From Streptomyces sp. KMM 9044 (GTDB lineage: Bacteria; Actinomycetota; Actinomycetes; Streptomycetales; Streptomycetaceae), in contig NZ_CP113910.1 in NCBI RefSeq assembly GCF_024701375.2, positions 4,216,001-4,280,000 of the forward strand: a DNA stretch of 64,000 nucleotides, written 5' to 3'. Under the pieces are notes generated by a model. The model searched no databases. It was given only the letters and a program-made list of their open reading frames with translations, and was not told where the DNA came from. Both the position numbers and the translations under genes were made by a program. Each line of letters begins with the position of its first letter. The stretch's first letter is position 1. Below are positions 1 to 64,000 of the stretch, piece after piece.

Positions 1-500
1 TCCTGCACAACACCACCGGCTACATGGTCGGCAAGGAGTACGAACAGGGCGGCATCATCAAGCACGGTGCCATGATGATCAACGCGGTCGGCAACTCGAA
101 GGTCCCCCACCTGTCCGTGCTCATGGGCGCCTCCTACGGCGCCGGGCACTACGGCATGTGCGGGCGGGCGTACGACCCGCGGTTCCTGTTCGCCTGGCCC
201 GGTGCCAAGTCCGCCGTCATGGGCCCCCAGCAGCTCGCCGGGGTGCTGTCCATCGTCGCCCGCCAGTCCGCGGCGGCGAAGGGACGGCCGTACGACGACG
301 AGGCGGACGCGGCACTGCGCGCCATGGTCGAGCAGCAGATCGAGTCCGAGTCGCTGCCCGTGTTCCTGTCGGGGCGGCTGTACGACGACGGCGTCATCGA
401 CCCCCGCGACACCCGCACCGTCCTCGGCCTGTGCCTGTCGGCCGTCCACACGGCGCCCTACCAGGGCGTGCGCGGTGGCTTCGGCGTCTTCCGGATGTGA
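1..500 (+). CDS. acyl-CoA carboxylase beta (carboxyltransferase) subunit, 5' end outside window
   Basis: This is the C-terminal part of a biotin-dependent carboxyltransferase. The reading frame is open from base 3 and the start lies upstream of the window. The visible residues (MVGKEYEQGGIIKHGA, a glycine-rich GASYGAGHYGMCGRAY loop and FAWPGAKSAVMGP) are typical of the carboxyltransferase domain that moves CO2 from biotin onto an acyl-CoA; the GMCGRAY/PGA region belongs to the acyl-CoA and biotin pocket. The stop is 7 bases before the alpha-subunit start, so the two subunits are coupled. Substrate is not determined by sequence; the operon suggests a degradative acyl-CoA such as methylcrotonyl- or geranyl-CoA type rather than housekeeping acetyl-CoA. 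Confidence 0.93.
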   Translation, partial: LHNTTGYMVGKEYEQGGIIKHGAMMINAVGNSKVPHLSVLMGASYGAGHYGMCGRAYDPRFLFAWPGAKSAVMGPQQLAGVLSIVARQSAAAKGRPYDDEADAALRAMVEQQIESESLPVFLSGRLYDDGVIDPRDTRTVLGLCLSAVHTAPYQGVRGGFGVFRM

Positions 501-507
501 GGGGAAC

Positions 508-2433
508 ATGGTGATCAGTACTGTCCTCGTCGCCAACCGGGGCGAGATCGCCTGCCGGATCGCCCGCACCTGCGGCGAACTCGGCATCCGGACGGTGGCC
601 GTGCACTCGGACGCCGACGCGAACGCGCTGCACGCGCGCGTCGCGGACGAGGCCGTACGCCTTCCGGGGGCGGCGCCCGCCGACACGTACCTGCGCGGCG
701 ACCTGATCGTGAAGGCCGCGCTCGCGGCCGGTGCGGACGCCGTGCACCCCGGCTACGGCTTCCTCTCCGAGAACGCAGGCTTCGCGCGCGCCGTACGCGA
801 CGCCGGCCTGGTGTGGATCGGACCGCCCCCGGACGCCATCGAGGCGATGGCGTCCAAGACACGTGCCAAGGAACTCATGGGCGTCGCGCCCCTGCGCGAG
901 GTCACCGAGGCCGACCTGCCGGTCCTGGTGAAGGCGGCGGCGGGCGGCGGCGGACGCGGAATGCGCGTCGTACGGAGCCTCGCCGACCTGGACGCCGAAC
1001 TGGCCGCCGCGCGCACGGAGGCCGCGAGCGCCTTCGGCGACGGCGAGGTGTTCGTCGAGCCGTACGTGGAGGAGGGCCGGCACGTGGAGGTGCAGGTCCT
1101 CGCCGACACGCACGGCACGGTGTGGGCGCTCGGCACCCGGGACTGCTCCCTGCAGCGCCGCCACCAGAAGGTGATCGAGGAGGCGCCGGCACCCGGTCTG
1201 ACCGGCGAACTCACCGAGGAACTGCACACCGTCGCCGTACACGCAGCCCGCGCGGTGGGCTACACCGGCGCCGGGACCGTCGAGTTCCTCGTCGCCGGGG
1301 GCCGGGCGCACTTCCTGGAGATGAACACCCGGCTCCAGGTGGAACACCCGGTCACGGAGGCCGTGTTCGGCCTCGACCTCGTCGCCGAGCAGATCCGCGT
1401 CGCCGAGGGACACGCCCTCGGGGACGACCCGCCCCCCGTGCGCGGTCACGCCGTGGAGGCCCGCCTGTACGCCGAGGACCCCGCCCACGACTGGGCGCCG
1501 CAGACCGGCCGCCTGCACCGCCTCGCCGTCCCCGGCGAGGTCCGCCTGGACACCGGGTTCACCGACGGCGACGACATCGGCGTCCACTACGACCCGATGA
1601 TCGCCAAGGTCGTCGCCCACGCCCCCACCCGCGCGGAGGCCGTCCGCAAGCTGGCCGCCGCCCTGGAGCGGGCGGCGGTCCACGGCCCCGTCACCAACCG
1701 GGACCTGCTCGTCCGCTCCCTGCGGCACCCGGAGTTCACCGACGGCCGCATGGACACCGGCTTCTACGACCGTCACCTGTCCGGGCTGACCGCACCGGCC
1801 CCCGACCCGTACGCTCCGCTCGCCGCCGCGCTCGCCGACGCCCACGGCCGGTCCCGGTTCGGCGGCTGGCGCAACCTGCCCTCGCAGCCGCAGGCCAAGC
1901 GGTACGCCGTGGCGGGCGAGGAGCACGAGGTCCGTTACCGGTACACACGGGACGGGTTCGTGGCGGACGGGGCGCGGGTGGTGCGTGCCGACGCCGGTCT
2001 CGTCGTCCTCGAAGTCGACGGCGTCCGGCGCCGCTTCGAGGTCAGCCGCTACGGCGACCGGGTGTGGGTCGACGGCACCGCCCTCACCGCCCTGCCGCGT
2101 TTTCCCGACCCCACTGCCCAGCCCGCCCCCGGCTCCCTCCTGGCCCCCATGCCGGGCACGGTCGTCCGCGTCGCCGACGGCCTGACCGAGGGAGCCGCCG
2201 TACGGGCCGGAGAGCCCCTGCTCTGGCTGGAGGCGATGAAGATGCAGCACAGAATCACGGCGCCGGTCACGGGGACGCTGAGCGCCCTGCACGCACAACC
2301 GGGACAGCAGGTGGAGGTCGGTGCCCTTCTGGCCGTCGTGGAGACGGACGCCCCCCGGGGCCTGCCCGACATGCGGATCCGCCGCGTGAGCGCGACCGGT
2401 CACACACCGCCCGCAGCCGAAGGAGACGCATGA
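508..2433 (+). CDS. acyl-CoA carboxylase alpha subunit (biotin carboxylase-BCCP fusion)
   Basis: A 641-residue protein with an N-terminal biotin carboxylase domain followed by a biotin carrier domain. Visible are VANRGEIACRI at the N-terminus, the ATP-grasp glycine loop KAAAGGGGRGMR near residue 141, SLQRRHQKVIEEAPAP, MNTRLQVEHPVTE, and the biotinylation motif EAMKMQH with its lysine near residue 577. It carboxylates its own biotin with bicarbonate and ATP and hands CO2 to the preceding beta subunit. ATG at 508 is chosen because GAGGGGAAC precedes it and homology starts there; the frame stays open further upstream only by chance. The segment between the SKTRAKELMG helix and the ATP loop is shorter than usual for the family. 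The last codon overlaps the next gene by 4 bases. Confidence 0.95.
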   Translation: MVISTVLVANRGEIACRIARTCGELGIRTVAVHSDADANALHARVADEAVRLPGAAPADTYLRGDLIVKAALAAGADAVHPGYGFLSENAGFARAVRDAGLVWIGPPPDAIEAMASKTRAKELMGVAPLREVTEADLPVLVKAAAGGGGRGMRVVRSLADLDAELAAARTEAASAFGDGEVFVEPYVEEGRHVEVQVLADTHGTVWALGTRDCSLQRRHQKVIEEAPAPGLTGELTEELHTVAVHAARAVGYTGAGTVEFLVAGGRAHFLEMNTRLQVEHPVTEAVFGLDLVAEQIRVAEGHALGDDPPPVRGHAVEARLYAEDPAHDWAPQTGRLHRLAVPGEVRLDTGFTDGDDIGVHYDPMIAKVVAHAPTRAEAVRKLAAALERAAVHGPVTNRDLLVRSLRHPEFTDGRMDTGFYDRHLSGLTAPAPDPYAPLAAALADAHGRSRFGGWRNLPSQPQAKRYAVAGEEHEVRYRYTRDGFVADGARVVRADAGLVVLEVDGVRRRFEVSRYGDRVWVDGTALTALPRFPDPTAQPAPGSLLAPMPGTVVRVADGLTEGAAVRAGEPLLWLEAMKMQHRITAPVTGTLSALHAQPGQQVEVGALLAVVETDAPRGLPDMRIRRVSATGHTPPAAEGDA

Positions 2434-3599
2434 CCACCCTCATGGAATCCGAAGAGCACAAGGCGCTCCGGGAAGCCGTCGCCGCACTCGGCAACCGCTA
2501 CGGCCGCGCCTACCTCACCCGCACAGTCGCCGAAGGCAACCACCCCGCCGAACTCTGGTCGGAGGCCGCCGAGCTCGGCTACCTCGGCGTCAACCTCCCC
2601 GAGGAGCACGGAGGCGGAGGCGGCGGCATCGCGGAACTCTCCATCGTCCTCGAAGAGCTCGGCGCCGCCGGCTGCCCGCTCCTGCTGCTGGTCGTCTCGC
2701 CCGCCATCTGCGGCACCGTCATCGCCCGTTTCGGCACCGGGGAACAGAAACGGGAGTGGCTGCCGGGTCTCGCCGACGGCACCCGCATCATGGCCTTCGG
2801 CATCACCGAACCCGACGCCGGGTCCAACTCCCACCGCATCACCACCACCGCGCGGCGCGACCCCGGCACCGGTGACTGGCTGCTCACCGGCCGCAAGGTC
2901 TTCATCAGTGGCGTCGACGTCGCCGACGCCACCCTCGTCGTCGGCCGCACCGAAGACGCCCGCACCGGACGTCTCAAGCCCTGCCTGTTCATCGTCCCCC
3001 GCGACACCCCCGGCTTCGAGCGCCGTCAGATCGACATGGAACTCCACGCCGCCGAGAAGCAGTTCGAGTTGACCCTCGACGACGTACACCTGCCCGCCGA
3101 CGCACTCGTCGGTGGGGGAGAGGACGCCGGACTGCTCCAGCTCTTCGCCGGCCTCAATCCCGAACGCATCATGACCGCCGCTTTCGCGATCGGCATGGGC
3201 CGTTACGCGCTCGCCCGCGCTGTCGAGTACGCGCGTGAGCGCACGGTGTGGAAGGCGCCCATCGGTGCGCACCAGGCCATCGCGCACCCTCTCGCCCAGG
3301 CGCACATCGAGCTCGAACTGGCCCGCCTGATGATGCAGAAGGCCGCCCACCTCTACGACGCCGGCGACGACGCGGGCGCGGGCGAGGCCGCCAACATGGC
3401 CAAGTACGCCGCTGCCGAGGCCTGCGTGAAGGCCGTCGACCAAGCCGTGCACACCCTCGGCGGAAACGGCCTCACGCGTGAGTTCGGCCTTGCCTCGTTG
3501 GCAACCGCCGCGCGCGTGTCCCGTATCGCCCCGGTGAGCCGGGAGATGATTCTCAACTACGTCTCCCACCAGACCCTGGGCCTGCCCAAGTCGTACTAG
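2430..3599 (+). CDS. acyl-CoA dehydrogenase
   Basis: A 389-residue FAD-dependent acyl-CoA dehydrogenase of normal length. It shows the N-terminal helical domain, the FAD/substrate motif GITEPDAGSN near residue 125, the middle beta domain with GRKVFISGVDVADA, and the C-terminal helical domain with HTLGGNGLTREFGLA near residue 343. It should form an alpha,beta-double bond in an acyl-CoA. The start overlaps the carboxylase stop (ATGA), implying translational coupling. Together with the carboxylase, ligase and hydratase it makes a compact acid-degradation route: activation, dehydrogenation, carboxylation and hydration. The exact acyl chain cannot be read from the sequence. Confidence 0.93.
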   Translation: MTTLMESEEHKALREAVAALGNRYGRAYLTRTVAEGNHPAELWSEAAELGYLGVNLPEEHGGGGGGIAELSIVLEELGAAGCPLLLLVVSPAICGTVIARFGTGEQKREWLPGLADGTRIMAFGITEPDAGSNSHRITTTARRDPGTGDWLLTGRKVFISGVDVADATLVVGRTEDARTGRLKPCLFIVPRDTPGFERRQIDMELHAAEKQFELTLDDVHLPADALVGGGEDAGLLQLFAGLNPERIMTAAFAIGMGRYALARAVEYARERTVWKAPIGAHQAIAHPLAQAHIELELARLMMQKAAHLYDAGDDAGAGEAANMAKYAAAEACVKAVDQAVHTLGGNGLTREFGLASLATAARVSRIAPVSREMILNYVSHQTLGLPKSY

Positions 3600-3745
3600 T
3601 GTCCCGCGCCAGTGGTCCGGCGATGGATCCACCTCGTCCTGGCGGCCGAACTCCGTTCGCCGGACAAGCATGTTGACCGTCCGCAACTCAGCCAGAACTA
3701 CCTGGGAATTCCAGGCGCAGGACACCGGGACGTCTTGGAGGAACC

Positions 3746-5329
3746 ATGTTCCGAAGCGAGTACGCAGATGTTACGCCCGTCGAACTCCCCATTCACGAAG
3801 CTGTGTTCGCGCGCGCCGCCGAGTTCGGGAGCACCCCGGCACTCATCGACGGCACCGACGGCACCACCCTCACGTACGAGCAGGCGGACCGGTTCCACCG
3901 ACGTGTGGCCGCCGCCCTCGCGGAGGCGGGCGTGCGCAAGGGTGACGTGCTCGCCCTGCACAGTCCCAACACGGTCGTCTTCCCCCTCGCCTTCTACGCG
4001 GCCACCCGCGCGGGTGCCTCGGTCACCACCATCCATCCGCTCGCCACCGCCGAGGAGTTCGGCAGGCAACTGGCGGACTCCGGGGCCCGCTGGATCGTCA
4101 CCGTGTCACCGCTGCTCCACACCGCGCGCAGGGCGGCCGAACTCGCGGGCGGCGTCGAGGAGATCCTCGTCTGCGACAGCGCGCCCGGCCACCGGTCCCT
4201 GATCGACATGCTGGCCTCCACCGCCCCCGAGCCGCAGGTCGCCATCGACCCCGCCGAGGACGTCGCCACCCTGCCGTACTCCTCCGGCACCACCGGCACC
4301 CCCAAGGGCGTGATGCTCACGCACCGCCAGATCGCCACCAACCTCGCCCAGCTCGAACCGCTGATCACCGCCGGCCCCGGCGACCGCGTCCTCGCCGTGC
4401 TGCCGTTCTTCCACATCTACGGTCTGACGGCCCTGATGAACGCACCCCTGCGCCAGGGCGCCACCGTCGTCGTCCTGCCGCGCTTCGACCTGGAGACGTT
4501 CCTGGCGGCCATCCAGAATCACCGCATCACCGCCCTGTACGTGGCCCCGCCCATCGTCCTGGCCCTCGCCAAGCACCCCCTGGTCGCCGAGTACGACCTC
4601 AGCTCCCTGAAGCACGTCATCAGCGCCGCCGCTCCCCTGGACGCGAGCCTCGCCGCCGCCTGCTCGCAGCGGCTCGGCCTGCCGCCCGTCGGCCAGGCGT
4701 ACGGCATGACGGAACTGTCGCCGGCCACCCACGTCGTCCCCCTGGACGCCATGGCCGACGCTCCACCCGGCACCGTCGGCAAGCTCGTCGCCGGCACCGA
4801 GATGCGCATCGTCGCCCTCGACGACCCGGCCAGGGACCTCGGCCCCGGTGAGTCCGGGGAGATCCTCATCCGCGGCCCCCAGGTCATGAAGGGCTACCTC
4901 GGCCGCCCCGACGCCACCGCCGCGATGATCGACGAGGACGGCTGGCTGCACACCGGCGACGTCGGGTACGTCGACGGTGGGGGAGGGTGGCTGTTCGTCG
5001 TCGACCGGGTCAAGGAACTCATCAAGTACAAGGGCTTCCAGGTCGCCCCTGCCGAACTCGAGGCGCTGCTCCTGACCCACCCCGGCATCGCCGACGCCGC
5101 CGTCGTCGGCGTCTACGACGACGACGGCAACGAGGTCCCGCACGCCCACGTCGTCCGCGGGCCGTCCGCCCCCGGGCTCTCTCGGAGCGAGGTCATGATG
5201 TACGTCGCCGAACACGTCGCCCCGTACAAGCGGGTCCGCCACGTCACGTTCATCGACGCCGTCCCCCGCGCGGCCTCCGGGAAGATCCTGCGCCGCGAGC
5301 TGCGGGCACAGTCCAAGGAGCCCTCGTGA
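3746..5329 (+). CDS. AMP-dependent acyl/aryl-CoA ligase, cinnamate/4-coumarate:CoA ligase type
   Basis: A 527-residue ANL-superfamily adenylate-forming enzyme. Motifs in order: YSSGTTGTPKGVMLTH (AMP phosphate loop, about residue 177), AYGMTELSPA, HTGDVGYVDGGGGW, VDRVKELIKYKGFQV (hinge) and PRAASGKILRREL with the catalytic lysine near residue 512. It activates a carboxylic acid to its CoA thioester through an acyl-adenylate. Length, motifs and neighbours agree with the S. coelicolor cinnamate:CoA ligase SCO4383 (recalled, not aligned). The ATG follows TTGGAGGAACC, a good ribosome site. There are 146 noncoding bases after the dehydrogenase, so a separate promoter is possible. The next gene overlaps by 4 bases. 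Confidence 0.92.
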   Translation: MFRSEYADVTPVELPIHEAVFARAAEFGSTPALIDGTDGTTLTYEQADRFHRRVAAALAEAGVRKGDVLALHSPNTVVFPLAFYAATRAGASVTTIHPLATAEEFGRQLADSGARWIVTVSPLLHTARRAAELAGGVEEILVCDSAPGHRSLIDMLASTAPEPQVAIDPAEDVATLPYSSGTTGTPKGVMLTHRQIATNLAQLEPLITAGPGDRVLAVLPFFHIYGLTALMNAPLRQGATVVVLPRFDLETFLAAIQNHRITALYVAPPIVLALAKHPLVAEYDLSSLKHVISAAAPLDASLAAACSQRLGLPPVGQAYGMTELSPATHVVPLDAMADAPPGTVGKLVAGTEMRIVALDDPARDLGPGESGEILIRGPQVMKGYLGRPDATAAMIDEDGWLHTGDVGYVDGGGGWLFVVDRVKELIKYKGFQVAPAELEALLLTHPGIADAAVVGVYDDDGNEVPHAHVVRGPSAPGLSRSEVMMYVAEHVAPYKRVRHVTFIDAVPRAASGKILRRELRAQSKEPS

Positions 5330-6060
5330 CCCTGATCGGCCGCACGCGCGCGCGGGGCGTCGAGACCCTCAGCCTCGACGCCCCCGAGCGCCGCAACGCC
5401 CTGTCCGCCGCCCTCGTCACCGAGCTGGCCGACGCGCTCACCGACGCCGGCGAGGACGGGGACGTCCGCGCGGTCGTGCTCACGCACACCGGGAACACCT
5501 TCAGCGCGGGCGCGGACCTGCGCCATCCGCCGGCCCCGCAGGCGCTGACCGGGCTGTTGCGGCAGCTCGTCGAACTCCCGAAACCGGTCGTCGCGCGGGT
5601 CACCGGGCACGTCCGCGCGGGCGGCCTCGGCCTGCTCGGCGCCTGCGACGTCGCCGCTGCCTCGGACACGGCCACATTCGCCTTCACCGAGGTCCACATC
5701 GGGGTCGCCCCGGCCGTCGTCTCCCTGCCGCTGCTGCCCCGCACCGACCCGCGCGCGCTGGCCCGCTACTACCTCACCGGGGAGCGCCTCGACGCCGCGG
5801 AGGCCGTCCGCACCGGCCTGCTCACCGCGTCGGGCAAGGACGTCGACGAGGTCCTCGCCCCGGTCCTCGACGGGCTGCGCCGGGCCGCACCCGAGGCCCT
5901 GGCCGAGACGAAGCGGCTGCTCACGGCTAGGGTGCTGGAGACCTTCGACCGGGACGCCGCCGACCTGACCGCGCTCTCGGCCCGTCTCTTCGCCTCCGCC
6001 ACCGCACGTGAGGGGATGACGGCCTTCCTCGAACGACGGGACCCGCAATGGGCGGTGTGA
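5326..6060 (+). CDS. enoyl-CoA hydratase/isomerase family protein
   Basis: A 244-residue crotonase-fold protein. The oxyanion-hole segment NTFSAGADLR and the second glycine segment GHVRAGGLGLLGACDVAAAS are present, followed by FAFTEVHIGVAPA. It is expected to hydrate or isomerise an enoyl-CoA made by the upstream dehydrogenase and ligase. The GTG start overlaps the ligase stop (GTGA), so it is the last enzyme of the coupled operon. It overlaps the start of the TetR gene by up to 13 bases, which suggests the regulator is co-transcribed with the enzymes. The exact reaction is uncertain because crotonase-fold proteins catalyse several reactions. Confidence 0.9.
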   Translation: MTLIGRTRARGVETLSLDAPERRNALSAALVTELADALTDAGEDGDVRAVVLTHTGNTFSAGADLRHPPAPQALTGLLRQLVELPKPVVARVTGHVRAGGLGLLGACDVAAASDTATFAFTEVHIGVAPAVVSLPLLPRTDPRALARYYLTGERLDAAEAVRTGLLTASGKDVDEVLAPVLDGLRRAAPEALAETKRLLTARVLETFDRDAADLTALSARLFASATAREGMTAFLERRDPQWAV

Positions 6061-6680
6061 GCACGACCGACCGCAGCGACCGCAGTGACCGTGCCGAGCG
6101 CGTCCCCAAGCAGGACCGCAGCAGGGTCACCCGGCAACGGCTCCTGGAAGCCGCCGTGGCCTGCCTCGCCGAACGCGGCTGGGCGGGCTCCACGGTCCTC
6201 GTCGTCGCCGAACGCGCGGGCGTCTCACGGGGAGCGGCCCAGCACCACTTCCCGACCCGCGAGGACCTCTTCACGGCCGCCGTCGAATACGTCGCCGAGG
6301 AACGTTCCACCGCCCTGCGCGCCCTCTTCCCCGACGGCACGGCCGCCGGCGACCGCCGCGCGGTGGTCACCGCGCTGGTCGACCTCTACACCGGGCCCCT
6401 GTTCCGCGCCGCCCTCCACCTGTGGGTCGCCGCCTCCAACGAGGAGCAGCTGCGGCCCCGTGTGACCGAGCTCGAGTCCCGCATCGGACGCGAGAGCCAC
6501 CGCGTCGCCGTGGACCTCCTCGCCGCCGACGAGACCCGCCCCGGCGTCCGCGAGAGTGTCCAGGGACTCCTCGACATGGCCCGCGGCCTGGGTCTCGCCA
6601 CCCTCCTCACCGACGACGCGGCCCGGCGCGGGCGGGTGGTGCGACAGTGGGCGACACTGCTGGACGAGGTGCTGGACTGA
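6048..6680 (+). CDS. TetR/AcrR family transcriptional regulator of the acyl-CoA operon
   Basis: A 210-residue TetR-type repressor with an N-terminal helix-turn-helix (TRQRLLEAAVACLAERGW, then VVAERAGVSRGAAQHHF at about residues 50-66) and a helical C-terminal ligand domain. Two starts are possible: ATG at 6048 (13-base overlap with the hydratase) or GTG at 6057, which makes the GTGA overlap used elsewhere in this operon. Its position as last gene suggests it represses the operon and responds to an acyl-CoA intermediate; this is inference. No clear TetR palindrome could be assigned because the operon promoter lies outside the window. Confidence 0.9.
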   Translation: MGGVSTTDRSDRSDRAERVPKQDRSRVTRQRLLEAAVACLAERGWAGSTVLVVAERAGVSRGAAQHHFPTREDLFTAAVEYVAEERSTALRALFPDGTAAGDRRAVVTALVDLYTGPLFRAALHLWVAASNEEQLRPRVTELESRIGRESHRVAVDLLAADETRPGVRESVQGLLDMARGLGLATLLTDDAARRGRVVRQWATLLDEVLD

Positions 6681-6756
6681 GGCACCGGGGCGAAGCGCCG
6701 CGGACGGGGCCGGCCGGGCAGGGGCCCCACGGTGGTCCGCGGCTCCGCTCACGCGC

Positions 6757-7425
6757 TCACGGGCTCAGCCGCTCCACCGTCCAGCCGGCGTCCGGCCGGG
6801 CCGTGTAGCGCAGGCGGTCGTGGAGGCGGTTCTCGCGGCCCTGCCAGAACTCGACCGCCCGCGGGGCCACCCGGAAGCCGCCCCAGTGCGGCGGGACCGG
6901 CACCTGCTCGCCCTCCGGGTACCGGGCCGCCAACTCCGCGTACGTCGCGTCCAGGCCCGTACGGCCGGCCAGTACCGACGACTGGCCGCTCGCCCACGCG
7001 CCCAGCTGCGAGCCGCGCGGGCGGGTGCGGAAGTAGGCGGCCGTCTCGTCCCGGCCGGTGCGCCGCGCGACGCCGGTGACGATGACCTGCCGGGCCATCG
7101 GATGCCATGGGAACAGCAGCGAGACGTGCGGGTTGGCGGTCAGTTCGCGCCCCTTGCGGGAGTCGTAGTTCGTGTAGAACACGAACCCCCGCTCGTCGAA
7201 GTGCTTCAGCAGCACCGTGCGGGAGCTGGGCCGGCCCTGCGTATCCGCCGTGGACACGACCATCGCGTTCGGCTCGAACAGGCCGCCGTCCGTCGCCGCC
7301 TGCCTGAACCAGCGCGCGAACTGCTCGACGGGGGTGGCGGCCAGGTCGGTCTCGGAAAGCCCCTCGGCCCGGTACTGCTTGCGCATCGAGGCGGGATCGA
7401 AGGGAACGGAGTCTCGGGCGGTCAC
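6757..7425 (-). CDS. pdxH: pyridoxine/pyridoxamine 5'-phosphate oxidase
   Basis: A 222-residue FMN-dependent oxidase that converts pyridoxine or pyridoxamine phosphate to pyridoxal phosphate. Diagnostic segments are [16 protein letters not shown] near the N-terminus, [22 protein letters not shown] (split FMN-binding strand), [12 protein letters not shown], and the C-terminal [15 protein letters not shown] signature. GTG at 7425 is preferred because AGGA lies 7 bases upstream and the conserved sequence begins there; ATG at 7443 would add six residues. It is divergent from the citrate synthase gene across about 370 bases. A second PNPOx-like gene occurs near 29.2 kb. Confidence 0.94.
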
Positions 7426-7798
7426 ATGGTCATCCTGCCGCATGAGCGGACCCCGTGGGCGGTGAGTCCGCAGGTCCGTACGGGCAGGGCCCGTAGGGCG
7501 CGCACGCGCGGGGGGCCGCCCGGAGTTCAGTGGCACTGAGTGCCGCAAGCACTCCCCAAAACTGGCACTCAGGGATATCGTTGCTGGGCAACTGCTCCGG
7601 TTGGGTGGCCGTCGACCGGGCATCACAGGGGTGACGTCCCGGACCGCGAGTCCTCGCGATGACGACCGTGGATCCACCGGACGCGCACTCACCTCAGCAG
7701 ACCGACCGGTCACCGACCGGCCGACTCACCGACCGGCCGGCGCGTGGCCGTCCCACCCACACGGCCATCCGCCGCCCATCATCATGAGGAGCCGCCTG
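7426..7798. promoter_or_regulatory. divergent promoter region between pdxH and citrate synthase with repeated GGCACT half-sites
   Basis: This intergenic stretch serves both divergent genes. Between 7532 and 7570 it carries four related half-sites: GGCACT and AGTGCC forming a 6+1+6 palindrome at 7532-7544, AGCACTC at 7548-7554 and GGCACTC at 7564-7570. Such a cluster looks like a repressor-binding region. The half-sites resemble the GCACTC core of heat-shock (CIRCE-type) operators, but the spacing is not canonical. I cannot assign a regulator. The remainder shows no coding potential. Confidence 0.4.
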
Positions 7799-8905
7799 AT
7801 GTCCGACTTCGTACCCGGGCTCGAAGGAGTCGTCGCGTTCGAAACGGAGATCGCCGAACCGGACAAGGAGGGCGGTGCACTCCGGTACCGGGGCGTCGAC
7901 ATCGAGAACCTGGTCGGGCACGTCTCCTTCGGGAACGTCTGGGGCCTTCTCGTCGACGGCGCCTTCAACCCCGGTCTGCCGCCCGCCGAGCCCTTCCCGA
8001 TCCCCGTCCACTCCGGTGACGTCCGTGTCGACGTCCAGTCCGCGCTCGCCATGCTGGCACCGGTCTGGGGCCTGAAACCGCTCCTCGACATCGATGCCGA
8101 GCAGGCCCGCGACGACCTCGCGCGGGCCGCCGTCATGGCCCTCTCCTACGTCGCCCAGTCCGCGCGCGGCCAGGGCCTGCCCATGGTCCCGCAGAGCGAG
8201 ATAGACAGGGCGCGGTCCGTCGTCGAACGCTTCATGATCCGCTGGCGCGGTGAACCCGACCCCAGGCACGTCGCCGCCGTCGACGCGTACTGGACCTCCG
8301 CCGCCGAGCACGGCATGAACGCCTCCACCTTCACGGCCCGCGTCATCGCCTCCACCGGCGCGGACGTGGCCGCGGCCCTCTCGGGTGCCGTCGGTGCCAT
8401 GTCGGGTCCCCTGCACGGCGGCGCGCCCTCGCGCGTCCTCGGCATGATCGAGGAGATCGAACGCACCGGGGACGCCGAGGCGTATGTGAAGGGTGCGCTC
8501 GACCGGGGCGAACGCCTCATGGGCTTCGGCCACCGCGTCTACCGCGCCGAGGACCCCCGCGCCCGTGTGCTGCGCCGCACCGCCCGCGATCTCGGTGCCC
8601 CGCGCTTCGAGGTCGCCGAGGCGCTGGAGAAGGCCGCCCTGGCCGAGCTCCACGCACGCCGTCCCGACCGCGTCCTGGCCACCAACGTCGAGTTCTGGGC
8701 CGCCATCGTCCTGGACTTCGCCGAGGTGCCGGCCCACATGTTCACCTCGATGTTCACCTGTGCCCGTACCGCGGGCTGGTCGGCCCACATCCTCGAGCAG
8801 AAGCGCACCGGCCGCCTGGTCCGCCCCTCCGCCCACTACACAGGCCCCGGCAGCCGCGACCCGCACGAGATCGAGGGGTACGCGGACATGGCCGGCCGGG
8901 CCTGA
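7799..8905 (+). CDS. citrate synthase (type II-like, actinobacterial second paralogue)
   Basis: A 368-residue citrate synthase, which condenses acetyl-CoA (or propionyl-CoA) with oxaloacetate. Catalytic segments are GPLHGGAPSRVLGM (first histidine), GFGHRVYRAEDPRA (second histidine) and LDFAEVPAHMFTSMF (catalytic aspartate). ATG at 7799 is chosen because GAGGAGC lies 7 bases upstream and the family N-terminus MSDFVPGLEGVVAFETEI starts here. The position next to pdxH matches the second citrate-synthase-like gene of S. coelicolor. A 2-methylcitrate synthase role cannot be excluded from motifs alone. Confidence 0.92.
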   Translation: MSDFVPGLEGVVAFETEIAEPDKEGGALRYRGVDIENLVGHVSFGNVWGLLVDGAFNPGLPPAEPFPIPVHSGDVRVDVQSALAMLAPVWGLKPLLDIDAEQARDDLARAAVMALSYVAQSARGQGLPMVPQSEIDRARSVVERFMIRWRGEPDPRHVAAVDAYWTSAAEHGMNASTFTARVIASTGADVAAALSGAVGAMSGPLHGGAPSRVLGMIEEIERTGDAEAYVKGALDRGERLMGFGHRVYRAEDPRARVLRRTARDLGAPRFEVAEALEKAALAELHARRPDRVLATNVEFWAAIVLDFAEVPAHMFTSMFTCARTAGWSAHILEQKRTGRLVRPSAHYTGPGSRDPHEIEGYADMAGRA

Positions 8906-8933
8906 GAGCGGGCTTCCGGAAAGGCACGGAAAC

Positions 8934-9011
8934 GCAGACGACCCGCGAGCCTGGTCCTCCAGAGGAGGGGCCGGCCGGACGTACCGGCGACTCGCGGGTC
9001 GGGCGACTGCG
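8934..9011. terminator. three-way-junction inverted repeat downstream of citrate synthase
   Basis: Nested inverted repeats: CGCAG/CTGCG at the outside, then ACCCGCGAG (8941-8949) with CTCGCGGGT (8991-8999), enclosing a CCTCC/GGAGG hairpin and a GCCGG/CCGGC hairpin. It follows the citrate synthase stop by about 30 bases and could terminate that transcript. On the minus strand it is followed by T-rich sequence and could end the candidate small RNA. It may serve both directions. Confidence 0.6.
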
Positions 9012-9078
9012 TTGGATTGGGCCGGCTGCGTGCCTCACGCACACGCTGGTCCGGCGCCGAACCGAGTACGGCGACGGG

Positions 9079-9120
9079 CTACTGGCCCGCAGCCACCTCT
9101 TCCGTCCGGTATGCGTACAT
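9079..9120 (-). CDS. 13-residue micro-ORF with strong ribosome binding site
   Basis: The frame reads MYAYRTEEVAAGQ and ends with TAG. It begins 9 bases after AAAGGAGGTG, a 10-base match to the complement of the 16S rRNA 3' end, and sits about 26 bases downstream of a predicted transcription start. It may encode a small peptide, act as a leader, or merely be an anti-SD-binding part of a small RNA. No similarity to known peptides is recognised, and coding status rests only on the ribosome site and promoter. Confidence 0.35.
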   Translation of the reverse strand: MYAYRTEEVAAGQ

Positions 9121-9276
9121 CTGCCGAACCACCTCCTTTCCGGAATGCCACCACCCTAGGAAACGCCCCGCCGTCCGATCAACCGCTTTTTCGAGATACT
9201 GACCGTCGGCCGTGTCGCCGCTGGTCACCTGCCGTGCGGCGGACGGGAGACACGGGGCGGCGGGCGATCGAGGGCG

Positions 9277-9640
9277 GGGCGGTGTCCGAGGAGCGGATCG
9301 GCTGCGCGCGGGTCATGGCGGACGGGGACCGGGCGTACGTGTGGGACCACCGGGTTCGACTGCGCCACCATGACGATCCCCGACGACGTGGTCGACCAGA
9401 CCGGGCAATGCCGGCGGAACCTCGGGGCGGCCCCGGACGGGGCGGGGCGCACCTTCCCGCAGTGGTGCTGCGGGTGCGGTGCCCGCTGCCCGCGCGGGAG
9501 GACTCCGGGCCGAGCCGTGACGGCCGGTGCCGAGGGCTGCTTCGGCGGGACCCGCCCCGCGGCCACCACGCAGGTGTGCGGGCTCGCCGACCCGCGGACG
9601 AGGATCGAGATCGAGGTGGACGCCCGGCGGGGGAGCGGCG
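9277..9640 (+). pseudogene. decayed RidA/YjgF-family gene (at least three frameshifts)
   Basis: RidA-family signatures occur in order but in alternating frames: EERIGCARVMADGDRAYV, then GTTGFDCATMTIPDDVVDQT after loss of bases near 9342, then VVLRVRCPLPARED back in the first frame, then CFGGTRPAATTQVCGLADPR and IEIEVDARRG in the other frame. The order and content cover almost a whole RidA protein, which normally removes reactive enamine/imine intermediates. No single frame spans it, so it is a pseudogene. It lies between the citrate synthase and the PAS protein, in the plus orientation. Confidence 0.75.
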
Positions 9641-9803
9641 GCCGAGCGGCTGCCGAGCGGAAACGGGCGCGAAATGCCGGTGGGGTACAACGATTCCCTC
9701 AATGTTGCGGGAACCCGGTGTGCGCTGAGTCACGTTCAAGTTGAATGATGGCAAGTGGGTGGACCGACGTGCCGTACGTAGGACGCAGCTGCAGGGGGTC
9801 CAG

Positions 9804-11231
9804 GTGAGTGCTTCCCGACGTAGTGGGACCACTGACGAAGTGGGGCCCGACGAGCCCGGGCGGGAGAGTCCGGGCGGTTCCGATCTGCTGGCCGCGTTGC
9901 TGGACGGCATGGACGCCGCCCTGTGCGCCTTCGACGCGGACGCGGTGGTGACGCACTGGAACCGCGAGGCCGAGCGCATCCTCGGGTGGACCGCGGCCGA
10001 GGCCGTGGGCCGGCGGGGCTTCGCCGGATGGGCGGTGCGCGGCGCGGACGCGGCGGAGGTGGAGGCCCGGCTGACGTCGGCCATGGAGGCCTCGGGCCGG
10101 CAGGTGCACGAGTTCGCGCTGCTGACCAAGGACGGCGGCCGGGTGCTGGTGCGGACCCAGTCCGCGGCCGTACGCGGGCCCGACGGGAAGCCGGCGGGTG
10201 TGTACTGCGCGTTCAGCGAGGTGCACACGCAGATCGACCTGGAACGGTCGATCGCGCTGAGCGAGGCGCTGCTGGAGGAGGCGAGCTGGGGCGTCGTCCT
10301 CGTGGACGCCGACCTGCGGCCCACCGTGGTGAACGCGCACGCGGCGAAGGCGCTCGGCACCGGGCGCACCTCCGTGCTGGGGCGGCCGCTCGGGGAGCTG
10401 CTGGCGCAGGGGGTGGAGGAGCTGGAGAGCGCGCTCACCCATGTGCTGGCGGAGGGTGCTCCGCCCGCGCCCGCCGAGATCTGGGTAAGTGTGCGGGAGC
10501 CGAAGGGCGAACGGCGGCGGTGCTGGCGGTGCGGCTTCGTGCGGCTGGCGTCGCCGCTGGCGGAGGAGCCGGTGCCGCTCGGTGCGGGCTGGCTGTTCCA
10601 GGACGTGACCGAGGCCCGGCAGAGCGAGCAGGAGGCGTCGCTGGTGCGGTTCCGGGCGCAGCAGCTGCACCGGGCGGCGCGGGCGGCGGCCGAGTGCGAG
10701 GACCCGGCCGAGGCCGTCACCGTCCATCTGGACTTCGCGCTCGCCGGATTCGCCGACCACGCGCTGATCGACCGTGTGGCGGACCGGGCGGCCGACGCGG
10801 CCGACGCGGCCGACGAGGCGGAGGGCGCGGAGAGCGCGGGCCGGGTCCGGCTGGTGCGGATCGCGGCCACGCCGTCCGGGGCGCCGGGACCGAGCCGGCT
10901 CGCCGGGCAGGCGGGGCTGCCGGTGCGGTACGGCCCGGGCCACCCCGCCCTGCGGTGTGTCGAGCGGGCCGGTTCCGTACGGGCCGACTCGGGGGCGGTG
11001 ACGGCACCGGAGGCGCGCGCGTGGGCGGTGTCCCGGCAGTGGCCCGCGGACGCGGCGCACGCCCTGTGCACGGTGCTGCGCAGCCGCGGACGGACGCTCG
11101 GTGCCGTGACGTTTCTGCGCGGCCCGGGACGCAACGCCTTCGAACGCCCCGACGCGATGTACGCGGAGGACGTGGCCCTCCGCATCGCCACGGCCCTGGA
11201 CCTGGCGGGAGTGACCGGGCAGCCGGAGTGA
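9804..11231 (+). CDS. PAS/GAF domain sensory protein
   Basis: A 475-residue cytoplasmic sensor-like protein. An N-terminal PAS domain is clear (LLAALLDGMDAALCAFDADAVVTHWN, then ERILGWTAAEAVGRRGF), with a PAC-like segment ending FSEVHTQIDLERSIALSEALLEEA that leads into a second PAS domain (WGVVLVDADLRPTVVN). The C-terminal third resembles a GAF domain that ends AMYAEDVALRIATALDLA. There is no kinase, phosphatase or DNA-binding output domain, so it probably signals through partners. GTG at 9804 follows AGGGGGTCCAG and is preferred; an upstream ATG at 9741 would add 21 residues without a ribosome site. Between the PAS and GAF-like parts is a D/A-rich ADAADAADEAEGAESAG linker. Confidence 0.82.
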   Translation: MSASRRSGTTDEVGPDEPGRESPGGSDLLAALLDGMDAALCAFDADAVVTHWNREAERILGWTAAEAVGRRGFAGWAVRGADAAEVEARLTSAMEASGRQVHEFALLTKDGGRVLVRTQSAAVRGPDGKPAGVYCAFSEVHTQIDLERSIALSEALLEEASWGVVLVDADLRPTVVNAHAAKALGTGRTSVLGRPLGELLAQGVEELESALTHVLAEGAPPAPAEIWVSVREPKGERRRCWRCGFVRLASPLAEEPVPLGAGWLFQDVTEARQSEQEASLVRFRAQQLHRAARAAAECEDPAEAVTVHLDFALAGFADHALIDRVADRAADAADAADEAEGAESAGRVRLVRIAATPSGAPGPSRLAGQAGLPVRYGPGHPALRCVERAGSVRADSGAVTAPEARAWAVSRQWPADAAHALCTVLRSRGRTLGAVTFLRGPGRNAFERPDAMYAEDVALRIATALDLAGVTGQPE

Positions 11232-11266
11232 CGGCGGGGCCCGGTGCCGGGCTTCAGCGCCGGAAT

Positions 11267-12022
11267 TCAGTGCCGGTAGAAGATCCGGTCGGCGTACTGC
11301 TCCAGGATGCGGCCGTTCCAGTCGTGGCCGCCGTCGACGTTGCCGGAGCGCAGGAGGGGCGGCTCGATGCCGCGGTCGGCCAGGGTGGCGGCCGCGGTGG
11401 CCATGACCGCCTGGAGGAGGGCCGCGGTGACGACGGTGGAGGCGGGGGCGAAGGGGGCGGGGACGTTGTCCAGGGTCAGCTCCGCGTCACCGACCGCGAT
11501 CTTGGAGTCCAGGACGAGATCGCAGTGGTCCTTGAGGTAGGTCCCCGACGCGTGCCGGGACGTCGTCCTTGTCGCGTACGCCACCGAGGTCACGCCGATG
11601 ACCTTCAGACCCAGGGCGCGGGCGTTCATGGCCATCTCCACGGGCAGCGCGTTGCGCCCGGACAGGGAGACGATCACCAGCGCGTCGCCCGCGCGGGCCG
11701 GGGACGAGTCGAGCACGGCGCCCGCGAGCCCGTCGACGCGTTCGAGGGCCGAGCCGAGGGTGGCCGGCATGACGTCGACGCCGACGACGCCCGGGACGGC
11801 CAGCAGGTTCATCAGGGCGAGTCCGCCCGCGCGGTAGACGACGTCCTGCGCGGCGAGCGAGGAGTGGCCGGCGCCGAAGACGAAGAGGCGTCCGCCGCCC
11901 GAGACCGTGTCGGCGAGCAGGGTGCCCGAGGCCGCGACGGAGTCGGCCTCCTCGTCGCGGACCCGGTGCAGCAGGTCGATCGCGGCGTCGAGGAACCGGC
12001 CGGCCGGCGTGCGGTCGCTCAT
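11267..12022 (-). CDS. SIS-domain protein, UPF0309 family (putative phosphosugar isomerase/regulator)
   Basis: A 251-residue sugar isomerase (SIS) fold protein. The phosphosugar-binding segments LFVFGAGHSSLAAQD and IVSLSGRNALPVEMAMNA are visible, as is the family C-terminus GGHDWNGRILEQYADRIFYRH. ATG at 12022 has AAGGGATGCCGC upstream. In Streptomyces this family is a conserved neighbour of dmdR1, which here is divergent with about 260 bases between the starts. A phosphosugar substrate or DNA-independent regulatory role is possible; the reaction is unknown. Confidence 0.88.
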   Translation of the reverse strand: MSDRTPAGRFLDAAIDLLHRVRDEEADSVAASGTLLADTVSGGGRLFVFGAGHSSLAAQDVVYRAGGLALMNLLAVPGVVGVDVMPATLGSALERVDGLAGAVLDSSPARAGDALVIVSLSGRNALPVEMAMNARALGLKVIGVTSVAYATRTTSRHASGTYLKDHCDLVLDSKIAVGDAELTLDNVPAPFAPASTVVTAALLQAVMATAAATLADRGIEPPLLRSGNVDGGHDWNGRILEQYADRIFYRH

Positions 12023-12081
12023 GCGGCATCCCTTCGGGGTGGACTGCTGCCGATCACCGTGCGGTCCGGACCAGCGCCGTG

Positions 12082-13197
12082 TCAATATGACGGCCCGAGG
12101 GTCCGGGAAGCCCTTCGCGGCGGTCCTGCACCCCCCCTGTACCACCCCGCGCATACCCTTCGTTTCCACGGTGCGCCCCGATTGTCGGCGCCATGCGTCA
12201 GAATTGGGTTCAGGGCCAGCGCATGCGCCGGATGAGCCGTCCAGCCTCCGGCAGAGCCAATCGCAGATCTCATCGAGGGGCACGTATGTCCGGACTGATC
12301 GACACTACGGAGATGTATCTCCGCACCATCCTCGAGCTGGAAGAGGAAGGCGTGGTCCCCATGCGCGCCCGGATCGCGGAGCGGCTCGACCAGAGCGGGC
12401 CGACGGTCAGCCAGACGGTGGCGCGGATGGAGCGCGACGGCCTGGTGTCCGTCGCGGCCGACCGCCACCTGGAGTTCACCGACGAGGGCCGCCGGCTCGC
12501 CACCCGCGTGATGCGCAAGCACCGCCTCGCCGAGTGCCTGCTCGTCGACGTGATCGGCCTGGAGTGGGAGCAGGTGCACGCCGAGGCCTGCCGCTGGGAG
12601 CACGTGATGAGCGAGGCCGTCGAGCGCCGCGTGCTGGAGCTGCTGCGGCACCCCACCGAGTCGCCCTACGGCAACCCGATCCCGGGCCTGGAGGAGCTGG
12701 GCGAGAAGGACGGCGCCGACCCGTTCCTGGACGAGGGCATGGTGTCCCTGGCCGAACTCGACCCCGGCCTCGAGGGCAAGACGGTCGTGGTGCGCCGTAT
12801 CGGCGAGCCGATCCAGACGGACGCGCAGCTGATGTACACGCTGCGCCGGGCGGGCGTCCAGCCCGGTTCGGTGGTCAGCGTGACGGAGTCGGCGGGCGGT
12901 GTGCTCGTGGGCAGCAGTGGTGAGGCGGCCGAGCTGGAGAAGGACATCGCCTCGCACGTGTTCGTCGCCAAGCCGTAGTTGTATCCGTGTCTGTGTCCGG
13001 TCGACTCGACCGGCGTGGAAGGAAGGTGCGGAGCCGGTGCGATCGCGCCGAATCCGGGACCGAGTGCGTCGAAGCGCAGCGCTCGCCCGGTTCGCGTGCG
13101 AGGCTGGCGCGTGAGGCATATGGCCTGAGGGGCTCTTGGCCGGGCCGGCAGCGCTGCCATCCGGCCGGGGAGGGGCGGGAGGATGTGCCGTGACCAC
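12082..13197 (-). other. long open frame antisense to dmdR1 (adm-like)
   Basis: The strand opposite dmdR1 is open for 371 codons across the whole gene, and a second antisense frame (12270-12656) is also open. In S. coelicolor an antiparallel gene, adm, overlapping dmdR1 has been reported to affect siderophore and antibiotic production. Here the frame could be the counterpart. However, high-GC genes routinely leave long antisense frames, no convincing ribosome site is evident, and the residue composition looks like a shadow. Treat as a candidate only. Confidence 0.2.
12286..12978 (+). CDS. dmdR1: iron-dependent DtxR-family repressor DmdR1
   Basis: A 230-residue DtxR/IdeR-type metalloregulator. 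It has an N-terminal winged helix (EMYLRTILELEEEGVV, ARIAERLDQSGPTVSQTVARMERDGLV), the dimerisation/metal-binding domain with the ligands in CLLVDVIGLEWEQVHAEACRWEHVMSEAVE, and a C-terminal SH3-like domain with GSVVSVTESAGGVLVG. With Fe2+ it represses siderophore and iron genes. ATG at 12286 follows GAGGGG by 6 bases. Length and context (SIS protein divergent upstream) match S. coelicolor DmdR1, which is known to have a long overlapping antisense gene (adm). Confidence 0.95.
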   Translation: MSGLIDTTEMYLRTILELEEEGVVPMRARIAERLDQSGPTVSQTVARMERDGLVSVAADRHLEFTDEGRRLATRVMRKHRLAECLLVDVIGLEWEQVHAEACRWEHVMSEAVERRVLELLRHPTESPYGNPIPGLEELGEKDGADPFLDEGMVSLAELDPGLEGKTVVVRRIGEPIQTDAQLMYTLRRAGVQPGSVVSVTESAGGVLVGSSGEAAELEKDIASHVFVAKP

Positions 13198-13204
13198 GTG
13201 AGGA

Positions 13205-13230
13205 GCCCCGGCGCCGCACGGCGCCGGGGC
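13205..13230 (+). terminator. perfect 11-bp hairpin downstream of dmdR1
   Basis: GCCCCGGCGCC pairs with GGCGCCGGGGC across a GCAC loop, with flanking AGGA/TCCT extending it. It lies about 225 bases beyond the dmdR1 stop and before the hydrolase promoter, so it probably ends dmdR1 transcription. A GGGAGG site with an immediately following ATG (13181) overlaps it, so an attenuator-type function is a weaker alternative. Confidence 0.65.
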
Positions 13231-13399
13231 CTGTCCTCCCCTGTGCTGACCCGGAGCCCCGAGCTCCCAGGGTCATCCCCTGCGGACCGGTTTCCCCGAG
13301 TGGTCCGCCCCCCTCGTTGAAGATCTCCCCCCGGCCGTGGCGACCAATCCTCGAACAGGGTCACTCGAACGAGGGGTATTGGCGACTGGAACCGCATTC

Positions 13400-13421
13400 T
13401 CGAAAGCGCATTCGATAGTCT
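13400..13421 (+). promoter_or_regulatory. candidate -10 element with LexA-box-like palindrome, alpha/beta hydrolase promoter
   Basis: TCGAAAGCGCATTCGA (13400-13415) is a perfect-spacing palindrome (TCGAA, six bases, TTCGA) that differs at two positions from the actinobacterial LexA consensus TCGAAC-N4-GTTCGA. It abuts a -10-like TAGTCT at 13416-13421, 65 bases ahead of the hydrolase start. Two direct TCGAAC half-sites occur about 40 bases upstream. SOS control is a possibility, not a demonstrated fact. Confidence 0.4.
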
Positions 13422-13485
13422 GTGGGGCGGCAACAGCAGGCAGGGCAAGCAGCACGGCAGGCAGCGAGCTGGGGGTGCCAAGACG

Positions 13486-14349
13486 ATGGCGCGACGCATC
13501 GACGTGACGGGGGCGGACGGCATACGTCTCGCCGCCTGGGAGTTCGGCGACCCGCCCAAGACCGGCAGCGACCCGGCGGAGCGCACGAGCGTGCTGTTAC
13601 TCCACGGGCTCATGGGCCGCGCCTCGCACTGGGCGTCCACCGCCCGCTGGCTCTCCGCGCGGTACCGGGCGGTCGCCCTCGACCAGCGTGGCCACGGTCG
13701 CAGCGACAAGCCCGCGCAGGCCTCGTTCACCCGGGACGCCTACGTCGACGACACCGAGGCGGCCCTCGAACAGCTGGGCCTCGGCCCGGCCGTCCTCGTC
13801 GGCCACGGCATGGGCGCGCTCACCGCCTGGCAGTTGGCCGCCAAACGACCCGACCTGGTGCGCGGGGCGATCATCTGTGACATGCGGGCCTCCGCGCTCG
13901 GGGCCGCCTCGCAGCGCGAATGGGCGCAGTGGTTCAAGGCCTGGCCCGTCCCCTTCGCCACGCTCGCCGACGTCCGCAAGTGGTTCGTCGAGGACGACCC
14001 GTGGGTGGAGCGTCCGAACCCGGCCCGCGGCGAGTTCTACGCCGAGGTGATGGCCGAGTCCCCGGACGGCTGGCGGCCGGTCTTCGACCCCGGCCAGATG
14101 CTCCGTTCCCGCGAGACCTGGGTGTACGACGCGCACTGGGAGGAGCTGGCCCAGGTGCGGTGCCCGACCTTGGTGGTCCGCGGCCTCGACAGCGAACTGG
14201 GCCGTGCGGAGGCCCAGGAGATGGTCCGTGTCCTGCCCCGCGGCCGGTACGCGGAGGTGGCCGACGCCGGCCACCTCGTCCACTACGACCAGCCCGACGC
14301 CTGGCGCACGGCCATCGAACCCTTCCTGGACACCCTCCGGGACACCTGA
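13486..14349 (+). CDS. alpha/beta hydrolase (contains a TTA codon)
   Basis: A 287-residue alpha/beta-hydrolase fold enzyme. It shows LLLHGLMGRASHW (oxyanion region), ALDQRGHGRSDKP, a nucleophile elbow GHGMGALTA in which the usual G-x-S-x-G serine is replaced by methionine, and the late GHLVHYDQPDAW with the catalytic histidine. The absent serine means ordinary serine esterase chemistry is unlikely; a non-hydrolytic or cofactor-less role is possible. Codon 38 (13597-13599, inside VLLLHG) is TTA, the rare leucine codon read by the developmentally controlled bldA tRNA. The upstream noncoding region carries a LexA-like palindrome. Confidence 0.88.
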   Translation: MARRIDVTGADGIRLAAWEFGDPPKTGSDPAERTSVLLLHGLMGRASHWASTARWLSARYRAVALDQRGHGRSDKPAQASFTRDAYVDDTEAALEQLGLGPAVLVGHGMGALTAWQLAAKRPDLVRGAIICDMRASALGAASQREWAQWFKAWPVPFATLADVRKWFVEDDPWVERPNPARGEFYAEVMAESPDGWRPVFDPGQMLRSRETWVYDAHWEELAQVRCPTLVVRGLDSELGRAEAQEMVRVLPRGRYAEVADAGHLVHYDQPDAWRTAIEPFLDTLRDT

Positions 14350-14967
14350 GCCCCGGGCGTCCCCGGCCCTCGCCGGGTCCACAGGCCGTGCCGCGTACGC
14401 CGCCGCGGGTCACAGGCCCCGTGCCGGCAGGCCCGCCGCGTGCCCGCCCCGCCCGGCGGGCCCGTGTCCCCGCCCGGTTCCGGTGCTGTGTCGGCCCGAG
14501 GCGGTGTGCCGCCTGCCTGCCTGCCGTGGGTGCCGTGTACGCCGTCCCGTATCCGGCCGTCGATGCCGACGCGTCCGCGGGAAGTCCGCCTCGCGGCTCG
14601 TCGGCCAGGCCGCCCGGCGCCGCCCCGGTCCGCGCCCCGCCCGGCGGGTCCGTGTCCCCCGCTCAGCTCCCGGGCGTCTCCACCGCGTGGTGGTGGGCCG
14701 CAGACGACCGCAGGCCGCCGCATGCCGTGCATGCCCGTTCCGCGCCCACGGCCCCGTGCCCGTTTCCCCGCCGGCCACCCGGAGCCACCCCGGCCGCACC
14801 CCGTTCCCGTGCCGCCCGGTGGGCGCCCTCAGCCCTTGCTGACCGTCGTGAGGATCTCCGGCAGGCGGTGCCGTGCTCGGGGCCGCGCGGCACAGGCCGA
14901 GGACGGGGGGACGAGTCGTGCGCGCCGCGACCCTCTCCCGCCGCGTGCGCCACCGCTTCCACCGTTC
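14350..14967. other. noncoding GC-rich stretch with a direct repeat
   Basis: No convincing gene is seen; open frames here lack codon bias and ribosome sites. A roughly 25-bp segment (core CGCCCGGCGGG then CCGTGTCCCC) occurs twice, at about 14446-14471 and 14635-14659. The stretch separates the convergent hydrolase and primase-like genes, so terminators are expected here, but none stands out clearly. Confidence 0.5.
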
Positions 14968-15726
14968 CTACCGCTTCCGCTGATCCCGGCGGTCCCGGCG
15001 GTCCCGGCGGTCCCGGCGGTCCTGGCGGTCCTGGCGGTCCTGCCGGTCCTGCCGGTCGCGGCCGCACGCGTACGCCAGCGGCGGGATCAGCTCCGCGGCG
15101 TCCGGCAGCCACCGGTTCGCAGGTGTGGGTCTGCTGGCCCACTGCACGGCCCCCTTGGACCCGAACCGCGTGGGCGGGGCCGCCACGTACATCCCCTCAC
15201 CCCGCACGGTCAGATCGAGCGGGGACAGCGACCAGCCCAGGGAACGGATCAGGGCCGGCGCCTTCGCGGCGGCGCCGGGGAGCACGAAGAACTCCATGCG
15301 CCGGGCGGGCGTCAGGGTCACCGGACCGAGCGCCAGTTCCATCCGCTCCATCCGGGCCAGTGCCAGGAACCCGGCCGTCTCGGGAACGGAGATCGTGTCG
15401 AAGGAGTGGCCGGTGGGCAGCAGGATCGAGGCCGTCGGCCGCATCTGCCACATGCGGCGGACGGCGCTCGCACTGCCGGTCGCCTGGCCCGCCCAGTCGG
15501 AGCGCGCCGGGTGTGCGCCGGGTGCCGGGCACTCGACGACACCGCACGAGCAGCGGTGCACCCCGGCGACAGCCTCCAGCCAGGTGCCCGGAAACACGTC
15601 CCAGTGTCGCTCCTCGGTATAGCGAACCGCGGTGTCCAGCAGGGTTTCCCCGTGCTGCTTCGGGATCTGTCCGGCATCGGTCCCGGGGATCGTCTCTTCC
15701 ACGGTGAACACAACTACGTCCGCCAC
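14968..15726 (-). CDS. bifunctional DNA primase/polymerase N-terminal-like protein with repeat tail
   Basis: A 252-residue protein of a Streptomyces family related to the N-terminal domain of archaeo-eukaryotic-type primase/polymerases (AVRYTEERHWDVFPGTWLE, CSCGVVECPAPGAHPA, ILLPTGHSFDTISVPE). The cysteine/histidine cluster in CSCGVVECPAPGAH may bind a metal; typical catalytic acidic residues of active primases are not evident. GTG at 15726 is the first start in frame, but GTG at 15711 is as likely because no clear ribosome site precedes either. The last 30 residues are a run of D-R-R/D-R-Q tripeptides encoded by 9-base tandem repeats, which probably expanded recently and may not belong to the folded domain. 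Confidence 0.75.
   Translation of the reverse strand: MADVVVFTVEETIPGTDAGQIPKQHGETLLDTAVRYTEERHWDVFPGTWLEAVAGVHRCSCGVVECPAPGAHPARSDWAGQATGSASAVRRMWQMRPTASILLPTGHSFDTISVPETAGFLALARMERMELALGPVTLTPARRMEFFVLPGAAAKAPALIRSLGWSLSPLDLTVRGEGMYVAAPPTRFGSKGAVQWASRPTPANRWLPDAAELIPPLAYACGRDRQDRQDRQDRQDRRDRRDRRDRRDQRKR
14985..15062. repeat. 9-bp tandem repeat array in 3' end of the primase-like gene
   Basis: About eight to nine units of GGTCCCGGC, drifting to GGTCCTGGC and GGTCCTGCC, lie head to tail. On the minus strand they encode the repeated tripeptides DRR and DRQ at the C-terminus. The unit is a multiple of three, so copy-number changes keep the frame. Gradual base drift from one end to the other suggests stepwise slippage. 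Confidence 0.85.
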
Positions 15727-16050
15727 CAGGGGTTACGCCCGTGCCCGTGCGCGGGGGAGGGGCACCTGCCCGTGGTCGGGGCGCATGGGTGCATGTGCGG
15801 GGGCGCGCGTGGGGATCGGTGCCCGCGGGTGGGTAGCCAAGGGTGGGTGGTCAGGACGGGGCCGACATCCGCTGTTACCTCGTCAATTCGTACATGCCTC
15901 GCATCTTCGGCACCTCGGCGGGGCATTGATCTTCCCGGCCGGAACTTTCGCCCCTTCACGAGGGGAGTTGTCAGGGGACGGGCGGGCTCGGCCGCCGAAG
16001 ACACGTCAACTCGGTGCGCGGGCAGGCACCGCAGCCTCAGGGGGTATGCC
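15727..16050. other. divergent intergenic region
   Basis: It separates the primase-like gene (minus) from the XRE-type regulator (plus). It is G-rich on the plus strand, with GTGGGGATCGG and GGGTGGGTAG runs. I see no gene and no clear consensus promoter; it presumably holds both promoters. Confidence 0.4.
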
Positions 16051-17436
16051 ATGGCCGCAAGGCCTCTCGTCGCGCGGCAGCCGAACGAACGACTGCAGGC
16101 GCTCATCCAGGAAGCCGGGTGCTCCAACGCCGGGCTGGCCCGCAGAGTCAACATGTGCGGTGCCGAACACGGCCTCGACCTGCGGTACGACAAGACGTCG
16201 GTGGCCCGCTGGCTGCGCGGACAGCAGCCGCGGGGCCGGGCACCGGTGATCATCGCGGAGGCGCTCGGGCGCAAGCTGGGCCGTACGGTCACGATCGACG
16301 AGATCGGCATGGCCAACGGCAAGAACCTCGCGTCGGGTGTCGGTCTCCAGTTCTCGCCGACGGTACTGGGGGCCATAGAGCAGGTCTGCGAGCTGTGGCG
16401 CAGCGACGTGGGCCGACGGGACTTCCTGTCCGGCTCCCCCGTCGCCGCGTCCGCGCTGGTGGAGCCGAGCCGGGACTGGCTGATCACCGCCCCCGACCCG
16501 CAGGTCGCGCGCTCGGCCGGGCCGCGGGTCGGCCGCTCCGACGTGGCGGCCGTACGGGCCATGACGCAGTCCCTGGTGGACCTGGACCACCAGTACGGCA
16601 GCGGGCATGTGCGCCCGGTCGTCGTGCACTACCTCAACAGCGTCGTCTCCGGGCTGCTCGCCGGATCGTACCGGGAGGCCGTCGGGCGCGAGCTGTTCGC
16701 GGCGGTCGCCCGACTGACCGAACTGGCTGGGTACATGGCCGTCGACACCGGGCAACCGGGCCTCGCCCAGCGCTACTACGTCCAGGCGCTGCGGCTGGCC
16801 CAGGCGGCCGGCGACCGGGGGTACGGCGGGTACGTGCTCGCCGCCTCCATGAGCCATCTGGCCGCGCAGCTCGGAAACCCGCGCGAGATCGCGCAGTTGG
16901 CGCGGGCGGCCCAGGAAGGCGCGCGCGGACGGGCGACCCCCCGTGCGGAGGCCATGTTCCGGGCCGCGGAGGCACGCGGGCACGCGCTGATGGGTGACAC
17001 GTACGCCGCGCAGGAAGCGGCCGGGCGCGCGATCAGCGCCATGGAGGCGGCCGATCAGGCCTCGGGGGACGATCCCGTGTGGATCACACACTTCGACACG
17101 GCCTACCTGGCCGACGAGTTGGCGCACTGTCACCGGGACCTGGGCCAGGCCGAGGCCACCGCGCGGTACGCGCGCGAGTCGCTGGACGGGCATCCCGAGT
17201 CGCGGGCGCGGCGCCGGGCGATCGGCTATGTGCTGCTCGCCACGGCGCAGGTGCAGCAGCGGGAGGTCGAACAGGCCTGCAGCACGGGCCTGAAGGCGGT
17301 GGAACTGCTCGACGGGCTCAGGTCCGACCGGGGAGCCGAGTACCTGGAGGACTTCCAGCAGCAGTTGGAGCCGTATCAGGGGGAGGCGGTGGTACGGGAG
17401 TTCGGCGCGCGCACGGCCCTGCCCGCGGTGGCGTGA
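16051..17436 (+). CDS. XRE-like transcriptional regulator with C-terminal TPR-type helical domain
   Basis: A 461-residue protein of a large Streptomyces regulator family. The N-terminus is a helix-turn-helix-like module (ERLQALIQEAGCSNAGLARRVN, then KTSVARWLRGQQPRG). A middle DFLSGSPVAAS segment resembles the twin-arginine-like linker common in this family. The C-terminal two thirds are helical repeats (YYVQALRLAQAAGDRGYGGYVLAASMSHLA, QAEATARYARESLDGH), typical of peptide-binding TPR regulators. ATG at 16051 follows TCAGGGGGTATGCC. No linked target gene is obvious. The N-terminal match is family level; DNA binding is inferred. Confidence 0.8.
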   Translation: MAARPLVARQPNERLQALIQEAGCSNAGLARRVNMCGAEHGLDLRYDKTSVARWLRGQQPRGRAPVIIAEALGRKLGRTVTIDEIGMANGKNLASGVGLQFSPTVLGAIEQVCELWRSDVGRRDFLSGSPVAASALVEPSRDWLITAPDPQVARSAGPRVGRSDVAAVRAMTQSLVDLDHQYGSGHVRPVVVHYLNSVVSGLLAGSYREAVGRELFAAVARLTELAGYMAVDTGQPGLAQRYYVQALRLAQAAGDRGYGGYVLAASMSHLAAQLGNPREIAQLARAAQEGARGRATPRAEAMFRAAEARGHALMGDTYAAQEAAGRAISAMEAADQASGDDPVWITHFDTAYLADELAHCHRDLGQAEATARYARESLDGHPESRARRRAIGYVLLATAQVQQREVEQACSTGLKAVELLDGLRSDRGAEYLEDFQQQLEPYQGEAVVREFGARTALPAVA

Positions 17437-17719
17437 GCACGGCGGGGCGGCTGTACGGGACCGGTGGGGCACCGCAGGGGTGTGGCCGGAGGCCGGTCGT
17501 CGGGTGAACTCGGCGGCCGGTGACGGGTGAACGTGCGGGCAGCGCGGGGCCGACACGGGAACGGGGCGGAGGAGGCGACGTGAGCAGTGTGCGGTGACCC
17601 GGTTTTGTTACCGCGCTCACAGGGCATGAGATCAGGTCCTGTGCTGCGTGGCACCGGGCTCCGGGGACCCGGTAGCGTGAGCCGACGATCCACAAGGTTC
17701 CCCATGGGTAGGAGTCCCG

Positions 17720-19441
17720 GTGACGCAGAGTGGACAGGGCGAGGAGCCCTCGGCGCGCCCCGCGCGCGAAGGCATCGTGCTGCCCTCCGACGGCGGCGGG
17801 CCCTTGCTGCCGGGCATGACGGGTACCCCGGCCGGTCCGGTCCCGCCGGGCGGACGGGCGCCCGGCGGGACCGGACCGGCCGGCGGCCAGACCTGGGGCA
17901 CGCCGTGGGGGCCCGAGCAGCAGACGCCGCCCGCGCCCGCGTCGCGGCCGCAGTCCGGCCAGGAATGGCAGTCGTCCCCGCCCGCCCAGCAGTGGGGCAC
18001 GCAGGAACCGGCGCCCTGGGGCACACAGGGCCCGGCCCACGGCGGGACTCACGGTGCCCCCTCCTCGTACGCTCCGACGTACGCCCCGAACGCCGGCGGC
18101 CCTTCCGCGCCGATGCCGCCGCAGGCCACCGGCCGGGAACCCGGCCACGGCGGACACGGGAGCGGTGAGGCCCACGGCTCCGCCCCGGGGGAGACGGACG
18201 GTTACGGGCAGCAGGGCGAAGACGCTCCGCCGCCGCAGCAGGGTTTCGGGTACGGCGCGTACGGCTCCGGCGGGGCGGGCACGCCGCCCGACGGGTCGGA
18301 AGGGGCCACCCAGTTCATGCCGCCGGTGCCCGCCGCCCCCGCGGACGAGGGCGCGACCCAGTTCATACCCCCGGTGGGCCCGGGAGCGCTGCCTCCCGAG
18401 ATGCCCGCCGCACACGACTCCGAAGCGACCCGGTACCTGGGTCTGCCCGCCCAGGGCGGGGCCGGCCGGGCCGGCGGGCCGCCACCGCCCGCGGGCAACC
18501 CCGACGCCGAGGCCACCCAGTTCATGGCACCGGTGACCGACCGGCCCCAGGGCACGCCGTACGTCGCCGCGCCCGGTACTCCCGCCGGTCTGCCCGCCGA
18601 CGAGGGGAACCGGCAGCCGCCCGCCGAGTTCGACAACCTCTTCCGCGCCTCCGGCGGCGAGGACCCGGCCGGGTCCACCCAGCAGATGCCCCGTGTCGAG
18701 CACCAGCGGCCTTCCGCCCCTCCGCAGGCCGGACACGGCACCGGCGGTGGCCGGCGTGCCGCCCGTCAGAACGAGGGCGGAGGCAGGGGCGGCCGGGGCG
18801 GCCGTACGGGTTCGAAGGTGCCGCTGATCGCGGCGGTCGGCGTCGGTCTCGTCGTGCTCGGCGTCGGGGCGGGCGCCCTGCTCGGCGGCGGGGACGACGA
18901 CGGCGACAGCAGCCGGGCGGTCTCCGCCGCCACGCCCGCGAGCGAGGCGCCGTCGGCCGAGCCGTCGGCCGAGCCGTCCGTCGACCCGGTCCGGCAGCAG
19001 GCCGTCGAGCTGGACAAGCTGCTGGCCCACAGCGGCGACAGCCGGTCCGCCGTGATCAACGCGGTGGAGGACGTGAAGGTCTGCAAGGACCTCCAGCAGG
19101 CGGCCAAGGACCTGCGGGACGCGGCCGGACAGCGCAACCAGCTCGTCACCGACCTGACCACGCTCTCGGTGGACGAACTGCCCGAGCACGCGGCGCTGAC
19201 CACCGCACTCACCAAGGCGTGGCAGGCGTCGGCGTCGGCCGACAACCACTACGCGGCCTGGGCCGACCAGACCGCGGGCGAGAAGGGCTGCAAGAAGGGC
19301 CAGGCCCGTTCGACCGGCGAGACCGAGGCCGCCAACAAGGCCAGTGGCACCGCGACCGCCGAGAAGACCAGGGCCGCCGAGCTGTGGAACGCGATCGCCA
19401 GGCAGCACGGCCTGACCGAACGGCAGCCGACCCAGCTGTGA
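17720..19441 (+). CDS. proline/glycine-rich single-pass membrane protein with repeated ATQF motifs
   Basis: A 573-residue protein. The first 350 residues are a low-complexity cytoplasmic region rich in P, G, Q and T and carry a recurring motif A-T-Q-F-(M/I)-x-P-V (GATQFMPPV, GATQFIPPV, EATQFMAPV) with degenerate copies EATRYLGLP and GSTQQMPRV. One transmembrane helix follows (VPLIAAVGVGLVVLGVGAGALLGG), then an external D/S-rich linker and a helical domain with two cysteines (CKDLQQAAKDL and EKGCKKGQA) that may form a disulfide. GTG at 17720 follows AGGAGTCCCG. The threonines preceding Q-F look like phosphorylation/FHA-docking sites, which is inference. No enzymatic function is recognised. Confidence 0.75.
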   Translation: MTQSGQGEEPSARPAREGIVLPSDGGGPLLPGMTGTPAGPVPPGGRAPGGTGPAGGQTWGTPWGPEQQTPPAPASRPQSGQEWQSSPPAQQWGTQEPAPWGTQGPAHGGTHGAPSSYAPTYAPNAGGPSAPMPPQATGREPGHGGHGSGEAHGSAPGETDGYGQQGEDAPPPQQGFGYGAYGSGGAGTPPDGSEGATQFMPPVPAAPADEGATQFIPPVGPGALPPEMPAAHDSEATRYLGLPAQGGAGRAGGPPPPAGNPDAEATQFMAPVTDRPQGTPYVAAPGTPAGLPADEGNRQPPAEFDNLFRASGGEDPAGSTQQMPRVEHQRPSAPPQAGHGTGGGRRAARQNEGGGRGGRGGRTGSKVPLIAAVGVGLVVLGVGAGALLGGGDDDGDSSRAVSAATPASEAPSAEPSAEPSVDPVRQQAVELDKLLAHSGDSRSAVINAVEDVKVCKDLQQAAKDLRDAAGQRNQLVTDLTTLSVDELPEHAALTTALTKAWQASASADNHYAAWADQTAGEKGCKKGQARSTGETEAANKASGTATAEKTRAAELWNAIARQHGLTERQPTQL

Positions 19442-19480
19442 CCGGCCCGGCTCCGGCCGGGTGGGCGTCCTGCCCGTGCG

Positions 19481-20797
19481 TCAGGCCAGATCGGCGTCCT
19501 GCAGGGTGTCCGTCACGTCGATGAAGCCGTCGCGGCCGGACACGAGCCGGCCGTCCTCGACCTCCTGGAAGGTCACGTTGGCGTTGACCAGCCGGGGGAA
19601 GCCGACGGCGGCCAGCTTGTCCTGGAACTGCCAGCGCAGGGTGGGGGTGAGCCCGCCCGTCTCGACCTTCAGTCCGTCGTCCAGCGTCCGGGTCACGGTG
19701 TCGGCGCCGACCTCGCCGTCGCCGAGCGACTCGACGACCTGCCGGAACACCGTGTAGGCGATCCAGGTGGTCTGCACACCGGCGTCGGCGGGGTCGATCC
19801 GGTTGTCGCCGAACGCCTCCTTCTTGATGACCTCCTTCATCGGGTCCCAGAGCTCGTCGCTCGACGCCGGGTACCAGCCGGTGACGTACGACCCCTCGTA
19901 CGGACCCGACGCCCCGCCGGTCGCGTTGATCGTCGTCTGGTCGACGCTGCCCAGCACGGTCGCGGTGCGCACGTCCGGGTAGTCGGCGCGGGCGCGGCGG
20001 AAGGAGTCCATGAAGGTGCTGGTGCGGTCGCCGAGCGCGGGCACCACGCAGCCCTCGCCCTCCGGGTCGGCGGTGCTGGTCTCCAGGGCCCGCTTCGCCT
20101 GCCCGCCGTACTCGGTGGCCTCCTCCGCCGCCCGCTGGTCCGCGGTCGGCTCGTGGCCGCCCGCGGACAGGCCCGAGTCGAGCAGCGGGGGCAGCTGGTC
20201 GCCCGTGATGGTGTCAGGCCGGATCAGGGTGACCGGCCCGCAGGCGTCGGCGAGGGCGAGGCCGAGGCCCGCCAGCAGCGCCGGCTGGCCGCCGTTGACG
20301 GGATAGGACAGCGGGCTGGTGAACTCGTCGGTGGTGATGCCGTAGCCGCCTATGTACGGGATGCCGGCACCCTCGAGGGTCGGCAGGAACGCGTCGGCGT
20401 GCTGGCTGTACGAGCCGACCACCGCGACGACGTTCTCCTTGACCGCGGTCCGGGCGCACCGCGAGGCGGACACGCTGTCGTTGTGCTCGTTGCAGGTGAT
20501 CACGTCGAGCTCGCGGCCGTTGATGCCGCCCCCGGCGTTCACCCAGCTCGCGTACGCCCGCGCGAAAGCGGGCATGCCGGGCTTGTTGGTGGCGCTGGTC
20601 CTCTCGGGTGCCCAGGTCATGACGGTGATCGGTTCGTCGTCGGTGCCTCCCGGGCCGGGGACGGCTCCGCATCCGGCGGTCAGCATCGTCGCCGTCAGCG
20701 CGCCCGCGGCCAGGGTGCCGGCTCTGGACGGCCGGGGGCTGCGGCGGGGGAGGGAGTGGCTGCGGCTGTGGTTGCGTGGACTGCCGGTCATGTTCAC
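19481..20797 (-). CDS. ABC transporter substrate-binding lipoprotein (branched-chain amino acid type)
   Basis: A 438-residue secreted lipoprotein. The N-terminus has an arginine-rich n-region (LPRRSPRPSRAG), a hydrophobic stretch and the lipobox LTAGC. The mature part resembles periplasmic-binding fold type I proteins for branched-chain amino acids: WVNAGGGINGRELDVITC, VVAVVGSYSQHADAFLPTLEGAGIPYIGG, and VLGSVDQTTINATGG. GTG at 20797 has GGGGGG 9 bases upstream; ATG at 20791 is the alternative. No permease or ATPase genes are adjacent, so it is an orphan binding protein or signalling receptor. Confidence 0.85.
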   Translation of the reverse strand: MNMTGSPRNHSRSHSLPRRSPRPSRAGTLAAGALTATMLTAGCGAVPGPGGTDDEPITVMTWAPERTSATNKPGMPAFARAYASWVNAGGGINGRELDVITCNEHNDSVSASRCARTAVKENVVAVVGSYSQHADAFLPTLEGAGIPYIGGYGITTDEFTSPLSYPVNGGQPALLAGLGLALADACGPVTLIRPDTITGDQLPPLLDSGLSAGGHEPTADQRAAEEATEYGGQAKRALETSTADPEGEGCVVPALGDRTSTFMDSFRRARADYPDVRTATVLGSVDQTTINATGGASGPYEGSYVTGWYPASSDELWDPMKEVIKKEAFGDNRIDPADAGVQTTWIAYTVFRQVVESLGDGEVGADTVTRTLDDGLKVETGGLTPTLRWQFQDKLAAVGFPRLVNANVTFQEVEDGRLVSGRDGFIDVTDTLQDADLA

Positions 20798-20877
20798 GCA
20801 CGATTGCCCCCCACCGTCAACCGGTGGGTGACCTGTCATCAACGGAAAGTGACGTGGAGGTGAATTGCCGGGTCCGG

Positions 20878-20907
20878 TGTGACCGGTGGCGAGGCGAAAC
20901 GTACGAT
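20878..20907 (+). promoter_or_regulatory. promoter giving a probable leaderless mRNA for the SCO4402-family gene
   Basis: A -10 TACGAT at 20902-20907 is preceded at 17-18 bases by TGTGAC/GTGACC near 20878-20884. The predicted transcription start falls at or next to the GTG at 20916, and no ribosome site lies ahead of it, so translation is likely leaderless. Confidence 0.5.
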
Positions 20908-20915
20908 CGACGACC

Positions 20916-21410
20916 GTGCAAGGTTCGGAGAACTCTTCCCGTCGCGGCCGTCGCTCCCTCACCATGGGCGGCATGCCACTCAACGACATGCCATGGTGGC
21001 GCTGGCGCAGCAACGTGCGCTCCGCGCTGCACATGCTTTCCGACCCCGGGTTCCAGCACGGCGTCTGGCTGGCGGGTGTGGACGGCTACGGCGACGTCAC
21101 CGACGCGGTCTACCGGCTGGTCGAGGACACCTGGCTGGACAACTGGTCCGCCGAGAAGTACGTGGGCACGATCTTCCGCGACTCCCAGGAGGCGGCGCTC
21201 GTGGACACCGCGGTGCTGCGCGTGCTGCGGATCATGCACCAGGTCGGTCCGGACGCGCCCGTCACCGCCTACCTCGCGCACGAGGGGTGGCCGGACGCGG
21301 TGCGCGCCGCGCGGGACGCGCACGTACGGCTGGCGACCAGTGACGGGGAGGAGCCCGACACCCCGCCGCAGAGCCTCGAGGTGCTGAGCATCCTGACCCG
21401 GTCCGCGTAG
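20916..21410 (+). CDS. SCO4402-family conserved protein
   Basis: A 164-residue cytoplasmic protein of the conserved Streptomyces SCO4402 family, named here from the recognisable core LNDMPWWRWRSNVRSALHML, then GYGDVTDAVYRLVEDTWLDNWS and EKYVGTIFRDSQEAALVD. No enzymatic motif is seen and the role is unknown. GTG at 20916 is chosen because a good -10 lies 8 bases upstream (leaderless model). Internal ATG codons at 20964 and 20973 also precede the conserved region. It lies 46 bases upstream of purU in the same direction and may be co-transcribed with it. Confidence 0.75.
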   Translation: MQGSENSSRRGRRSLTMGGMPLNDMPWWRWRSNVRSALHMLSDPGFQHGVWLAGVDGYGDVTDAVYRLVEDTWLDNWSAEKYVGTIFRDSQEAALVDTAVLRVLRIMHQVGPDAPVTAYLAHEGWPDAVRAARDAHVRLATSDGEEPDTPPQSLEVLSILTRSA

Positions 21411-21456
21411 CGGAACGGCCGCACGGCCGGGATCCGCGTATGGGACCCTTTTCCGC

Positions 21457-22338
21457 ATGAGTGAGCAGCCCACCCGAGCAGAGGCCCCCGTCGACCAGTA
21501 CGTCCTGACCCTGTCCTGCCCCGACAAGCAGGGCATCGTGCACGCCGTGTCGAGCTACCTGTTCATGACCGGCTGCAACATCGAGGACAGCCAGCAGTTC
21601 GGCGACCACGACACCGGGCTCTTCTTCATGCGGGTCCACTTCTCCGCGGCGGCCCCGGTGACCGTGGAGAAGCTGCGGGCGAGCTTCACGGCGATCGGTG
21701 ACGCGTTCAGGATGGACTGGCGGATAAACCGCGCCGACAAGAAGATGCGCATCGTCCTGATGGTCAGCAGGTTCGGCCACTGCCTGAACGACCTGCTGTT
21801 CCGCGCCCGGACCGGTGCGCTGCCGGTGGAGATCGCCTCGGTGGTGTCCAACCACACCGATTTCGCCGAGCTGGTGGCTTCGTACAACATCCCCTTCCAT
21901 CACATTCCGGTGACGAAGGACACCAAGGTCCAGGCCGAGGCGAGGCTGCTGGAGATCGTGCGCGAGGACGGCGTCGAACTCGTCGTGCTCGCCCGCTACA
22001 TGCAGGTCCTCTCGGACGACCTGTGCAAGCAGCTCTCCGGGCAGATCATCAACATCCACCACTCCTTCCTGCCGAGCTTCAAGGGCGCGAAGCCGTACCA
22101 CCAGGCGCACGCCCGGGGCGTGAAGCTGATCGGTGCCACCGCGCACTACGTCACCGCCGACCTCGACGAGGGCCCGATCATCGAGCAGGAGGTCGAGCGG
22201 GTGGCGCACGACGTCACCCCCGACCAGCTCGTCGCCGTCGGCCGCGACGTCGAGTGCCAGGCGCTCGCCCGTGCCGTGAAGTGGCACGCGGAGCGCCGCA
22301 TCCTGCTGAACGGGCGCCGGACGGTCGTCTTCGCCTGA
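21457..22338 (+). CDS. purU: formyltetrahydrofolate deformylase
   Basis: A 293-residue PurU enzyme that hydrolyses 10-formyl-THF to THF and formate and so balances one-carbon pools. An N-terminal ACT domain (VLTLSCPDKQGIVHAVSSYLF) is followed by the formyltransferase-like catalytic domain with NIHHSFLPSFKGAKPYHQA, GVKLIGATAHYVT and the catalytic aspartate in LDEGPIIEQ. Length and architecture are normal. A large 17/18-bp tandem repeat follows its stop within about 60 bases. Confidence 0.95.
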   Translation: MSEQPTRAEAPVDQYVLTLSCPDKQGIVHAVSSYLFMTGCNIEDSQQFGDHDTGLFFMRVHFSAAAPVTVEKLRASFTAIGDAFRMDWRINRADKKMRIVLMVSRFGHCLNDLLFRARTGALPVEIASVVSNHTDFAELVASYNIPFHHIPVTKDTKVQAEARLLEIVREDGVELVVLARYMQVLSDDLCKQLSGQIINIHHSFLPSFKGAKPYHQAHARGVKLIGATAHYVTADLDEGPIIEQEVERVAHDVTPDQLVAVGRDVECQALARAVKWHAERRILLNGRRTVVFA

Positions 22339-22395
22339 ACCGCCGGCAACGCGGACGACGCGGGGGCAGGGCCGGGCCCGTCCGGCACGATCCAC

Positions 22396-22606
22396 CGGAC
22401 GAGCCCCGGTCACCGAAGAGCCCCGGTCACCGGACGAGCCCCGGTCACCGACGAGCCCCGGTCACCGACGAGCCCCGGTCACCGGACGAGCCCCGGTCAC
22501 CGACGAGCCCCGGTCACCGGACGAGCCCCGGTCACCGACGAGCCCCGGTCACCGACGAGCCCCGGTCACCGGACGAGCCCCGGTCACCGGACGAGCCCCG
22601 GTTCCG
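22396..22606. repeat. 12-copy tandem repeat with 17/18-bp unit
   Basis: The core GAGCCCCGGTCACC begins at 22401, 22418, 22436, 22453, 22470, 22488, 22505, 22523, 22540, 22557 and 22575, with a last variant copy at 22593. The period alternates between 17 and 18 because the spacer is GAC or GGAC. The 18-base form contains CCGGTCACCGG, an inverted repeat around one base. The array fills the gap between convergent purU and the anti-sigma gene and ends just before the TAG of the latter. Confidence 0.95.
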
Positions 22607-22614
22607 GGCAGGCT

Positions 22615-24009
22615 CTAGATCCGGCTCATCGAGGCCGCCGCCAGCAGGACGTCCCGGATGGCAGCCTTGTCCCCGACCTGCCCGGCCGCCGCTTCCTGCG
22701 GAGACACATGGCCCGCGGCCAGGCGGCAGAACTCCGAGCCGTCGAGCGCGATGTGGGCCACCTCGTGCTCCGCGGACCCCTTGGCCGCCGGGGAGTCCAG
22801 CGGGATCAGCCACTCCCCGCCGCCGGACCCCTCGATCTCCAGCCGCAGGCTCCGCCCCGGCGCCCCGGCCGCGACCAGCCGCCGCCCGGTGGAGACCTCC
22901 TGACCGGCCTGCCGGCGGGCTTCGAGGACGGCCGGCAGCATCCGCGCGGCCAGGTCGACCATGCCGTGCAGATGCCGTCCGGTCGGCGGCTCGTACGGAT
23001 AGTCCACCGCCTCGGCGATGTCCTCCCCGTGCACCCAGCACTCGAAGGCGCGGTCCAGCATCGCGTCGTGCAGCGGCAGCTCGTAGCCGCCGTACGAGAC
23101 CGGCATCCGCCCCGCGCTGTGGTCCGTGAAGGACACCGTCCGTACCAGGTCGTGGCTCTGCGCGCGCCAGGGCGCCCGCACGGAGCGGGTCGGCGGGTGG
23201 CGGGCGCCGCGCCAGAACGCCTCGGTGCGGGCCGACGGAGTGGCCTGCCCGGGCGCGAGGTCGCCGAGCGGGTCGGCCAGGCCGAGGGCGGTCGCGACCA
23301 GCCCGTCGACCGCCATCAGATGCGCGATGACCCCGGCGATGGTGGTGCGGCGGGTGACCGCCTCGTCGGCCTCGTACCAGCGCAGCCGCACGGGTGCGTG
23401 CCACTCGGTGTCGCCGAAGTCCTGGAGCAGCGCGTCCAGCCGGGCCGTCTCGGCCTCGTAGGCGGCGGCCCAGTCCGGCACCGGAACGCGCGGCGGGCGC
23501 CGCTTGAGGCAGGACTCCAGGACGCGGGTGCGCAGCCCCGGGCCCAGGTCGAGGCTCTCGGACCGCTGCAGCAGCCCGACGGCGTCCCGAAGGCGCAGCG
23601 CCTCCTCGGCGCAGGCCCCGCAGCCGCAGAGGTGCTCCTCGACGGCCGTCGCCTCCTCCGGTGCACAGGCGGCCAGCGCCCACGCGCCCAGCAGTGACTT
23701 CAGCACCCGGTGCTCCAGCGTCAGAGACTCCGGTTCCGGTGCCACCGCGGGCAGGTGCTGTCCGGGGTCCTCGACGGAGGTGCGTGGCGGTACACGGGCG
23801 GGGCGGCCGGATCCGGCGGCCCTCTCCTGGCTGCCCGGAACGTCCCGCTCGGGCGTACCGTCCGCCCCGGTCCCCGAGCCCGCGCGTGGGCCCGCGTCCG
23901 TGTCGCCGTGGGGCTCCCCGCCCCCCTCCGGCTCCTTCTCCTGCTCCTTCTGCTCACGCTCGGGCTCGTGTTCATGGTCGTCGTACGGCTTGAAACGGTC
24001 GTCGCTCAC
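22615..24009 (-). CDS. zinc-finger anti-sigma factor fused to a maleylpyruvate-isomerase (mycothiol-binding) domain
   Basis: A 464-residue fusion. After about 100 hydrophilic residues (many E, G, D) comes a zinc-finger anti-sigma module with HLCGCGAC (H-x3-C-x2-C, about residues 123-130) inside EEATAVEEHLCGCGACAEEALRL. The C-terminal part is a DinB-like mycothiol-dependent maleylpyruvate isomerase domain (IAGVIAHLMAVDGLVATALG, RAFECWVHGEDIAEAV), ending with a small C-terminal subdomain. The GTG start overlaps the sigma-factor stop (GTGA), so the pair is coupled. It likely holds the sigma factor inactive, with thiol/zinc chemistry and possibly mycothiol as the signal; this is inferred from the architecture. 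No membrane segment is seen. Confidence 0.87.
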   Translation of the reverse strand: MSDDRFKPYDDHEHEPEREQKEQEKEPEGGGEPHGDTDAGPRAGSGTGADGTPERDVPGSQERAAGSGRPARVPPRTSVEDPGQHLPAVAPEPESLTLEHRVLKSLLGAWALAACAPEEATAVEEHLCGCGACAEEALRLRDAVGLLQRSESLDLGPGLRTRVLESCLKRRPPRVPVPDWAAAYEAETARLDALLQDFGDTEWHAPVRLRWYEADEAVTRRTTIAGVIAHLMAVDGLVATALGLADPLGDLAPGQATPSARTEAFWRGARHPPTRSVRAPWRAQSHDLVRTVSFTDHSAGRMPVSYGGYELPLHDAMLDRAFECWVHGEDIAEAVDYPYEPPTGRHLHGMVDLAARMLPAVLEARRQAGQEVSTGRRLVAAGAPGRSLRLEIEGSGGGEWLIPLDSPAAKGSAEHEVAHIALDGSEFCRLAAGHVSPQEAAAGQVGDKAAIRDVLLAAASMSRI

Positions 24010-24587
24010 GCCGCACCCCCGATGCCGGGCGGTGCGCCCGGGTCCTCGGCGTCGCGGGCCGTGGCCAGCAGCTGGAGGCCCAGCCGGAGGCGGCGGCGGG
24101 CCTCGTCCTCGGTGACGCCGAGGTCGGCGGCGGTCTGCTGGTAGTCCCGGCGCTGGAAGTACGCCAGCTCCAGTGCTGCCCGCAGCGGCACCGGCATGGC
24201 GTGCACGATGTAGTCCGCGCGGGCGGCCACCGAGGCGTGGCGCACCTGGTGCTCCAGGCCCTCCGCGCTGCCGGCGCCGTCCCGGGCGAGCGCGGCGGTC
24301 CCGCTGGCGCGCAGCCGCTCGACGGACAGCCCGTGCGTCAGCGCGGCGATCCATGTGCGCAGCGGGCCCTGCTGGGGGTCGTAGGCGTCCGGATGTTCCC
24401 AGACGTGGGCGAAGACGTCGCGCGTGACGGTGTCCGAGGCGTCCTCGTCCCCGAGGACGCGGTGGGCGAGGCCGTGCACGAGGGAGGCGAACCGGTCGTA
24501 GAGCTCACCGAGCGCGGCGGCCTCTCCGCGGGCGAGCCGCTGCTGCATCGTGCGGTCCCAGCGGAGCGGTACGTCCTGTTGTGTCAT
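24006..24587 (-). CDS. ECF-type RNA polymerase sigma factor
   Basis: A 193-residue extracytoplasmic-function sigma factor. Region 2 covers LGELYDRFASLVHGLAHRVLGDEDASDTVTRDVFAHVWEHP, and region 4 the final helix-turn-helix (PVPLRAALELAYFQRRDYQQTAADLGVTEDEARRRLRLGL). ATG at 24587 follows AGGAGCCTC. The next gene, overlapping by four bases, is its probable anti-sigma factor, and a divergent STAS-domain anti-anti-sigma gene lies across the promoter region. Recognition sequence is unknown. Confidence 0.92.
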   Translation of the reverse strand: MTQQDVPLRWDRTMQQRLARGEAAALGELYDRFASLVHGLAHRVLGDEDASDTVTRDVFAHVWEHPDAYDPQQGPLRTWIAALTHGLSVERLRASGTAALARDGAGSAEGLEHQVRHASVAARADYIVHAMPVPLRAALELAYFQRRDYQQTAADLGVTEDEARRRLRLGLQLLATARDAEDPGAPPGIGGAA

Positions 24588-24920
24588 GAGGCTCCTTCAC
24601 CCCCTGCTCCTTTCCCGGCGTCCCGGGGCGGGCGTGCCCGGTCCGGCGGGCGCCCGCCGACCCCACGAATGTAGTGGGCACATACGGGCTCGCACGCCCC
24701 TTTGCGGTAATGCGCGCCCCCTGCCGGGCCCCAGGTGGTAAAGGGCCGCCGGCACGCACACCGGATCGTCCGGTGTGCGTGCCTCCCCAGCCTTTCGCTG
24801 ATCGGAACCGATTGAATGAGGACAAAGTCGACTGAAACAAGCCTTTTCTGTTCGGTTACCGTTTCCTGGGCCGTGTTTCAGGGCACGGCCGGTGGGCAGC
24901 CGCGCTGAAAGGAAGCGTAG
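24588..24920. promoter_or_regulatory. divergent promoter region between the sigma factor and the STAS gene
   Basis: It contains no gene. A perfect long hairpin lies at 24751-24783 (separate entry), and the half nearer the STAS gene is AT-richer than its surroundings (TTGAATGAGGACAAAG at about 24813, AAACAAGCCTTTTCTG), where a promoter for the plus-strand gene is likely. GAAAGGA just before 24921 is its ribosome site. Confidence 0.45.
24751..24783. terminator. perfect 15-bp inverted repeat in a divergent promoter region
   Basis: GGCACGCACACCGGA and its exact complement flank a TCG loop. The shape is that of a terminator, but both flanking genes read away from it. It could insulate the two promoters, attenuate a leader RNA of the sigma-factor operon, or end a short unannotated transcript. 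Confidence 0.6.
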
Positions 24921-25331
24921 GTGGTTCTTCCGTTTCGGCGAGCGAAGGGCGTGGTGGTGACCTTCAACGTGACCGACGGAGAGCAGGGCGACTGGGCCGT
25001 GCTCCAGGTGTCGGGCGAACTGGACCTGGTGACCTCGCCGGTGCTGCGCCAGCGCGTGCACGATGTCGTGGCCGACGGCAGACACCGCCTTGTCCTCGAT
25101 CTCTCCGAGGTGTGGTTCTGCGACTCCAGCGGTGTGGGAGTGCTCATCGCCACCCGCCGGCTGCTCCGTTCCTGCCAGGGCAGCCTGCGGCTGATCCTCC
25201 CCGCCGAGGGTGCTGCCGAGGGCAGTCACGTCAACCGGGTGCTCGGCGCGCTCGGGGTGCGCCGGCTCTTCGACGTCCACCCGGACGTCCCGTCCGCGGT
25301 GGACGGGGACTCGCGCCCGCTGTCGGCCTGA
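24921..25331 (+). CDS. STAS-domain anti-anti-sigma factor
   Basis: A 136-residue anti-sigma factor antagonist. The STAS fold is clear: WAVLQVSGELDLVTSPVL, then LDLSEVWFCDSSGVGVL with the phosphorylatable serine in DSSG. It should bind an anti-sigma kinase and release a sigma factor when unphosphorylated. GTG at 24921 follows GAAAGGAAGCGTAG; an internal GTG run at residues 11-13 gives alternatives. It is divergent from the ECF sigma/anti-sigma pair. An ATP-binding anti-sigma-type kinase lies two genes downstream and is a candidate partner. Confidence 0.88.
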   Translation: MVLPFRRAKGVVVTFNVTDGEQGDWAVLQVSGELDLVTSPVLRQRVHDVVADGRHRLVLDLSEVWFCDSSGVGVLIATRRLLRSCQGSLRLILPAEGAAEGSHVNRVLGALGVRRLFDVHPDVPSAVDGDSRPLSA

Positions 25332-25451
25332 CCCGGACCCGGATCCGGCACGAGCGTCGTTTCCGGGCCCACGGAAGGCACCGCACGTCGTACGCTCCGA
25401 GCGAGACGATCCCACTGGGACCCCACTGACCTAAGGCGGCCTGAAAGAGAC

Positions 25452-25970
25452 ATGGTCACCAGCGAGTACGAGCGCAGGATCGCGGCCCGCTTCGCCACCT
25501 TCGACCAGGACGGCAACGGCTACATCGACCGCGAGGACTTCAGCGGAGCGGCCAAGGTGCTCCTCGCCGAGTTCGGCACCCGGGCCCGGTCCGACCGGGG
25601 CCAGGCGCTGTACGGCGGCGCCGAGGCCTTCTGGCAGGGCATGGCGGGCATCGCCGACCGCGACGGCGACCAGCGCATCACACGCGAGGAGTTCGTGAAC
25701 GGCGCGGTCAAGCGCCTGCGGGACACCCCGGACCGGTTCGCCGAGATCGCCCGTCCCTTCCTGCATGCGGCCCTCGCCGTGGCCGGCGGTGGCGGCGACG
25801 GCGACGGCACGGTGGGCGTCGAGGAGACCGCCCGCGTCCTGAAGGTGCTCGGCGTCCCCGGGGAACTGGCCGGGTCCACCGCCGCCACGCTGGACACGGA
25901 CGGCGACGGCAGGATCGGCGAGGAAGAGATCGTGAGCGCCTTCGCCCGCTACTTCACCGTGCCCGAGTAA
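25452..25970 (+). CDS. EF-hand calcium-binding protein
   Basis: A 172-residue cytoplasmic protein with the layout of a sarcoplasmic-type EF-hand protein. Calcium loops are DQDGNGYIDRED (about residues 18-29), DRDGDQRITREE (about 72-83), GDGDGTVGVEE (about 117-128) and DTDGDGRIGEEE (about 148-159). The first, second and fourth fit the 12-residue loop well; the third is weaker. It is likely a calcium buffer or sensor. It is followed by a 23-bp perfect hairpin that should end its transcript. Confidence 0.92.
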   Translation: MVTSEYERRIAARFATFDQDGNGYIDREDFSGAAKVLLAEFGTRARSDRGQALYGGAEAFWQGMAGIADRDGDQRITREEFVNGAVKRLRDTPDRFAEIARPFLHAALAVAGGGGDGDGTVGVEETARVLKVLGVPGELAGSTAATLDTDGDGRIGEEEIVSAFARYFTVPE

Positions 25971-25992
25971 CGCTCCCGAAGCTCGCACGGTC

Positions 25993-26041
25993 GCCGCGGT
26001 GACGGGGACGGCGGCAGGGCCGCCGTCCCCGTCACCGCGGC
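25993..26041 (+). terminator. 23-bp perfect hairpin after the EF-hand gene
   Basis: Two exact 23-base complementary arms (starting GCCGCGGTGACGGGG) flank an AGG loop, beginning 22 bases after the stop. It is the strongest simple hairpin in the window and very probably a transcription terminator. Confidence 0.9.
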
Positions 26042-26694
26042 CGAACAGCCGGGCCCGCCACGACCGCGTGCGAGCCGGCGGTGCAACACGCCGGGCCCCG
26101 TGAACAGTTCGGCCGGCCGGCCGGGAGCTTCCGGGCGGTGGCCCGGCTGCTCTCCGCCGAACGGCCCGCCGAAGACCGTCCGCACCGTCCCCTGTCTGTG
26201 GCGTTGTTTGTGCCCGCGGCGTCGTGGGCCGCCCCGCGCGGATGTCACGGATCGTGGCATCCGGAGATCACGGAGCGTTGAGACCGGGTTGTGTCCTGCG
26301 CGTGACTTGTCACAGCCCGGAGTCGGCTGTCCACTCCGGTACCTTGTGTGGGATGCGAGTGGTTGTGAGCACGCACCGCACCGGAGTCGCCCCCGAGGCG
26401 AGTCCGGAACGGCCGGTGCCTGCCGCCGTTCGTCGTGCTGTCAGACCGACTGCCACCCCCTGTTCGACTCGCCGGGGTGGGCGTCGCACAGTATGCCGCA
26501 CGGGTACTCCTTCGCGCTGGAATATGCCCGAAGCGCTTGTTGATGTGACTGTACGTCAACCATGCTGTCCCGCAAGGGGTTCACGTTCCGTGATCCCTGT
26601 CCCGGCCGTTGTCCAGGCCATGCAGAGAATGGCTACGATCGTGGCCCTCGTGAGGCGCGAATCCAAGTGTCCGCCGGTTCGGATGGTGTGAGCG
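26042..26694 (+). promoter_or_regulatory. long leader region upstream of the ATP-binding gene, with an inverted repeat
   Basis: About 650 bases without a convincing gene; several frames are open but lack ribosome sites and codon bias. GTTGATGT (26539-26546) and ACGTCAAC (26553-26560) form an 8-bp inverted repeat with one mismatch and a 6-base spacer, a possible operator. A weak promoter TTGTCC/TACGAT (-10 at 26633-26638, 19-base spacing) lies about 55 bases before the gene start. Confidence 0.4.
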
Positions 26695-27153
26695 GTGCAG
26701 GTGCTTCAAGTGCAGTTGGAGATCCGGCCCGACCCCGCTGAGGTGGGACGGGCCCGTCGGTGGACCCGTTCACGTCTGGCCGGTTCGGGGATCGCGGCCG
26801 ACGAGCCGCTCGCCGAGACGCTGATCCTGCTCGTCTCGGAACTCGTCACCAACGCCGTGGTGCACACCGGCTGTCCGGCCGTACTGAGACTCTCCCTGCC
26901 GGGTCCGGTGGCCGGGGAGGCCACCGTCCGACTCGAGGTCGCCGACCGGAGTGCCAGGGCGCCGGTGCCGCGCTGCGTGGGCGGCGACGCGACCGGCGGG
27001 CGCGGCCTCGCCCTCGTCGACGGCCTGGCCGACCGCTGGGGCTGGAGCACCGACGGCGCCGGCAAGCGTATCTGGTGCGAACTCGACCGCTGTGCGGCGG
27101 CCCGGGAGGCCGCGGCCCCGACCTGGGGCGGCTTCGCGTACGAGGCGGTGTAG
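26695..27153 (+). CDS. ATP-binding anti-sigma-factor-type serine kinase (HATPase_c_2)
   Basis: A 152-residue GHKL-fold protein of the SpoIIAB/RsbW-like group common in Streptomyces. The N box is ELVTNAVVHTG, the G1 box VRLEVADRSAR and the G2 region GGRGLALVDGLADRWGW. It should bind ATP and phosphorylate a STAS-domain protein or sequester a sigma factor. GTG at 26695 is used; a GTG at 26701 gives a version shorter by two residues. The STAS gene at 24.9 kb is a plausible partner, though such pairs are often unlinked. Confidence 0.85.
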   Translation: MQVLQVQLEIRPDPAEVGRARRWTRSRLAGSGIAADEPLAETLILLVSELVTNAVVHTGCPAVLRLSLPGPVAGEATVRLEVADRSARAPVPRCVGGDATGGRGLALVDGLADRWGWSTDGAGKRIWCELDRCAAAREAAAPTWGGFAYEAV

Positions 27154-27772
27154 GGAGCCGGGCCCCGGGGGCCCGACGGGCGCGGTTGTGGGAGTGCACC
27201 GGTGCACCGGTGCACGGCCGGACGGTCGTACGGACAGGGATGTGAGCCGGTGCGCCGGGTGTGCTTCCGCGCGTGGCACCGAATAACCGGGCATATGTCA
27301 CAGATTCATTCATATCCCACCGAAACGACGTTGACGTGTCGTGACCGCGTGATCACGCTGTTTGTCAGCGATTCGCTGCGAGGGGACGCCGAGGACTTCG
27401 ACGACGGGAGCCCTCGGCGAGTGTGGGTCGTGATTCCGGTGCCGCTTCTCTCGTGGCCGAGGGGAGCCGGGAGGGAGCGCCGGAGTCGGAAGGCGGTGTG
27501 GTGCCGTGCGCTCGGGACGCGCGGCACCGCACCGCCGTCATCGCCGACGCCGTCTTCCCGCGCTCCGCGGGGGCGGGCCCGGAAGCGCGCGGCGGCCGGT
27601 TCCTCCACAGGGTGTGGACAACTTTTCCGGATTCCGGCTCCGGTCCTGCGGCATGTCCGCTCCCACCGCTACGGCTCCTCCTCCCCCGGCGGTACGCCGC
27701 CCGGTACGCCGAGCCGTGTCGGCAGGCGGACCGACAGGGGGCCGCCCGGACCGGTACCGGAGGCGGTGGTTC
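27154..27772. other. noncoding region with a 22-bp perfect palindrome
   Basis: No supported gene. At 27194-27215 GTGCAC occurs three times separated by CG, forming one perfect 22-bp palindrome. Around 27285-27390 the sequence is less GC-rich (CATATGTCACAGATTCATTC), which suggests regulatory DNA or recently acquired sequence. One open frame could start at ATG 27295 but has no ribosome site. Confidence 0.45.
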
Positions 27773-28975
27773 TCACCCGGGGAGCCGGGAGACGCCCGGA
27801 GCCCCGCGGCGGGTCAGTGCCTTGGCGATCTTCTCCGCGTCGATGGCCAGTTCACGGAGGTTGCCGCTGATGGGGTTGGTGAAGCCGGTGAAGTACAGGC
27901 CGGGGGCGTCGGGCGGGGTGGCGGCGCCGCGGGCGAGGGGTCTGCCCCGGTCGTCGAGGACGTCGAGGTGGCCGACGAGACCTTCCAGGGCGCGCGTGTA
28001 CCCGGTGGCTGCGATCACCGCGTCCGGGCCGACGCGGTTGCCGTCGGCGAGGACGACCTTCCCGTCCTCGAAACCCTCGACGGCGGCCACGATCTCCACC
28101 GTGCCCTTGCGCACGGCGTCGACCAGGCCGACGTCCTGCACGGGAACGGCGCCTTCCAGCACCCTGCTGTAGAGGCCGCTGTCCGGGCGCGGCAGGCCCT
28201 GGGCGGAGAGGTCCGGCATCGTCACCCCGGCCTGTATTCGGCACAGCCGGTCGACGAGCCCCACCGGCAGCCGGCGCACCAGGACGGCCGAGTTCTGGGC
28301 GGGCCAGCCCGCGGTCGAGCGGCGCACGAGGTGCGGGGCGGTACGGACCGACAGCCGTACCCGGGAGGCGCCGCCCTCCACCAGGTCGACGGCTATCTCC
28401 GCGCCTGTGTTGCCGACTCCCGCGACGAGGACGTCCTGGCCGGCGAAGGGCTGCGCGTTGCGGTACTCGCGGGCGTGCAGGAACGTGCCGGTGTAGGCGT
28501 CCAGTCCGGGCCAGTCGGGCAGCCGGGGTGTGTGGTTGAAGCCCGTCGCGACCACGACCGCGACGCCGGTCAGCTCGCGGCCCCCGGTGGCATGCAGCAG
28601 CCAGCCGGTGCCGTCGGCGGTGCGCTCGATGCGGGAGACCTCGACCCCGGTGACGATCTCCAGGCGGTGGTGCTCGGCGTACTTCTCCAGGTACCGGACC
28701 ATGTCGTCGCGGGCGACCCACCGTCCGAACCGCCGCGGTATCGGCAGGCCGGGCAGCGCGGACAGGCGCCGGGTCGTGTGCAGTCGCAGCCGGTCGTAGT
28801 GGTGCCGCCAGGACGCGCCCACGCGGTCCGACCGCTCCAGGACGACGGCCCGCACGCCCCGGGCGCGCAGCGCGTACGCGACGGCGAGTCCGCCGGGACC
28901 ACCGCCGATGACATAGACGGGACGGTCCTCCTGGTGCGGTGCCGCGGGGCTCGGGGAGGTGGTGGAGTCGGCCAT
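27773..28975 (-). CDS. FAD/NAD(P)-binding flavin monooxygenase-like protein
   Basis: A 400-residue flavoprotein of the YUC/flavin-containing monooxygenase-like group. The FAD Rossmann motif is VIGGGPGGLAVAYAL (about residue 23), followed by DRVGASWRHHYDRLRLHT, VVVATGFNHTPRLPDW, the NADP Rossmann motif VLVAGVGNTGAEIAVDL and the late VIAATGYTRAL. ATG at 28975 is preferred because the conserved part begins soon after; ATG at 28999 would add eight residues. It probably oxygenates a soft nucleophile or ketone or acts as an NADPH oxidase; the substrate is not predictable. Confidence 0.88.
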   Translation of the reverse strand: MADSTTSPSPAAPHQEDRPVYVIGGGPGGLAVAYALRARGVRAVVLERSDRVGASWRHHYDRLRLHTTRRLSALPGLPIPRRFGRWVARDDMVRYLEKYAEHHRLEIVTGVEVSRIERTADGTGWLLHATGGRELTGVAVVVATGFNHTPRLPDWPGLDAYTGTFLHAREYRNAQPFAGQDVLVAGVGNTGAEIAVDLVEGGASRVRLSVRTAPHLVRRSTAGWPAQNSAVLVRRLPVGLVDRLCRIQAGVTMPDLSAQGLPRPDSGLYSRVLEGAVPVQDVGLVDAVRKGTVEIVAAVEGFEDGKVVLADGNRVGPDAVIAATGYTRALEGLVGHLDVLDDRGRPLARGAATPPDAPGLYFTGFTNPISGNLRELAIDAEKIAKALTRRGAPGVSRLPG

Positions 28976-29160
28976 GAGCGCGAGCGTAATCCCACACATG
29001 CTTGATGGGTCTCGGTCAAGACCGGAATTGGTTGCGGATTGATCACGTCTGCGGGATTCGGGTGGGGCCGGTGACATAGGGCGCCCGGATGTGAAGGGGG
29101 CACCCTGCGTGATGCGCCCCGGCCCGAACCGTCCGGCCTCGCGCCGCCGTTACCGCTTCC

Positions 29161-29829
29161 TCACGGCCAGAGGAGTTCCCTGGCCCACTTCTCCCGCGGC
29201 GACCGGCGGTAGCGCAGACGGGTGTGACGGCGGAGGGAGTCGCCCTGGAAGAACTCCACCTCGTCCGGGCGCAGGCGGTACAGGGTCCAGGACGGAGCCG
29301 GGGTGTCCGGCTCCCGCCGCGCCAGCTCCCAGGCGGCCTGTGAGGCGCGGGCCAGCTCCTCGGGGGAGCCGAGTGGCTCGCTCTGGCGGCCGGTGAGAGC
29401 GGAGGCCAGCGCCCCGGTCGAGTGGGCGCGCAGATCGGCGCGCGCCTCCTCGGCCGGGGCGGTGACGACGGGCCCGCGGACCCGGACCTGGCGGCCCAGC
29501 ACCGGCCAGTAGAAGGCCAGTGCCGCGTACGGGCGGGCGGCGAGGTGGCCGCCCTTGCGGCTGTGGGTGTGAGTCGCGAAGGACCAGCCGTCCGCGTCCG
29601 CGCCGTGCAGTACCACGATCCGTACGTCGGGCAGCCCTTCCGCGTCCGCCGTGGCGAGCGACATGGTGTGCGGTTCGGGCTGGCCGGCCGCCACCGCCTC
29701 GGCGAACCACCGCGTGAACAGCGGCAGCGGTTCGGCGGGGGCGGCGGCCGGGTCGAGCACCGGAAGTTCGGTGGCCTCCGGGTCCCACACCCGAAGCGCC
29801 CTCAGCAGCTCGTGAAGATCGGTTCCCAT
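29161..29829 (-). CDS. PNPOx-like FMN-dependent oxidase (second PdxH-like protein)
   Basis: A 222-residue member of the pyridoxamine phosphate oxidase family, closer to the phenazine-biosynthesis-type PNPOx subgroup than to PdxH. Seen are FTRWFAEAVAAGQPEPHTMSLATAD, GLPDVRIVVLHGADADGW, THTHSRKGGHLAARPYAALAFYWP and the C-terminal RLRPDEVEFFQGDSLRRHTRLRY. Compared with the PdxH at 6.8 kb the FMN motif R-T-V-L-L-K is R-I-V-V-L-H and the C-terminal RENRLHDR is replaced by DSLRRHTR, so the substrate probably differs. It is 64 bases upstream-facing from the F420-type oxidase on the same strand. Confidence 0.85.
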   Translation of the reverse strand: MGTDLHELLRALRVWDPEATELPVLDPAAAPAEPLPLFTRWFAEAVAAGQPEPHTMSLATADAEGLPDVRIVVLHGADADGWSFATHTHSRKGGHLAARPYAALAFYWPVLGRQVRVRGPVVTAPAEEARADLRAHSTGALASALTGRQSEPLGSPEELARASQAAWELARREPDTPAPSWTLYRLRPDEVEFFQGDSLRRHTRLRYRRSPREKWARELLWP

Positions 29830-29893
29830 GCCTCGGTTGTTCCTGTCCCTCGCGTCGTCGTACCGCCGTGCGGACCGTCGTCCGGATCCGCTC

Positions 29894-30319
29894 TCACACG
29901 GATCCGAGGTCGGACGACACCCAGCGCTCGGGCCGCATGCGCACGACGACCTGCTCGCCGTGGTCCTTCCAGGCGAAGGCGACATAGCCCTCGACCTTGT
30001 CGGCCGGGAGGTAGCGGGAAGCGAGCTCCCGCAGCTGCTCGACGGTCGCCGGGGTGGTCTCGACGACCGGCCCCTCGACCGAGACGTAGCGGATGGTGGG
30101 GTCGAGGCGGTCGACCATGAGGGAGAACCGGCCCGCCGCACCGATCAGCCGGTTCTTGCGGGAGTCCAGTCCCGTCATGATCCATACGTCTTCGCCGGGC
30201 GCGTACTGGTACCAGATCGGCACGGTGAGGGGCGCGCGCCCCTCACCCGAGTCGACGGCGATCGCGGCGACATGGGGCTCGGCCAGGAACTGTTCGCGCT
30301 CTTCTCGGGTCAGGGCCAT
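29894..30319 (-). CDS. PPOX-class probable F420-dependent oxidoreductase
   Basis: A 141-residue split-barrel flavin/deazaflavin reductase. Visible segments are LTREEREQFLAEPHVAAIAV, TVPIWYQYAPGEDVWIMT and SRKNRLIGAAGRFSLMVDRLDPTIRYVSVEG. ATG at 30319 is preceded by AGGAGG at 9 bases, a strong site. It is expected to use F420 or FMN. The F420 biosynthesis gene fbiC lies about 10 kb away. Likely co-transcribed with the PNPOx-like gene downstream. Confidence 0.85.
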   Translation of the reverse strand: MALTREEREQFLAEPHVAAIAVDSGEGRAPLTVPIWYQYAPGEDVWIMTGLDSRKNRLIGAAGRFSLMVDRLDPTIRYVSVEGPVVETTPATVEQLRELASRYLPADKVEGYVAFAWKDHGEQVVVRMRPERWVSSDLGSV

Positions 30320-30713
30320 TCCGGGTTCCTCCTGCGACGTCTGCGGCGTGCGGGCTGCCGTGGTTGCTGGGGTGTCACTCGGGCGTGCTCGTGCGCGGAC
30401 CGGCCCGCATCCGCGCGGGCGGATCGTCGGCCGGCCTACGGAGTGCTCAACGGGAGCGCGCGCGGCCGTGTTCCCTTTTCCCGGTATGGACCTCTCGCCT
30501 CCGCTCGTGTCACCGGCGAGGGCGTCGGGCACGGTGCCGGCGGTCCGGCTGCCACGACTGCCTTGGCGGTCACACCCGTCGGTGCCCTCGTCGGTCAAGC
30601 CGCCTGCCACGGCGGGTGGTCGGAGGAGGGTGTGAGGGGAGAGGGCGGCGTCCGTGGCCCGTGTGTGCGTGGCCCCGGTGCGCGGGGCGGCCCGGCCGAG
30701 CGGCCGGAAAAGC
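30320..30713. other. intergenic stretch without gene
   Basis: Lies between the F420-type oxidase start and the TetR gene terminator. I see no gene; promoter sequences for the oxidase on the minus strand should be near 30340-30400 but no clear consensus is found. Confidence 0.4.
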
Positions 30714-30751
30714 GGCAGGCGGTGGTCCACCGGAGTGGACCACCGCCTGCC
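30714..30751 (-). terminator. 17-bp perfect hairpin downstream of the TetR gene
   Basis: GGCAGGCGGTGGTCCAC and its exact complement enclose a CGGA tetraloop. It lies 55 bases beyond the stop of the minus-strand TetR gene and is a probable terminator for it. Confidence 0.85.
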
Positions 30752-30805
30752 GGACAGGACGTGGGGCAAGTGAGGGATGAGAGGAAAGGGCTCGGGGCGT
30801 CCCGC

Positions 30806-31453
30806 TCACTTGGTCGGCTTCTTGCCGGTGACGCCCAGGTACACCAACAGGGCCAGGCTGGGCTTGAGTTCCGCCTGCTTCACACCCCAGGAGGTGAAAC
30901 CTTTCTGGTGCGAGGCGGCGGCCGCGAGCATGGTGACCAGGGACCCGGCCATCGCGGCGGGACTGACGTCCTTGTCGACCCGTCCCTTGGCCTGCAACTC
31001 GGCGACGGCGTCCGCCAGGGAGCTGTTCACCGAGTTGAGGATCTTCATGCGGATCTTGTAGAAGCGCTTGTCGCCCTCGGCGGCACCGAGATCGACGACA
31101 CGCAGGATCGCGTCGTTGCGCTTCCAGAAGTCCAGGAAGCCGTCCACGAGTTCCTGCGCGGTCTGCCAGCCGGCCTTGCCGACCCAGGACCGGCCCTCGA
31201 TCAGCTCCGTCAACTCGGCGCCCCCGGAGGCCATGTGCTCCGCGATTTCCAGGACGGCGCCCTCGACGTCGGGGAAGTACTGATAAAAGGTCGCGGGAGA
31301 GGTCCCCGCCTTCCGGGCGACATCGATGACTTTGACATCCCGGTAGGGGGAGGAGCTGAGCATCTCGCTGAGGCAGTCGAGCAGCTTCTGCCGGGTCGCC
31401 TGCCCTCGCCGGCCGGCCACGCGGCCGTCGACGGTACGCACTTGTCCTGTCAT
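30806..31453 (-). CDS. TetR family transcriptional regulator
   Basis: A 215-residue TetR protein with the helix-turn-helix in YRDVKVIDVARKAGTSPATFYQYFPDVEGAVLE (about residues 37-69) and a helical effector domain. It is divergent from a VOC-family gene across about 120 bases, which is a typical regulator-target arrangement. ATG at 31453 has no strong ribosome site. Ligand unknown. Confidence 0.88.
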   Translation of the reverse strand: MTGQVRTVDGRVAGRRGQATRQKLLDCLSEMLSSSPYRDVKVIDVARKAGTSPATFYQYFPDVEGAVLEIAEHMASGGAELTELIEGRSWVGKAGWQTAQELVDGFLDFWKRNDAILRVVDLGAAEGDKRFYKIRMKILNSVNSSLADAVAELQAKGRVDKDVSPAAMAGSLVTMLAAAASHQKGFTSWGVKQAELKPSLALLVYLGVTGKKPTK

Positions 31454-31575
31454 GACGTCAGCTTACCGAGGGGTGATGGGAGCGCGATTCGGCCGACTGC
31501 AAATGGGGTGTGAGGTGTGTCCGCGCCGGGTGTGCCTGGTCTGCGCGGTGCGTGCGGCGCCGCTACTTTGACGGC

Positions 31576-32361
31576 ATGGCCGAAAACAGGGCATCGGAGT
31601 ACACGGAGGGCACCCCGTGCTGGGTGGACGCGCAGCTTCCCGACGTGGAGGCGGGCAAGCGGTTCTACGGCGAACTCTTCGAATGGACGTTCCAGGATCA
31701 GTCGGAGCAGCCCGAGTGGCCCTCACCGGCCACGCGCCCCGCGCGGTCCGTGCGCCCCTCGCCGCCCCTGGGGACGGTGCGGGCCCTGCTCGGCGGCAAG
31801 CCGGTGGCGTCCCTCGCGCACAAGACGGACGGCCGGCTCCCCACCGTATGGACGGTGTCCTTCGCGACCCCGGACGCCGAGACGCTGTGCCGGCGGATTC
31901 TCGCGGCGGGCGGGCAACTCGTCTCGGCGCCGCGCGCGGTCGGCGGACTCGGTGTCACCGCGCTCGTCACGGACCCCGAGGGTGCCGTCTTCTCCCTGTG
32001 GCAGGCCGGTGAACGACCCGGCTTCGGCCGCCGGCACGAGCGGGGCGCCTTCGCCTGGGTCGAGCTCTACACCCGGAACGCCGAGGCGGCCAACGCCTTC
32101 TACGGTGCCCTCTTCCATGACGCCCTGTTCGGGAGGAACGCCGAGCCCGACTTCGGCCGTGCCCCGGTCCTTGACGTCTTCCCGGCCGAGATGCCGCCCC
32201 ATTTCCTCGTGCACTTCGCCGTCGAGGACCCCGAGGCCGCCATGGCGGACGTGACCCGGCTCGGCGGCCGCGTCCAGGTGCCGCCCTTCGAGACGTCGTA
32301 CGGCACGGTGGCCGTGGTCACCGACGACCAGGGCGCCTCCTTCGCCCTGCTGTCCCGCTGA
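31576..32361 (+). CDS. VOC family (glyoxalase/bleomycin-resistance fold) protein
   Basis: A 261-residue protein with two vicinal-oxygen-chelate modules: ENRASEYTEGTPCWVDAQLPDVEAGKRFYGELFEW and RGAFAWVELYTRNAEAANAFYGALF begin the two halves. Members of this Streptomyces group (CFP30-like hydroxylases) are putative metal-dependent or ligand-binding proteins. ATG at 31576 lies 6 bases after a -10-like TACTTT, so translation may be leaderless; an in-frame upstream ATG at 31510 has no homology. Divergent TetR may control it. Confidence 0.82.
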   Translation: MAENRASEYTEGTPCWVDAQLPDVEAGKRFYGELFEWTFQDQSEQPEWPSPATRPARSVRPSPPLGTVRALLGGKPVASLAHKTDGRLPTVWTVSFATPDAETLCRRILAAGGQLVSAPRAVGGLGVTALVTDPEGAVFSLWQAGERPGFGRRHERGAFAWVELYTRNAEAANAFYGALFHDALFGRNAEPDFGRAPVLDVFPAEMPPHFLVHFAVEDPEAAMADVTRLGGRVQVPPFETSYGTVAVVTDDQGASFALLSR

Positions 32362-32580
32362 GCGGTTCCCGGGGTGGTCCTTCGGCCGCCCACCCTGCCC
32401 CTTGTCCGCCCCATTGCTTTGCATATGACACCGGACACCCCTTATGTCGCCGGGTTCGCAACCAGGGCCCCGGACAGGAAGAATCGGGGTGCGTGCCGCC
32501 ACGGGGCTGCGGTGGTGAGACGCTGCACTTCGGTCGCGCACAGGTGGTGGCGCGATTCGCACGGGGAGGTGGCAGGCAAA

Positions 32581-34935
32581 GTGGTGGATCAGCTGACGCA
32601 GCACGATCCGCGGCGTATTGGGCCGTTCGAGGTGCTGGGACGGCTGGGTGCCGGCGGCATGGGGCTGGTCTATCTCGCGCGGTCGGCGTCCGGCCGGCGC
32701 GTGGCGATCAAGACGGTCCGCACCGAGCTGGCCGAGGACCAGTTGTTCCGCGTCCGCTTCACACGCGAGGTGGAGGCGGCCCGGGCCGTCTCCGGTTTCT
32801 ACACCGCGGCCGTGGTGGACGCCGATCCGCGCGCCGCCGTGCCGTGGCTGGCCACCGCGTACGTCCCCGCGCCCTCGCTCGAGGAAATAGTGAACGAGTG
32901 CGGGCCGATGCCGGCCCAGGCGGTGCGCTGGCTGGCGGCCGGAGTGGCGGAGGCGCTGCACTCGATCCACGGAGCCGGGCTCGTCCACCGCGACCTCAAG
33001 CCGTCGAACGTCCTCGTCGTCGAGGACGGCCCGCGGGTGATCGACTTCGGGATCGCCTCCGGTGTGTCGAACACCCGCCTGACGATGACGAACGTCGCCG
33101 TCGGCACCCCCGCCTACATGTCTCCCGAGCAGGCCAAGGACTCCCGCAGCGTCACCGGTGCCAGCGACGTGTTCTCCCTCGGGTCCACCCTGGTCTTCGC
33201 GGCCACCGGACACGCCCCGTTCCACGGCGCGAACCCGGTCGAGACGGTCTTCATGCTGCTGCGTGAGGGCCCGGACCTGGACGGTCTCCCGGACGAGCTG
33301 CGTCCGTTGATCGAATCCTGCATGCAGATGGACGCGCCGGCCCGGCCCAGCCCCGCCGACCTCCAGTCCCAGCTCGCCCCGCACCTGTTCGGCTCCGGCT
33401 CCGACGACAGCGGTACGGCCTCCGCGTGGCTGCCCGAGCGGGCGGTGAGCCTGATCGAGGGCCGTCGCAACGGGCGTCCGCCCGCCCGTCCCGCCCCCGT
33501 CCCGGGCCGCAGCGTCGGTGGCGGCCGGCCCGCGGTGCCGCCCCCGCCCCCGGTCGACCCCGTCATCCCGCCGCCCCCGCCCCGGCCGCCGGTGCCGGCC
33601 GGCGCCGCCCCCGACACGGGCCCGGTCCGGCTGGCCGGTGCCGCGGTGCCCATCGGTCCCGGCCCGCGCGTAGCCGACACACGCGCCGCCGCCGTCAAGG
33701 CGCCCCCGCCGGAGGCCGCCCTCGCCGCCTCCTGGTCCAAGCCCCGCCCCGGCGTCAACGGGGACGACCCCGCCCCGGGCGGGACGCCTCCCGGGGCGCC
33801 GGAGCAGCCGAGCGGCTGGCGGCCGTGGCGCTTCCGGATGTCCAACGACGTATGGGGCATCCCGTCCGTCGCCGGTGACCTCGTCTACGTCACCTCCTTC
33901 GAGGTGCACGCCCTCGACGTGGCCACCGGCCGCCGCCGGTTCAAGACCCGGGACGTCGCCTGGTCGATGGCGGTCGCCGACGGCCGGATCCATGCCTCCG
34001 ACGGCCCCACCCTGTTCGCCCTGGACGCCCGTGAGGGCGGCGACCTGTGGCGGCTGTCCACGGACGCCTGGGTGTACTCGCTCCAGGCCGACCGCGGCAC
34101 CGTCGTCACCGGCACCCGCGGCGGCGGCGTGCAGGGCTGGGAGGCGTCCACCGGCCAGAAGCTGTGGGAGGTCACCGGCTGCCAGACCGACTTCGAGTCC
34201 CCGGAGGCCGGCCCCGCCGTCCACGACGGCACGGTCTACGTCTGGCAGGACGCCCGCCTGCGCGCCCTGGACGCGCGCACGGGCGAGGAGCGCTGGTCGT
34301 ACCCCATCGGCGACGCGGCCTCCTGCGGCGGTGTCCCGGTCCGCCTCGCCCCCGCGCCCGACGGATACGTGTACGTCTGCGCGGGCACCCGCGTCCTGGC
34401 CCTGGACATCGCCGGCGGGCACGTCCGCTGGCACTTCGAGGCCCCCGCGGTCTTCCTCTCACCGCCCGCCTTCGTCCCCGGCCCGGCCGTCGCCGGCGGC
34501 GGTGTGTACCTCGCCGACTACCTCGGCACGGTCTACGCCCTCGACGCCACCGACGGTCGCGACCGCTGGCGCATCGCCACCGAGGCCCGCTCCTCCGTGG
34601 AGCCGGTCCTGGCCGCCGCCGGGCACGTCCACGTCGGCAGCGGCAAGGGCCTCTACACCCTGGACGCCGTCACCGGCACGCCCAAGTGGCGCTTCCAGTC
34701 CGGCGGCGACATCGTGGGCGCCCCCGCGGTCGCCGAGGGCCGGATCCACTTCGGCTCCACCGACCATCTCCTCTACACCCTGAAGTCCGACGACGGCCGG
34801 CTGAGATGGAAACTCGCGACCGGCGGCGAGATCACCGGCTCCCCGGTCGTCCGGGACGGGGTCGTCTACGCCTGCAGCAAGGACCGTTGCGTCTACGCCC
34901 TGGACGCGGAGAAGGGGACGGCCCGGACGACGTGA
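32581..34935 (+). CDS. afsK: serine/threonine protein kinase AfsK
   Basis: A 784-residue Hanks-type kinase. Kinase motifs: GRLGAGGMGLVY (about residue 20), VAIKTV, HRDLKPSNV (about 137), IDFGIASG and the activation segment NVAVGTPAYMSPEQAKD. A proline-rich linker (about 300-380) leads to a C-terminal PQQ/WD-like beta-propeller of repeated blades (e.g. GDLVYVTSFEVHALDVATG, DGTVYVWQDARLRALDARTG). In S. coelicolor AfsK autophosphorylates and phosphorylates AfsR, raising afsS transcription and antibiotic production, and it affects hyphal branching. GTG at 32581 follows GGAGGTGG by 8 bases; GTG at 32584 is nearly equivalent. It converges on afsS-afsR. Confidence 0.95.
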   Translation: MVDQLTQHDPRRIGPFEVLGRLGAGGMGLVYLARSASGRRVAIKTVRTELAEDQLFRVRFTREVEAARAVSGFYTAAVVDADPRAAVPWLATAYVPAPSLEEIVNECGPMPAQAVRWLAAGVAEALHSIHGAGLVHRDLKPSNVLVVEDGPRVIDFGIASGVSNTRLTMTNVAVGTPAYMSPEQAKDSRSVTGASDVFSLGSTLVFAATGHAPFHGANPVETVFMLLREGPDLDGLPDELRPLIESCMQMDAPARPSPADLQSQLAPHLFGSGSDDSGTASAWLPERAVSLIEGRRNGRPPARPAPVPGRSVGGGRPAVPPPPPVDPVIPPPPPRPPVPAGAAPDTGPVRLAGAAVPIGPGPRVADTRAAAVKAPPPEAALAASWSKPRPGVNGDDPAPGGTPPGAPEQPSGWRPWRFRMSNDVWGIPSVAGDLVYVTSFEVHALDVATGRRRFKTRDVAWSMAVADGRIHASDGPTLFALDAREGGDLWRLSTDAWVYSLQADRGTVVTGTRGGGVQGWEASTGQKLWEVTGCQTDFESPEAGPAVHDGTVYVWQDARLRALDARTGEERWSYPIGDAASCGGVPVRLAPAPDGYVYVCAGTRVLALDIAGGHVRWHFEAPAVFLSPPAFVPGPAVAGGGVYLADYLGTVYALDATDGRDRWRIATEARSSVEPVLAAAGHVHVGSGKGLYTLDAVTGTPKWRFQSGGDIVGAPAVAEGRIHFGSTDHLLYTLKSDDGRLRWKLATGGEITGSPVVRDGVVYACSKDRCVYALDAEKGTARTT

Positions 34936-35468
34936 CGGCCGCCCCGGGGCCGGGCGCGCGATGGTCGCCCGGATCACGCCCCCGGAGCGCGGGACCCGGC
35001 GGGTACCCACCCCGCCACGGCCGCCGCCTGCCGCCCGCGATCCGGGGCGGCAGGCGCATCCCGGAGCGGGAGCGCCCGGCGGTCGTTTCCGGCACAGGCT
35101 CCGGGGGTCTGGGGTCTGGTGGTCCGGAGGTCCGCAAGCACGGACGGGGGCACCGGCGAAGGCGGTCGGCGCCGTGCTCCGGACGTCCCGCCCGTCGGCC
35201 GCTCCGTGTGGCGGGGGACCGCCGTCGCCCGTCGTTGAGGGACTGGGGGACTGTCCGGGCGCCCGTACCTCCGCGTGCGGCGCCGCGAACGGCCGTGCTC
35301 CGACGCTGTCCCGCCACGCGTCGGGACCGGGAGGGTGCCGAGGAGCGGGCTGAGGGGGGAGAGCCGGGGCCGGCCCGCCCGCTGTTTCCGGGCAGGCGGA
35401 CGGGCCGCGACGGCTCCCCCTCCGTGCCGTCGCGGCCCATCCGTTTCCCGTGCTGTGCGGTCCGCCTG
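34936..35468. other. intergenic region between convergent afsK and afsS
   Basis: About 530 bases without a supported gene; open frames on both strands look like GC-driven noise. A GCCCCGGGGC palindrome close to the afsK stop may be part of a terminator. The right end abuts a 141-bp inverted-repeat element. In S. coelicolor another small gene is recalled between afsK and afsS, and I do not find it here. Confidence 0.45.
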
Positions 35469-35609
35469 GACTCTGTTGCTCAATTCGGGGGAGGGTCACG
35501 CACCGCGTCCGAGAGGGGCCGGCCGGGGCCGGACCGCTTCCTCGCGAGGCCCGTTCCCTGCGCCCCGTCGACGGGCCGGCGTCACTCTCCGCAATGGAGC
35601 AGCAGAGTC
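35469..35609 (+). mobile_element. 141-bp inverted-repeat element (MITE-like), copy A, at the afsS stop codon
   Basis: The ends are GACTCTGTTGCTCAATT and, inverted, GACTCTGCTGCTCCATT, about 17 bp with three mismatches. The flanks are near-identical hexamers CGCCTG/CGCCTA, consistent with a 6-bp target duplication; the right hexamer contains the afsS stop codon (TAG read on the minus strand). The interior is nearly identical to copy C near 56.1 kb but in inverted orientation (shared GGGGGAGGGTCACGCACCGC). It has no coding capacity and would need a transposase supplied from elsewhere. Confidence 0.8.
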
Positions 35610-35612
35610 CGC

Positions 35613-35804
35613 CTACCGGGTCGGTCTGAAAGGCTCCGACGTGGCGTGGATGTCCTTGGTCTCCAGCGGCTCGTCCGTGGCGTGGATGTCGCCCTGGGCG
35701 GTGGCGCCGCCGTCCTCACTCTTGCCGTCCTGGGCCTTGGTGCCGAGCGGCTCCGAGGTGGCGTGGATGTCGCCCTGCGGCTTGACGACCTGCTCGTCGC
35801 TCAT
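35613..35804 (-). CDS. afsS: antibiotic regulatory protein AfsS (AfsR2)
   Basis: A 63-residue protein with three copies of D-I-H-A-T-x-E-P (residues 12-19, 39-46, 51-58), the hallmark of AfsS, a small sigma-like effector that stimulates antibiotic gene expression when induced by AfsR in S. coelicolor. AGCAGGAAGAATC precedes the ATG. It lies downstream of afsR on the same strand and 250 bases away, with its own promoter carrying an AfsR-type direct repeat. Its stop codon forms the junction with the MITE-like copy A, so its native terminator may have been displaced. Confidence 0.95.
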   Translation of the reverse strand: MSDEQVVKPQGDIHATSEPLGTKAQDGKSEDGGATAQGDIHATDEPLETKDIHATSEPFRPTR

Positions 35805-35969
35805 GATTCTTCCTGCTCCCCTGTGTGGTGTTCCTGCCGTCCGGCCCGTCCGGGCACTCCCCCGAGGGTGACCGGACGGGCCGTTTCGGCCGCTCGGCCC
35901 TGACGGGCCTGTGCTGTGACCTCTCCTGACGACCCGCCTGCCCCCCGACGCGACGGATCGACTGGGTCC

Positions 35970-36002
35970 ATCGTCCCGCCCGGCGATAAACGAACGATGA
36001 AC
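35970..36002 (-). promoter_or_regulatory. afsS promoter with AfsR (SARP) direct repeats
   Basis: Read on the minus strand, GTTCATC (36002-35996) and GTTTATC (35991-35985) are heptamer direct repeats 11 bases apart, the spacing used by SARP-family activators. They are followed after 9 bases by a -10-like GACGAT (35975-35970), as expected for AfsR recruiting polymerase at a promoter with a poor -35. The gap to the afsS start is about 165 bases. Confidence 0.75.
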
Positions 36003-36053
36003 GCCGCGACGACGGGCATCGACACAGCCCGCGGCCTCCCCGCCGTGCCGCCC

Positions 36054-39000
36054 TCAGGCCGCCTCGACCGGCGTCAGCAGGGCCCGTACCGCTGCCGCCT
36101 CCGGTGACCCGAGCGCCTCGTAGATACGGACCGCCTCCTCCCAGCAGACGCGGGCGCGGCCCGTGTGGCCGACGCCGGTGAGGGCGTGGCCCAGGACGGT
36201 CAGGACGTTGCCGCGCCGCCACTCACCACCGATGCCGCGCAGCACCGTCAGTGCCAGCTCGGCGTTCGCCGCGCCCTGGGCGTACCGCTGCCCGGCGAGG
36301 TCGACCTCCGCCAGGCGGAACAGGGTCATGCCCTCCCACAGCCGCTGCCGGCTGTCGCGGAAGACCTCCAGCGCCTCCAGGAGCCGGTCGGCCGCGTCGA
36401 CGAGCCGGTGGCTCTGGGTGAGGGCCATGCCGAGGGCGTAGCGGCCGTTCGCGCCGCGCAGGGAGTTGCCCATGGCGTCGTAGATCTCCATGCCCTCCTG
36501 GGCGAGCGCCACGGCGCTGTCGGTGCTGCCGGCGGCGAGCCGGACCCGTGAGAGGTTGCAGAGCGCGCTCGCCTCACCGGGGCGGTCGCGCAGCGTCCGG
36601 AAGTGCGCGATGGCGTGGGTCAGATGCTCCTCGCCGGCCTCGGTGCGGCCCTGGTAGAGGGCGATCACTCCGCGGGCGTTGTGGGCCCAGCACACGGGCA
36701 GCAGGTCGTCGGCCCGCCGGGCCAGCCGGACGACCTGATCGGCCTCCTCGTCGGCCAGGTCGAACCGGCCGCCGTCGAGGTGCGCGTGCGCCAGCGTCAT
36801 CAGCGCCCGTGCCTCCACCCGCGCGACACCGGCCTTCCGGGCGGCGTCGAGAAGGGTACGCGCGGTGGCCTCGTACTCCTTGGAGTTGGCCCCCGACTCC
36901 GACAGGTCCACGGCGGCCCACAGCAGGTCGATGCTCCGGCGCAGCGTGTCCGGCAGGTCGGCGCACTGGCGGGCGAAGGACAGCAGGCAGTTCGCCTCGG
37001 TGTAGAGCCAGTCCCGCGCCGCCCTGCGGTCGGGGAAGCGCAGTCCGGGGTGGTCGGTGGCGGCCAGATGGTCGGCCAGCCGGTCCCCCGGCCGCTCGAG
37101 TGCGTACACGCCCGCCGCCGTCGCCAGGTAGAAGTCCAGCAGGCGGGAGAGGGCCGCGGCGCGTTCGCCCGGGGGCCGCTCGTCGCGTTCGGCGCAGGCG
37201 CGCGCGTAGAGGCGGACCAGGTCGTGCAGGCGGTAACGGCCGGGCGCGGCGGACTCCAGCAGGGAGGTGTCCACCAGGGACTCCAGCAGGTCCTCCGTGT
37301 CGTCGGCCGGGAGGTCCAGGACGGCCGCGGCCGCCGCCAGGGAGATGTCGGGGCCGTCGGCCAGGCCGAGCAGGCGGAAGGCGCGGGCCTGGGCGGGCTC
37401 CAGCTGGCCGTAGCCGAGTTCGAAGGTGGCCTTCACCGCGAGGTCGCCCGCCTGCAGTTCGTCCAGGCGGCGGCGCTCGTCGGCGAGCTTGGCCGTCAGC
37501 ACGGACACGGTCCAGGTGCGGCGGGCCGCGAGACGGGAGGCCGCGATGCGGATGGCCAGCGGGAGGAACCCGCACGCCGCGACGACGTCCAGTGCGGCCT
37601 CGCGCTCCGACGCGACCCGCTCCTCGCCCACGACCCTCGTGAACAGGGCCAGCGCCTCGTCCGGGGACATCACGTCCAGGTCGACCAGGTGGGCGCCGGC
37701 CAGGTCCACCATCCGCACCCGGGACGTCACCAGGGCCGCGCAGCCCTCCGTGCCCGGCAGCAGGGGCCGTACCTGGGCCGCGTCGCGCGCGTTGTCCAGC
37801 AGCACCAGCACTCTGCGGCCGTCCAGCGCGGAACGGTACAGCGCCGCCCGCTCCTCCAGCGAGTCCGGCACGGCCGCCTCCGGAGTGCCGAGGGCGCGCA
37901 GGAAGGCGCCGAGGACCGTCTCCGGCTCGGCCGCCCGGGAGCCCGCGCCCTGGAGGTCGACGTACAGCTGGCCGTCGGGGAAGACGGCCCGCGCCTGGTG
38001 GGCGACGTGCACGGCGAGCGTCGTCTTGCCGACGCCGCCTATCCCGGCCAGCGCGGACACCGCCATCACCCGGCCCTCGGCCGAGGCGAGGATCGCGCCG
38101 AGTTCGCGTACGAAGGACGAGCGGCCGGTGAAGTCGGGCACATTAGCGGGGAGTTGTGCGGGACGGACGGGGGAGGCGGCCGGTTCGGGCGGCGCGGGGG
38201 AGGAGGGCTCCGCCAGCTGGGGGTCCGCCCGGAGGATGCGCTGCTGGAGCTCCTGGAGGCCGGGGCGCGGGTCCACGCCCAGCTCGTCGGCGAGCAGCCG
38301 GCGGGTGTCCGCGTACACCGCCAGCGCCTCCGCCTGGCGGCCGCTGCGGTACAGCGCCAGCATCAGCAGCTCGCGCAGGCGTTCGCGCAGCGGGTGCGCC
38401 GCCGTGAGCGCCGTCAGCTCCGAGACGGCCTCCGTGTGGCAGCCCTGCTCCAGGTCCATGTCCAGCCGCGTCTCCGAGAGTTGGAGCCGCCACTCCTCCA
38501 GCCGCACCCGCTGCGCCTGTGCGTACGGGCCCGGTACGCCCGCCAGCGTCTCGCCGTCCCACAGCGCGAGGGCGCGGTCCAGGAGCGTACGGGCCGTGTG
38601 CAGGTCCCCGGCGTTCCTCGCCCGCTCGGCGTCGGCGGCCAGCCCCCGCGCCACCCCGACATCCAGCGCGCCCTCGCCCGTCCCGCGCACCGCGTACCCA
38701 CCGGACTCGCTGACCAGAACGCCGGACCCCAGCGTCTTCCGCAGCCGGGACGCGTACGTACGGACCGCGGCCAGGGCCTGTGAGGGGGGCTTGTCGCCCC
38801 ACAGGGCGTCGATCAGCTCGGCCGCCGTCGCCGTACGTCCGCCGCGGAGCAACAGGGCTGCGAACAGAGCGCGTTGCTGCGGACTGCCGGTGCCGACGGG
38901 CTCCCCGTCACGCCAGGCGCGCACCGGGCCGAGCACGCTGAAGCGCAGCACCGGCGGGGCGGGCGACTCGGGCGGCTCCAGCCGTTCCCGTGACTCCCGT

Positions 39001-39083
39001 GACTCCCGCGACGCCGGCGACGCCGGTGGCTCCGCCGGCGAACCGGGACGCCGCTGCTCCGGTACGCGCGGTGCGCCGTCCAT
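36054..39083 (-). CDS. afsR: global antibiotic regulator AfsR (SARP-NB-ARC-TPR)
   Basis: A 1009-residue activator, normal length for AfsR. The N-terminal SARP region has an OmpR-like winged helix (RFSVLGPVRAWRDGEPV to VRTYASRLRKTLG, about residues 46-125) and a bacterial transcriptional activation domain (to about 285, LADELGVDPRPGLQELQQRIL). Then comes an NB-ARC ATPase with P-loop GIGGVGKTTLAVHVA near residue 347 and VLVLLDNARDAAQVRPLLPG, and C-terminal TPR repeats (about 700-1000). AfsK-type kinases phosphorylate AfsR and raise its DNA-binding and ATPase activity; it then activates afsS. An N-terminal S-R-E-S-R-E-S-R-E run is encoded by a 9-base repeat. AGGGAGACTGC precedes the ATG. Confidence 0.95.
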   Translation of the reverse strand: MDGAPRVPEQRRPGSPAEPPASPASRESRESRERLEPPESPAPPVLRFSVLGPVRAWRDGEPVGTGSPQQRALFAALLLRGGRTATAAELIDALWGDKPPSQALAAVRTYASRLRKTLGSGVLVSESGGYAVRGTGEGALDVGVARGLAADAERARNAGDLHTARTLLDRALALWDGETLAGVPGPYAQAQRVRLEEWRLQLSETRLDMDLEQGCHTEAVSELTALTAAHPLRERLRELLMLALYRSGRQAEALAVYADTRRLLADELGVDPRPGLQELQQRILRADPQLAEPSSPAPPEPAASPVRPAQLPANVPDFTGRSSFVRELGAILASAEGRVMAVSALAGIGGVGKTTLAVHVAHQARAVFPDGQLYVDLQGAGSRAAEPETVLGAFLRALGTPEAAVPDSLEERAALYRSALDGRRVLVLLDNARDAAQVRPLLPGTEGCAALVTSRVRMVDLAGAHLVDLDVMSPDEALALFTRVVGEERVASEREAALDVVAACGFLPLAIRIAASRLAARRTWTVSVLTAKLADERRRLDELQAGDLAVKATFELGYGQLEPAQARAFRLLGLADGPDISLAAAAAVLDLPADDTEDLLESLVDTSLLESAAPGRYRLHDLVRLYARACAERDERPPGERAAALSRLLDFYLATAAGVYALERPGDRLADHLAATDHPGLRFPDRRAARDWLYTEANCLLSFARQCADLPDTLRRSIDLLWAAVDLSESGANSKEYEATARTLLDAARKAGVARVEARALMTLAHAHLDGGRFDLADEEADQVVRLARRADDLLPVCWAHNARGVIALYQGRTEAGEEHLTHAIAHFRTLRDRPGEASALCNLSRVRLAAGSTDSAVALAQEGMEIYDAMGNSLRGANGRYALGMALTQSHRLVDAADRLLEALEVFRDSRQRLWEGMTLFRLAEVDLAGQRYAQGAANAELALTVLRGIGGEWRRGNVLTVLGHALTGVGHTGRARVCWEEAVRIYEALGSPEAAAVRALLTPVEAA

Positions 39084-39574
39084 GCAGTCTCCCTATACAT
39101 CCTCAACAACCACGCCAGTCTGCCTTGTCCGTGACGGATGCGGCAGTCGTGCGAGACGGCGATCACACGGGCGCGCACGGTCCGCGAGTCCCCCCCCCAC
39201 CTTCTGCGCACACGTGCGCACGTGTGCCGCACGGACGGTGCGCCGGGGGCCGGTGACCGCCCTGCGTTTGTGCCCGCCGTGATGGTCCACGGCCCCGGGC
39301 GTCCAGGCCCGCCGTCGTACTTCCGCCGGGGGCTGCCGGCGGCCCGGGTCCGCGAACGCGGCCAGGGCGGGGGCGCGGTGTGGTGTGGTGCGGTGCGGTG
39401 AAGCCCTCGCGCGGTGCGGTGAACTACCTTGCCAGGAAAGGGAATCGGCGGATTCGAGGGGGAGCCTACTGGTCGCCCTTCCTGACGCCGGAGTCGGTTC
39501 CGACTGGTCGGTATGGACAGATGCTCCGGGCCCGGGTATTGATGACTCCGTCGTCCGCGTACGAAAGGCCGCTC
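39084..39574. promoter_or_regulatory. divergent promoter region of afsR and the LLM oxidoreductase, with a 20-bp palindrome
   Basis: No gene here. At 39208-39227 there is a perfect 20-bp palindrome (half-site GCACACGTGC), about 125 bases upstream of the afsR start, a good candidate operator. A run of ten C residues lies just beside it at 39190-39199. The half nearer the LLM gene has AAAGG 7 bases before its ATG. A further AT-richer patch TATACATCC close to the afsR start may include its -10. Confidence 0.5.
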
Positions 39575-40432
39575 ATGCGCATCGCCGTCACGATCTTCCT
39601 CACCGACGAGACGATCACCCCCACCCGGCTCGCCCGTGAGCTGGAACAGCGCGGGTATGCCGGGCTGTACCTGCCCGAGCACACGCACATCCCCGTCGAA
39701 CGGACCACCCCGTACCCGGCGGGCGCCGAGCTGCCCCGGGAGTACACCCGCACCCTGGACCCGTTCGTCGCGCTCGGGCAGGCCGCGGCCGTCACCGGGC
39801 GGATCGGCATCGGCACCGGCATCACGCTCGCCGCGCAGCACGACCCGATCGACCTGGCCAAGCAGATCGCGACCCTCGACCACCTCTCCGACGGCCGGTT
39901 CACCCTCGGAGTCGGCTTCGGCTGGAACGTCGAGGAGGCCGCCGACCACGGCGTGCAGTGGCATACCCGGCGCGATCTGGTCCGGGACCGGATGGGCCTG
40001 ATGCAGGCCCTGTGGTCGGAGGAACCGACCCCGTACGAAGGCGAGTTCGGCAGTGTCCGGGCCAGCTTCGTGTACCCCAAGCCGGTCCAGAAGCCGCGGG
40101 GCCCGGTCGTCGGGCCGCGCACCCTGGTCGGAGGGGCGGCAGGCCCGAAACTGTTCACGCACATCTGCGCGTACGCCGACGGCTGGCTGCCGATCGGCGG
40201 GCGCGGCCTGTCCGAGTCCCTGCCCGCGCTGCGCACCGCCTGGGCCGACGCCGGCCGCGACCCCGGTGCCCTCCAGGTCGTCCCGTACGCGGTCCGGCCC
40301 AGCCCGGGGAAGCTCGCCCACTACGCCGACCTGGGGATCGACGAGGTCGTGGTGCAACTGCCGCCGGAGGAGGAGGCGGGGGTGCTGCGGGCGCTGGACG
40401 CGTACCAGCCGTACGTCACCGACGCCCGATGA
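39575..40432 (+). CDS. LLM-class F420-dependent oxidoreductase
   Basis: A 285-residue luciferase-like TIM-barrel protein of the MSMEG_2256/Rv2161-type group. Conserved segments: MRIAVTIFLTDETITP, GYAGLYLPEHTHIPV, RIGIGTGITLAAQHDPIDLAKQIATLDHLSDGRFTLGVGFGWN and a late GIDEVVVQLPPE. ATG at 39575 follows AAAGGCCGCTC. It is expected to transfer hydride with coenzyme F420; the F420 synthesis gene fbiC lies immediately downstream on the same strand. The substrate is unknown. Confidence 0.9.
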   Translation: MRIAVTIFLTDETITPTRLARELEQRGYAGLYLPEHTHIPVERTTPYPAGAELPREYTRTLDPFVALGQAAAVTGRIGIGTGITLAAQHDPIDLAKQIATLDHLSDGRFTLGVGFGWNVEEAADHGVQWHTRRDLVRDRMGLMQALWSEEPTPYEGEFGSVRASFVYPKPVQKPRGPVVGPRTLVGGAAGPKLFTHICAYADGWLPIGGRGLSESLPALRTAWADAGRDPGALQVVPYAVRPSPGKLAHYADLGIDEVVVQLPPEEEAGVLRALDAYQPYVTDAR

Positions 40433-40541
40433 GGGCGCCCGGTGAGCACCTTCCGGGCACCCCGCCGGGTGCTCACCCGGCACCCCCCGGCCCCCGGACC
40501 GGCCCTCTATGTCCTGATCACCCCGAACGTATCCTCGAGGA

Positions 40542-43133
40542 ATGACGACATCGGCATCCGCGACCTCCGGAACCGGCCCGACCGAGAACTCCATGCGTCG
40601 CGCCCTCAAACGGGCGAGGGACGGGGTGTCCCTCGACGTCGCCGAGGCGGCCGTCCTGCTCCGGGCACGCGGTGAGCAGTTGGAGGACCTGTCCGCCTCG
40701 GCCGCCCGGGTCCGGGACGCGGGCCTCCTGGCCGCGGGCCGGCCCGGAGTGATCACGTACTCGAAGAGCGTCTTCATCCCGCTGACCCGGCTGTGCCGGG
40801 ACAAGTGCCACTACTGCACGTTCGTCACCGTGCCCGGCAGACTGCGCCGCGCCGGGCACGGGATGTTCATGTCGCCGGACGAGGTGCTCGACGTCGCCCG
40901 CAAGGGCGCCGCCGCCGGCTGCAAGGAAGCCCTGATCACCCTCGGCGACAAGCCCGAGGACCGCTGGCCCGAGGCGCGCGAATGGCTCGAGGCGCACGGC
41001 TACGACGACACGATCGCGTACGTCCGCGCCGTCTCCGTGCGCATCCTGGAGGAGACGGGGCTCCTCCCGCACCTCAACCCGGGCGTGCTGACCTGGACCG
41101 ACTTCCAGCGCCTCAAGCCCGTCGCGCCGTCCATGGGCATGATGCTGGAGACCACCGCGACCCGCCTGTGGTCCGAGCCCGGCGGCCCGCACCACGGCTC
41201 CCCGGACAAGGAACCCGCCGTCCGACTGCGCGTCCTGGAGGACGCCGGCCGCTCCTCGGTTCCCTTCACCTCGGGCATCCTCATCGGCATCGGCGAGACG
41301 TACGAGGAGCGCGCCGCGTCCCTCTTCGCGCTGCGGAAGGTCTCCCGGGCCCATCACGGCATCCAGGAACTGATCATCCAGAACTTCCGCGCCAAGCCGG
41401 ACACCGCGATGCGCGGCATGCCGGACGCGGAACTCGACGCCCTGATCGCCGCGGTCGCCGTCGCCCGGCACGTCCTCGGTCCCCGCGCCTGCATCCAGGC
41501 CCCGCCCAACCTGGTCGACTCCGAGTACGAGCGGCTGATCGCCGCAGGCATCGACGACTGGGGTGGCGTCTCCCCGCTCACCATCGACCACGTGAACCCC
41601 GAACGCCCCTGGCCGCAGATCGACGAACTCGCCGAGAGGTCCCGCGCGGCCGGCTTCGAACTGAGGGAACGCCTCTGCGTCTACCCGGAGTTCGTCCGGC
41701 GTGGCGAGCCCTGGCTGGACCCGCGGCTGCGCCCGCACGTGGCGGCGCTCGCCGACCCGGCCACGGGCCTGGCGCGCTCCGGTGCCCTCCCCGAGGGGCT
41801 GCCCTGGCAGGAGCCGGACGAGGCATTCACCGCCACCGGCCGTACCGACCTGCACCGCACCATCGACACCGAGGGCCGCACCGGCGACCGCCGTGACGAC
41901 TTCGACGAGGTGTACGGCGACTGGGGCGCACTGCGCGAGGCCGCCGCCCCCGGCATGCGGCCCGAGCGCATCGGCACCGACGTACGCCAGGCCCTCGCGA
42001 CGGCGGCCGGCGACCCGACCCGGCTCACCGACGACGAGGCCCTCGCCCTGCTGCACGCCGACGGCCCCGCGCTGGACGCCCTGTGCCGGATCGCGGACGA
42101 CGTACGGAAGTCGGCGGTCGGCGACGACGTCACCTACATCGTCACCCGCAACATCAACTTCACCAACGTCTGTTACACGGGCTGTCGTTTCTGCGCCTTC
42201 GCGCAGCGCCGCACGGACGCCGACGCGTACACGCTCTCCCTGGACCAGGTGGCCGACCGTGCCCAACAGGCTTGGGAGGTGGGCGCGGTGGAGGTCTGCA
42301 TGCAGGGCGGCATCCACCCCGACCTGCCCGGCACGGCGTACTTCGACATCGCGAAGGCGGTGAAGGAACGCGTCCCCGGCATGCACGTGCACGCCTTCTC
42401 CCCGATGGAGGTGGTCAACGGCGCCACCCGCACCGGCCTGTCGATCCGCGAATGGCTGACCGCCGCCAAGGAGGCCGGCCTGGACACCGTCCCCGGTACG
42501 GCGGCGGAGATCCTCGACGACGAGGTCCGCTGGATCCTCACCAAGGGCAAGCTGCCGGCGGCCACCTGGACCGAGGTCATCGAAACGGCCCACGACCTGG
42601 GCATCCGTTCCTCGTCCACGATGATGTACGGCCACGTGGACCAGCCCCGCCACTGGCTCGGACACCTGCGCACCCTCGCCGGTATCCAGCAACGTACCGG
42701 CGGCTTCACGGAGTTCGTCACCCTTCCCTTCATCCACACCAACGCCCCCGTCTACCTGGCCGGCATCGCCCGCCCCGGCCCGACGGCCCGCGACAACCGC
42801 GCGGTCACGGCGATGGCCCGTCTCCTCCTCCACCCCCACGTCCCCAACATCCAGACCAGCTGGGTCAAACTGGGCGCGGAGGGTGCGGCGGAGATGCTCC
42901 GTTCCGGCGCCAACGACCTGGGCGGCACGCTGATGGAGGAGACCATCTCCCGCATGGCGGGCTCCTCCTACGGCTCGTACAAGTCGGTCAAGGACCTGAT
43001 CGCGGTGGCGGAGGCGGCGGGCCGCCCGGCCAGGCCCCGCACCACCCTGTACGGAGAGGTCCCGGAGGAACGGCAACGGGCGGCCGAGGCGTCGGACGGC
43101 CACCTGCCGGAACTGCTGCCGGTGCTGGACTGA
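40542..43133 (+). CDS. fbiC: 7,8-didemethyl-8-hydroxy-5-deazariboflavin (FO) synthase FbiC
   Basis: An 863-residue fusion of the two radical-SAM enzymes CofG and CofH, which build the deazaflavin chromophore of F420 from tyrosine and 5-amino-6-ribitylaminouracil. The CofG half carries CRDKCHYC (residues about 86-93) and the CofH half CYTGCRFC (about 545-552), both C-x3-C-x2-C iron-sulfur motifs. Other family segments are [24 protein letters not shown] and [20 protein letters not shown] lies directly before the ATG. It supports the F420-using oxidoreductases annotated at 29.9 and 39.6 kb. Confidence 0.96.
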
Positions 43134-43243
43134 GGGGCCGGGGGAGAGACCGAGCTGGGCAGGCCGGGCAGTAGGATGATCTGACCCTCGGTGTCCCCGA
43201 CGCCAGGGGTCGGAACTCCGCCCGACCTAGGAGATGCGTACCG

Positions 43244-43813
43244 GTGCCTGCCCGTCTTCCTTCGTGGGCCTGGGTGACCGGGCTGACCACGGGGGCGCTA
43301 GCCGTAGTGGCGGTCCTGGGCGTCCAGGCGGACCAGGGGACGAAGCCCACCGCGTCCACGAGCCGCCCGAGCGCGCCGGCGACGGCGGACGCGAAACCGT
43401 CCGCCGAACCGGAGGAGAAGGAGACCGGGGCGGAGGCGGTCCCGGCGGACTCCGGCACCGGTCGCCGTATCGTCTACTCCCTCGACGCGCAGCAGGTGTG
43501 GCTGGTCGACGCCAGCGACGCCCCGCGCCGCTCCTTCGAGGTCTGGCCGGGGACGGTCGACCCCGACCCCGGTACGTACACGATCGGCACCCGCACCGGG
43601 GCCACGACCGGCAGTGACGGTGTGGAGGTCGAGCACGTCATCTACTTCGCCGTGAAGTCCGGCGTCTCCATCGCCTTCTCCCACGCCGTCGACGGCTCCT
43701 CGCCCCCGCCCGCCGAAGGCCGCCAGACCGGCGGTATCCGCGTGGCCAAGGACGACGGCGAGGTCCTGTGGACCTTCGGCACGGCGGGGACGCCGGTGCG
43801 GGTCGTCGAATAA
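43244..43813 (+). CDS. membrane-anchored L,D-transpeptidase-like protein without catalytic cysteine
   Basis: A 189-residue protein with an N-terminal transmembrane/signal segment (WAWVTGLTTGALAVVAVLGV), a T/P/A/E-rich linker, and a beta-rich domain resembling the YkuD fold: RRIVYSLDAQQVWLVDASDA, DPDPGTYTIGTRTG and the end TGGIRVAKDDGEVLWTF followed by GTPVRVVE. Active enzymes have S-H-G-C-(I/V)-R where this has T-G-G-I-R, so the cysteine is missing. GTG at 43244 is preceded by AGGAG at 10 bases. It may be a pseudoenzyme that binds peptidoglycan; this is inferred from motif order. Confidence 0.75.
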   Translation: MPARLPSWAWVTGLTTGALAVVAVLGVQADQGTKPTASTSRPSAPATADAKPSAEPEEKETGAEAVPADSGTGRRIVYSLDAQQVWLVDASDAPRRSFEVWPGTVDPDPGTYTIGTRTGATTGSDGVEVEHVIYFAVKSGVSIAFSHAVDGSSPPPAEGRQTGGIRVAKDDGEVLWTFGTAGTPVRVVE

Positions 43814-43823
43814 CCGTGTGAGG

Positions 43824-44163
43824 TCAGACCGTCTCGGCCACCCCACGTGGATGCCCGGCAGAGAGCAGGCCGATGTCCTCCACGTCGGAGGTCAGGATGG
43901 TCACCCGGCCGGGATGCCGCAGGGCGGTCGCGCAGAGCATGGCGTCGACGGCGTACTTGTGGTCGTGAAGGCCGGCGGCACGCAGCAGAGCGGCGGCGGA
44001 CTGGGCGAGCGCCTGGGCGACCGGTTCCACGCGTACACGTGGGAGCGTCCACCGCGGCGCCGCATCGTTGATCTTCGGATGGACCACCTCGACCAGCACC
44101 ACGGCGGAGGTGATCACGGGCGGATCGGCGTCACGGGCGGCCGACAGCCATGCGTGGACCCCC
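43824..44163 (-). pseudogene. PIN-domain (VapC-like) gene remnant lacking its 5' end
   Basis: The frame VHAWLSAARDADPP onward matches a PIN ribonuclease toxin from its first helix: ITSAVVLVEVVHPKI (first acidic residue region), DHKYAVDAMLCATAL and ILTSDVEDIGLL with the acidic cluster. The initial strand bearing the first catalytic aspartate and a start codon are absent. Upstream, in the opposite direction, the sequence becomes a TPR fragment, so a deletion joined two genes. No antitoxin gene is next to it. Confidence 0.65.
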
Positions 44164-44427
44164 ACTGCGAACGCGGCGACGCCCTCCGTGCCGCCGGCCG
44201 TGACGAGGAGGCCCTCGCCCACCACGGCCAGGCCCTGGTCCTGGCCGTGGACCCCGGGTACGCGAGCAGGGGCGTGGCCCTCTCCCGACTCGGCCGCCAC
44301 GGCCGGGCGCTACGGCCGGGCGCTACGGGACCTGGACCGTGCTCTGGAACTGAGCCCGTCGTACGAGTGGGCGCGGGCGCGGCGTGACGAGGTCCGACGC
44401 CGTCTGGACGAGGCCGGGCGTAGGTGA
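44164..44427 (+). pseudogene. tetratricopeptide-repeat gene fragment, truncated and frameshifted
   Basis: ERGDALRAAGRDEEALAHHGQAL and YASRGVALSRLGRHGRAL form tandem TPR units in one frame, and GRALRDLDRALELSPSYEW continues the TPR in another, ending DEAGRR and TGA. The frame switch occurs at a perfect 13-bp tandem duplication (ACGGCCGGGCGCT at 44299-44311 and 44312-44324). Removing one copy restores the frame. The 5' part is missing at the junction with the PIN remnant. Confidence 0.7.
44299..44324 (+). repeat. 13-bp tandem duplication causing a frameshift
   Basis: Two exact head-to-tail copies of ACGGCCGGGCGCT. The duplication length is not a multiple of three and marks the break in the TPR fragment. 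Confidence 0.9.
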
Positions 44428-44562
44428 CCAGGTGGGGTCGGACCGGTCACTTCGGTCACCGCTCCCATACCTCTCCGTGCCCTGAGCCGATCCTGATCCG
44501 ACCGCCCCTGTTCGCATACAGTGCTTGGCGTCGCACGTACGCACGGTGTCCGGGAGGTCTGG

Positions 44563-45699
44563 GTGGACGCGACTGGCGGACCCGTGTGGGGGCGCCGCGA
44601 GCAGCAGGACTTCCGCAGCCGGGTGCGCGGGACACTGCTCGGGGTGGCCCTCGGGGACGCGCTGGGCGCGCCCGTGGACGGCCAGGGCGTCGACGCGATC
44701 CGCCGGGCGCACGGTGCCGCCGGGATCACCGGGCTCGCCCCCGCCCACGGACGGCGCGGTGCCGTCACCCATCTCACCCAGATGACCCTGTTCTCCGTGG
44801 ACGGCCTGATCCGCGCCCAGGTGCGGCGCGACACCGGTGCCTGGCACCCGCCGACCGACCTGCACCGCGCGTATCTGCGCTGGGCCACCACCCAGCGGGA
44901 CTGGGGGCCCGACGAGCGCCGCAAGGAGGACGGGTGGCTCGCCCGTGAGGAGTGGCTCTACGCCCGCCGCGACCCGGCCCGCGCGCTGCTGATCGGGCTG
45001 GGGGACGAGAGGATGGGCACGCCCGAGGAGCCCAAGAACCCGGGTGAGGCGGGCCCCGAGGCGGCGGCCCGGTCGGCGCCCTTCGGGCTGCTCGTCGGCT
45101 GGGAGCCGCAGCTCGTCGCCCAGCTCGCCGTGGAGTGCGCGGCACAGACCCACGGTCATCCGACCGCCTACCTCGCGGCCGGCGCGTACGTGGTGATCGT
45201 GCACGGGCTGGCCCGGGGCGAGACCCTCGACACGGCGGTGCAGCGGGCACTCGCTCTGCTGGCCGCACGGCCGGGGCACCAGCCCGTGTCGGACGCCCTG
45301 CAGCACGCCCTGGGTGCCGTGCGGCAGGGGATGCCGACACCGGAGCGGGTGACCCGGCTGAGCGGGGCCGGGGACGCCGAGGGGCTCGTCGCCGTCGCCG
45401 TGTACTGCGCGCTGGTGGGGGAGGACATACGGCACGGGCTGTGCCTCGCCGTCAACCAGGACGGGCCCAGCGCGGCGGCCGGTGCGCTGACCGGCGGGCT
45501 GCTGGGGGCCCTTTACGGCGAAACGGCCCTCCCGCCGGCCTGGCTGGCCGAACTGGAGGGCCGTCCCACGCTGCTGGAACTCGCCGACGACTTCGCCATG
45601 GAGATGACCCAGGGTCCCGCCCTGCACGGGCCGGCCGGGTCGTCCCCGGCCTGGATGGCGCGCTATCCGAGAGGGGCGGGCGGCTCCCTGACCGGGTGA
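44563..45699 (+). CDS. ADP-ribosylglycohydrolase-like protein with altered metal-binding residues
   Basis: A 378-residue protein with the ARH fold signature VRGTLLGVALGDALGAPVDG. The metal loop normally reads T-D-D-T-x-M, but here VTHLTQMTLF lacks both aspartates, and the C-terminal D-x-D-S/T motif is NQDGPSAAAGAL. It is thus probably not a standard ADP-ribosyl hydrolase and may be a binding or regulatory relative. GTG at 44563 follows GGGAGG by 5 bases and is preferred over GTG at 44521, which would add 14 residues. A 135-base gap upstream contains its promoter. Confidence 0.83.
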   Translation: MDATGGPVWGRREQQDFRSRVRGTLLGVALGDALGAPVDGQGVDAIRRAHGAAGITGLAPAHGRRGAVTHLTQMTLFSVDGLIRAQVRRDTGAWHPPTDLHRAYLRWATTQRDWGPDERRKEDGWLAREEWLYARRDPARALLIGLGDERMGTPEEPKNPGEAGPEAAARSAPFGLLVGWEPQLVAQLAVECAAQTHGHPTAYLAAGAYVVIVHGLARGETLDTAVQRALALLAARPGHQPVSDALQHALGAVRQGMPTPERVTRLSGAGDAEGLVAVAVYCALVGEDIRHGLCLAVNQDGPSAAAGALTGGLLGALYGETALPPAWLAELEGRPTLLELADDFAMEMTQGPALHGPAGSSPAWMARYPRGAGGSLTG

Positions 45700-45742
45700 C
45701 GCCCATGACTTCCCGGACGCCCGTGGCCGGTGGCGGGCGGTC

Positions 45743-47311
45743 CTAGTCCGTCGTCCGGGCGGGTGCCGCGTCCGGGGCTCCGGACTGCGCAGGCACCGCC
45801 GCCGCGGCGGAGTCGTCACCGTCGGTGTTGATGCGCTCGATGACCGCCATCCGTTCCGGGGTGTCCTCCGGCTTCGCGTAGCCGACCAGGACGTACAGGA
45901 TCAGTGAGACGGCGAGCGGGATCGAGACCTGGTACTCCAGGGACACGCCCCCCTCGACGGCCCAGTGGACGGGGTAGTTGACCAGCCAGAAGGCCAGCAG
46001 GCCCATGGACCAGCTGGTGAGCGCCGCGGTCGGGCCCGAGCGGCGGAACGGCCGCAGCAGACCCAGCATCATCGGGATGGCGATCGGCCCCATCAGGCCG
46101 GCCACCCATTTGATGACCACGGTGATGATGTCCTTGAAGGTGGGCGAGTCGACCTGTGTCGCCACCGCCATGGACAGGCCGAGGAAGACCACGGTCGTCA
46201 CCCGGGCCGCGAGCAGCCCCGTCCGGTCGTTCCAGCGCCGCGCCCTCGCCGACAGCACCGGGGCGACGTCCCGGGTGAACACGGCCGCGATGGCGTTGGC
46301 GTCCGAGGAGCACATCGCCATCGTGTGGGAGAAGAAGCCGACGATGACCAGGCCCAGCAGGCCGTGTGGCAGCAGTTGTTCGGTCATCAGCGCGTACGAG
46401 TCGGAGCCGTCCGCCTTCTGGGACTCCACCAGCAGCGGCGACATCCACATCGGGAAGAACAGCACCAGCGGCCAGACCAGCCACAGCGCCGCCGAGAGCC
46501 GCGCCGAGCGCTCCGCCTCGCGGGGTGTGGCCGTGGCCATGTACCGCTGGGCCTGGTTGAGCATGCCGCCGTTGTACTCGAAGAGCTTGATGAACAGGAA
46601 CGCCAGCAGGAAGATCGTGCCGTACGGCCCGACCAGCGGCTCCGCATGACCCTGGAGCTCCGGCTCGTCCCACACACCGAAGAAGCCTCCGTGGTCACCG
46701 AGTTCGACCACCACGGCGAAGAACATGGCGAGACCGGCAAGCAGTTGGATGATGAACTGTCCCAACTCCGTCAGTGCGTCCGCCCACAGGCCGCCGATGG
46801 TGCAGTAGATCGCCGTGACCACGCCGGTGATGAGGATGCCCTCGTTGAGCGAGACGCCGGTGAACACCGCCAGCAGCGTGGCGATCGCCGCCCACTTCGC
46901 GCCCACGTCCACGATCTTCAGCAGCATGCCGGACCAGGCCAGCGCCTGCTGGGTCTTCAGGTCGTAACGGTTCTTGAGGTACTCCAGCGGGGACGCCACA
47001 TGGAGCCGGGAGCGCAGCCGGTTGATCCGCGGGGCGAACAGCTTCGACCCGATGGCGATACCGAGGGCGATGGGGAAGGACCAGGTGACGAAGGACGTCA
47101 CGCCGTACGTGTACGCGATGCCGGCGTAGCCGGTGAACATCACCGCGCTGTAGCCCGACATGTGGTGGGAGATGCCCGAAAGCCACCAGGGCATCTTTCC
47201 CCCGGCCGTGAAGAAGTCGCTGACGTCGCCCACCCGCTTGTGCGACCAGACACCGATGGCGACCATCACCGCGAAGTAGCCGATGAGCACCGCCCAGTCG
47301 AGACTGTTCAT
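45743..47311 (-). CDS. sodium:solute symporter (SSS family)
   Basis: A 522-residue secondary transporter with about 13 predicted membrane helices. Family features are AVLIGYFAVMVAIGVWSHKRVGDVSDFF at the N-terminus, PWWLSGISHHMSGYSAVMF (first core helix with the sodium-site serine/tyrosine region), GLWADALTELGQFIIQ and HTMAMCSSDANAIAAVF. The C-terminal 40 residues are a soluble tail rich in A, D and P. AAGGGGGGAC precedes ATG. The solute cannot be named (sugars, monocarboxylates or amino acids are all possible in this family). Confidence 0.92.
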   Translation of the reverse strand: MNSLDWAVLIGYFAVMVAIGVWSHKRVGDVSDFFTAGGKMPWWLSGISHHMSGYSAVMFTGYAGIAYTYGVTSFVTWSFPIALGIAIGSKLFAPRINRLRSRLHVASPLEYLKNRYDLKTQQALAWSGMLLKIVDVGAKWAAIATLLAVFTGVSLNEGILITGVVTAIYCTIGGLWADALTELGQFIIQLLAGLAMFFAVVVELGDHGGFFGVWDEPELQGHAEPLVGPYGTIFLLAFLFIKLFEYNGGMLNQAQRYMATATPREAERSARLSAALWLVWPLVLFFPMWMSPLLVESQKADGSDSYALMTEQLLPHGLLGLVIVGFFSHTMAMCSSDANAIAAVFTRDVAPVLSARARRWNDRTGLLAARVTTVVFLGLSMAVATQVDSPTFKDIITVVIKWVAGLMGPIAIPMMLGLLRPFRRSGPTAALTSWSMGLLAFWLVNYPVHWAVEGGVSLEYQVSIPLAVSLILYVLVGYAKPEDTPERMAVIERINTDGDDSAAAAVPAQSGAPDAAPARTTD

Positions 47312-47666
47312 GTCCCCCCTTCCAGGGTCCGCCTTGTGAACTCCGCTCAGCTGGTTGACACTTCGCCCGAGCGGGGTAGGTCTGCGGTGGGTCCGAGGTG
47401 CTTGTGCGGCAGGGCGCGAAGTGCCCGCTCATCGTGAATGTACAGATGTGGGCATGACAATGATGGGGAGGGTCAAGAGCGCGCAAAAATGTTCACGCTG
47501 ATGACCGGTGTTCATGATGTTGAATGCCCGAGTGGGGTGGAGATCGCTGTGTCCGGCGCGTGAGCGCACCCGCGCAGACGAGCCCCGTCACGTCCGGTGC
47601 GGCGGCACGGTGTCCACCGGATCCGGTAAGGCGCCGGTCGGTCCTCGGACCCGCTGCGTCAGCCGG
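47312..47666. other. intergenic region, symporter promoter side
   Basis: No gene is supported. The minus strand contains TTGACC (around 47478-47473) that could be a -35 for the symporter, but no well-spaced -10 is found. The stretch also covers the 3' side of the large membrane-protein gene on the left. Confidence 0.35.
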
Positions 47667-49544
47667 TCAGCGCAGTTCCGCCGGGCAGGGCGTGCCCCGC
47701 TGCACGTCGTACGGCGCCGCCAGCCGGTACGTGCCCGGCTCCGGCGCGAGCAGCACGGTCCACTTGTCGCCGTTCTCGTCCTCTTCTGTCTCCATCAGAC
47801 AGCCGTTGAGGTTGTCGTACGTCTTCGGCCGGTCGTCCCCGCCCCCGTCGACGGTGCCGTCGGAACGGCTCCTGGACTCCTCCGTCTCCTGCGGGCCCTC
47901 CAGTTTGTTGCCGTCCGCGTCGACGATGCTCAGCCACGGCGAGTACGGGATGCGCACGACGACCCGGCCCGCCCTCCCGACCCGCATCGTCATCTCGCTC
48001 TGGCTGGCCCGCTCCACGACCGCGTTCGGCTCGGCCAGTGAGGTCGGGTCGTTCACCGCGAACAGCTGCCAGTTGGCGTCGCCCCAGATCTGCTGGAGAT
48101 ACGGCAGCCCCCGCTGCACCAGTTCCCGCTCCCGCTTACTGCCGTCACCGTCCGGCTCGTCCTTCGGCAGCACCACGAAGTGCACCGCCCACCGCTTCAG
48201 CCACTCGTGATAGTTCGCCGAGTTGAGGGTGTCGTCGTAGAAGAGAGGGTTGCGCTCCATGTCGGCCTGCCGGTTCCAGCCCCGCGCCAGGTTGACGTAC
48301 GGCGCGAGCGCCGAGGCCTCGCGGTGCGAACGCGCCGGGACGACCTCCACCCGCCCCTTGTCGGCGCCGACCTCCTGGAGCTCGTTCACCAGCGGCGCGA
48401 GCTCCCGCGCCCAGGACGCGGTCGGCGTCGTGTGCACGACGTCGTCGACCGACTTGAAGCCGATCCATCCGACGAACCCGACGAACGCCACGACGATCGC
48501 GTACCACCTGCGGCTCCGCGGCACGGCGAACGGCAGCGCCGCCACCAGCGCCACCCCGGCGAACAGCATCGCCAGCCGCGTGATGTTGGAACCGATCTGC
48601 GAACTCACCAGCCAGACCAGCACCACGCCCAGCCCGTACACCGCGGCCGTGATCCGGACCGTGATCCACTTCCGGGGCACCAGGACGCACACCAGCACGG
48701 AGAAGACCAGGGGCAGGACGACCGAACCGAACCCCATCGGCTGCGTCCCCGAGAACGGGAACAGCCAGGCCGACACCGCCACCACCGCGGTCGGCCCCAG
48801 CCCCAGCGCCCACGCCCCCGGCCGCCGTTTCTGCAGGAACAGCGCCACCGCCACCAGCCCCACGAACAGGCCCGCGACCGGCGAGGACATCGTGGCCAGC
48901 GCCGCCAGCGGCGCCGCGCACAGGGCCTTCGCCCAGCGCTTGTAGCGCCAGCGGTACGGCCAGCAGAACACGACGGCGACCGCGGCCAGCCCGAACATCA
49001 TGCCCAGCCCGAACGTCACCCGCCCCGAAGCCGCGTTGCCCAGCAGCCCGAACACACCCGCGAGCGCGGCCCACAGCGGGTTGCGCACCGCCCGGCTGCG
49101 GATCAGCAGCATCGTCAGCAGCGCGGCCGACACCGTCCCCGCGAGCATCATCGTCGTCCGCACACCGAGGGCCGACATCAGATACGGCGACACCACGCTG
49201 TACGACACCGCGTGCATCCCGCCGTACCAGGCCATGTTGTACGCGGAGTCGGGGTGCCGGCCGACGAACTCGGCCCAGGCGTCCTGCGCCGCGAGGTCAC
49301 CACCACTGTTCGCGAACGTGAAGAACCAGGCGACGTGCAGCGCACCGGCGAGCGCGGTGACGGACAGCACCGGATACCGCAGCATCCGGGCACGCACGGC
49401 CAGAACGACGGCCTCGGGGCGGGAAGCGCGGGGGGAGACGAGGGCGCCCGGCGGCTGGTCGTCGGCTTCCGGCAGGGGTATTCGCGGGCCGGACTCCGGG
49501 CCCGGACCGGCGTCGTCTGCGTGTGTCGGCTCCGCAGTGGCCAC
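47667..49544 (-). CDS. large integral membrane protein, glycosyltransferase (GT-C)-like topology
   Basis: A 625-residue protein with an N-terminal cytoplasmic D/P-rich stretch of about 50 residues, roughly ten or more predicted membrane helices (e.g. VTALAGALHVAWFFTFAN, AVYGLGVVLVWLVSS, LAMLFAGVALVAALPFAV) and an external C-terminal domain of about 230 residues with WARELAPLVNELQEVGADKG, WNRQADMERNPLFYDD and ANYHEWLKRWAVHFVVLP. The topology resembles GT-C glycosyltransferases or conserved actinobacterial cell-envelope proteins; an early DAWAEF after the first helix is reminiscent of their acidic loop. GTG at 49544 follows GGAGTGCCTTCAG. Enzyme activity is not established. Confidence 0.75.
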   Translation of the reverse strand: MATAEPTHADDAGPGPESGPRIPLPEADDQPPGALVSPRASRPEAVVLAVRARMLRYPVLSVTALAGALHVAWFFTFANSGGDLAAQDAWAEFVGRHPDSAYNMAWYGGMHAVSYSVVSPYLMSALGVRTTMMLAGTVSAALLTMLLIRSRAVRNPLWAALAGVFGLLGNAASGRVTFGLGMMFGLAAVAVVFCWPYRWRYKRWAKALCAAPLAALATMSSPVAGLFVGLVAVALFLQKRRPGAWALGLGPTAVVAVSAWLFPFSGTQPMGFGSVVLPLVFSVLVCVLVPRKWITVRITAAVYGLGVVLVWLVSSQIGSNITRLAMLFAGVALVAALPFAVPRSRRWYAIVVAFVGFVGWIGFKSVDDVVHTTPTASWARELAPLVNELQEVGADKGRVEVVPARSHREASALAPYVNLARGWNRQADMERNPLFYDDTLNSANYHEWLKRWAVHFVVLPKDEPDGDGSKRERELVQRGLPYLQQIWGDANWQLFAVNDPTSLAEPNAVVERASQSEMTMRVGRAGRVVVRIPYSPWLSIVDADGNKLEGPQETEESRSRSDGTVDGGGDDRPKTYDNLNGCLMETEEDENGDKWTVLLAPEPGTYRLAAPYDVQRGTPCPAELR

Positions 49545-49759
49545 CTGAAGGCACTCCCCGTATGGCGTCTTCGTGTTCGCGTCGTCGTAGCGCGTGGTCG
49601 TGGTGCGTGGTGCGTGGTCGTGGTGCGGTCACGGTAGCGGTGCGATCACCGGCGGCCCGCCCGTTTCGCGACGCTAGCACGCACCCCGCCGACCGTCGCC
49701 CGCGGTGGGCACCGGCCGGCGGGATGCGATGCCCGCCGTTCGCCGTCGAGCGTCGACGA

Positions 49760-52354
<2,595 letters not shown>

Positions 52355-52597
52355 CGATGCCTCCTCCATGCGCCGCGCGTCGCGCGTACGCCAACCGAAC
52401 CGTGAACCCGTTCCGCCGCCCGCGACAGCGCTCCGCAGCCCTGTCCGAACCATCTGCCAGTGTCCTGTCTGCGGACTTCCCCCACGCGGTAGACGAGAAC
52501 GACATACCTATCGGTTCCCTTACAAACCAGTCACGTGCTCTCGACAGACCAATGTGAGAGGGGTCACCCTGTCATTCATCCACGCGGGGAGGCATGG

Positions 52598-53359
52598 ATG
52601 GGCAGGAGCCGCAGAACACTTCCGGAAGAGCTTCTGCTGCTGGCGTTGGACCCGACCACGGGTACCACTGCACAGCCGCAGTCGCTCGACCTCGGTCTGG
52701 CCGGAGCACAGCTAGTGGAGCTGGCGCTGGCCGGACGGATAGCCCCAGACGGGGATCGTATCGCCGTGGTGGTACCACGGCCGACTGGAGATCCGACATT
52801 GGACTGCGCGTTGGAGCTGCTGCGAAGGCGCGGCGCTCCGGTCCGGGCGGTCAACTGGATTGGCGGGCCGCGACTGGGGCTCCGCCAGACCTACCTCTCG
52901 TATCTGGAGCGGTGCGGCATGGTGCATGCCGTGGCCGGTCAGATGTGCGGGGTGCTGCCGACGACTCGCTACCAGGCGACGGACACCGAGATCAGCCGGG
53001 AGATCAGGGCCCGGCTGGACTCCGCGATCCGTACCGGCGTGCCACCGGACCCACGGACCGCGGCGCTCGCCGCACTGGCGCATGCCGTGGGCCTCGGCAA
53101 GCACCTGTACCCGGGGAACGAGGGTCGCTCCTCGCGTTCCCGGTTGCGGGACCTGATCCGGCACGACCCGATGGGCGGCCTGGTGGCGCACGCCGTGATG
53201 GACGTGCAGAACGGCGTGGCGGCCCAGCCGCGCCGCAACCCGGCCCCGGCAGGAGGCCGTCAGGCCGCCACCGTCGGCGGCAGGGGCGGACCGGAACCCG
53301 CCCGTGGCGTTCCGGCCCAACCGCGCCACGGATCCATGGCGCGCGCAGTGGCCCACTAG
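52598..53359 (+). CDS. GPP34 (Golgi phosphoprotein 3)-family protein
   Basis: A 253-residue GPP34-domain protein: LPEELLLLALDPTTG at the start, GLAGAQLVELALAGRIAPDGDRI, DCALELLRRRGAPVRAVNWI and ALAALAHAVGLGKHLYP. In Streptomyces these soluble helical proteins are common; eukaryotic relatives bind PI4P and glycosyltransferases, and a lipid- or membrane-associated role is possible. ATG at 52598 follows GGGAGG by 5 bases. The final 40 residues are a P/G/R-rich tail. A 22-bp palindromic terminator follows. Confidence 0.88.
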   Translation: MGRSRRTLPEELLLLALDPTTGTTAQPQSLDLGLAGAQLVELALAGRIAPDGDRIAVVVPRPTGDPTLDCALELLRRRGAPVRAVNWIGGPRLGLRQTYLSYLERCGMVHAVAGQMCGVLPTTRYQATDTEISREIRARLDSAIRTGVPPDPRTAALAALAHAVGLGKHLYPGNEGRSSRSRLRDLIRHDPMGGLVAHAVMDVQNGVAAQPRRNPAPAGGRQAATVGGRGGPEPARGVPAQPRHGSMARAVAH

Positions 53360-53408
53360 GGCCACTGACCGGCCACGGCACCACAGACCCGGTCACGGGA
53401 GCCGCTGT

Positions 53409-53454
53409 CCGAGCGGGGCGGAGAGAGTGCGCGCACTCTCTCCGCCCCGCTCGG
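53409..53454. terminator. 22-bp stem hairpin between GPP34 and the XRE gene
   Basis: Arms beginning CCGAGCGGGGCGGAGAGAG and their exact complement meet with a two-base centre, giving a 46-base palindrome beginning 50 bases after the GPP34 stop. It is a very strong terminator candidate. Confidence 0.88.
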
Positions 53455-53648
53455 CGTGCCGGAAACCCGCCACCGTACCGACTTCGCACGGTTCCGTGCC
53501 GCCGGCGCCCCCGGACCGGGCTGTACCCGCGGGATATCCGCTGTTTCCCAGCGGCAGGAAGCGCCTTGGTGGCAGTCTGCTCAACACCAGATACGCAAAG
53601 TGGCAAGTACGAGTAAGTGCGAGGCACGCAGCCGGAGGTGCACGTCCC

Positions 53649-54506
53649 GTGGCGTCCAACGTCAATCCCACCGTCAGGCGGCGCCGGCTGGGCCAGGAGC
53701 TGCGCAGGCTCCGTGAGCTCAAGGGCATGACGGCGGAGGAGGTGGCGGAGCGCCTGCTGGTGTCGCAGTCGAAGATCAGCCGGCTGGAGAACGGCCGGCG
53801 CAGCATCAGCCAGCGGGACGTCCGCGACCTCTGCGGCGTCTACGAGGTCGAGGACCAGCGGATCGTCGAGTCGCTGATGCAGATGGCCAAGGACTCGCGC
53901 CAGCAGGGCTGGTGGCACGCCTTCGGTGACATCCCGTACAGCGTCTACATCGGTCTGGAGACGGACGCGGAGTCGCTCAGGGTCTACGAACCGCAGATCA
54001 TCACCGGCCTGTTGCAGACCCGCGCGTATGCCGAGGCGATCGTCCGGGGCGGTTCGCCGGAGTCGTCCGAGCAGGACAACGGCAAGCGGGTCGAGGTCCG
54101 CCTGTGCCGGCAGAGCCGCATCACCGCCGGGACGGACCCGCTGCGACTGTGGGTGGTGCTGGACGAGGCGTCGTTGCGCCGGGTCGTCGGAAGCCGACAG
54201 GTCATGCGTGAACAGCTGGAACACGTCATGGAGTTGTCGCAGCAGCCGCACATCACCGTGCAGGTCCTGCCGTTCGAGGTCGGCGCGCACTCCGGCATCA
54301 ACGGCCAGTACTCCATCCTGGAGTTCGCGGACGCGGCCGATTCGAGTGTCGTGTACATCGAGGGCGTGACCAGCGACCTGTACCTGGAGAAGCCGCACGA
54401 CGTGCAGAAGTACACCGTGATGTACGAGCACCTGAGGGCCCAGTCCCTGAACGTGGAGCAGTCCCGTCAGCTGGTCGAGCGGGTTGCGAAGGAGTACGCG
54501 CGCTGA
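53649..54506 (+). CDS. XRE-family regulator with DUF5753 (Scr1-type)
   Basis: A 285-residue regulator. A helix-turn-helix domain (QELRRLRELKGMTAEEVAERL, VSQSKISRLENGRRSI) occupies about residues 10-66, followed by a DUF5753 domain (QIITGLLQTRAYAEAIV, LWVVLDEASLRRVVGS, ITVQVLPFEVGAH). GTG at 53649 follows GGAGGTGCACGTCCC. It is paired with a DUF397 gene downstream. From memory, the S. coelicolor counterpart at this position (Scr1/Scr2, SCO4441/SCO4442) is a strong positive regulator of antibiotic production. The pair may work like a regulator and its antagonist. Confidence 0.9.
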   Translation: MASNVNPTVRRRRLGQELRRLRELKGMTAEEVAERLLVSQSKISRLENGRRSISQRDVRDLCGVYEVEDQRIVESLMQMAKDSRQQGWWHAFGDIPYSVYIGLETDAESLRVYEPQIITGLLQTRAYAEAIVRGGSPESSEQDNGKRVEVRLCRQSRITAGTDPLRLWVVLDEASLRRVVGSRQVMREQLEHVMELSQQPHITVQVLPFEVGAHSGINGQYSILEFADAADSSVVYIEGVTSDLYLEKPHDVQKYTVMYEHLRAQSLNVEQSRQLVERVAKEYAR

Positions 54507-54732
54507 GGTCCCGGCAGGCAAAAGGGCGGAATTGTACACCGCTGACATGCCTGGCTGGAAGTATCTCCTGGAATATGCCCCCGGTCGAGTGAATGGCTGC
54601 TCCGAAAAAGGATGTTGGCGAGTAGCGTCGATCACGCCAACCGTCAGTGAAGGTTGGCGCAATCCGTTCTGCGGGTCCCTGCCGGACGCGCAGTCCGGTG
54701 ACACCGACTCAGCAACCCGCTACGGAGCGAAC

Positions 54733-54924
54733 ATGGCAATTCGTCTGGGCACCACGGAAACGTGGACGACGTCCTCCTACACCAACAACAACGGCGCGTG
54801 CGTGATGGTCAGGTCGACCACCGAGGAGGCACTGGAGCTCGGGGACACCAAGGTCCCCGAGGGGCCGAAGCTGGCCTTCCCCACGGACGCGTGGGGCGCT
54901 TTCGTGGCCTCGGTGAAGGACTGA
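54733..54924 (+). CDS. DUF397 protein (Scr2-type partner of the XRE regulator)
   Basis: A 63-residue DUF397 protein with W-T-T-S-S-Y-T and NNNGACVMV followed by DTKVPEGPKLAF and WGAFVASVKD. ATG at 54733 follows GGAG by 5 bases. It lies about 230 bases after the XRE gene with a separate upstream region that carries CTGGCTGGAAG and CGAGTAGCG stretches, so it may have its own promoter. DUF397 proteins interact with XRE/DUF5753 partners. Confidence 0.92.
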   Translation: MAIRLGTTETWTTSSYTNNNGACVMVRSTTEEALELGDTKVPEGPKLAFPTDAWGAFVASVKD

Positions 54925-55140
54925 GAAGGCCGGACCGCACAGGGACGTACAGCGGGCCGCCAGCAGCCCCGCCCCTACGACGGGACACCTGCCGGCGGCA
55001 TCAGCGCAAGCCCGTCCCAGGACCCCGTCACAAGCCCGGTCCCAGCACGACCGCACGGCTGAGGAGCCCTCTCGACGAGATCGCCGTCCTTGCCGAGAGG
55101 GCTCGGCCCGTGCCCGCGTCCCGCGACCGCGGCTACGCCG
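54925..55140. other. intergenic region
   Basis: No gene. AGAGGGCTC recurs near 55065 and 55095 and might form part of a terminator for the DUF397 transcript (GAGGAGCCCTCTCGACGAG facing CCGAGAGGGCTCGG). Nothing else stands out. Confidence 0.45.
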
Positions 55141-55574
55141 CTACCGCACCGGGAACGCCACGCCGCACACCGGGTCCTCGGCCCCCGCGGCGCCCCAGTC
55201 CGCGAAGTACACCTCCCGGCAGGGCCGTGCGGCCGTCAGCCCCCCGGCCGCCATCCACTGCTCCACGGCCTCGAACGCGGCCAGAATCTGCGGATGAGCC
55301 CCCCGCGCCTTGGTGATCCGGGTGCGGGCCGGCCGCTGGGCCGGCTCCACCCGCACCGCCGTCCCACGGGCCCGCCCCTGCGTATCGGCTCAGGCCCGCG
55401 CCGCCGCCTCGTCGGCGACCGGCACGCCTCGGCGGGACCGGCAGAACCGGTACCCGGTGACCTCGTCGCCCCGCGCCGGAACCAGCAGCCCAGCCGGTCG
55501 TACAACCGCGACGCCTTGGCCGGCAGACGCGCCCGCGCCGCGAACGCGCCGGTGCCGAGCAGTTCCTCGTCCAC
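55141..55574 (-). pseudogene. decayed MerR-family regulator with GyrI-like C-terminus
   Basis: Reading leftwards, MDEELLGTGAFAARARLPAKASRLYDRLG is a MerR helix-turn-helix start, then the frame shifts (LVPARGDEVTGYRF in the next frame), and after a large deletion the end is ITKARGAHPQILAAFEAVEQWM plus EVYFADWG and DPVCGVAFPVR, a typical end of MerR/GyrI effector-binding proteins. About 130 residues of the middle are missing. It is therefore nonfunctional. An intact MerR-type palindrome lies upstream. Confidence 0.72.
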
Positions 55575-55631
55575 CGTGCCGTCCTCCGCCGCCGGGCAGC
55601 CCTTCCGCCCGGCGACACGAACGCTCCCCCC

Positions 55632-55651
55632 TGCCCCAGGGGCAAGGTCAA
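55632..55651 (-). promoter_or_regulatory. surviving MerR-type operator
   Basis: On the minus strand TTGACC (55651-55646) is followed by TGCCCC/GGGGCA (55644-55632), a dyad inside the expected promoter spacer, as in MerR-family self-regulated promoters. It precedes the broken MerR gene. Confidence 0.45.
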
Positions 55652-55719
55652 CACCCCGGCGGACCCGAGGCCACCGTGGACGGGGCCGCTCTCCTCGAGG
55701 GAGCTTTGCCCGGCTAGCT

Positions 55720-55859
55720 GACTCTGCTGCGCAATTACCCGGCGTGATGACGCCGTGCCGATACGGCCTTCAGAGCGCGTCGCAGATGCAGGCAGGCCGG
55801 GCGCGGCCGAGCCCTGAAAGCATGGCACGTGATCGCTCGCCGAATTGAGCAGCAGAGTC
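55720..55859 (+). mobile_element. 140-bp inverted-repeat element (MITE-like), copy B
   Basis: Ends GACTCTGCTGCGCAATT and, inverted, GACTCTGCTGCTCAATT form a 17-bp TIR with one mismatch. The flanks are perfect hexamer duplicates CTAGCT. The termini match copies A and C but the interior differs, so B is a diverged or recombined member. It has no coding capacity. Confidence 0.75.
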
Positions 55860-56032
55860 CTAGCTCCCTCCTCCGCGGGTCACTCTTTTGCACAGCCTCC
55901 GGGCTGGATCACGGTCCTGAAGCGATCGTGCTTCGGCGGGTTCTGCACCGCGGACCGCTGCGCTGATCGGTGGCTGACCAGCTGTGATCAGTTGATCTTC
56001 CCGAACGGGTGACCTGCGGAGGACGGAGCTAG
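55860..56032. mobile_element. 173-bp inverted-repeat element (different family), between copies B and C
   Basis: Left end CTAGCTCCCTCCTCCGC then GGGTCAC; right end, read inverted, CTAGCTCCGTCCTCCGC then AGGTCAC. The 24-bp termini match at 22 positions. It fills exactly the space between the MITE-like copies B and C, and its terminal CTAG motifs coincide with their target duplications. It may be a second MITE family into whose ends B and C inserted. No coding region. Confidence 0.6.
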
Positions 56033-56034
56033 CC

Positions 56035-56175
56035 GACTCTGTTGCTCCATTGCGGAGAGGGACGCCGGCCTGTCGGCGGGGCGCAGGGAACGGGTCTCGC
56101 GAGGAGGCGGTCCGGCCCCGGCGGGCCCCTCTCGGATGCGGTGCGTGACCCTCCCCCGAATCGGGCAGCAGAGTT
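56035..56175 (-). mobile_element. 141-bp inverted-repeat element (MITE-like), copy C, at the glutathione peroxidase stop codon
   Basis: Inverted relative to copy A and nearly identical to it. Ends are GACTCTGTTGCTCCATT and, inverted, AACTCTGCTGCCCGATT. Flanking hexamers CTAGCC/TTAGCC suggest a 6-bp target duplication with one change. The right hexamer contains the stop codon of the minus-strand glutathione peroxidase gene, as copy A does at afsS. Confidence 0.8.
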
Positions 56176-56685
56176 TTAGCCGAGCGCACCCTCGACCGCC
56201 GCCACGACCTCTGCCGACTCCGGCTCGGTCTGCGGCGAGAAACGGGCGACGACCTTGCCGTCCCGCCCGATCAGGAACTTCTCGAAGTTCCAGCGGATGT
56301 CCCCGCTGTGCCCCTCGGAGTCGGCGAAGCCGACCAGCCGCTCGTACAGCGCGTGCCGTCCCTCCCCGTTGACGTCGACCTTCTCGGTCATGGGGAAGGT
56401 CACGCCGTACGTGGCGGAGCAGAACTCGGCGATCTCCTCCGAGGTGCCGGGCTCCTGCCCCATGAACTGGTTGCAGGGCACGCCGAGCAGCGTGAAGCCC
56501 TTCGCCGCGTACTGCTCGTGCAGGCGCTCCAGTCCGGCGTACTGCGGGGTCAGCCCGCACCGGGAGGCCACGTTCACGACGAGCACGACCTGACCCGCAT
56601 ACCGCGCCAGCCCGGCGGGACCGCCGCTCAGAGCACCGATCTCGACATCGAGGGGAGAAGAACCGTTGGTCTCTACAGTCGTCAT
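56176..56685 (-). CDS. glutathione peroxidase-family thiol peroxidase
   Basis: A 169-residue Gpx-fold peroxidase using cysteine rather than selenocysteine. The peroxidatic Cys43 is in VNVASRCGLTPQY, the resolving-loop region LLGVPCNQFMGQEPG carries the conserved Gln, and IRWNFEKFLIGRDG the conserved Trp/Asn. It reduces hydroperoxides, probably with thioredoxin or mycothiol rather than glutathione since actinobacteria lack glutathione. The stop codon is TAA at the junction with MITE-like copy C. Confidence 0.94.
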   Translation of the reverse strand: MTTVETNGSSPLDVEIGALSGGPAGLARYAGQVVLVVNVASRCGLTPQYAGLERLHEQYAAKGFTLLGVPCNQFMGQEPGTSEEIAEFCSATYGVTFPMTEKVDVNGEGRHALYERLVGFADSEGHSGDIRWNFEKFLIGRDGKVVARFSPQTEPESAEVVAAVEGALG

Positions 56686-56841
56686 GACCGGATGCTAACT
56701 CCACGACAGGACGCACCGTTGCCCGGCGTCGGTCGTCCCGGCCGTCGGCCCGCCCCCCCAGCGGTCCCGGAGGAAGGGAAGGGAAGGAGAGCGGGGAGCC
56801 GGCACGCGTCGGCTTCCCCGCCCTCGCGTCGGCCGGGCCGC

Positions 56842-57669
56842 CTACGGCTTGCGGGCCACTCCGCCGTAGGCGTCCACGGCCTTCCCGTCGTCCTCGCCCG
56901 GTGTCCCGGCCTCGGGCCGCCACTCCGGGACCCGTACGACACCCGGTTCGACCAGTTCGAGGCCGTCGAAGAATCCGGCGATCTCCTCGACCTCGCGCAC
57001 GTAGTACGGCACGGCGCCGCTCGAGTTGTACGCGTTCGACGCGGCGATCATGCCCTCGCTCGTCGCCGTACTGTCGCTGATCACGAGGTAACTGCCCGAG
57101 GGGAGAACCGCCATGAGCCGGCTCACCACTTCACGGGCCTGCTCGTAGTCGGCGACGTGGCCGAGCGTGTTGAGGATGATCAGGGCGACGGGGCGGGACA
57201 GGTCCAGCGTCCCGGCGGCGGCCCGCAGGACGGACTCGGGGTCGTAGAGATCGGCGTCCAGATAGTCGGTGCGGCCCTCGGGGGTACTGGTCAGCAGGGC
57301 GTTGGCGTGCGTCAGCACGATCGGGTCGTTGTCGACGTACACGATCCGCGCGTCCGGAGCGACGCGTTGTGCCACCTGATGTGTGTTGTCGGCGGTCGGC
57401 AGGCCCGTACCGATGTCCAGAAACTGTCGCACCCCCTGCTCCTCGGCCAGATGGGTGACGGCCCGCCCGAGGAACCGCCGACTGGTGAGTGCCACGTCGA
57501 CCAGCCCGGGGAAGATGCCCTTGATCTGGTCCCCGATCTCCCGGTCGATCTCGTAGTGGTCCTTGCCACCGACGAAGTAGTTCCAGAACCGCGCCGAGTG
57601 CGGCTTCGTCGTATCGATACGGGCACGCGTCTCGAAACCGGCGCTGTCCTGAGTAGTGTCCTCCGACAC
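56842..57669 (-). CDS. SAM-dependent methyltransferase, DUF574 family
   Basis: A 275-residue member of the actinobacterial DUF574 methyltransferase family. Signature segments are KPHSARFWNYFVGGKDHYEID at the start, VRQFLDIGTGLPTADNTHQVAQ (SAM motif I), ARIVYVDNDPIVLTHANALL and VALIILNTLGHVAD. GTG at 57669 follows AGGAGG by 7 bases. These proteins are abundant in Streptomyces, often near sensor or regulator genes; substrates are unknown. Confidence 0.92.
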   Translation of the reverse strand: MSEDTTQDSAGFETRARIDTTKPHSARFWNYFVGGKDHYEIDREIGDQIKGIFPGLVDVALTSRRFLGRAVTHLAEEQGVRQFLDIGTGLPTADNTHQVAQRVAPDARIVYVDNDPIVLTHANALLTSTPEGRTDYLDADLYDPESVLRAAAGTLDLSRPVALIILNTLGHVADYEQAREVVSRLMAVLPSGSYLVISDSTATSEGMIAASNAYNSSGAVPYYVREVEEIAGFFDGLELVEPGVVRVPEWRPEAGTPGEDDGKAVDAYGGVARKP

Positions 57670-57898
57670 GGCTGAGCCTCCTGTGGTGAGCGTGACCAGT
57701 GGGTCCAACCTAGGCGAACTCACCGGCCTCGCCTGTTGGTTGGCGGCGAACCCGGTAACCGAAGTGCGTGTTCCAGCCATCGCCGGAGCACGTACACGCA
57801 GCGCAGTGCCAGGCGCTACAGGAACCCCTGGTCTTCCTTCTGGGCGCGGACGAAGGCGGCGAACTCCGGAGGTGAACCGGGCGCCGCCTGAGAGGCGC

Positions 57899-58453
57899 TC
57901 AACTCGAACTGGCTTCAGAGGCAGGGGGAGTGGTGTTGACGAGCGTGGGGTGGGGCTCGTCACCGGACATGGCGAGGAGGCCCTTGAGGCAGCGTGCCGC
58001 CAGGAGCCAGTTCCGGGGGTTCCTCATGTTCAGGCCGCCGATGAGCTGCTTGAGCATGGTCAGGCTGTCGAAGTAGACGCGCTCGCAGACGAGGTTCTCA
58101 TCGGCGTCGAAGATGAAGTACGCCGTCATGCGCACCCGGAAGCGGCTGCCCGTGGGCGGTATGGCGCCGAGCGGGCCGAGGTGGGTGCCGAGCAGCCAGA
58201 ACTCGGTGATCACGGCGTCGTCGCTGTGCCGTATGGCGATGATCTCGTGGTCCTGGTCGGGGAAGGCGACCCGGCTGTCGTGATAGTAGGCCCGCACGGC
58301 GGTGTCGCCGTCATGGACCTGCATGGTCGGGATGAGTTCGTAGTGCGGGTGCGGGAATGTCGACAGGACGTCGTCCCACTCCTGGCGGACCTCGTCCCGG
58401 AAGTGGTGGAGGACGAGCTGGTGACGGGCCTTGCGGATCTCGTCGGTGGTCAT
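57899..58453 (-). CDS. SnoaL/NTF2-like polyketide-cyclase-type protein
   Basis: A 184-residue cone-fold protein with VRAYYHDSRVAFPDQDHEIIAI, AVITEFWLLGTHLGPLGAIPPTG and FRVRMTAYFIFDADENLVCERVYFDSLTMLKQL, typical of the SnoaL-like ester-cyclase family. ATG at 58453 follows AGGTAGGACCTC. Actual activity may be cyclase, isomerase or ligand binding. No biosynthetic genes are close, so a role in antibiotic synthesis is not supported. Confidence 0.85.
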   Translation of the reverse strand: MTTDEIRKARHQLVLHHFRDEVRQEWDDVLSTFPHPHYELIPTMQVHDGDTAVRAYYHDSRVAFPDQDHEIIAIRHSDDAVITEFWLLGTHLGPLGAIPPTGSRFRVRMTAYFIFDADENLVCERVYFDSLTMLKQLIGGLNMRNPRNWLLAARCLKGLLAMSGDEPHPTLVNTTPPASEASSS

Positions 58454-58541
58454 GAGGTCCTACCTTTCTTGATGTGGGTCTGAACTGGTCATGCGGACTG
58501 GCGGATACCGGCGGGAGGGACGAACCCATGCCGTGTCAGCC

Positions 58542-58763
58542 CTATGTGATTTCGGGTATGGCGGACCGTGTGACGGGGTCGGGGCTGGTGACGTGGACGC
58601 TTCCGCGCCCCCGGTGCAGCTCGTAGGTACCGGAGCGGAAGGGGCGGTAGCCGTCGGTGACCGTCCACGAGCCGATGCGCCGGACCCAGGCCACCGGCCC
58701 CACCGCGAACACCTCACCGGTGCCTGTGGCCAGGGTGCCGCGCAACCGGCTGCGATGGCCCTC
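58542..58763 (-). pseudogene. possible C-terminal fragment of a minus-strand gene
   Basis: The frame RSRLRGTLATGTGEVFAV, then VAWVRRIGSWTVTDGYRPF and SGTYELHRGRGSVHVTSP to TAG has protein-like composition and ends cleanly, but no start or ribosome site and no continuation upstream. It may be the remnant of a larger gene removed by rearrangement. The family is not recognised. Confidence 0.3.
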
Positions 58764-59153
58764 CGGCTGAACGCCCTTCTGTCGCACCGGTGTTCCGTCT
58801 CCACCGGCACACACTATGGCGCAAGGCGGCAAGCCCTTGCTCCGGGCGGAACGCCCTTCTCGGCCAACTCCTCCTGTCCGCTTCCTTGCTGTATGTCCAC
58901 CCTTCAGGGGGCGGCGAAGCGGAGCAGTACGGCGATGGGGCCGGTGGTGACGACGGGCACCGACGCGGTTCCGGCGCCGGACCGGTTCGGCTGGTGGAAC
59001 GACATGGTCGGCCGAAGGGAGACCGCGCGCTCCGCCGAAGCCCCGACCGATCGGTGAGGGTGGCAGCGGATACCTGACCTCCCGGCGGCTTCGGAGTCGG
59101 ACGGGCACGCCACACGGCCACGGGCATCGGCCGCCCGTGGCGAAGCACCTCCG
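58764..59153. other. noncoding or decayed region
   Basis: No gene is supported. AACGCCCTTCT occurs twice (about 58767 and 58849). The sequence composition is more mixed than in the neighbouring genes. Confidence 0.4.
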
Positions 59154-59191
59154 GGCCCGAAGCGCTGGGGTGTCGCCCTGCGCTTCGGGCC
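59154..59191 (-). terminator. 12-bp hairpin downstream of the cation antiporter gene
   Basis: GGCCCGAAGCGC pairs with GCGCTTCGGGCC across a 14-base loop. It lies about 55 bases past the stop of the minus-strand antiporter gene and is a probable terminator. Confidence 0.65.
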
Positions 59192-59246
59192 CCGGGGGCG
59201 AGGGGCGAGGGCTACGGAGGTGCTGTGCCGAGCCGTGGTGCCGGGC

Positions 59247-60299
59247 CTAGACGGCGAGGACGGTGACAATGCCGAGGTAGACAGCCAGGAGCAGGACACC
59301 GTCGAATCCCACGCGCAGCCAGTTGGCCCGCTGGCGGACGAGCAGGCCGCTGAGGAGGACAGTTGTCATCACCAGTGAGCCGCTGGTGAGGAACAGCTCC
59401 TGCGGGGCGGCGGCGTGGAAGAGCGAACCTCCTCCGTAGGCGATGTCGCCCACGACCAGGTTGAGCGCGTCGAGGCAGTTGCCGCCGATGATGGCGGCGA
59501 TGGCCAGGGTCACGGCCCCACGGCGTACGGCGGCGATGGACGTGACCGTCTCCGGCAGCGCGTTGACCACCCCCATGAAGACCGCGCCGACGAGACCCGC
59601 GCTCAGACCGGTGTGCTCCGTGAGGCTCTCCGCGGCGCGGGCCACGGCCCACCCGCCGACCGCGACGATCACCGCGGCGGCCGTGAACTCCGTCCACAAC
59701 CGCCGGGTGCTGTGGGAGGTCACGGCCTCGTCGTCGGCATCGCCGTCGGGGACGTCCGCCAGCGTGTCCGTGGTGCGCACGGCTCGCCACATGGGAGACC
59801 CCTGCCCGCGTATGAGCCGCAGGCCGCCCCAGTACAGAGCCACCATGGCGACGGACGCGGGGTGGACCCCCAGCACGGTCACGTCCGGACTGAACGTGGC
59901 CATCAGCGCGATGCCCAGCAGCACGATCAGCAGGCAGCCGAACATCATGTTCTGCAACGAGGCGGCAGCGTGCTCCAGGTTGGCCTCCCGGTGGAACGCG
60001 TCGGCCACCGCGATCGCCACGGTCTGCGCGGCGATGCCGCCCACGGCGTTGCTGTACGCGAGCTGCGGTTGGTCCGAGGCCGCGCTGACCGCCGTCATCA
60101 CGATCCCGGACATCGAGGTGACCAGCCCGAACAGTACGGCGCCGAAGAACGCCTCGCCCCACCCTGTCCGGTCGGCCAGTACGTCGCCCACGCTCGCGAG
60201 CCGGACACTGCACACCACGGTGACGCTCGTGGCCAGGACGAAGACGGCGATGCTCCAGCCCAGTGGCCACAGCTCGTTCAGGAATGCGGGCACGGTCAC
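59247..60299 (-). CDS. sodium/calcium exchanger-like (CaCA superfamily) membrane antiporter
   Basis: A 350-residue integral membrane protein with about 10-11 helices and two inverted halves. The first half has VLFGLVTSMSGIVMTAVSAASD, and the second the canonical alpha-repeat GAVFMGVVNALPETVTSIAAVRRG followed by GGNCLDALNLVVGD. The loop between halves (TTDTLADVPDGDADDEAV) is acidic and cytoplasmic. The first alpha repeat lacks the usual G-x-S-x-P-E motif, having T-S-M-S-G-I instead, so exchange activity may be altered. GTG at 60299 is used; GTG at 60293 is possible. Confidence 0.85.
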   Translation of the reverse strand: MTVPAFLNELWPLGWSIAVFVLATSVTVVCSVRLASVGDVLADRTGWGEAFFGAVLFGLVTSMSGIVMTAVSAASDQPQLAYSNAVGGIAAQTVAIAVADAFHREANLEHAAASLQNMMFGCLLIVLLGIALMATFSPDVTVLGVHPASVAMVALYWGGLRLIRGQGSPMWRAVRTTDTLADVPDGDADDEAVTSHSTRRLWTEFTAAAVIVAVGGWAVARAAESLTEHTGLSAGLVGAVFMGVVNALPETVTSIAAVRRGAVTLAIAAIIGGNCLDALNLVVGDIAYGGGSLFHAAAPQELFLTSGSLVMTTVLLSGLLVRQRANWLRVGFDGVLLLAVYLGIVTVLAV

Positions 60300-61015
60300 C
60301 TTTCACACGGTCCGGAGGCGGCAGAGCTGACCAGTTACCCCGGCCCTCCTCCCCTCATGTGCGCGCCACGGGATGCGAATCCGCGCCCCCGCTTCAGGAG
60401 GAAGGGGTGTCACGCGGCGCAGCCAGGCACCGCCCGTCCCCGCTCCAGCCGGAGGCGGGCGGCTGCGGCTGATGGACCCCGGTGGGGAACCTTTCACTCG
60501 AACGGGCTGAAATCTGTTGTGGCTGATGTAGACATGCGGCCGTTGAGGAGTTAGTGTCTCTGTTGTAGCCAGGAAGTCGGTGGGGCGTGGCAGACACGAA
60601 CTGCCCGCACGAAGAACAGAGGTAATAGCACGGCGGTGGAGCGGCGGGGCCGGAGTCCGCTTGGGGTCCCCTCGCTGACCGCCGGGCTCGGTGGCCGCAT
60701 GAGGGTCACCAGCCGTACGCAGAATCCGCAGTACCGGGCAGCACCAAGAGGCCCGTCAGAAGAAAGAAGGAGGGCGACGCCATCAGGATCGCCCGGGCGA
60801 GAACGGTTCGCCCGGGTACCGCAGGCCCCGGAACGGAAGGTGGTCCCACGGTCACGCATCCGCGATCCCCGCATTCTCCGCCCCCCGACGGGGGCCGGCG
60901 CGGAAACAGAAGGCCGGCATGGCAAGAAGCCGGTCGATGGTGTTAGAAATCCCTCGGGGCCTTGGTGCCGTACGGCACCAAGGCCCCTCGACGCATTCCC
61001 CCATCAGAGGTGCAG
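60300..61015 (+). promoter_or_regulatory. long untranslated region ahead of the MerR gene with hairpins
   Basis: About 700 bases with no supported gene. A strong AAGGAGGG (about 60767-60774) has no start codon at normal distance and is followed by a CCCGGGCGA/TCGCCCGGG hairpin (60792-60816). A perfect 32-bp palindrome (60956-60987) lies 28 bases before the MerR start. The layout resembles a long leader of cold-shock genes in which the csp gene itself is missing; this is inference. Confidence 0.35.
60956..60987. terminator. 32-bp perfect palindrome upstream of the MerR gene
   Basis: The half-site GGGGCCTTGGTGCCGT is followed directly by its complement. It could terminate a transcript coming from the left or attenuate transcription into the MerR gene. 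Confidence 0.75.
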
Positions 61016-61354
61016 ATGACCGCAGACACACCGCTCGACCGAATCGACGACGACGACTACCCCGCTTACACCATGGGGCGAGCGGCGGAGATGCTCGGCA
61101 CCACGCCCGCCTTCCTGCGGACCCTTGGTGAAGCCAGGCTGATCACGCCCCTGCGCTCCGAGGGCGGTCACCGTCGCTACTCCCGCTACCAGTTGCGTAT
61201 CGCCGCCCGCGCCCGCGAGATGGTCGACCAGGGCACGTCCATCGAGGCCGCGTGCCGCATCATCATCCTGGAAGACCAGCTCGAAGAGGCCCAGCGCATC
61301 AACGCCGAACTGCGACGCGGTGATGTGGGGGCCGACCACACGACGGACGCCTGA
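61016..61354 (+). CDS. small MerR-family regulator
   Basis: A 112-residue protein with a MerR helix-turn-helix wing: DDDYPAYTMGRAAEMLGT, PAFLRTLGEARLITPLRSEGGHRRYSRYQLRIAARARE and a short helix for dimerisation (SIEAACRIIILEDQLEEAQRINAEL). There is no ligand- or metal-binding C-terminal domain. ATG at 61016 follows AGAGGTGCAG. Such proteins accompany cold-shock or DEAD-box helicase genes in actinomycetes, as here. Confidence 0.9.
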   Translation: MTADTPLDRIDDDDYPAYTMGRAAEMLGTTPAFLRTLGEARLITPLRSEGGHRRYSRYQLRIAARAREMVDQGTSIEAACRIIILEDQLEEAQRINAELRRGDVGADHTTDA

Positions 61355-61578
61355 CCCGCACCTCCACAGCGGGAGGTGAACCACCTGGTCCGTAACCGGC
61401 AGCCGATCAGGCCGGACGTCGTCGCCCGGCCCGGTACGGCAGTCCGAGGAGACGAGGAGACGAGGAGCCCGGGCTGCCGGGCGGTCTCCGGAGCGGCAGC
61501 CCCCTGTTGCGCAGGTCACCCGCAGGAGTGGTTCTGGACAGGGCAGCCGCCCGACGCCTGACGAGACCGGGAAAACAA
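61355..61578. other. intergenic region after the MerR gene
   Basis: No gene; GAGACGAGGAGACGAGGAG is a short imperfect direct repeat near 61450. It leads into the bidirectional terminator. Confidence 0.45.
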
Positions 61579-61631
61579 GCAGGCACCGGTACAGCCACCA
61601 CTGCTGTCCTGGCGGCTGTACCGGTGCCTGC
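61579..61631. terminator. 18-bp bidirectional terminator between convergent genes
   Basis: GCAGGCACCGGTACAGCC and its exact complement surround a 17-base loop. It separates the convergent MerR gene and the small conserved gene, and probably terminates both transcripts. Confidence 0.85.
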
Positions 61632-61649
61632 TCGCGTCTGTCCCGCCGG

Positions 61650-61961
61650 TCAGACGGACAGGGGGGCGCCGAGCATCGCGGAAGCCCGCTGGAGCGGATC
61701 CACGGTCCTCGCGGGCGCGGCCTGGGGGGCGGCGGTGCGGCAGGTGAAGCCAAGCTGGGCCATGGCCCGGAGGACCTCACCGGCGCTGAAATCGCGGCGG
61801 TCCTGGTGGGTGATGACCTGGCCGACCTGCTTGGCGGGGTAGTGGCGACGCCCGATGATCACGGAGTCGCCTACGACCGGCTCGGGCTTGACGCCCTTCA
61901 TCGATTCCAGCACACCGTTCTTGGTGAGCTCGAACGGAAAGCGTGCGATGACACAACGCAT
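61650..61961 (-). CDS. small conserved hypothetical protein (cold-shock block)
   Basis: A 103-residue protein beginning MRCVIARFPFELTKNGVLESMKG, with VVGDSVIIGRRHYPAKQVGQVITHQDRRDFSAGEVLRAMAQLGFTC. It has the look of a soluble beta-alpha protein conserved next to DEAD-box helicases in Streptomyces, but no function is known to me. GAGGCATC precedes ATG. About 50 bases separate it from the CBS gene upstream on the same strand. Confidence 0.8.
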   Translation of the reverse strand: MRCVIARFPFELTKNGVLESMKGVKPEPVVGDSVIIGRRHYPAKQVGQVITHQDRRDFSAGEVLRAMAQLGFTCRTAAPQAAPARTVDPLQRASAMLGAPLSV

Positions 61962-62010
61962 GATGCCTCACAAGGAGAAGAAGGGGAGAGAGCCGACCCG
62001 GTGAAGCGGT

Positions 62011-62415
62011 TCAGCGGGAGCGGCCGAGGGCGCCCGGGACGTTGCCGTGTTCGTCGGCCACGGGACGGGCACCGGGCAGACGCCGCGGCACGGCGTGCCC
62101 GGCTCCGGCCGCCGTGGTCGGCGGCGAGGTGACGGGCCCGCCGCCGTCGGCGACGTCGCGCAGGCGGACCCGGTCCGTGTACCCGGTACTGTCCCGCACG
62201 GCGATGAGCCGGGCCCGGGTGACCAGGCCGGTGCACCGGCCGTCCTCGTCACGGACGAGGAGATGCCCCGTACGGGCGGCGGCCATGACGGACAGCGCCA
62301 CCTCGACGGTCATGCCGTCCCAGACCTGAGGACCGGCCGCGTCCACAGCATCGGCCGCTGTCCGGTGCACGGAGCTGGTGTGCGGGGAGCGGGACCGTGT
62401 CTGGACCAGCGTCAA
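62011..62415 (-). CDS. CBS-domain protein
   Basis: A 134-residue protein with a CBS-type core: VWDGMTVEVALSVMAAARTGHLLVRDEDGRCTGLVTRARLIAVRDS and RVRLRDVADG. The second half is short and P/G/A-rich, so this is a single CBS motif and would need to dimerise to make a nucleotide-binding Bateman module. The start is TTG at 62415, chosen because AGGAGG lies 6 bases upstream. It lies 51 bases downstream of the DEAD-box helicase and is likely in its operon. Confidence 0.82.
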   Translation of the reverse strand: MTLVQTRSRSPHTSSVHRTAADAVDAAGPQVWDGMTVEVALSVMAAARTGHLLVRDEDGRCTGLVTRARLIAVRDSTGYTDRVRLRDVADGGGPVTSPPTTAAGAGHAVPRRLPGARPVADEHGNVPGALGRSR

Positions 62416-62466
62416 GAGATGCCTCCTGCGGAGATGGGCCGGCTTCCTGATCGGGACGACGGGGGC

Positions 62467-63957
62467 CTAGGCTGCCGCGTCGGAGACGGACTGCCGTGCG
62501 GGCGCGCGCCGGGTGGCCGAAGCCGGGCGGCGCCGGCCGCGGGTGGAGCGGCGCTTGGGGCGTTCGGCCACCGGCGCGGTGATGACGACCGGGATGCCGG
62601 AGGGGGCCTGGGCGCCGGTGATGCGGTGCAGGGCCTCCGTGCCGGCGCGGACCTGGGTCGTCTGCGGGACGATGCCGGCCGTCACCATGAGGCGGGTCAT
62701 GGCGCGGCGCTGGTTCGGGGTGACCAGGGTGACCACGCTGCCGGACTCCCCGGCGCGGGCGGTGCGGCCGCCGCGGTGGAGGTAGTCCTTGTGGTCCGTC
62801 GGAGGATCGACGTTGACGACGAGGTCGAGGCTGTCGACGTGGATGCCGCGCGCGGCGACGTTGGTCGCCACCAGCACGCTGACGTGCCCGTCCTTGAACT
62901 GCTTCAGCGTACGGGTGCGCTGCGGCTGCGACTTGCCTCCGTGCAGGGCGGCGGCCCGTACCCCGCTGTTCAGGAGGTGCTCGGTCAGGCGGTCGACGGC
63001 GTGCTTGGTGTCCAGGAACATGAGCACGCGGCCGTCGCGTGCGGCGATCTCGGTGGTGGCCGCGTGTTTGTCGGCGCCGTGGACGTGGAGCACGTGGTGC
63101 TCCATCGTCGTGACCGCGCCGGCCGACGGATCGACGGAGTGCACGACGGGGTCGTTCAGGTAGCGGCGCACGAGCAGATCGACGTTGCGGTCGAGCGTGG
63201 CGGAGAACAGCATGCGCTGGCCCTCGGGGCGGACCTGGTCGAGCAGGGCCGTGACCTGCGGCATGAAGCCCATGTCGGCCATCTGGTCCGCCTCGTCGAG
63301 GACGGTGACGGAAACCTGGTCCAGTCGGCAGTCGCCGCGGTCGATGAGGTCCTTGAGACGTCCGGGGGTGGCGACGACGACCTCGACGCCGCCGCGCAGC
63401 GCGTGGGCCTGCCTGCCGATCGGCATCCCTCCCACGACCGTGGCCAGGCGCAGCCTCACGGAGCGGGCATACGGAGTGAGCGCGTCGGTGACCTGCTGCG
63501 CCAGCTCACGCGTCGGTACGAGGACCAGCCCCAGCGGCTGCCGGGCCTCGGCGCGCCGGCCGGCCGTACGGGCCAGCAGGGCCAGCCCGAAGGCGAGGGT
63601 CTTGCCGGAACCGGTGCGCCCCCGGCCGAGGACGTCGCGGCCGGCGAGGGAGTTCGGCAGCGTCGCGGCCTGGATCGGGAACGGTACGCTCACGCCCTCC
63701 GCGCCGAGCGCGGCCAGCAGCTCCGCGGGCATGTCGAGGTCGGCGAAGCCCGCCACGGCGGGAAGCGCCGGGGTGATCGTCCGGGGGAGAGCGAACTCAC
63801 CCGACAACGCGGAGGGCCGACGGCTGTGACCGCCGGAGCGGACCGGCCCGCCGGAGCGGCCCGGGACCGATGAGCCGAACCGTTTGCCGCTCCTCCCCGG
63901 ATCGGCGCCGCCCGTACGGGTGCGGGGGAATCGGTCGTTCGTGCGTGTGCGGTTCAT
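62467..63957 (-). CDS. DEAD-box ATP-dependent RNA helicase
   Basis: A 496-residue RNA helicase of cold-shock type. Motifs in order: FPIQAATLP (Q motif), GRTGSGKT (I), PTRELAQQ (Ia), TPGR (Ib), LDEADQM (II), SAT (III), ARGIH (V) and HRGGRTARAG (VI, where most members have RTGRAG). The first 60 residues are a basic R/G-rich arm and the last 50 a basic tail (KRRSTRGRRRPASATRR), both probable RNA-binding tails. ATG at 63957 is preferred since AGGAAGG lies 6 bases ahead; ATG 63981 would add eight residues. It should unwind structured RNA, for instance at low temperature. Confidence 0.93.
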   Translation of the reverse strand: MNRTRTNDRFPRTRTGGADPGRSGKRFGSSVPGRSGGPVRSGGHSRRPSALSGEFALPRTITPALPAVAGFADLDMPAELLAALGAEGVSVPFPIQAATLPNSLAGRDVLGRGRTGSGKTLAFGLALLARTAGRRAEARQPLGLVLVPTRELAQQVTDALTPYARSVRLRLATVVGGMPIGRQAHALRGGVEVVVATPGRLKDLIDRGDCRLDQVSVTVLDEADQMADMGFMPQVTALLDQVRPEGQRMLFSATLDRNVDLLVRRYLNDPVVHSVDPSAGAVTTMEHHVLHVHGADKHAATTEIAARDGRVLMFLDTKHAVDRLTEHLLNSGVRAAALHGGKSQPQRTRTLKQFKDGHVSVLVATNVAARGIHVDSLDLVVNVDPPTDHKDYLHRGGRTARAGESGSVVTLVTPNQRRAMTRLMVTAGIVPQTTQVRAGTEALHRITGAQAPSGIPVVITAPVAERPKRRSTRGRRRPASATRRAPARQSVSDAAA

Positions 63958-64000
63958 GGGGGACCTTCCTCGATACGGCACATATCAAGGAATTCCCGCA

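Follow-up and report, generated by a model that had tools for sequence, protein, structure and literature searches.

A one-sided CAAAG anchor as the probable guide to insertion of a stacking MITE family in Streptomyces sp. KMM 9044

A 64,000-nucleotide stretch of the Streptomyces sp. KMM 9044 genome, here called the window, carries two short elements at the ends of two genes. The initial annotation proposed that the MITE family to which they belong selects stop codons through their CTAG or TAG words, replacing the native 3' untranslated regions while sparing the proteins. Does this family seek gene ends, or does something else determine where it lands? The best explanation, which we consider highly likely from sequence comparison, is that the elements are non-autonomous MITEs, presumably moved by IS1182-family transposases, that insert by means of a CAAAG or CAAAA anchor on one flank and reuse the target hexamer; their nearness to stops would be incidental, reflecting the distribution of CAAAG words and the kinds of insertion that are tolerated.

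The two copies lie exactly where they had been placed, with the ends described for them and with 141 bp each. Copy A (35469..35609, minus strand by an arbitrary convention) is of type A, has 17-bp terminal inverted repeats and is flanked by CGCCTG at 35463..35468, one base off the CGCCTA at 35610..35615; the empty site in the sister genome G316 reads CGCCTA. The right-hand hexamer includes the native TAG stop (35613-35615) of a 63-aa gene on the minus strand (35613..35804), which, following the earlier sequence note, we call afsS-like (afsS below), and whose protein has no match in Pfam or NCBIfam. On the other side, 5 bp from the duplication, lies CACAG (35453..35457, minus strand), which shares four of five letters with CAAAG. 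Copy C (56035..56175, plus strand), also of type A, lies between CTAGCC at 56029..56034 and TTAGCC at 56176..56181, again the hexamers previously reported. The first three letters of the latter are, seen from the opposite strand, the TAA stop (56176-56178) of an intact glutathione peroxidase gene (56176..56685, minus strand; Pfam GSHPx), where G316 has CTATCC and a TAG stop. The claim that one end falls exactly on the stop is thus correct for copy C, which adjoins it directly, but not for copy A, which is 3 bp away although the stop is inside its hexamer. Both neighbouring proteins are left intact by the inserts.

Two further elements, copy B and element D, were absent from the initial annotation and were found here beside copy C. 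Copy B (55720..55859, minus strand; type B, 140 bp) has a perfect duplication, CTAGCT, at 55714..55719 and 55860-55865, and its motif is a CTTTG on the plus strand (CAAAG on the minus strand) at 55704..55708, which may earlier have served copy C. Element D (55864..56028, no strand assigned; 165 bp), from a family unrelated to A and B, is situated between B and C with a 4-bp duplication, CTAG, the right-hand member of which is the CTAG within the left hexamer of copy C. The terminal pattern of the A/B family has six matches in the window with at most three mismatches, against 0.10 expected from shuffled sequence.

The assignment to a MITE family holds genome-wide: the elements are short, carry no transposase gene, have 17-bp inverted ends and duplicate a 6-bp target, and at least 114 copies were extracted at 89 places, a list that may fall short by a few copies and does not count a split A copy at 5717004. 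Apart from one 80-bp remnant, the copies of type A measure 131-146 bp and those of type B 140 bp, these being the main types; the mean distance to consensus is 0.8% for B against 4.8% for A140-146, and 2.3% for A131/137. The outer flanks form a duplication that matches at all six positions at 66 of the 89 places and at five of six at 12. Counts of distinct places below range from 83 to 86 between scripts, each of which filtered repeated flanks differently.

What these places share is a one-sided rule, in which the 6-bp duplication is followed by any five bases and then by CAAAG (or CAAAA), in either orientation. At least four of the five letters are found at that spacing in 78 of 84 places (five repeated flanks dropped), and CAAAG is exact in 63; nine shifted control offsets gave a four-letter match in 1.2% and a five-letter match never. 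Among 83 distinct places, CAAAR starts five bases past the duplication in 74 instances, and no other offset within 60 bases has it more than twice. Where the duplication matches at five or more positions the rule is obeyed by 72 of 73 places, the exception being copy C, which D and B would have severed from its motif; of the six places among the 84 that lack the motif, five also lack a duplication of five in six. In G316, all seven elements whose two ends were located are flanked by a duplication matching at five or more of six positions and reach a motif score of four or more in five. Since the anchor word is rare, at about 0.4 per kb on both strands in the genome stretches examined, it restricts the landing places by itself. 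A palindromic target for A and B was considered and rejected: the pooled logo, CTTTG...CAAAG, is misleading, as each site has one half only, on either side, and no complementarity between flanks, as palindrome or stem-loop, was found at the 73 A/B places tested. Nor did the orientation of single copies relative to the motif have a clear bias (A, 14 minus and 10 plus; B, 13 plus and 5 minus; A131/137, 11 plus and 3 minus).

The search that had been advised for insertion sequences (ISs) sharing these ends was productive. Five ISs with ends of the same type, GACTC(T/C)G, are present in the window genome; in four of them, three intact and one decayed, CAAAG or CAAAA is correctly spaced, and the fifth, which lies on C3, includes an open frame but neither motif nor duplication. 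The transposase at locus L064 passes the NCBIfam IS1182 model NF033551 (281.2 bits; cut-off 270) and also matches DDE_Tnp_1_6 and DUF772. Outside this genome, in a survey that set aside 10 of 48 loci for want of an end pair and did not carry over locus L318, nine of 12 ISs with these ends obey the rule, or 10 if one beyond a 7-bp duplication is counted; all six with a perfect 6-bp duplication do so, a count that includes three near-identical copies from a single genome. Two of the 12 disobey, in G130 and on NBC_00984 plasmid 2 (duplication 5/6). A plasmid collection contained six partial matches to the IS, five of which were retrieved, and no match to A, B or D. Beyond the terminal repeats there is little likeness between MITEs and ISs, save for a 39-bp stretch of 82% identity between B and a decayed IS. 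IS1182-family transposases, with which they share their ends, are the likeliest agents to move the A/B MITEs in trans.

In the mechanism that we propose, the transposase, or a host protein serving as its dock, would read CAAAG on one flank, and the cut would be made at a fixed distance from it. Whether the reader could be the host protein deserves consideration, since a motif that is one-sided and outside the cut site is what would be expected of a factor that recruits the transposase. However, the obeying ISs form one branch of transposases, 63-73% identical to the IS of the window genome and spread over several genomes, whereas a sister IS1182 branch of the same genus lacks the CAAAG motif and inserts into palindromes; we therefore think recognition by a host DNA-binding protein, rather than by the transposase, somewhat unlikely.

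The anchor also bears on the stacking of copies. In 23 A/B pairs the two elements lie exactly 6 bp apart and one hexamer is reused, and the outer duplication has the motif at its usual distance. The one-sided rule explains such sharing of a duplication: as insertion would leave the motif uninterrupted, the next element could enter the motif-side copy of the hexamer, and because the motif stays whole the younger element would adjoin CAAAG. In all 17 independent pairs with A140-146, the old A, it is B that occupies the motif side (two-sided p=1.5e-5), and B has diverged less and is presumably the younger type. In three independent A131/137-B pairs it is A that lies on the motif side; since A131/137 is on average more diverged (2.3% against 0.8%), these pairs give no independent support to the idea that the younger element is the nearer. 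At the peroxidase locus, the probable order would be that copy C entered CTTTG-N5-CTAGCC, that D then entered the CTAG of copy C's duplication, and that copy B finally reused the same CTTTG. A search for the pair junction in contigs of other genomes, a collection that may omit records near the own genome, gave one match, in Rheinheimera, which has no element ends around it and is likely a chance palindrome.

Transposases can also be tethered to the ends of a resident copy, as in IS30 or IS911, and pairs might arise in this way rather than from a surviving CAAAG half-site. The exact 6-bp spacing of all 23 pairs fits tethering, as does the relative orientation of A and B, which is constant in 16 of the 20 independent pairs (p=0.012) and is unaccounted for by reuse of the half-site. 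Tethering alone, however, predicts both sides equally, whereas in every one of the 17 A140-146/B pairs it is the less diverged type that adjoins the motif, and the motif keeps its standard spacing from the outer duplication. We consider tethering as the source of the pairs improbable.

A role as conserved terminators or regulatory RNAs, maintained at gene ends by selection, is very improbable for these copies. They do form long hairpins on folding (z from -3.2 to -4.9 in window copies A and B, and from -1.5 to -1.7 in copy C), they have a modest bias towards 3' flanks, and the window genome has at least two other, older insertions in common with G316 (L201 and L212; L219 looks shared). Nevertheless, the hairpins result from the inverted repeats, Rfam has no match in 35300-56700, and an exact-pattern search of 149 other genomes of the genus (G316 not included) yielded one element in one genome. 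The comparison of empty sites proposed earlier was informative here, as both window sites are empty in G316, with native stops and flanks of 89-97% identity, which refutes the terminator reading as far as tested.

That the family targets stops through CTAG or TAG, thereby replacing 3' untranslated regions, is hardly credible: although the duplicated hexamer contains the stop at both reported copies, CTAG occurs in two of 75 unique targets, both at one window locus, none of 60 intergenic places (among 85 distinct places, as judged by a home-made gene caller) lies within 6 bp of a called stop, and CAAAG at fixed spacing accounts for 72 of 73. The caller, a codon-usage script, overlooked afsS and placed copy C 3 bp within the peroxidase gene, both corrected by hand, and some of its calls inside genes are possibly spurious; for these reasons the gene-context numbers are approximate. 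After correction, the two reported copies are the only ones known, among the 85 places, to lie within 6 bp of a stop. The other copies, which the initial annotation had allowed might insert at random, largely follow CAAAG at fixed spacing and not stops, and the native 3' untranslated region is displaced rather than replaced, the sequence downstream of afsS, with its strong predicted hairpin, resuming past the insert. Altogether, the earlier interpretation is partly supported. Of the 60 intergenic places, 35 have a stop within 100 bp, compared with 16 of 52 unoccupied places with CAAAG at the same 5-bp spacing (p=0.004); for 50 bp the counts are 20 of 60 and 11 of 52 (p=0.20). This mild 3'-flank bias may reflect loss of insertions near promoters.

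In most DDE insertion sequences target choice is loose or works through the duplicated bases. Here more than 80 natural insertions, of MITEs and their presumed parents in several streptomycetes, have a sharp one-sided anchor outside the duplication. Tn7 at attTn7 likewise leaves its motif uninterrupted and inserts a set distance away, but it does so with a dedicated targeting protein, at one main site and with target immunity, whereas the ISs with A/B-type ends have one transposase frame and a pentamer with many sites, and a site is reused. We think it probable that this IS1182 branch has a ruler-like mode of target choice, in which CAAAG lies outside the insertion point, exactly 5+6 bp away and in either orientation, the target is spared, there is no immunity, and MITEs stack with the youngest next to the motif, a readable stratigraphy of bursts; in this the branch would differ from its hairpin-targeting sister. 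The stacking order may thus provide a relative clock, and the occurrence of the CAAAG branch beside a palindrome-using sister means that domain exchange between the two could test how target choice evolved within one transposase family.

Within the IS1182 family, two reports describe palindrome or stem-loop targeting for some members and, for IS1272, a stem-loop target that is deleted, with no duplication reported (PMC5678879; PMC4923244). The presumed mover passes the IS1182 model and part of the genus's IS1182 elements use palindromes in the same way, whereas the CAAAG branch differs from IS1272 in its 6-bp duplication and one-sided CAAAG at 5 bp. A palindromic target is not a defining feature of the whole IS1182 family. 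MITEPye1 of Paracoccus yeei resembles the A/B elements in its IS1182-like ends, presumed IS1182 mover, intergenic position and long stem-loop, but is reported with one to three copies per chromosome and 4-bp repeats (PMC11578231); the A/B family has at least 114 copies, repeats of 6 bp and a defined target motif, and its members stack in pairs. In the portions of the literature searched, including PMC5678879, PMC4923244, PMC7188733, PMC11578231 and PMC3281130, no description of a CAAAG-anchored target or of the A/B family was recognised.

Element D differs from the A/B family in both ends and target. In 19 of the 25 copies of its family both flanks carry CTAG, and the end-pattern list contains no autonomous partner for it. 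CTAG or YTAR-type targets are known, for example, in the IS5 family, and D is alike in duplicating CTAG, often on amber stops. The reasoning from CTAG and amber stops, which fails for A and B, holds for family D alone: among its 24 other copies, 11 are on an amber stop, against 18 of 95 other CTAGs, a background taken from stretches chosen around A/B copies, with genes called by the home-made script.

Insertion of the A/B family of MITEs follows a one-sided anchor. Alignment of 75 unique targets revealed little consensus within the duplication and strong CTTTG/CAAAG columns outside it; site by site, the motif lies on one side only at constant spacing, as 6-bp duplication-N5-CAAAG. At least four of its five letters were present in 78 of 84 distinct places, counted after dropping five repeats of the same flank (CAAAG 63, CAAAA 11, and CCAAG, CGAAG, CACAG and GAAAG once each), whereas nine control offsets scored 4 in 1.2% and never scored 5. 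Across 83 places, CAAAR started five bases past the duplication in 74 instances, and no other offset up to 60 bases away had more than two. Places whose duplication agreed at five or more of six positions carried the motif in 72 of 73, the sole exception being copy C of the window; six places score below 4, and besides copy C they comprise five, presumably rearranged, whose duplications are no better than 4/6. CAAAG may be read by the transposase itself. For some IS1182 members, palindrome or stem-loop targeting has been described, the reported case being IS1272 (PMC5678879, PMC4923244), and an IS1182-type MITE is on record from Paracoccus yeei (PMC11578231). The literature searched yielded no description of a one-sided CAAAG anchor.

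The initial annotation had proposed that these elements target CTAG/TAG stops and replace native 3' UTRs. Copies A (35469-35609, hexamers CGCCTG/CGCCTA) and C (56035-56175, CTAGCC/TTAGCC) indeed lie where it placed them, but only copy C abuts a stop; copy A is 3 bp off the afsS stop, which lies inside its duplicated hexamer. Both sites are empty in the sister genome G316, where the afsS locus reads GCGGTC-CGCCTA-CCGGG with the same TAG stop, and where the peroxidase gene lacks the whole B-D-C block (CCCGG-CTATCC-GAGCG, stop TAG); the TTA (TAA) stop of the window peroxidase is one base off the CTA in the duplication's other copy. Replacement of the 3' UTR does not hold at afsS: the downstream sequence, with its strong predicted hairpin, resumes beyond the insert, and the 3' UTR is thus displaced by 147 bp, not replaced. 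The anchor of copy A is CACAG (35453-35457, minus strand; four of five letters). Copy B (55720-55859), whose two CTAGCT hexamers are identical, has CTTTG 5 bp before the first of them (55704-55708). No motif adjoins copy C, yet its left hexamer CTAGCC would be 5 bp from the CTTTG of copy B if B and the unrelated MITE D between them (55864-56028; 165 bp, own inverted ends, CTAG duplication) were removed. In the simplest order, copy C would have inserted first, D would have entered the CTAG of its duplication, and copy B would then have entered the same CTTTG-anchored place. The CTAG noted in the initial annotation thus belongs to this one site and to D.

Genome-wide, stop targeting is not the rule in the A/B family: according to a crude gene caller, used at its lowest threshold for the main figures, 0 of 60 intergenic places lay within 6 bp of a stop, copies A and C being additional cases that it missed or misplaced. 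Of 85 distinct places, 29% were inside called genes; the figure was 50% for 103 unoccupied CAAAG+5 places and 71% for random positions. Intergenic places lay within 100 bp of a stop in 35 of 60 cases versus 16 of 52 unoccupied CAAAG+5 places (p=0.004; p=0.003 and p=0.03 at two stricter caller thresholds), and within 50 bp in 20 of 60 versus 11 of 52 (p=0.20). This mild 3'-flank bias is compatible with loss of harmful insertions. The stop proposal instead fits a different element, since family D (25 copies of 165 bp, or 177 bp in two, with inverted ends close to CTCCSTCCTCCGCRGGTCAC) often sits on an amber-stop CTAG: in 11 of the 24 other D copies the targeted CTAG coincides with a called gene's amber stop, compared with 18 of 95 CTAGs that have no D next to them in the sampled sequence (OR 3.6, p=0.014). 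Duplication of CTAG preserves the stop. Two tandem D-D pairs each share one CTAG; no autonomous partner of D was seen among the matches to its end pattern.

In the 7.43-Mb, three-contig genome, whose contig C1 contains the window at 4216001-4280000, the A/B end pattern with at most one mismatch occurs 243 times, and 0 times in the reversed control. From stretches fetched on the basis of the matches listed, which makes the counts lower bounds, at least 114 elements were extracted in at least 89 places (65 single, 23 pairs, one triple): 67 of type A (48 of 140-146 bp, 19 of 131/137 bp), leaving out one 80-bp remnant, and 46 of type B (140 bp). Mean distance to consensus was 4.8% for A140-146, 2.3% for A131/137 and 0.8% for B. 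Since an exact pattern that fits 80 of the genome's own copies occurred once (in G026) across 149 other genomes of the genus, and G316, outside that set, holds 18 element ends, most copies look like a burst within this lineage. Some A copies nevertheless predate the split from G316, as at least two insertions are common to both genomes: the G316 stretches L201 and L212 represent old insertions present in both, since their flanks match those of places at 703 and 863 kb in the genome studied here. By its hexamers L219 also looks shared, and the remaining four of the seven G316 elements with both ends found are not known to be shared; all seven score at least 4/5 on the CAAAG rule. Other 120-bp elements with similar ends (L199 and L208 in G316, L204 in G142, L143 in G026) match four or more of the five letters at CAAAG+5, with poor duplications in L204 and L143; the flanks of L208 match the window at about 6.2-6.8 kb.

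Five ISs with ends of the same type, the presumed movers, occur in this genome: two intact copies with 6-bp duplications, in extracted stretches L063 (5695-7660, 647-aa frame) and L064 (923-2876, 625-aa frame; its protein passes the NCBIfam IS1182 model), a third copy at 722227-724047, a decayed one at 425929-427778, 82% identical to B over the first 39 bp of B, and one on contig C3. CAAAG or CAAAA stands at the right spacing in four, the exception being the C3 IS, whose flanks are unmatched. The transposases at L063:5727-7670, L064:955-2832 and L141:4665-6413 carry an Ala-Glu repeat run whose length varies between copies. With an E-value limit of 1e-60, a transposase search gave matches in 79 of 392 genomes of the genus, this one included, and six plasmid records, all Streptomyces, carry a related IS. 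We examined 48 loci (five own, five from named plasmids, the rest from the search matches), and 38 gave end pairs. GACTC(T/C)G ends occur in 12 ISs outside this genome: nine carry CAAAG/CAAAA at precisely the expected distance from the IS end, one more carries the motif past a 7-bp duplication, and two (in G130 and on NBC_00984 plasmid 2) disobey; all six outside ISs with a perfect 6-bp duplication obey. ISs with GATGC ends lie in palindromic flanks in nine of ten cases (7-14 of 14 positions complementary, duplication length variable; the exception is in G303), and none of the ten has CAAAG. In the transposase tree, 13 CAAAG-type rows and three unclear rows form one branch (support 100/100), and nine of ten palindrome-type rows fall in another.

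Each of the 23 pairs joins an A to a B across 6 bp. Apart from pairs moved as a unit, a single hexamer stands between the two copies and on both outer sides, with one or two altered bases in a few pairs. A-GACCTG-B at 3551760 has GACCTG on the outside too, whereas at 224917, at 5871552 and in the C3 triple its outer duplications differ, which indicates movement as a unit; in that triple, 10 bp rather than 6 separate the first B from the copy that follows it. Once two pairs that moved as a unit and one duplicate of a host repeat are set aside, 20 independent pairs are left: the motif-side member is B in all 17 with A140-146 and A in all three with A131/137. The former order agrees with the sequence divergence, by which B would be younger; the latter gains no independent support from it (2.3% vs 0.8%). 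A and B share one relative orientation in 16 of the 20 (p=0.012), which lies outside what our model explains. The lack of other same-type pairs may reflect recombination loss; in the single A-A tandem (5717004-5717448), the first copy (5717004-5717299, stretch L121) is split by some 150 bp of foreign sequence, perhaps another MITE family, that has inverted ends resembling GGGTCTTCGAA and an apparent 6-bp duplication, GATGGT. An AATGCC/CAAAG place in copies of one repeat, probably another IS, is a natural hot spot (C1:1418752, 4954723, 6448905 and 6740266; C3:99570-101431), occupied by A alone, A+B twice, a rearranged A and, on C3, an IS1182-type IS that has lost the motif side. One B insertion, with identical flanks, recurs close to either end of C3 (3912 and 104810) and to the right end of C1 (7313606), which suggests linear replicons with terminal inverted repeats in common.
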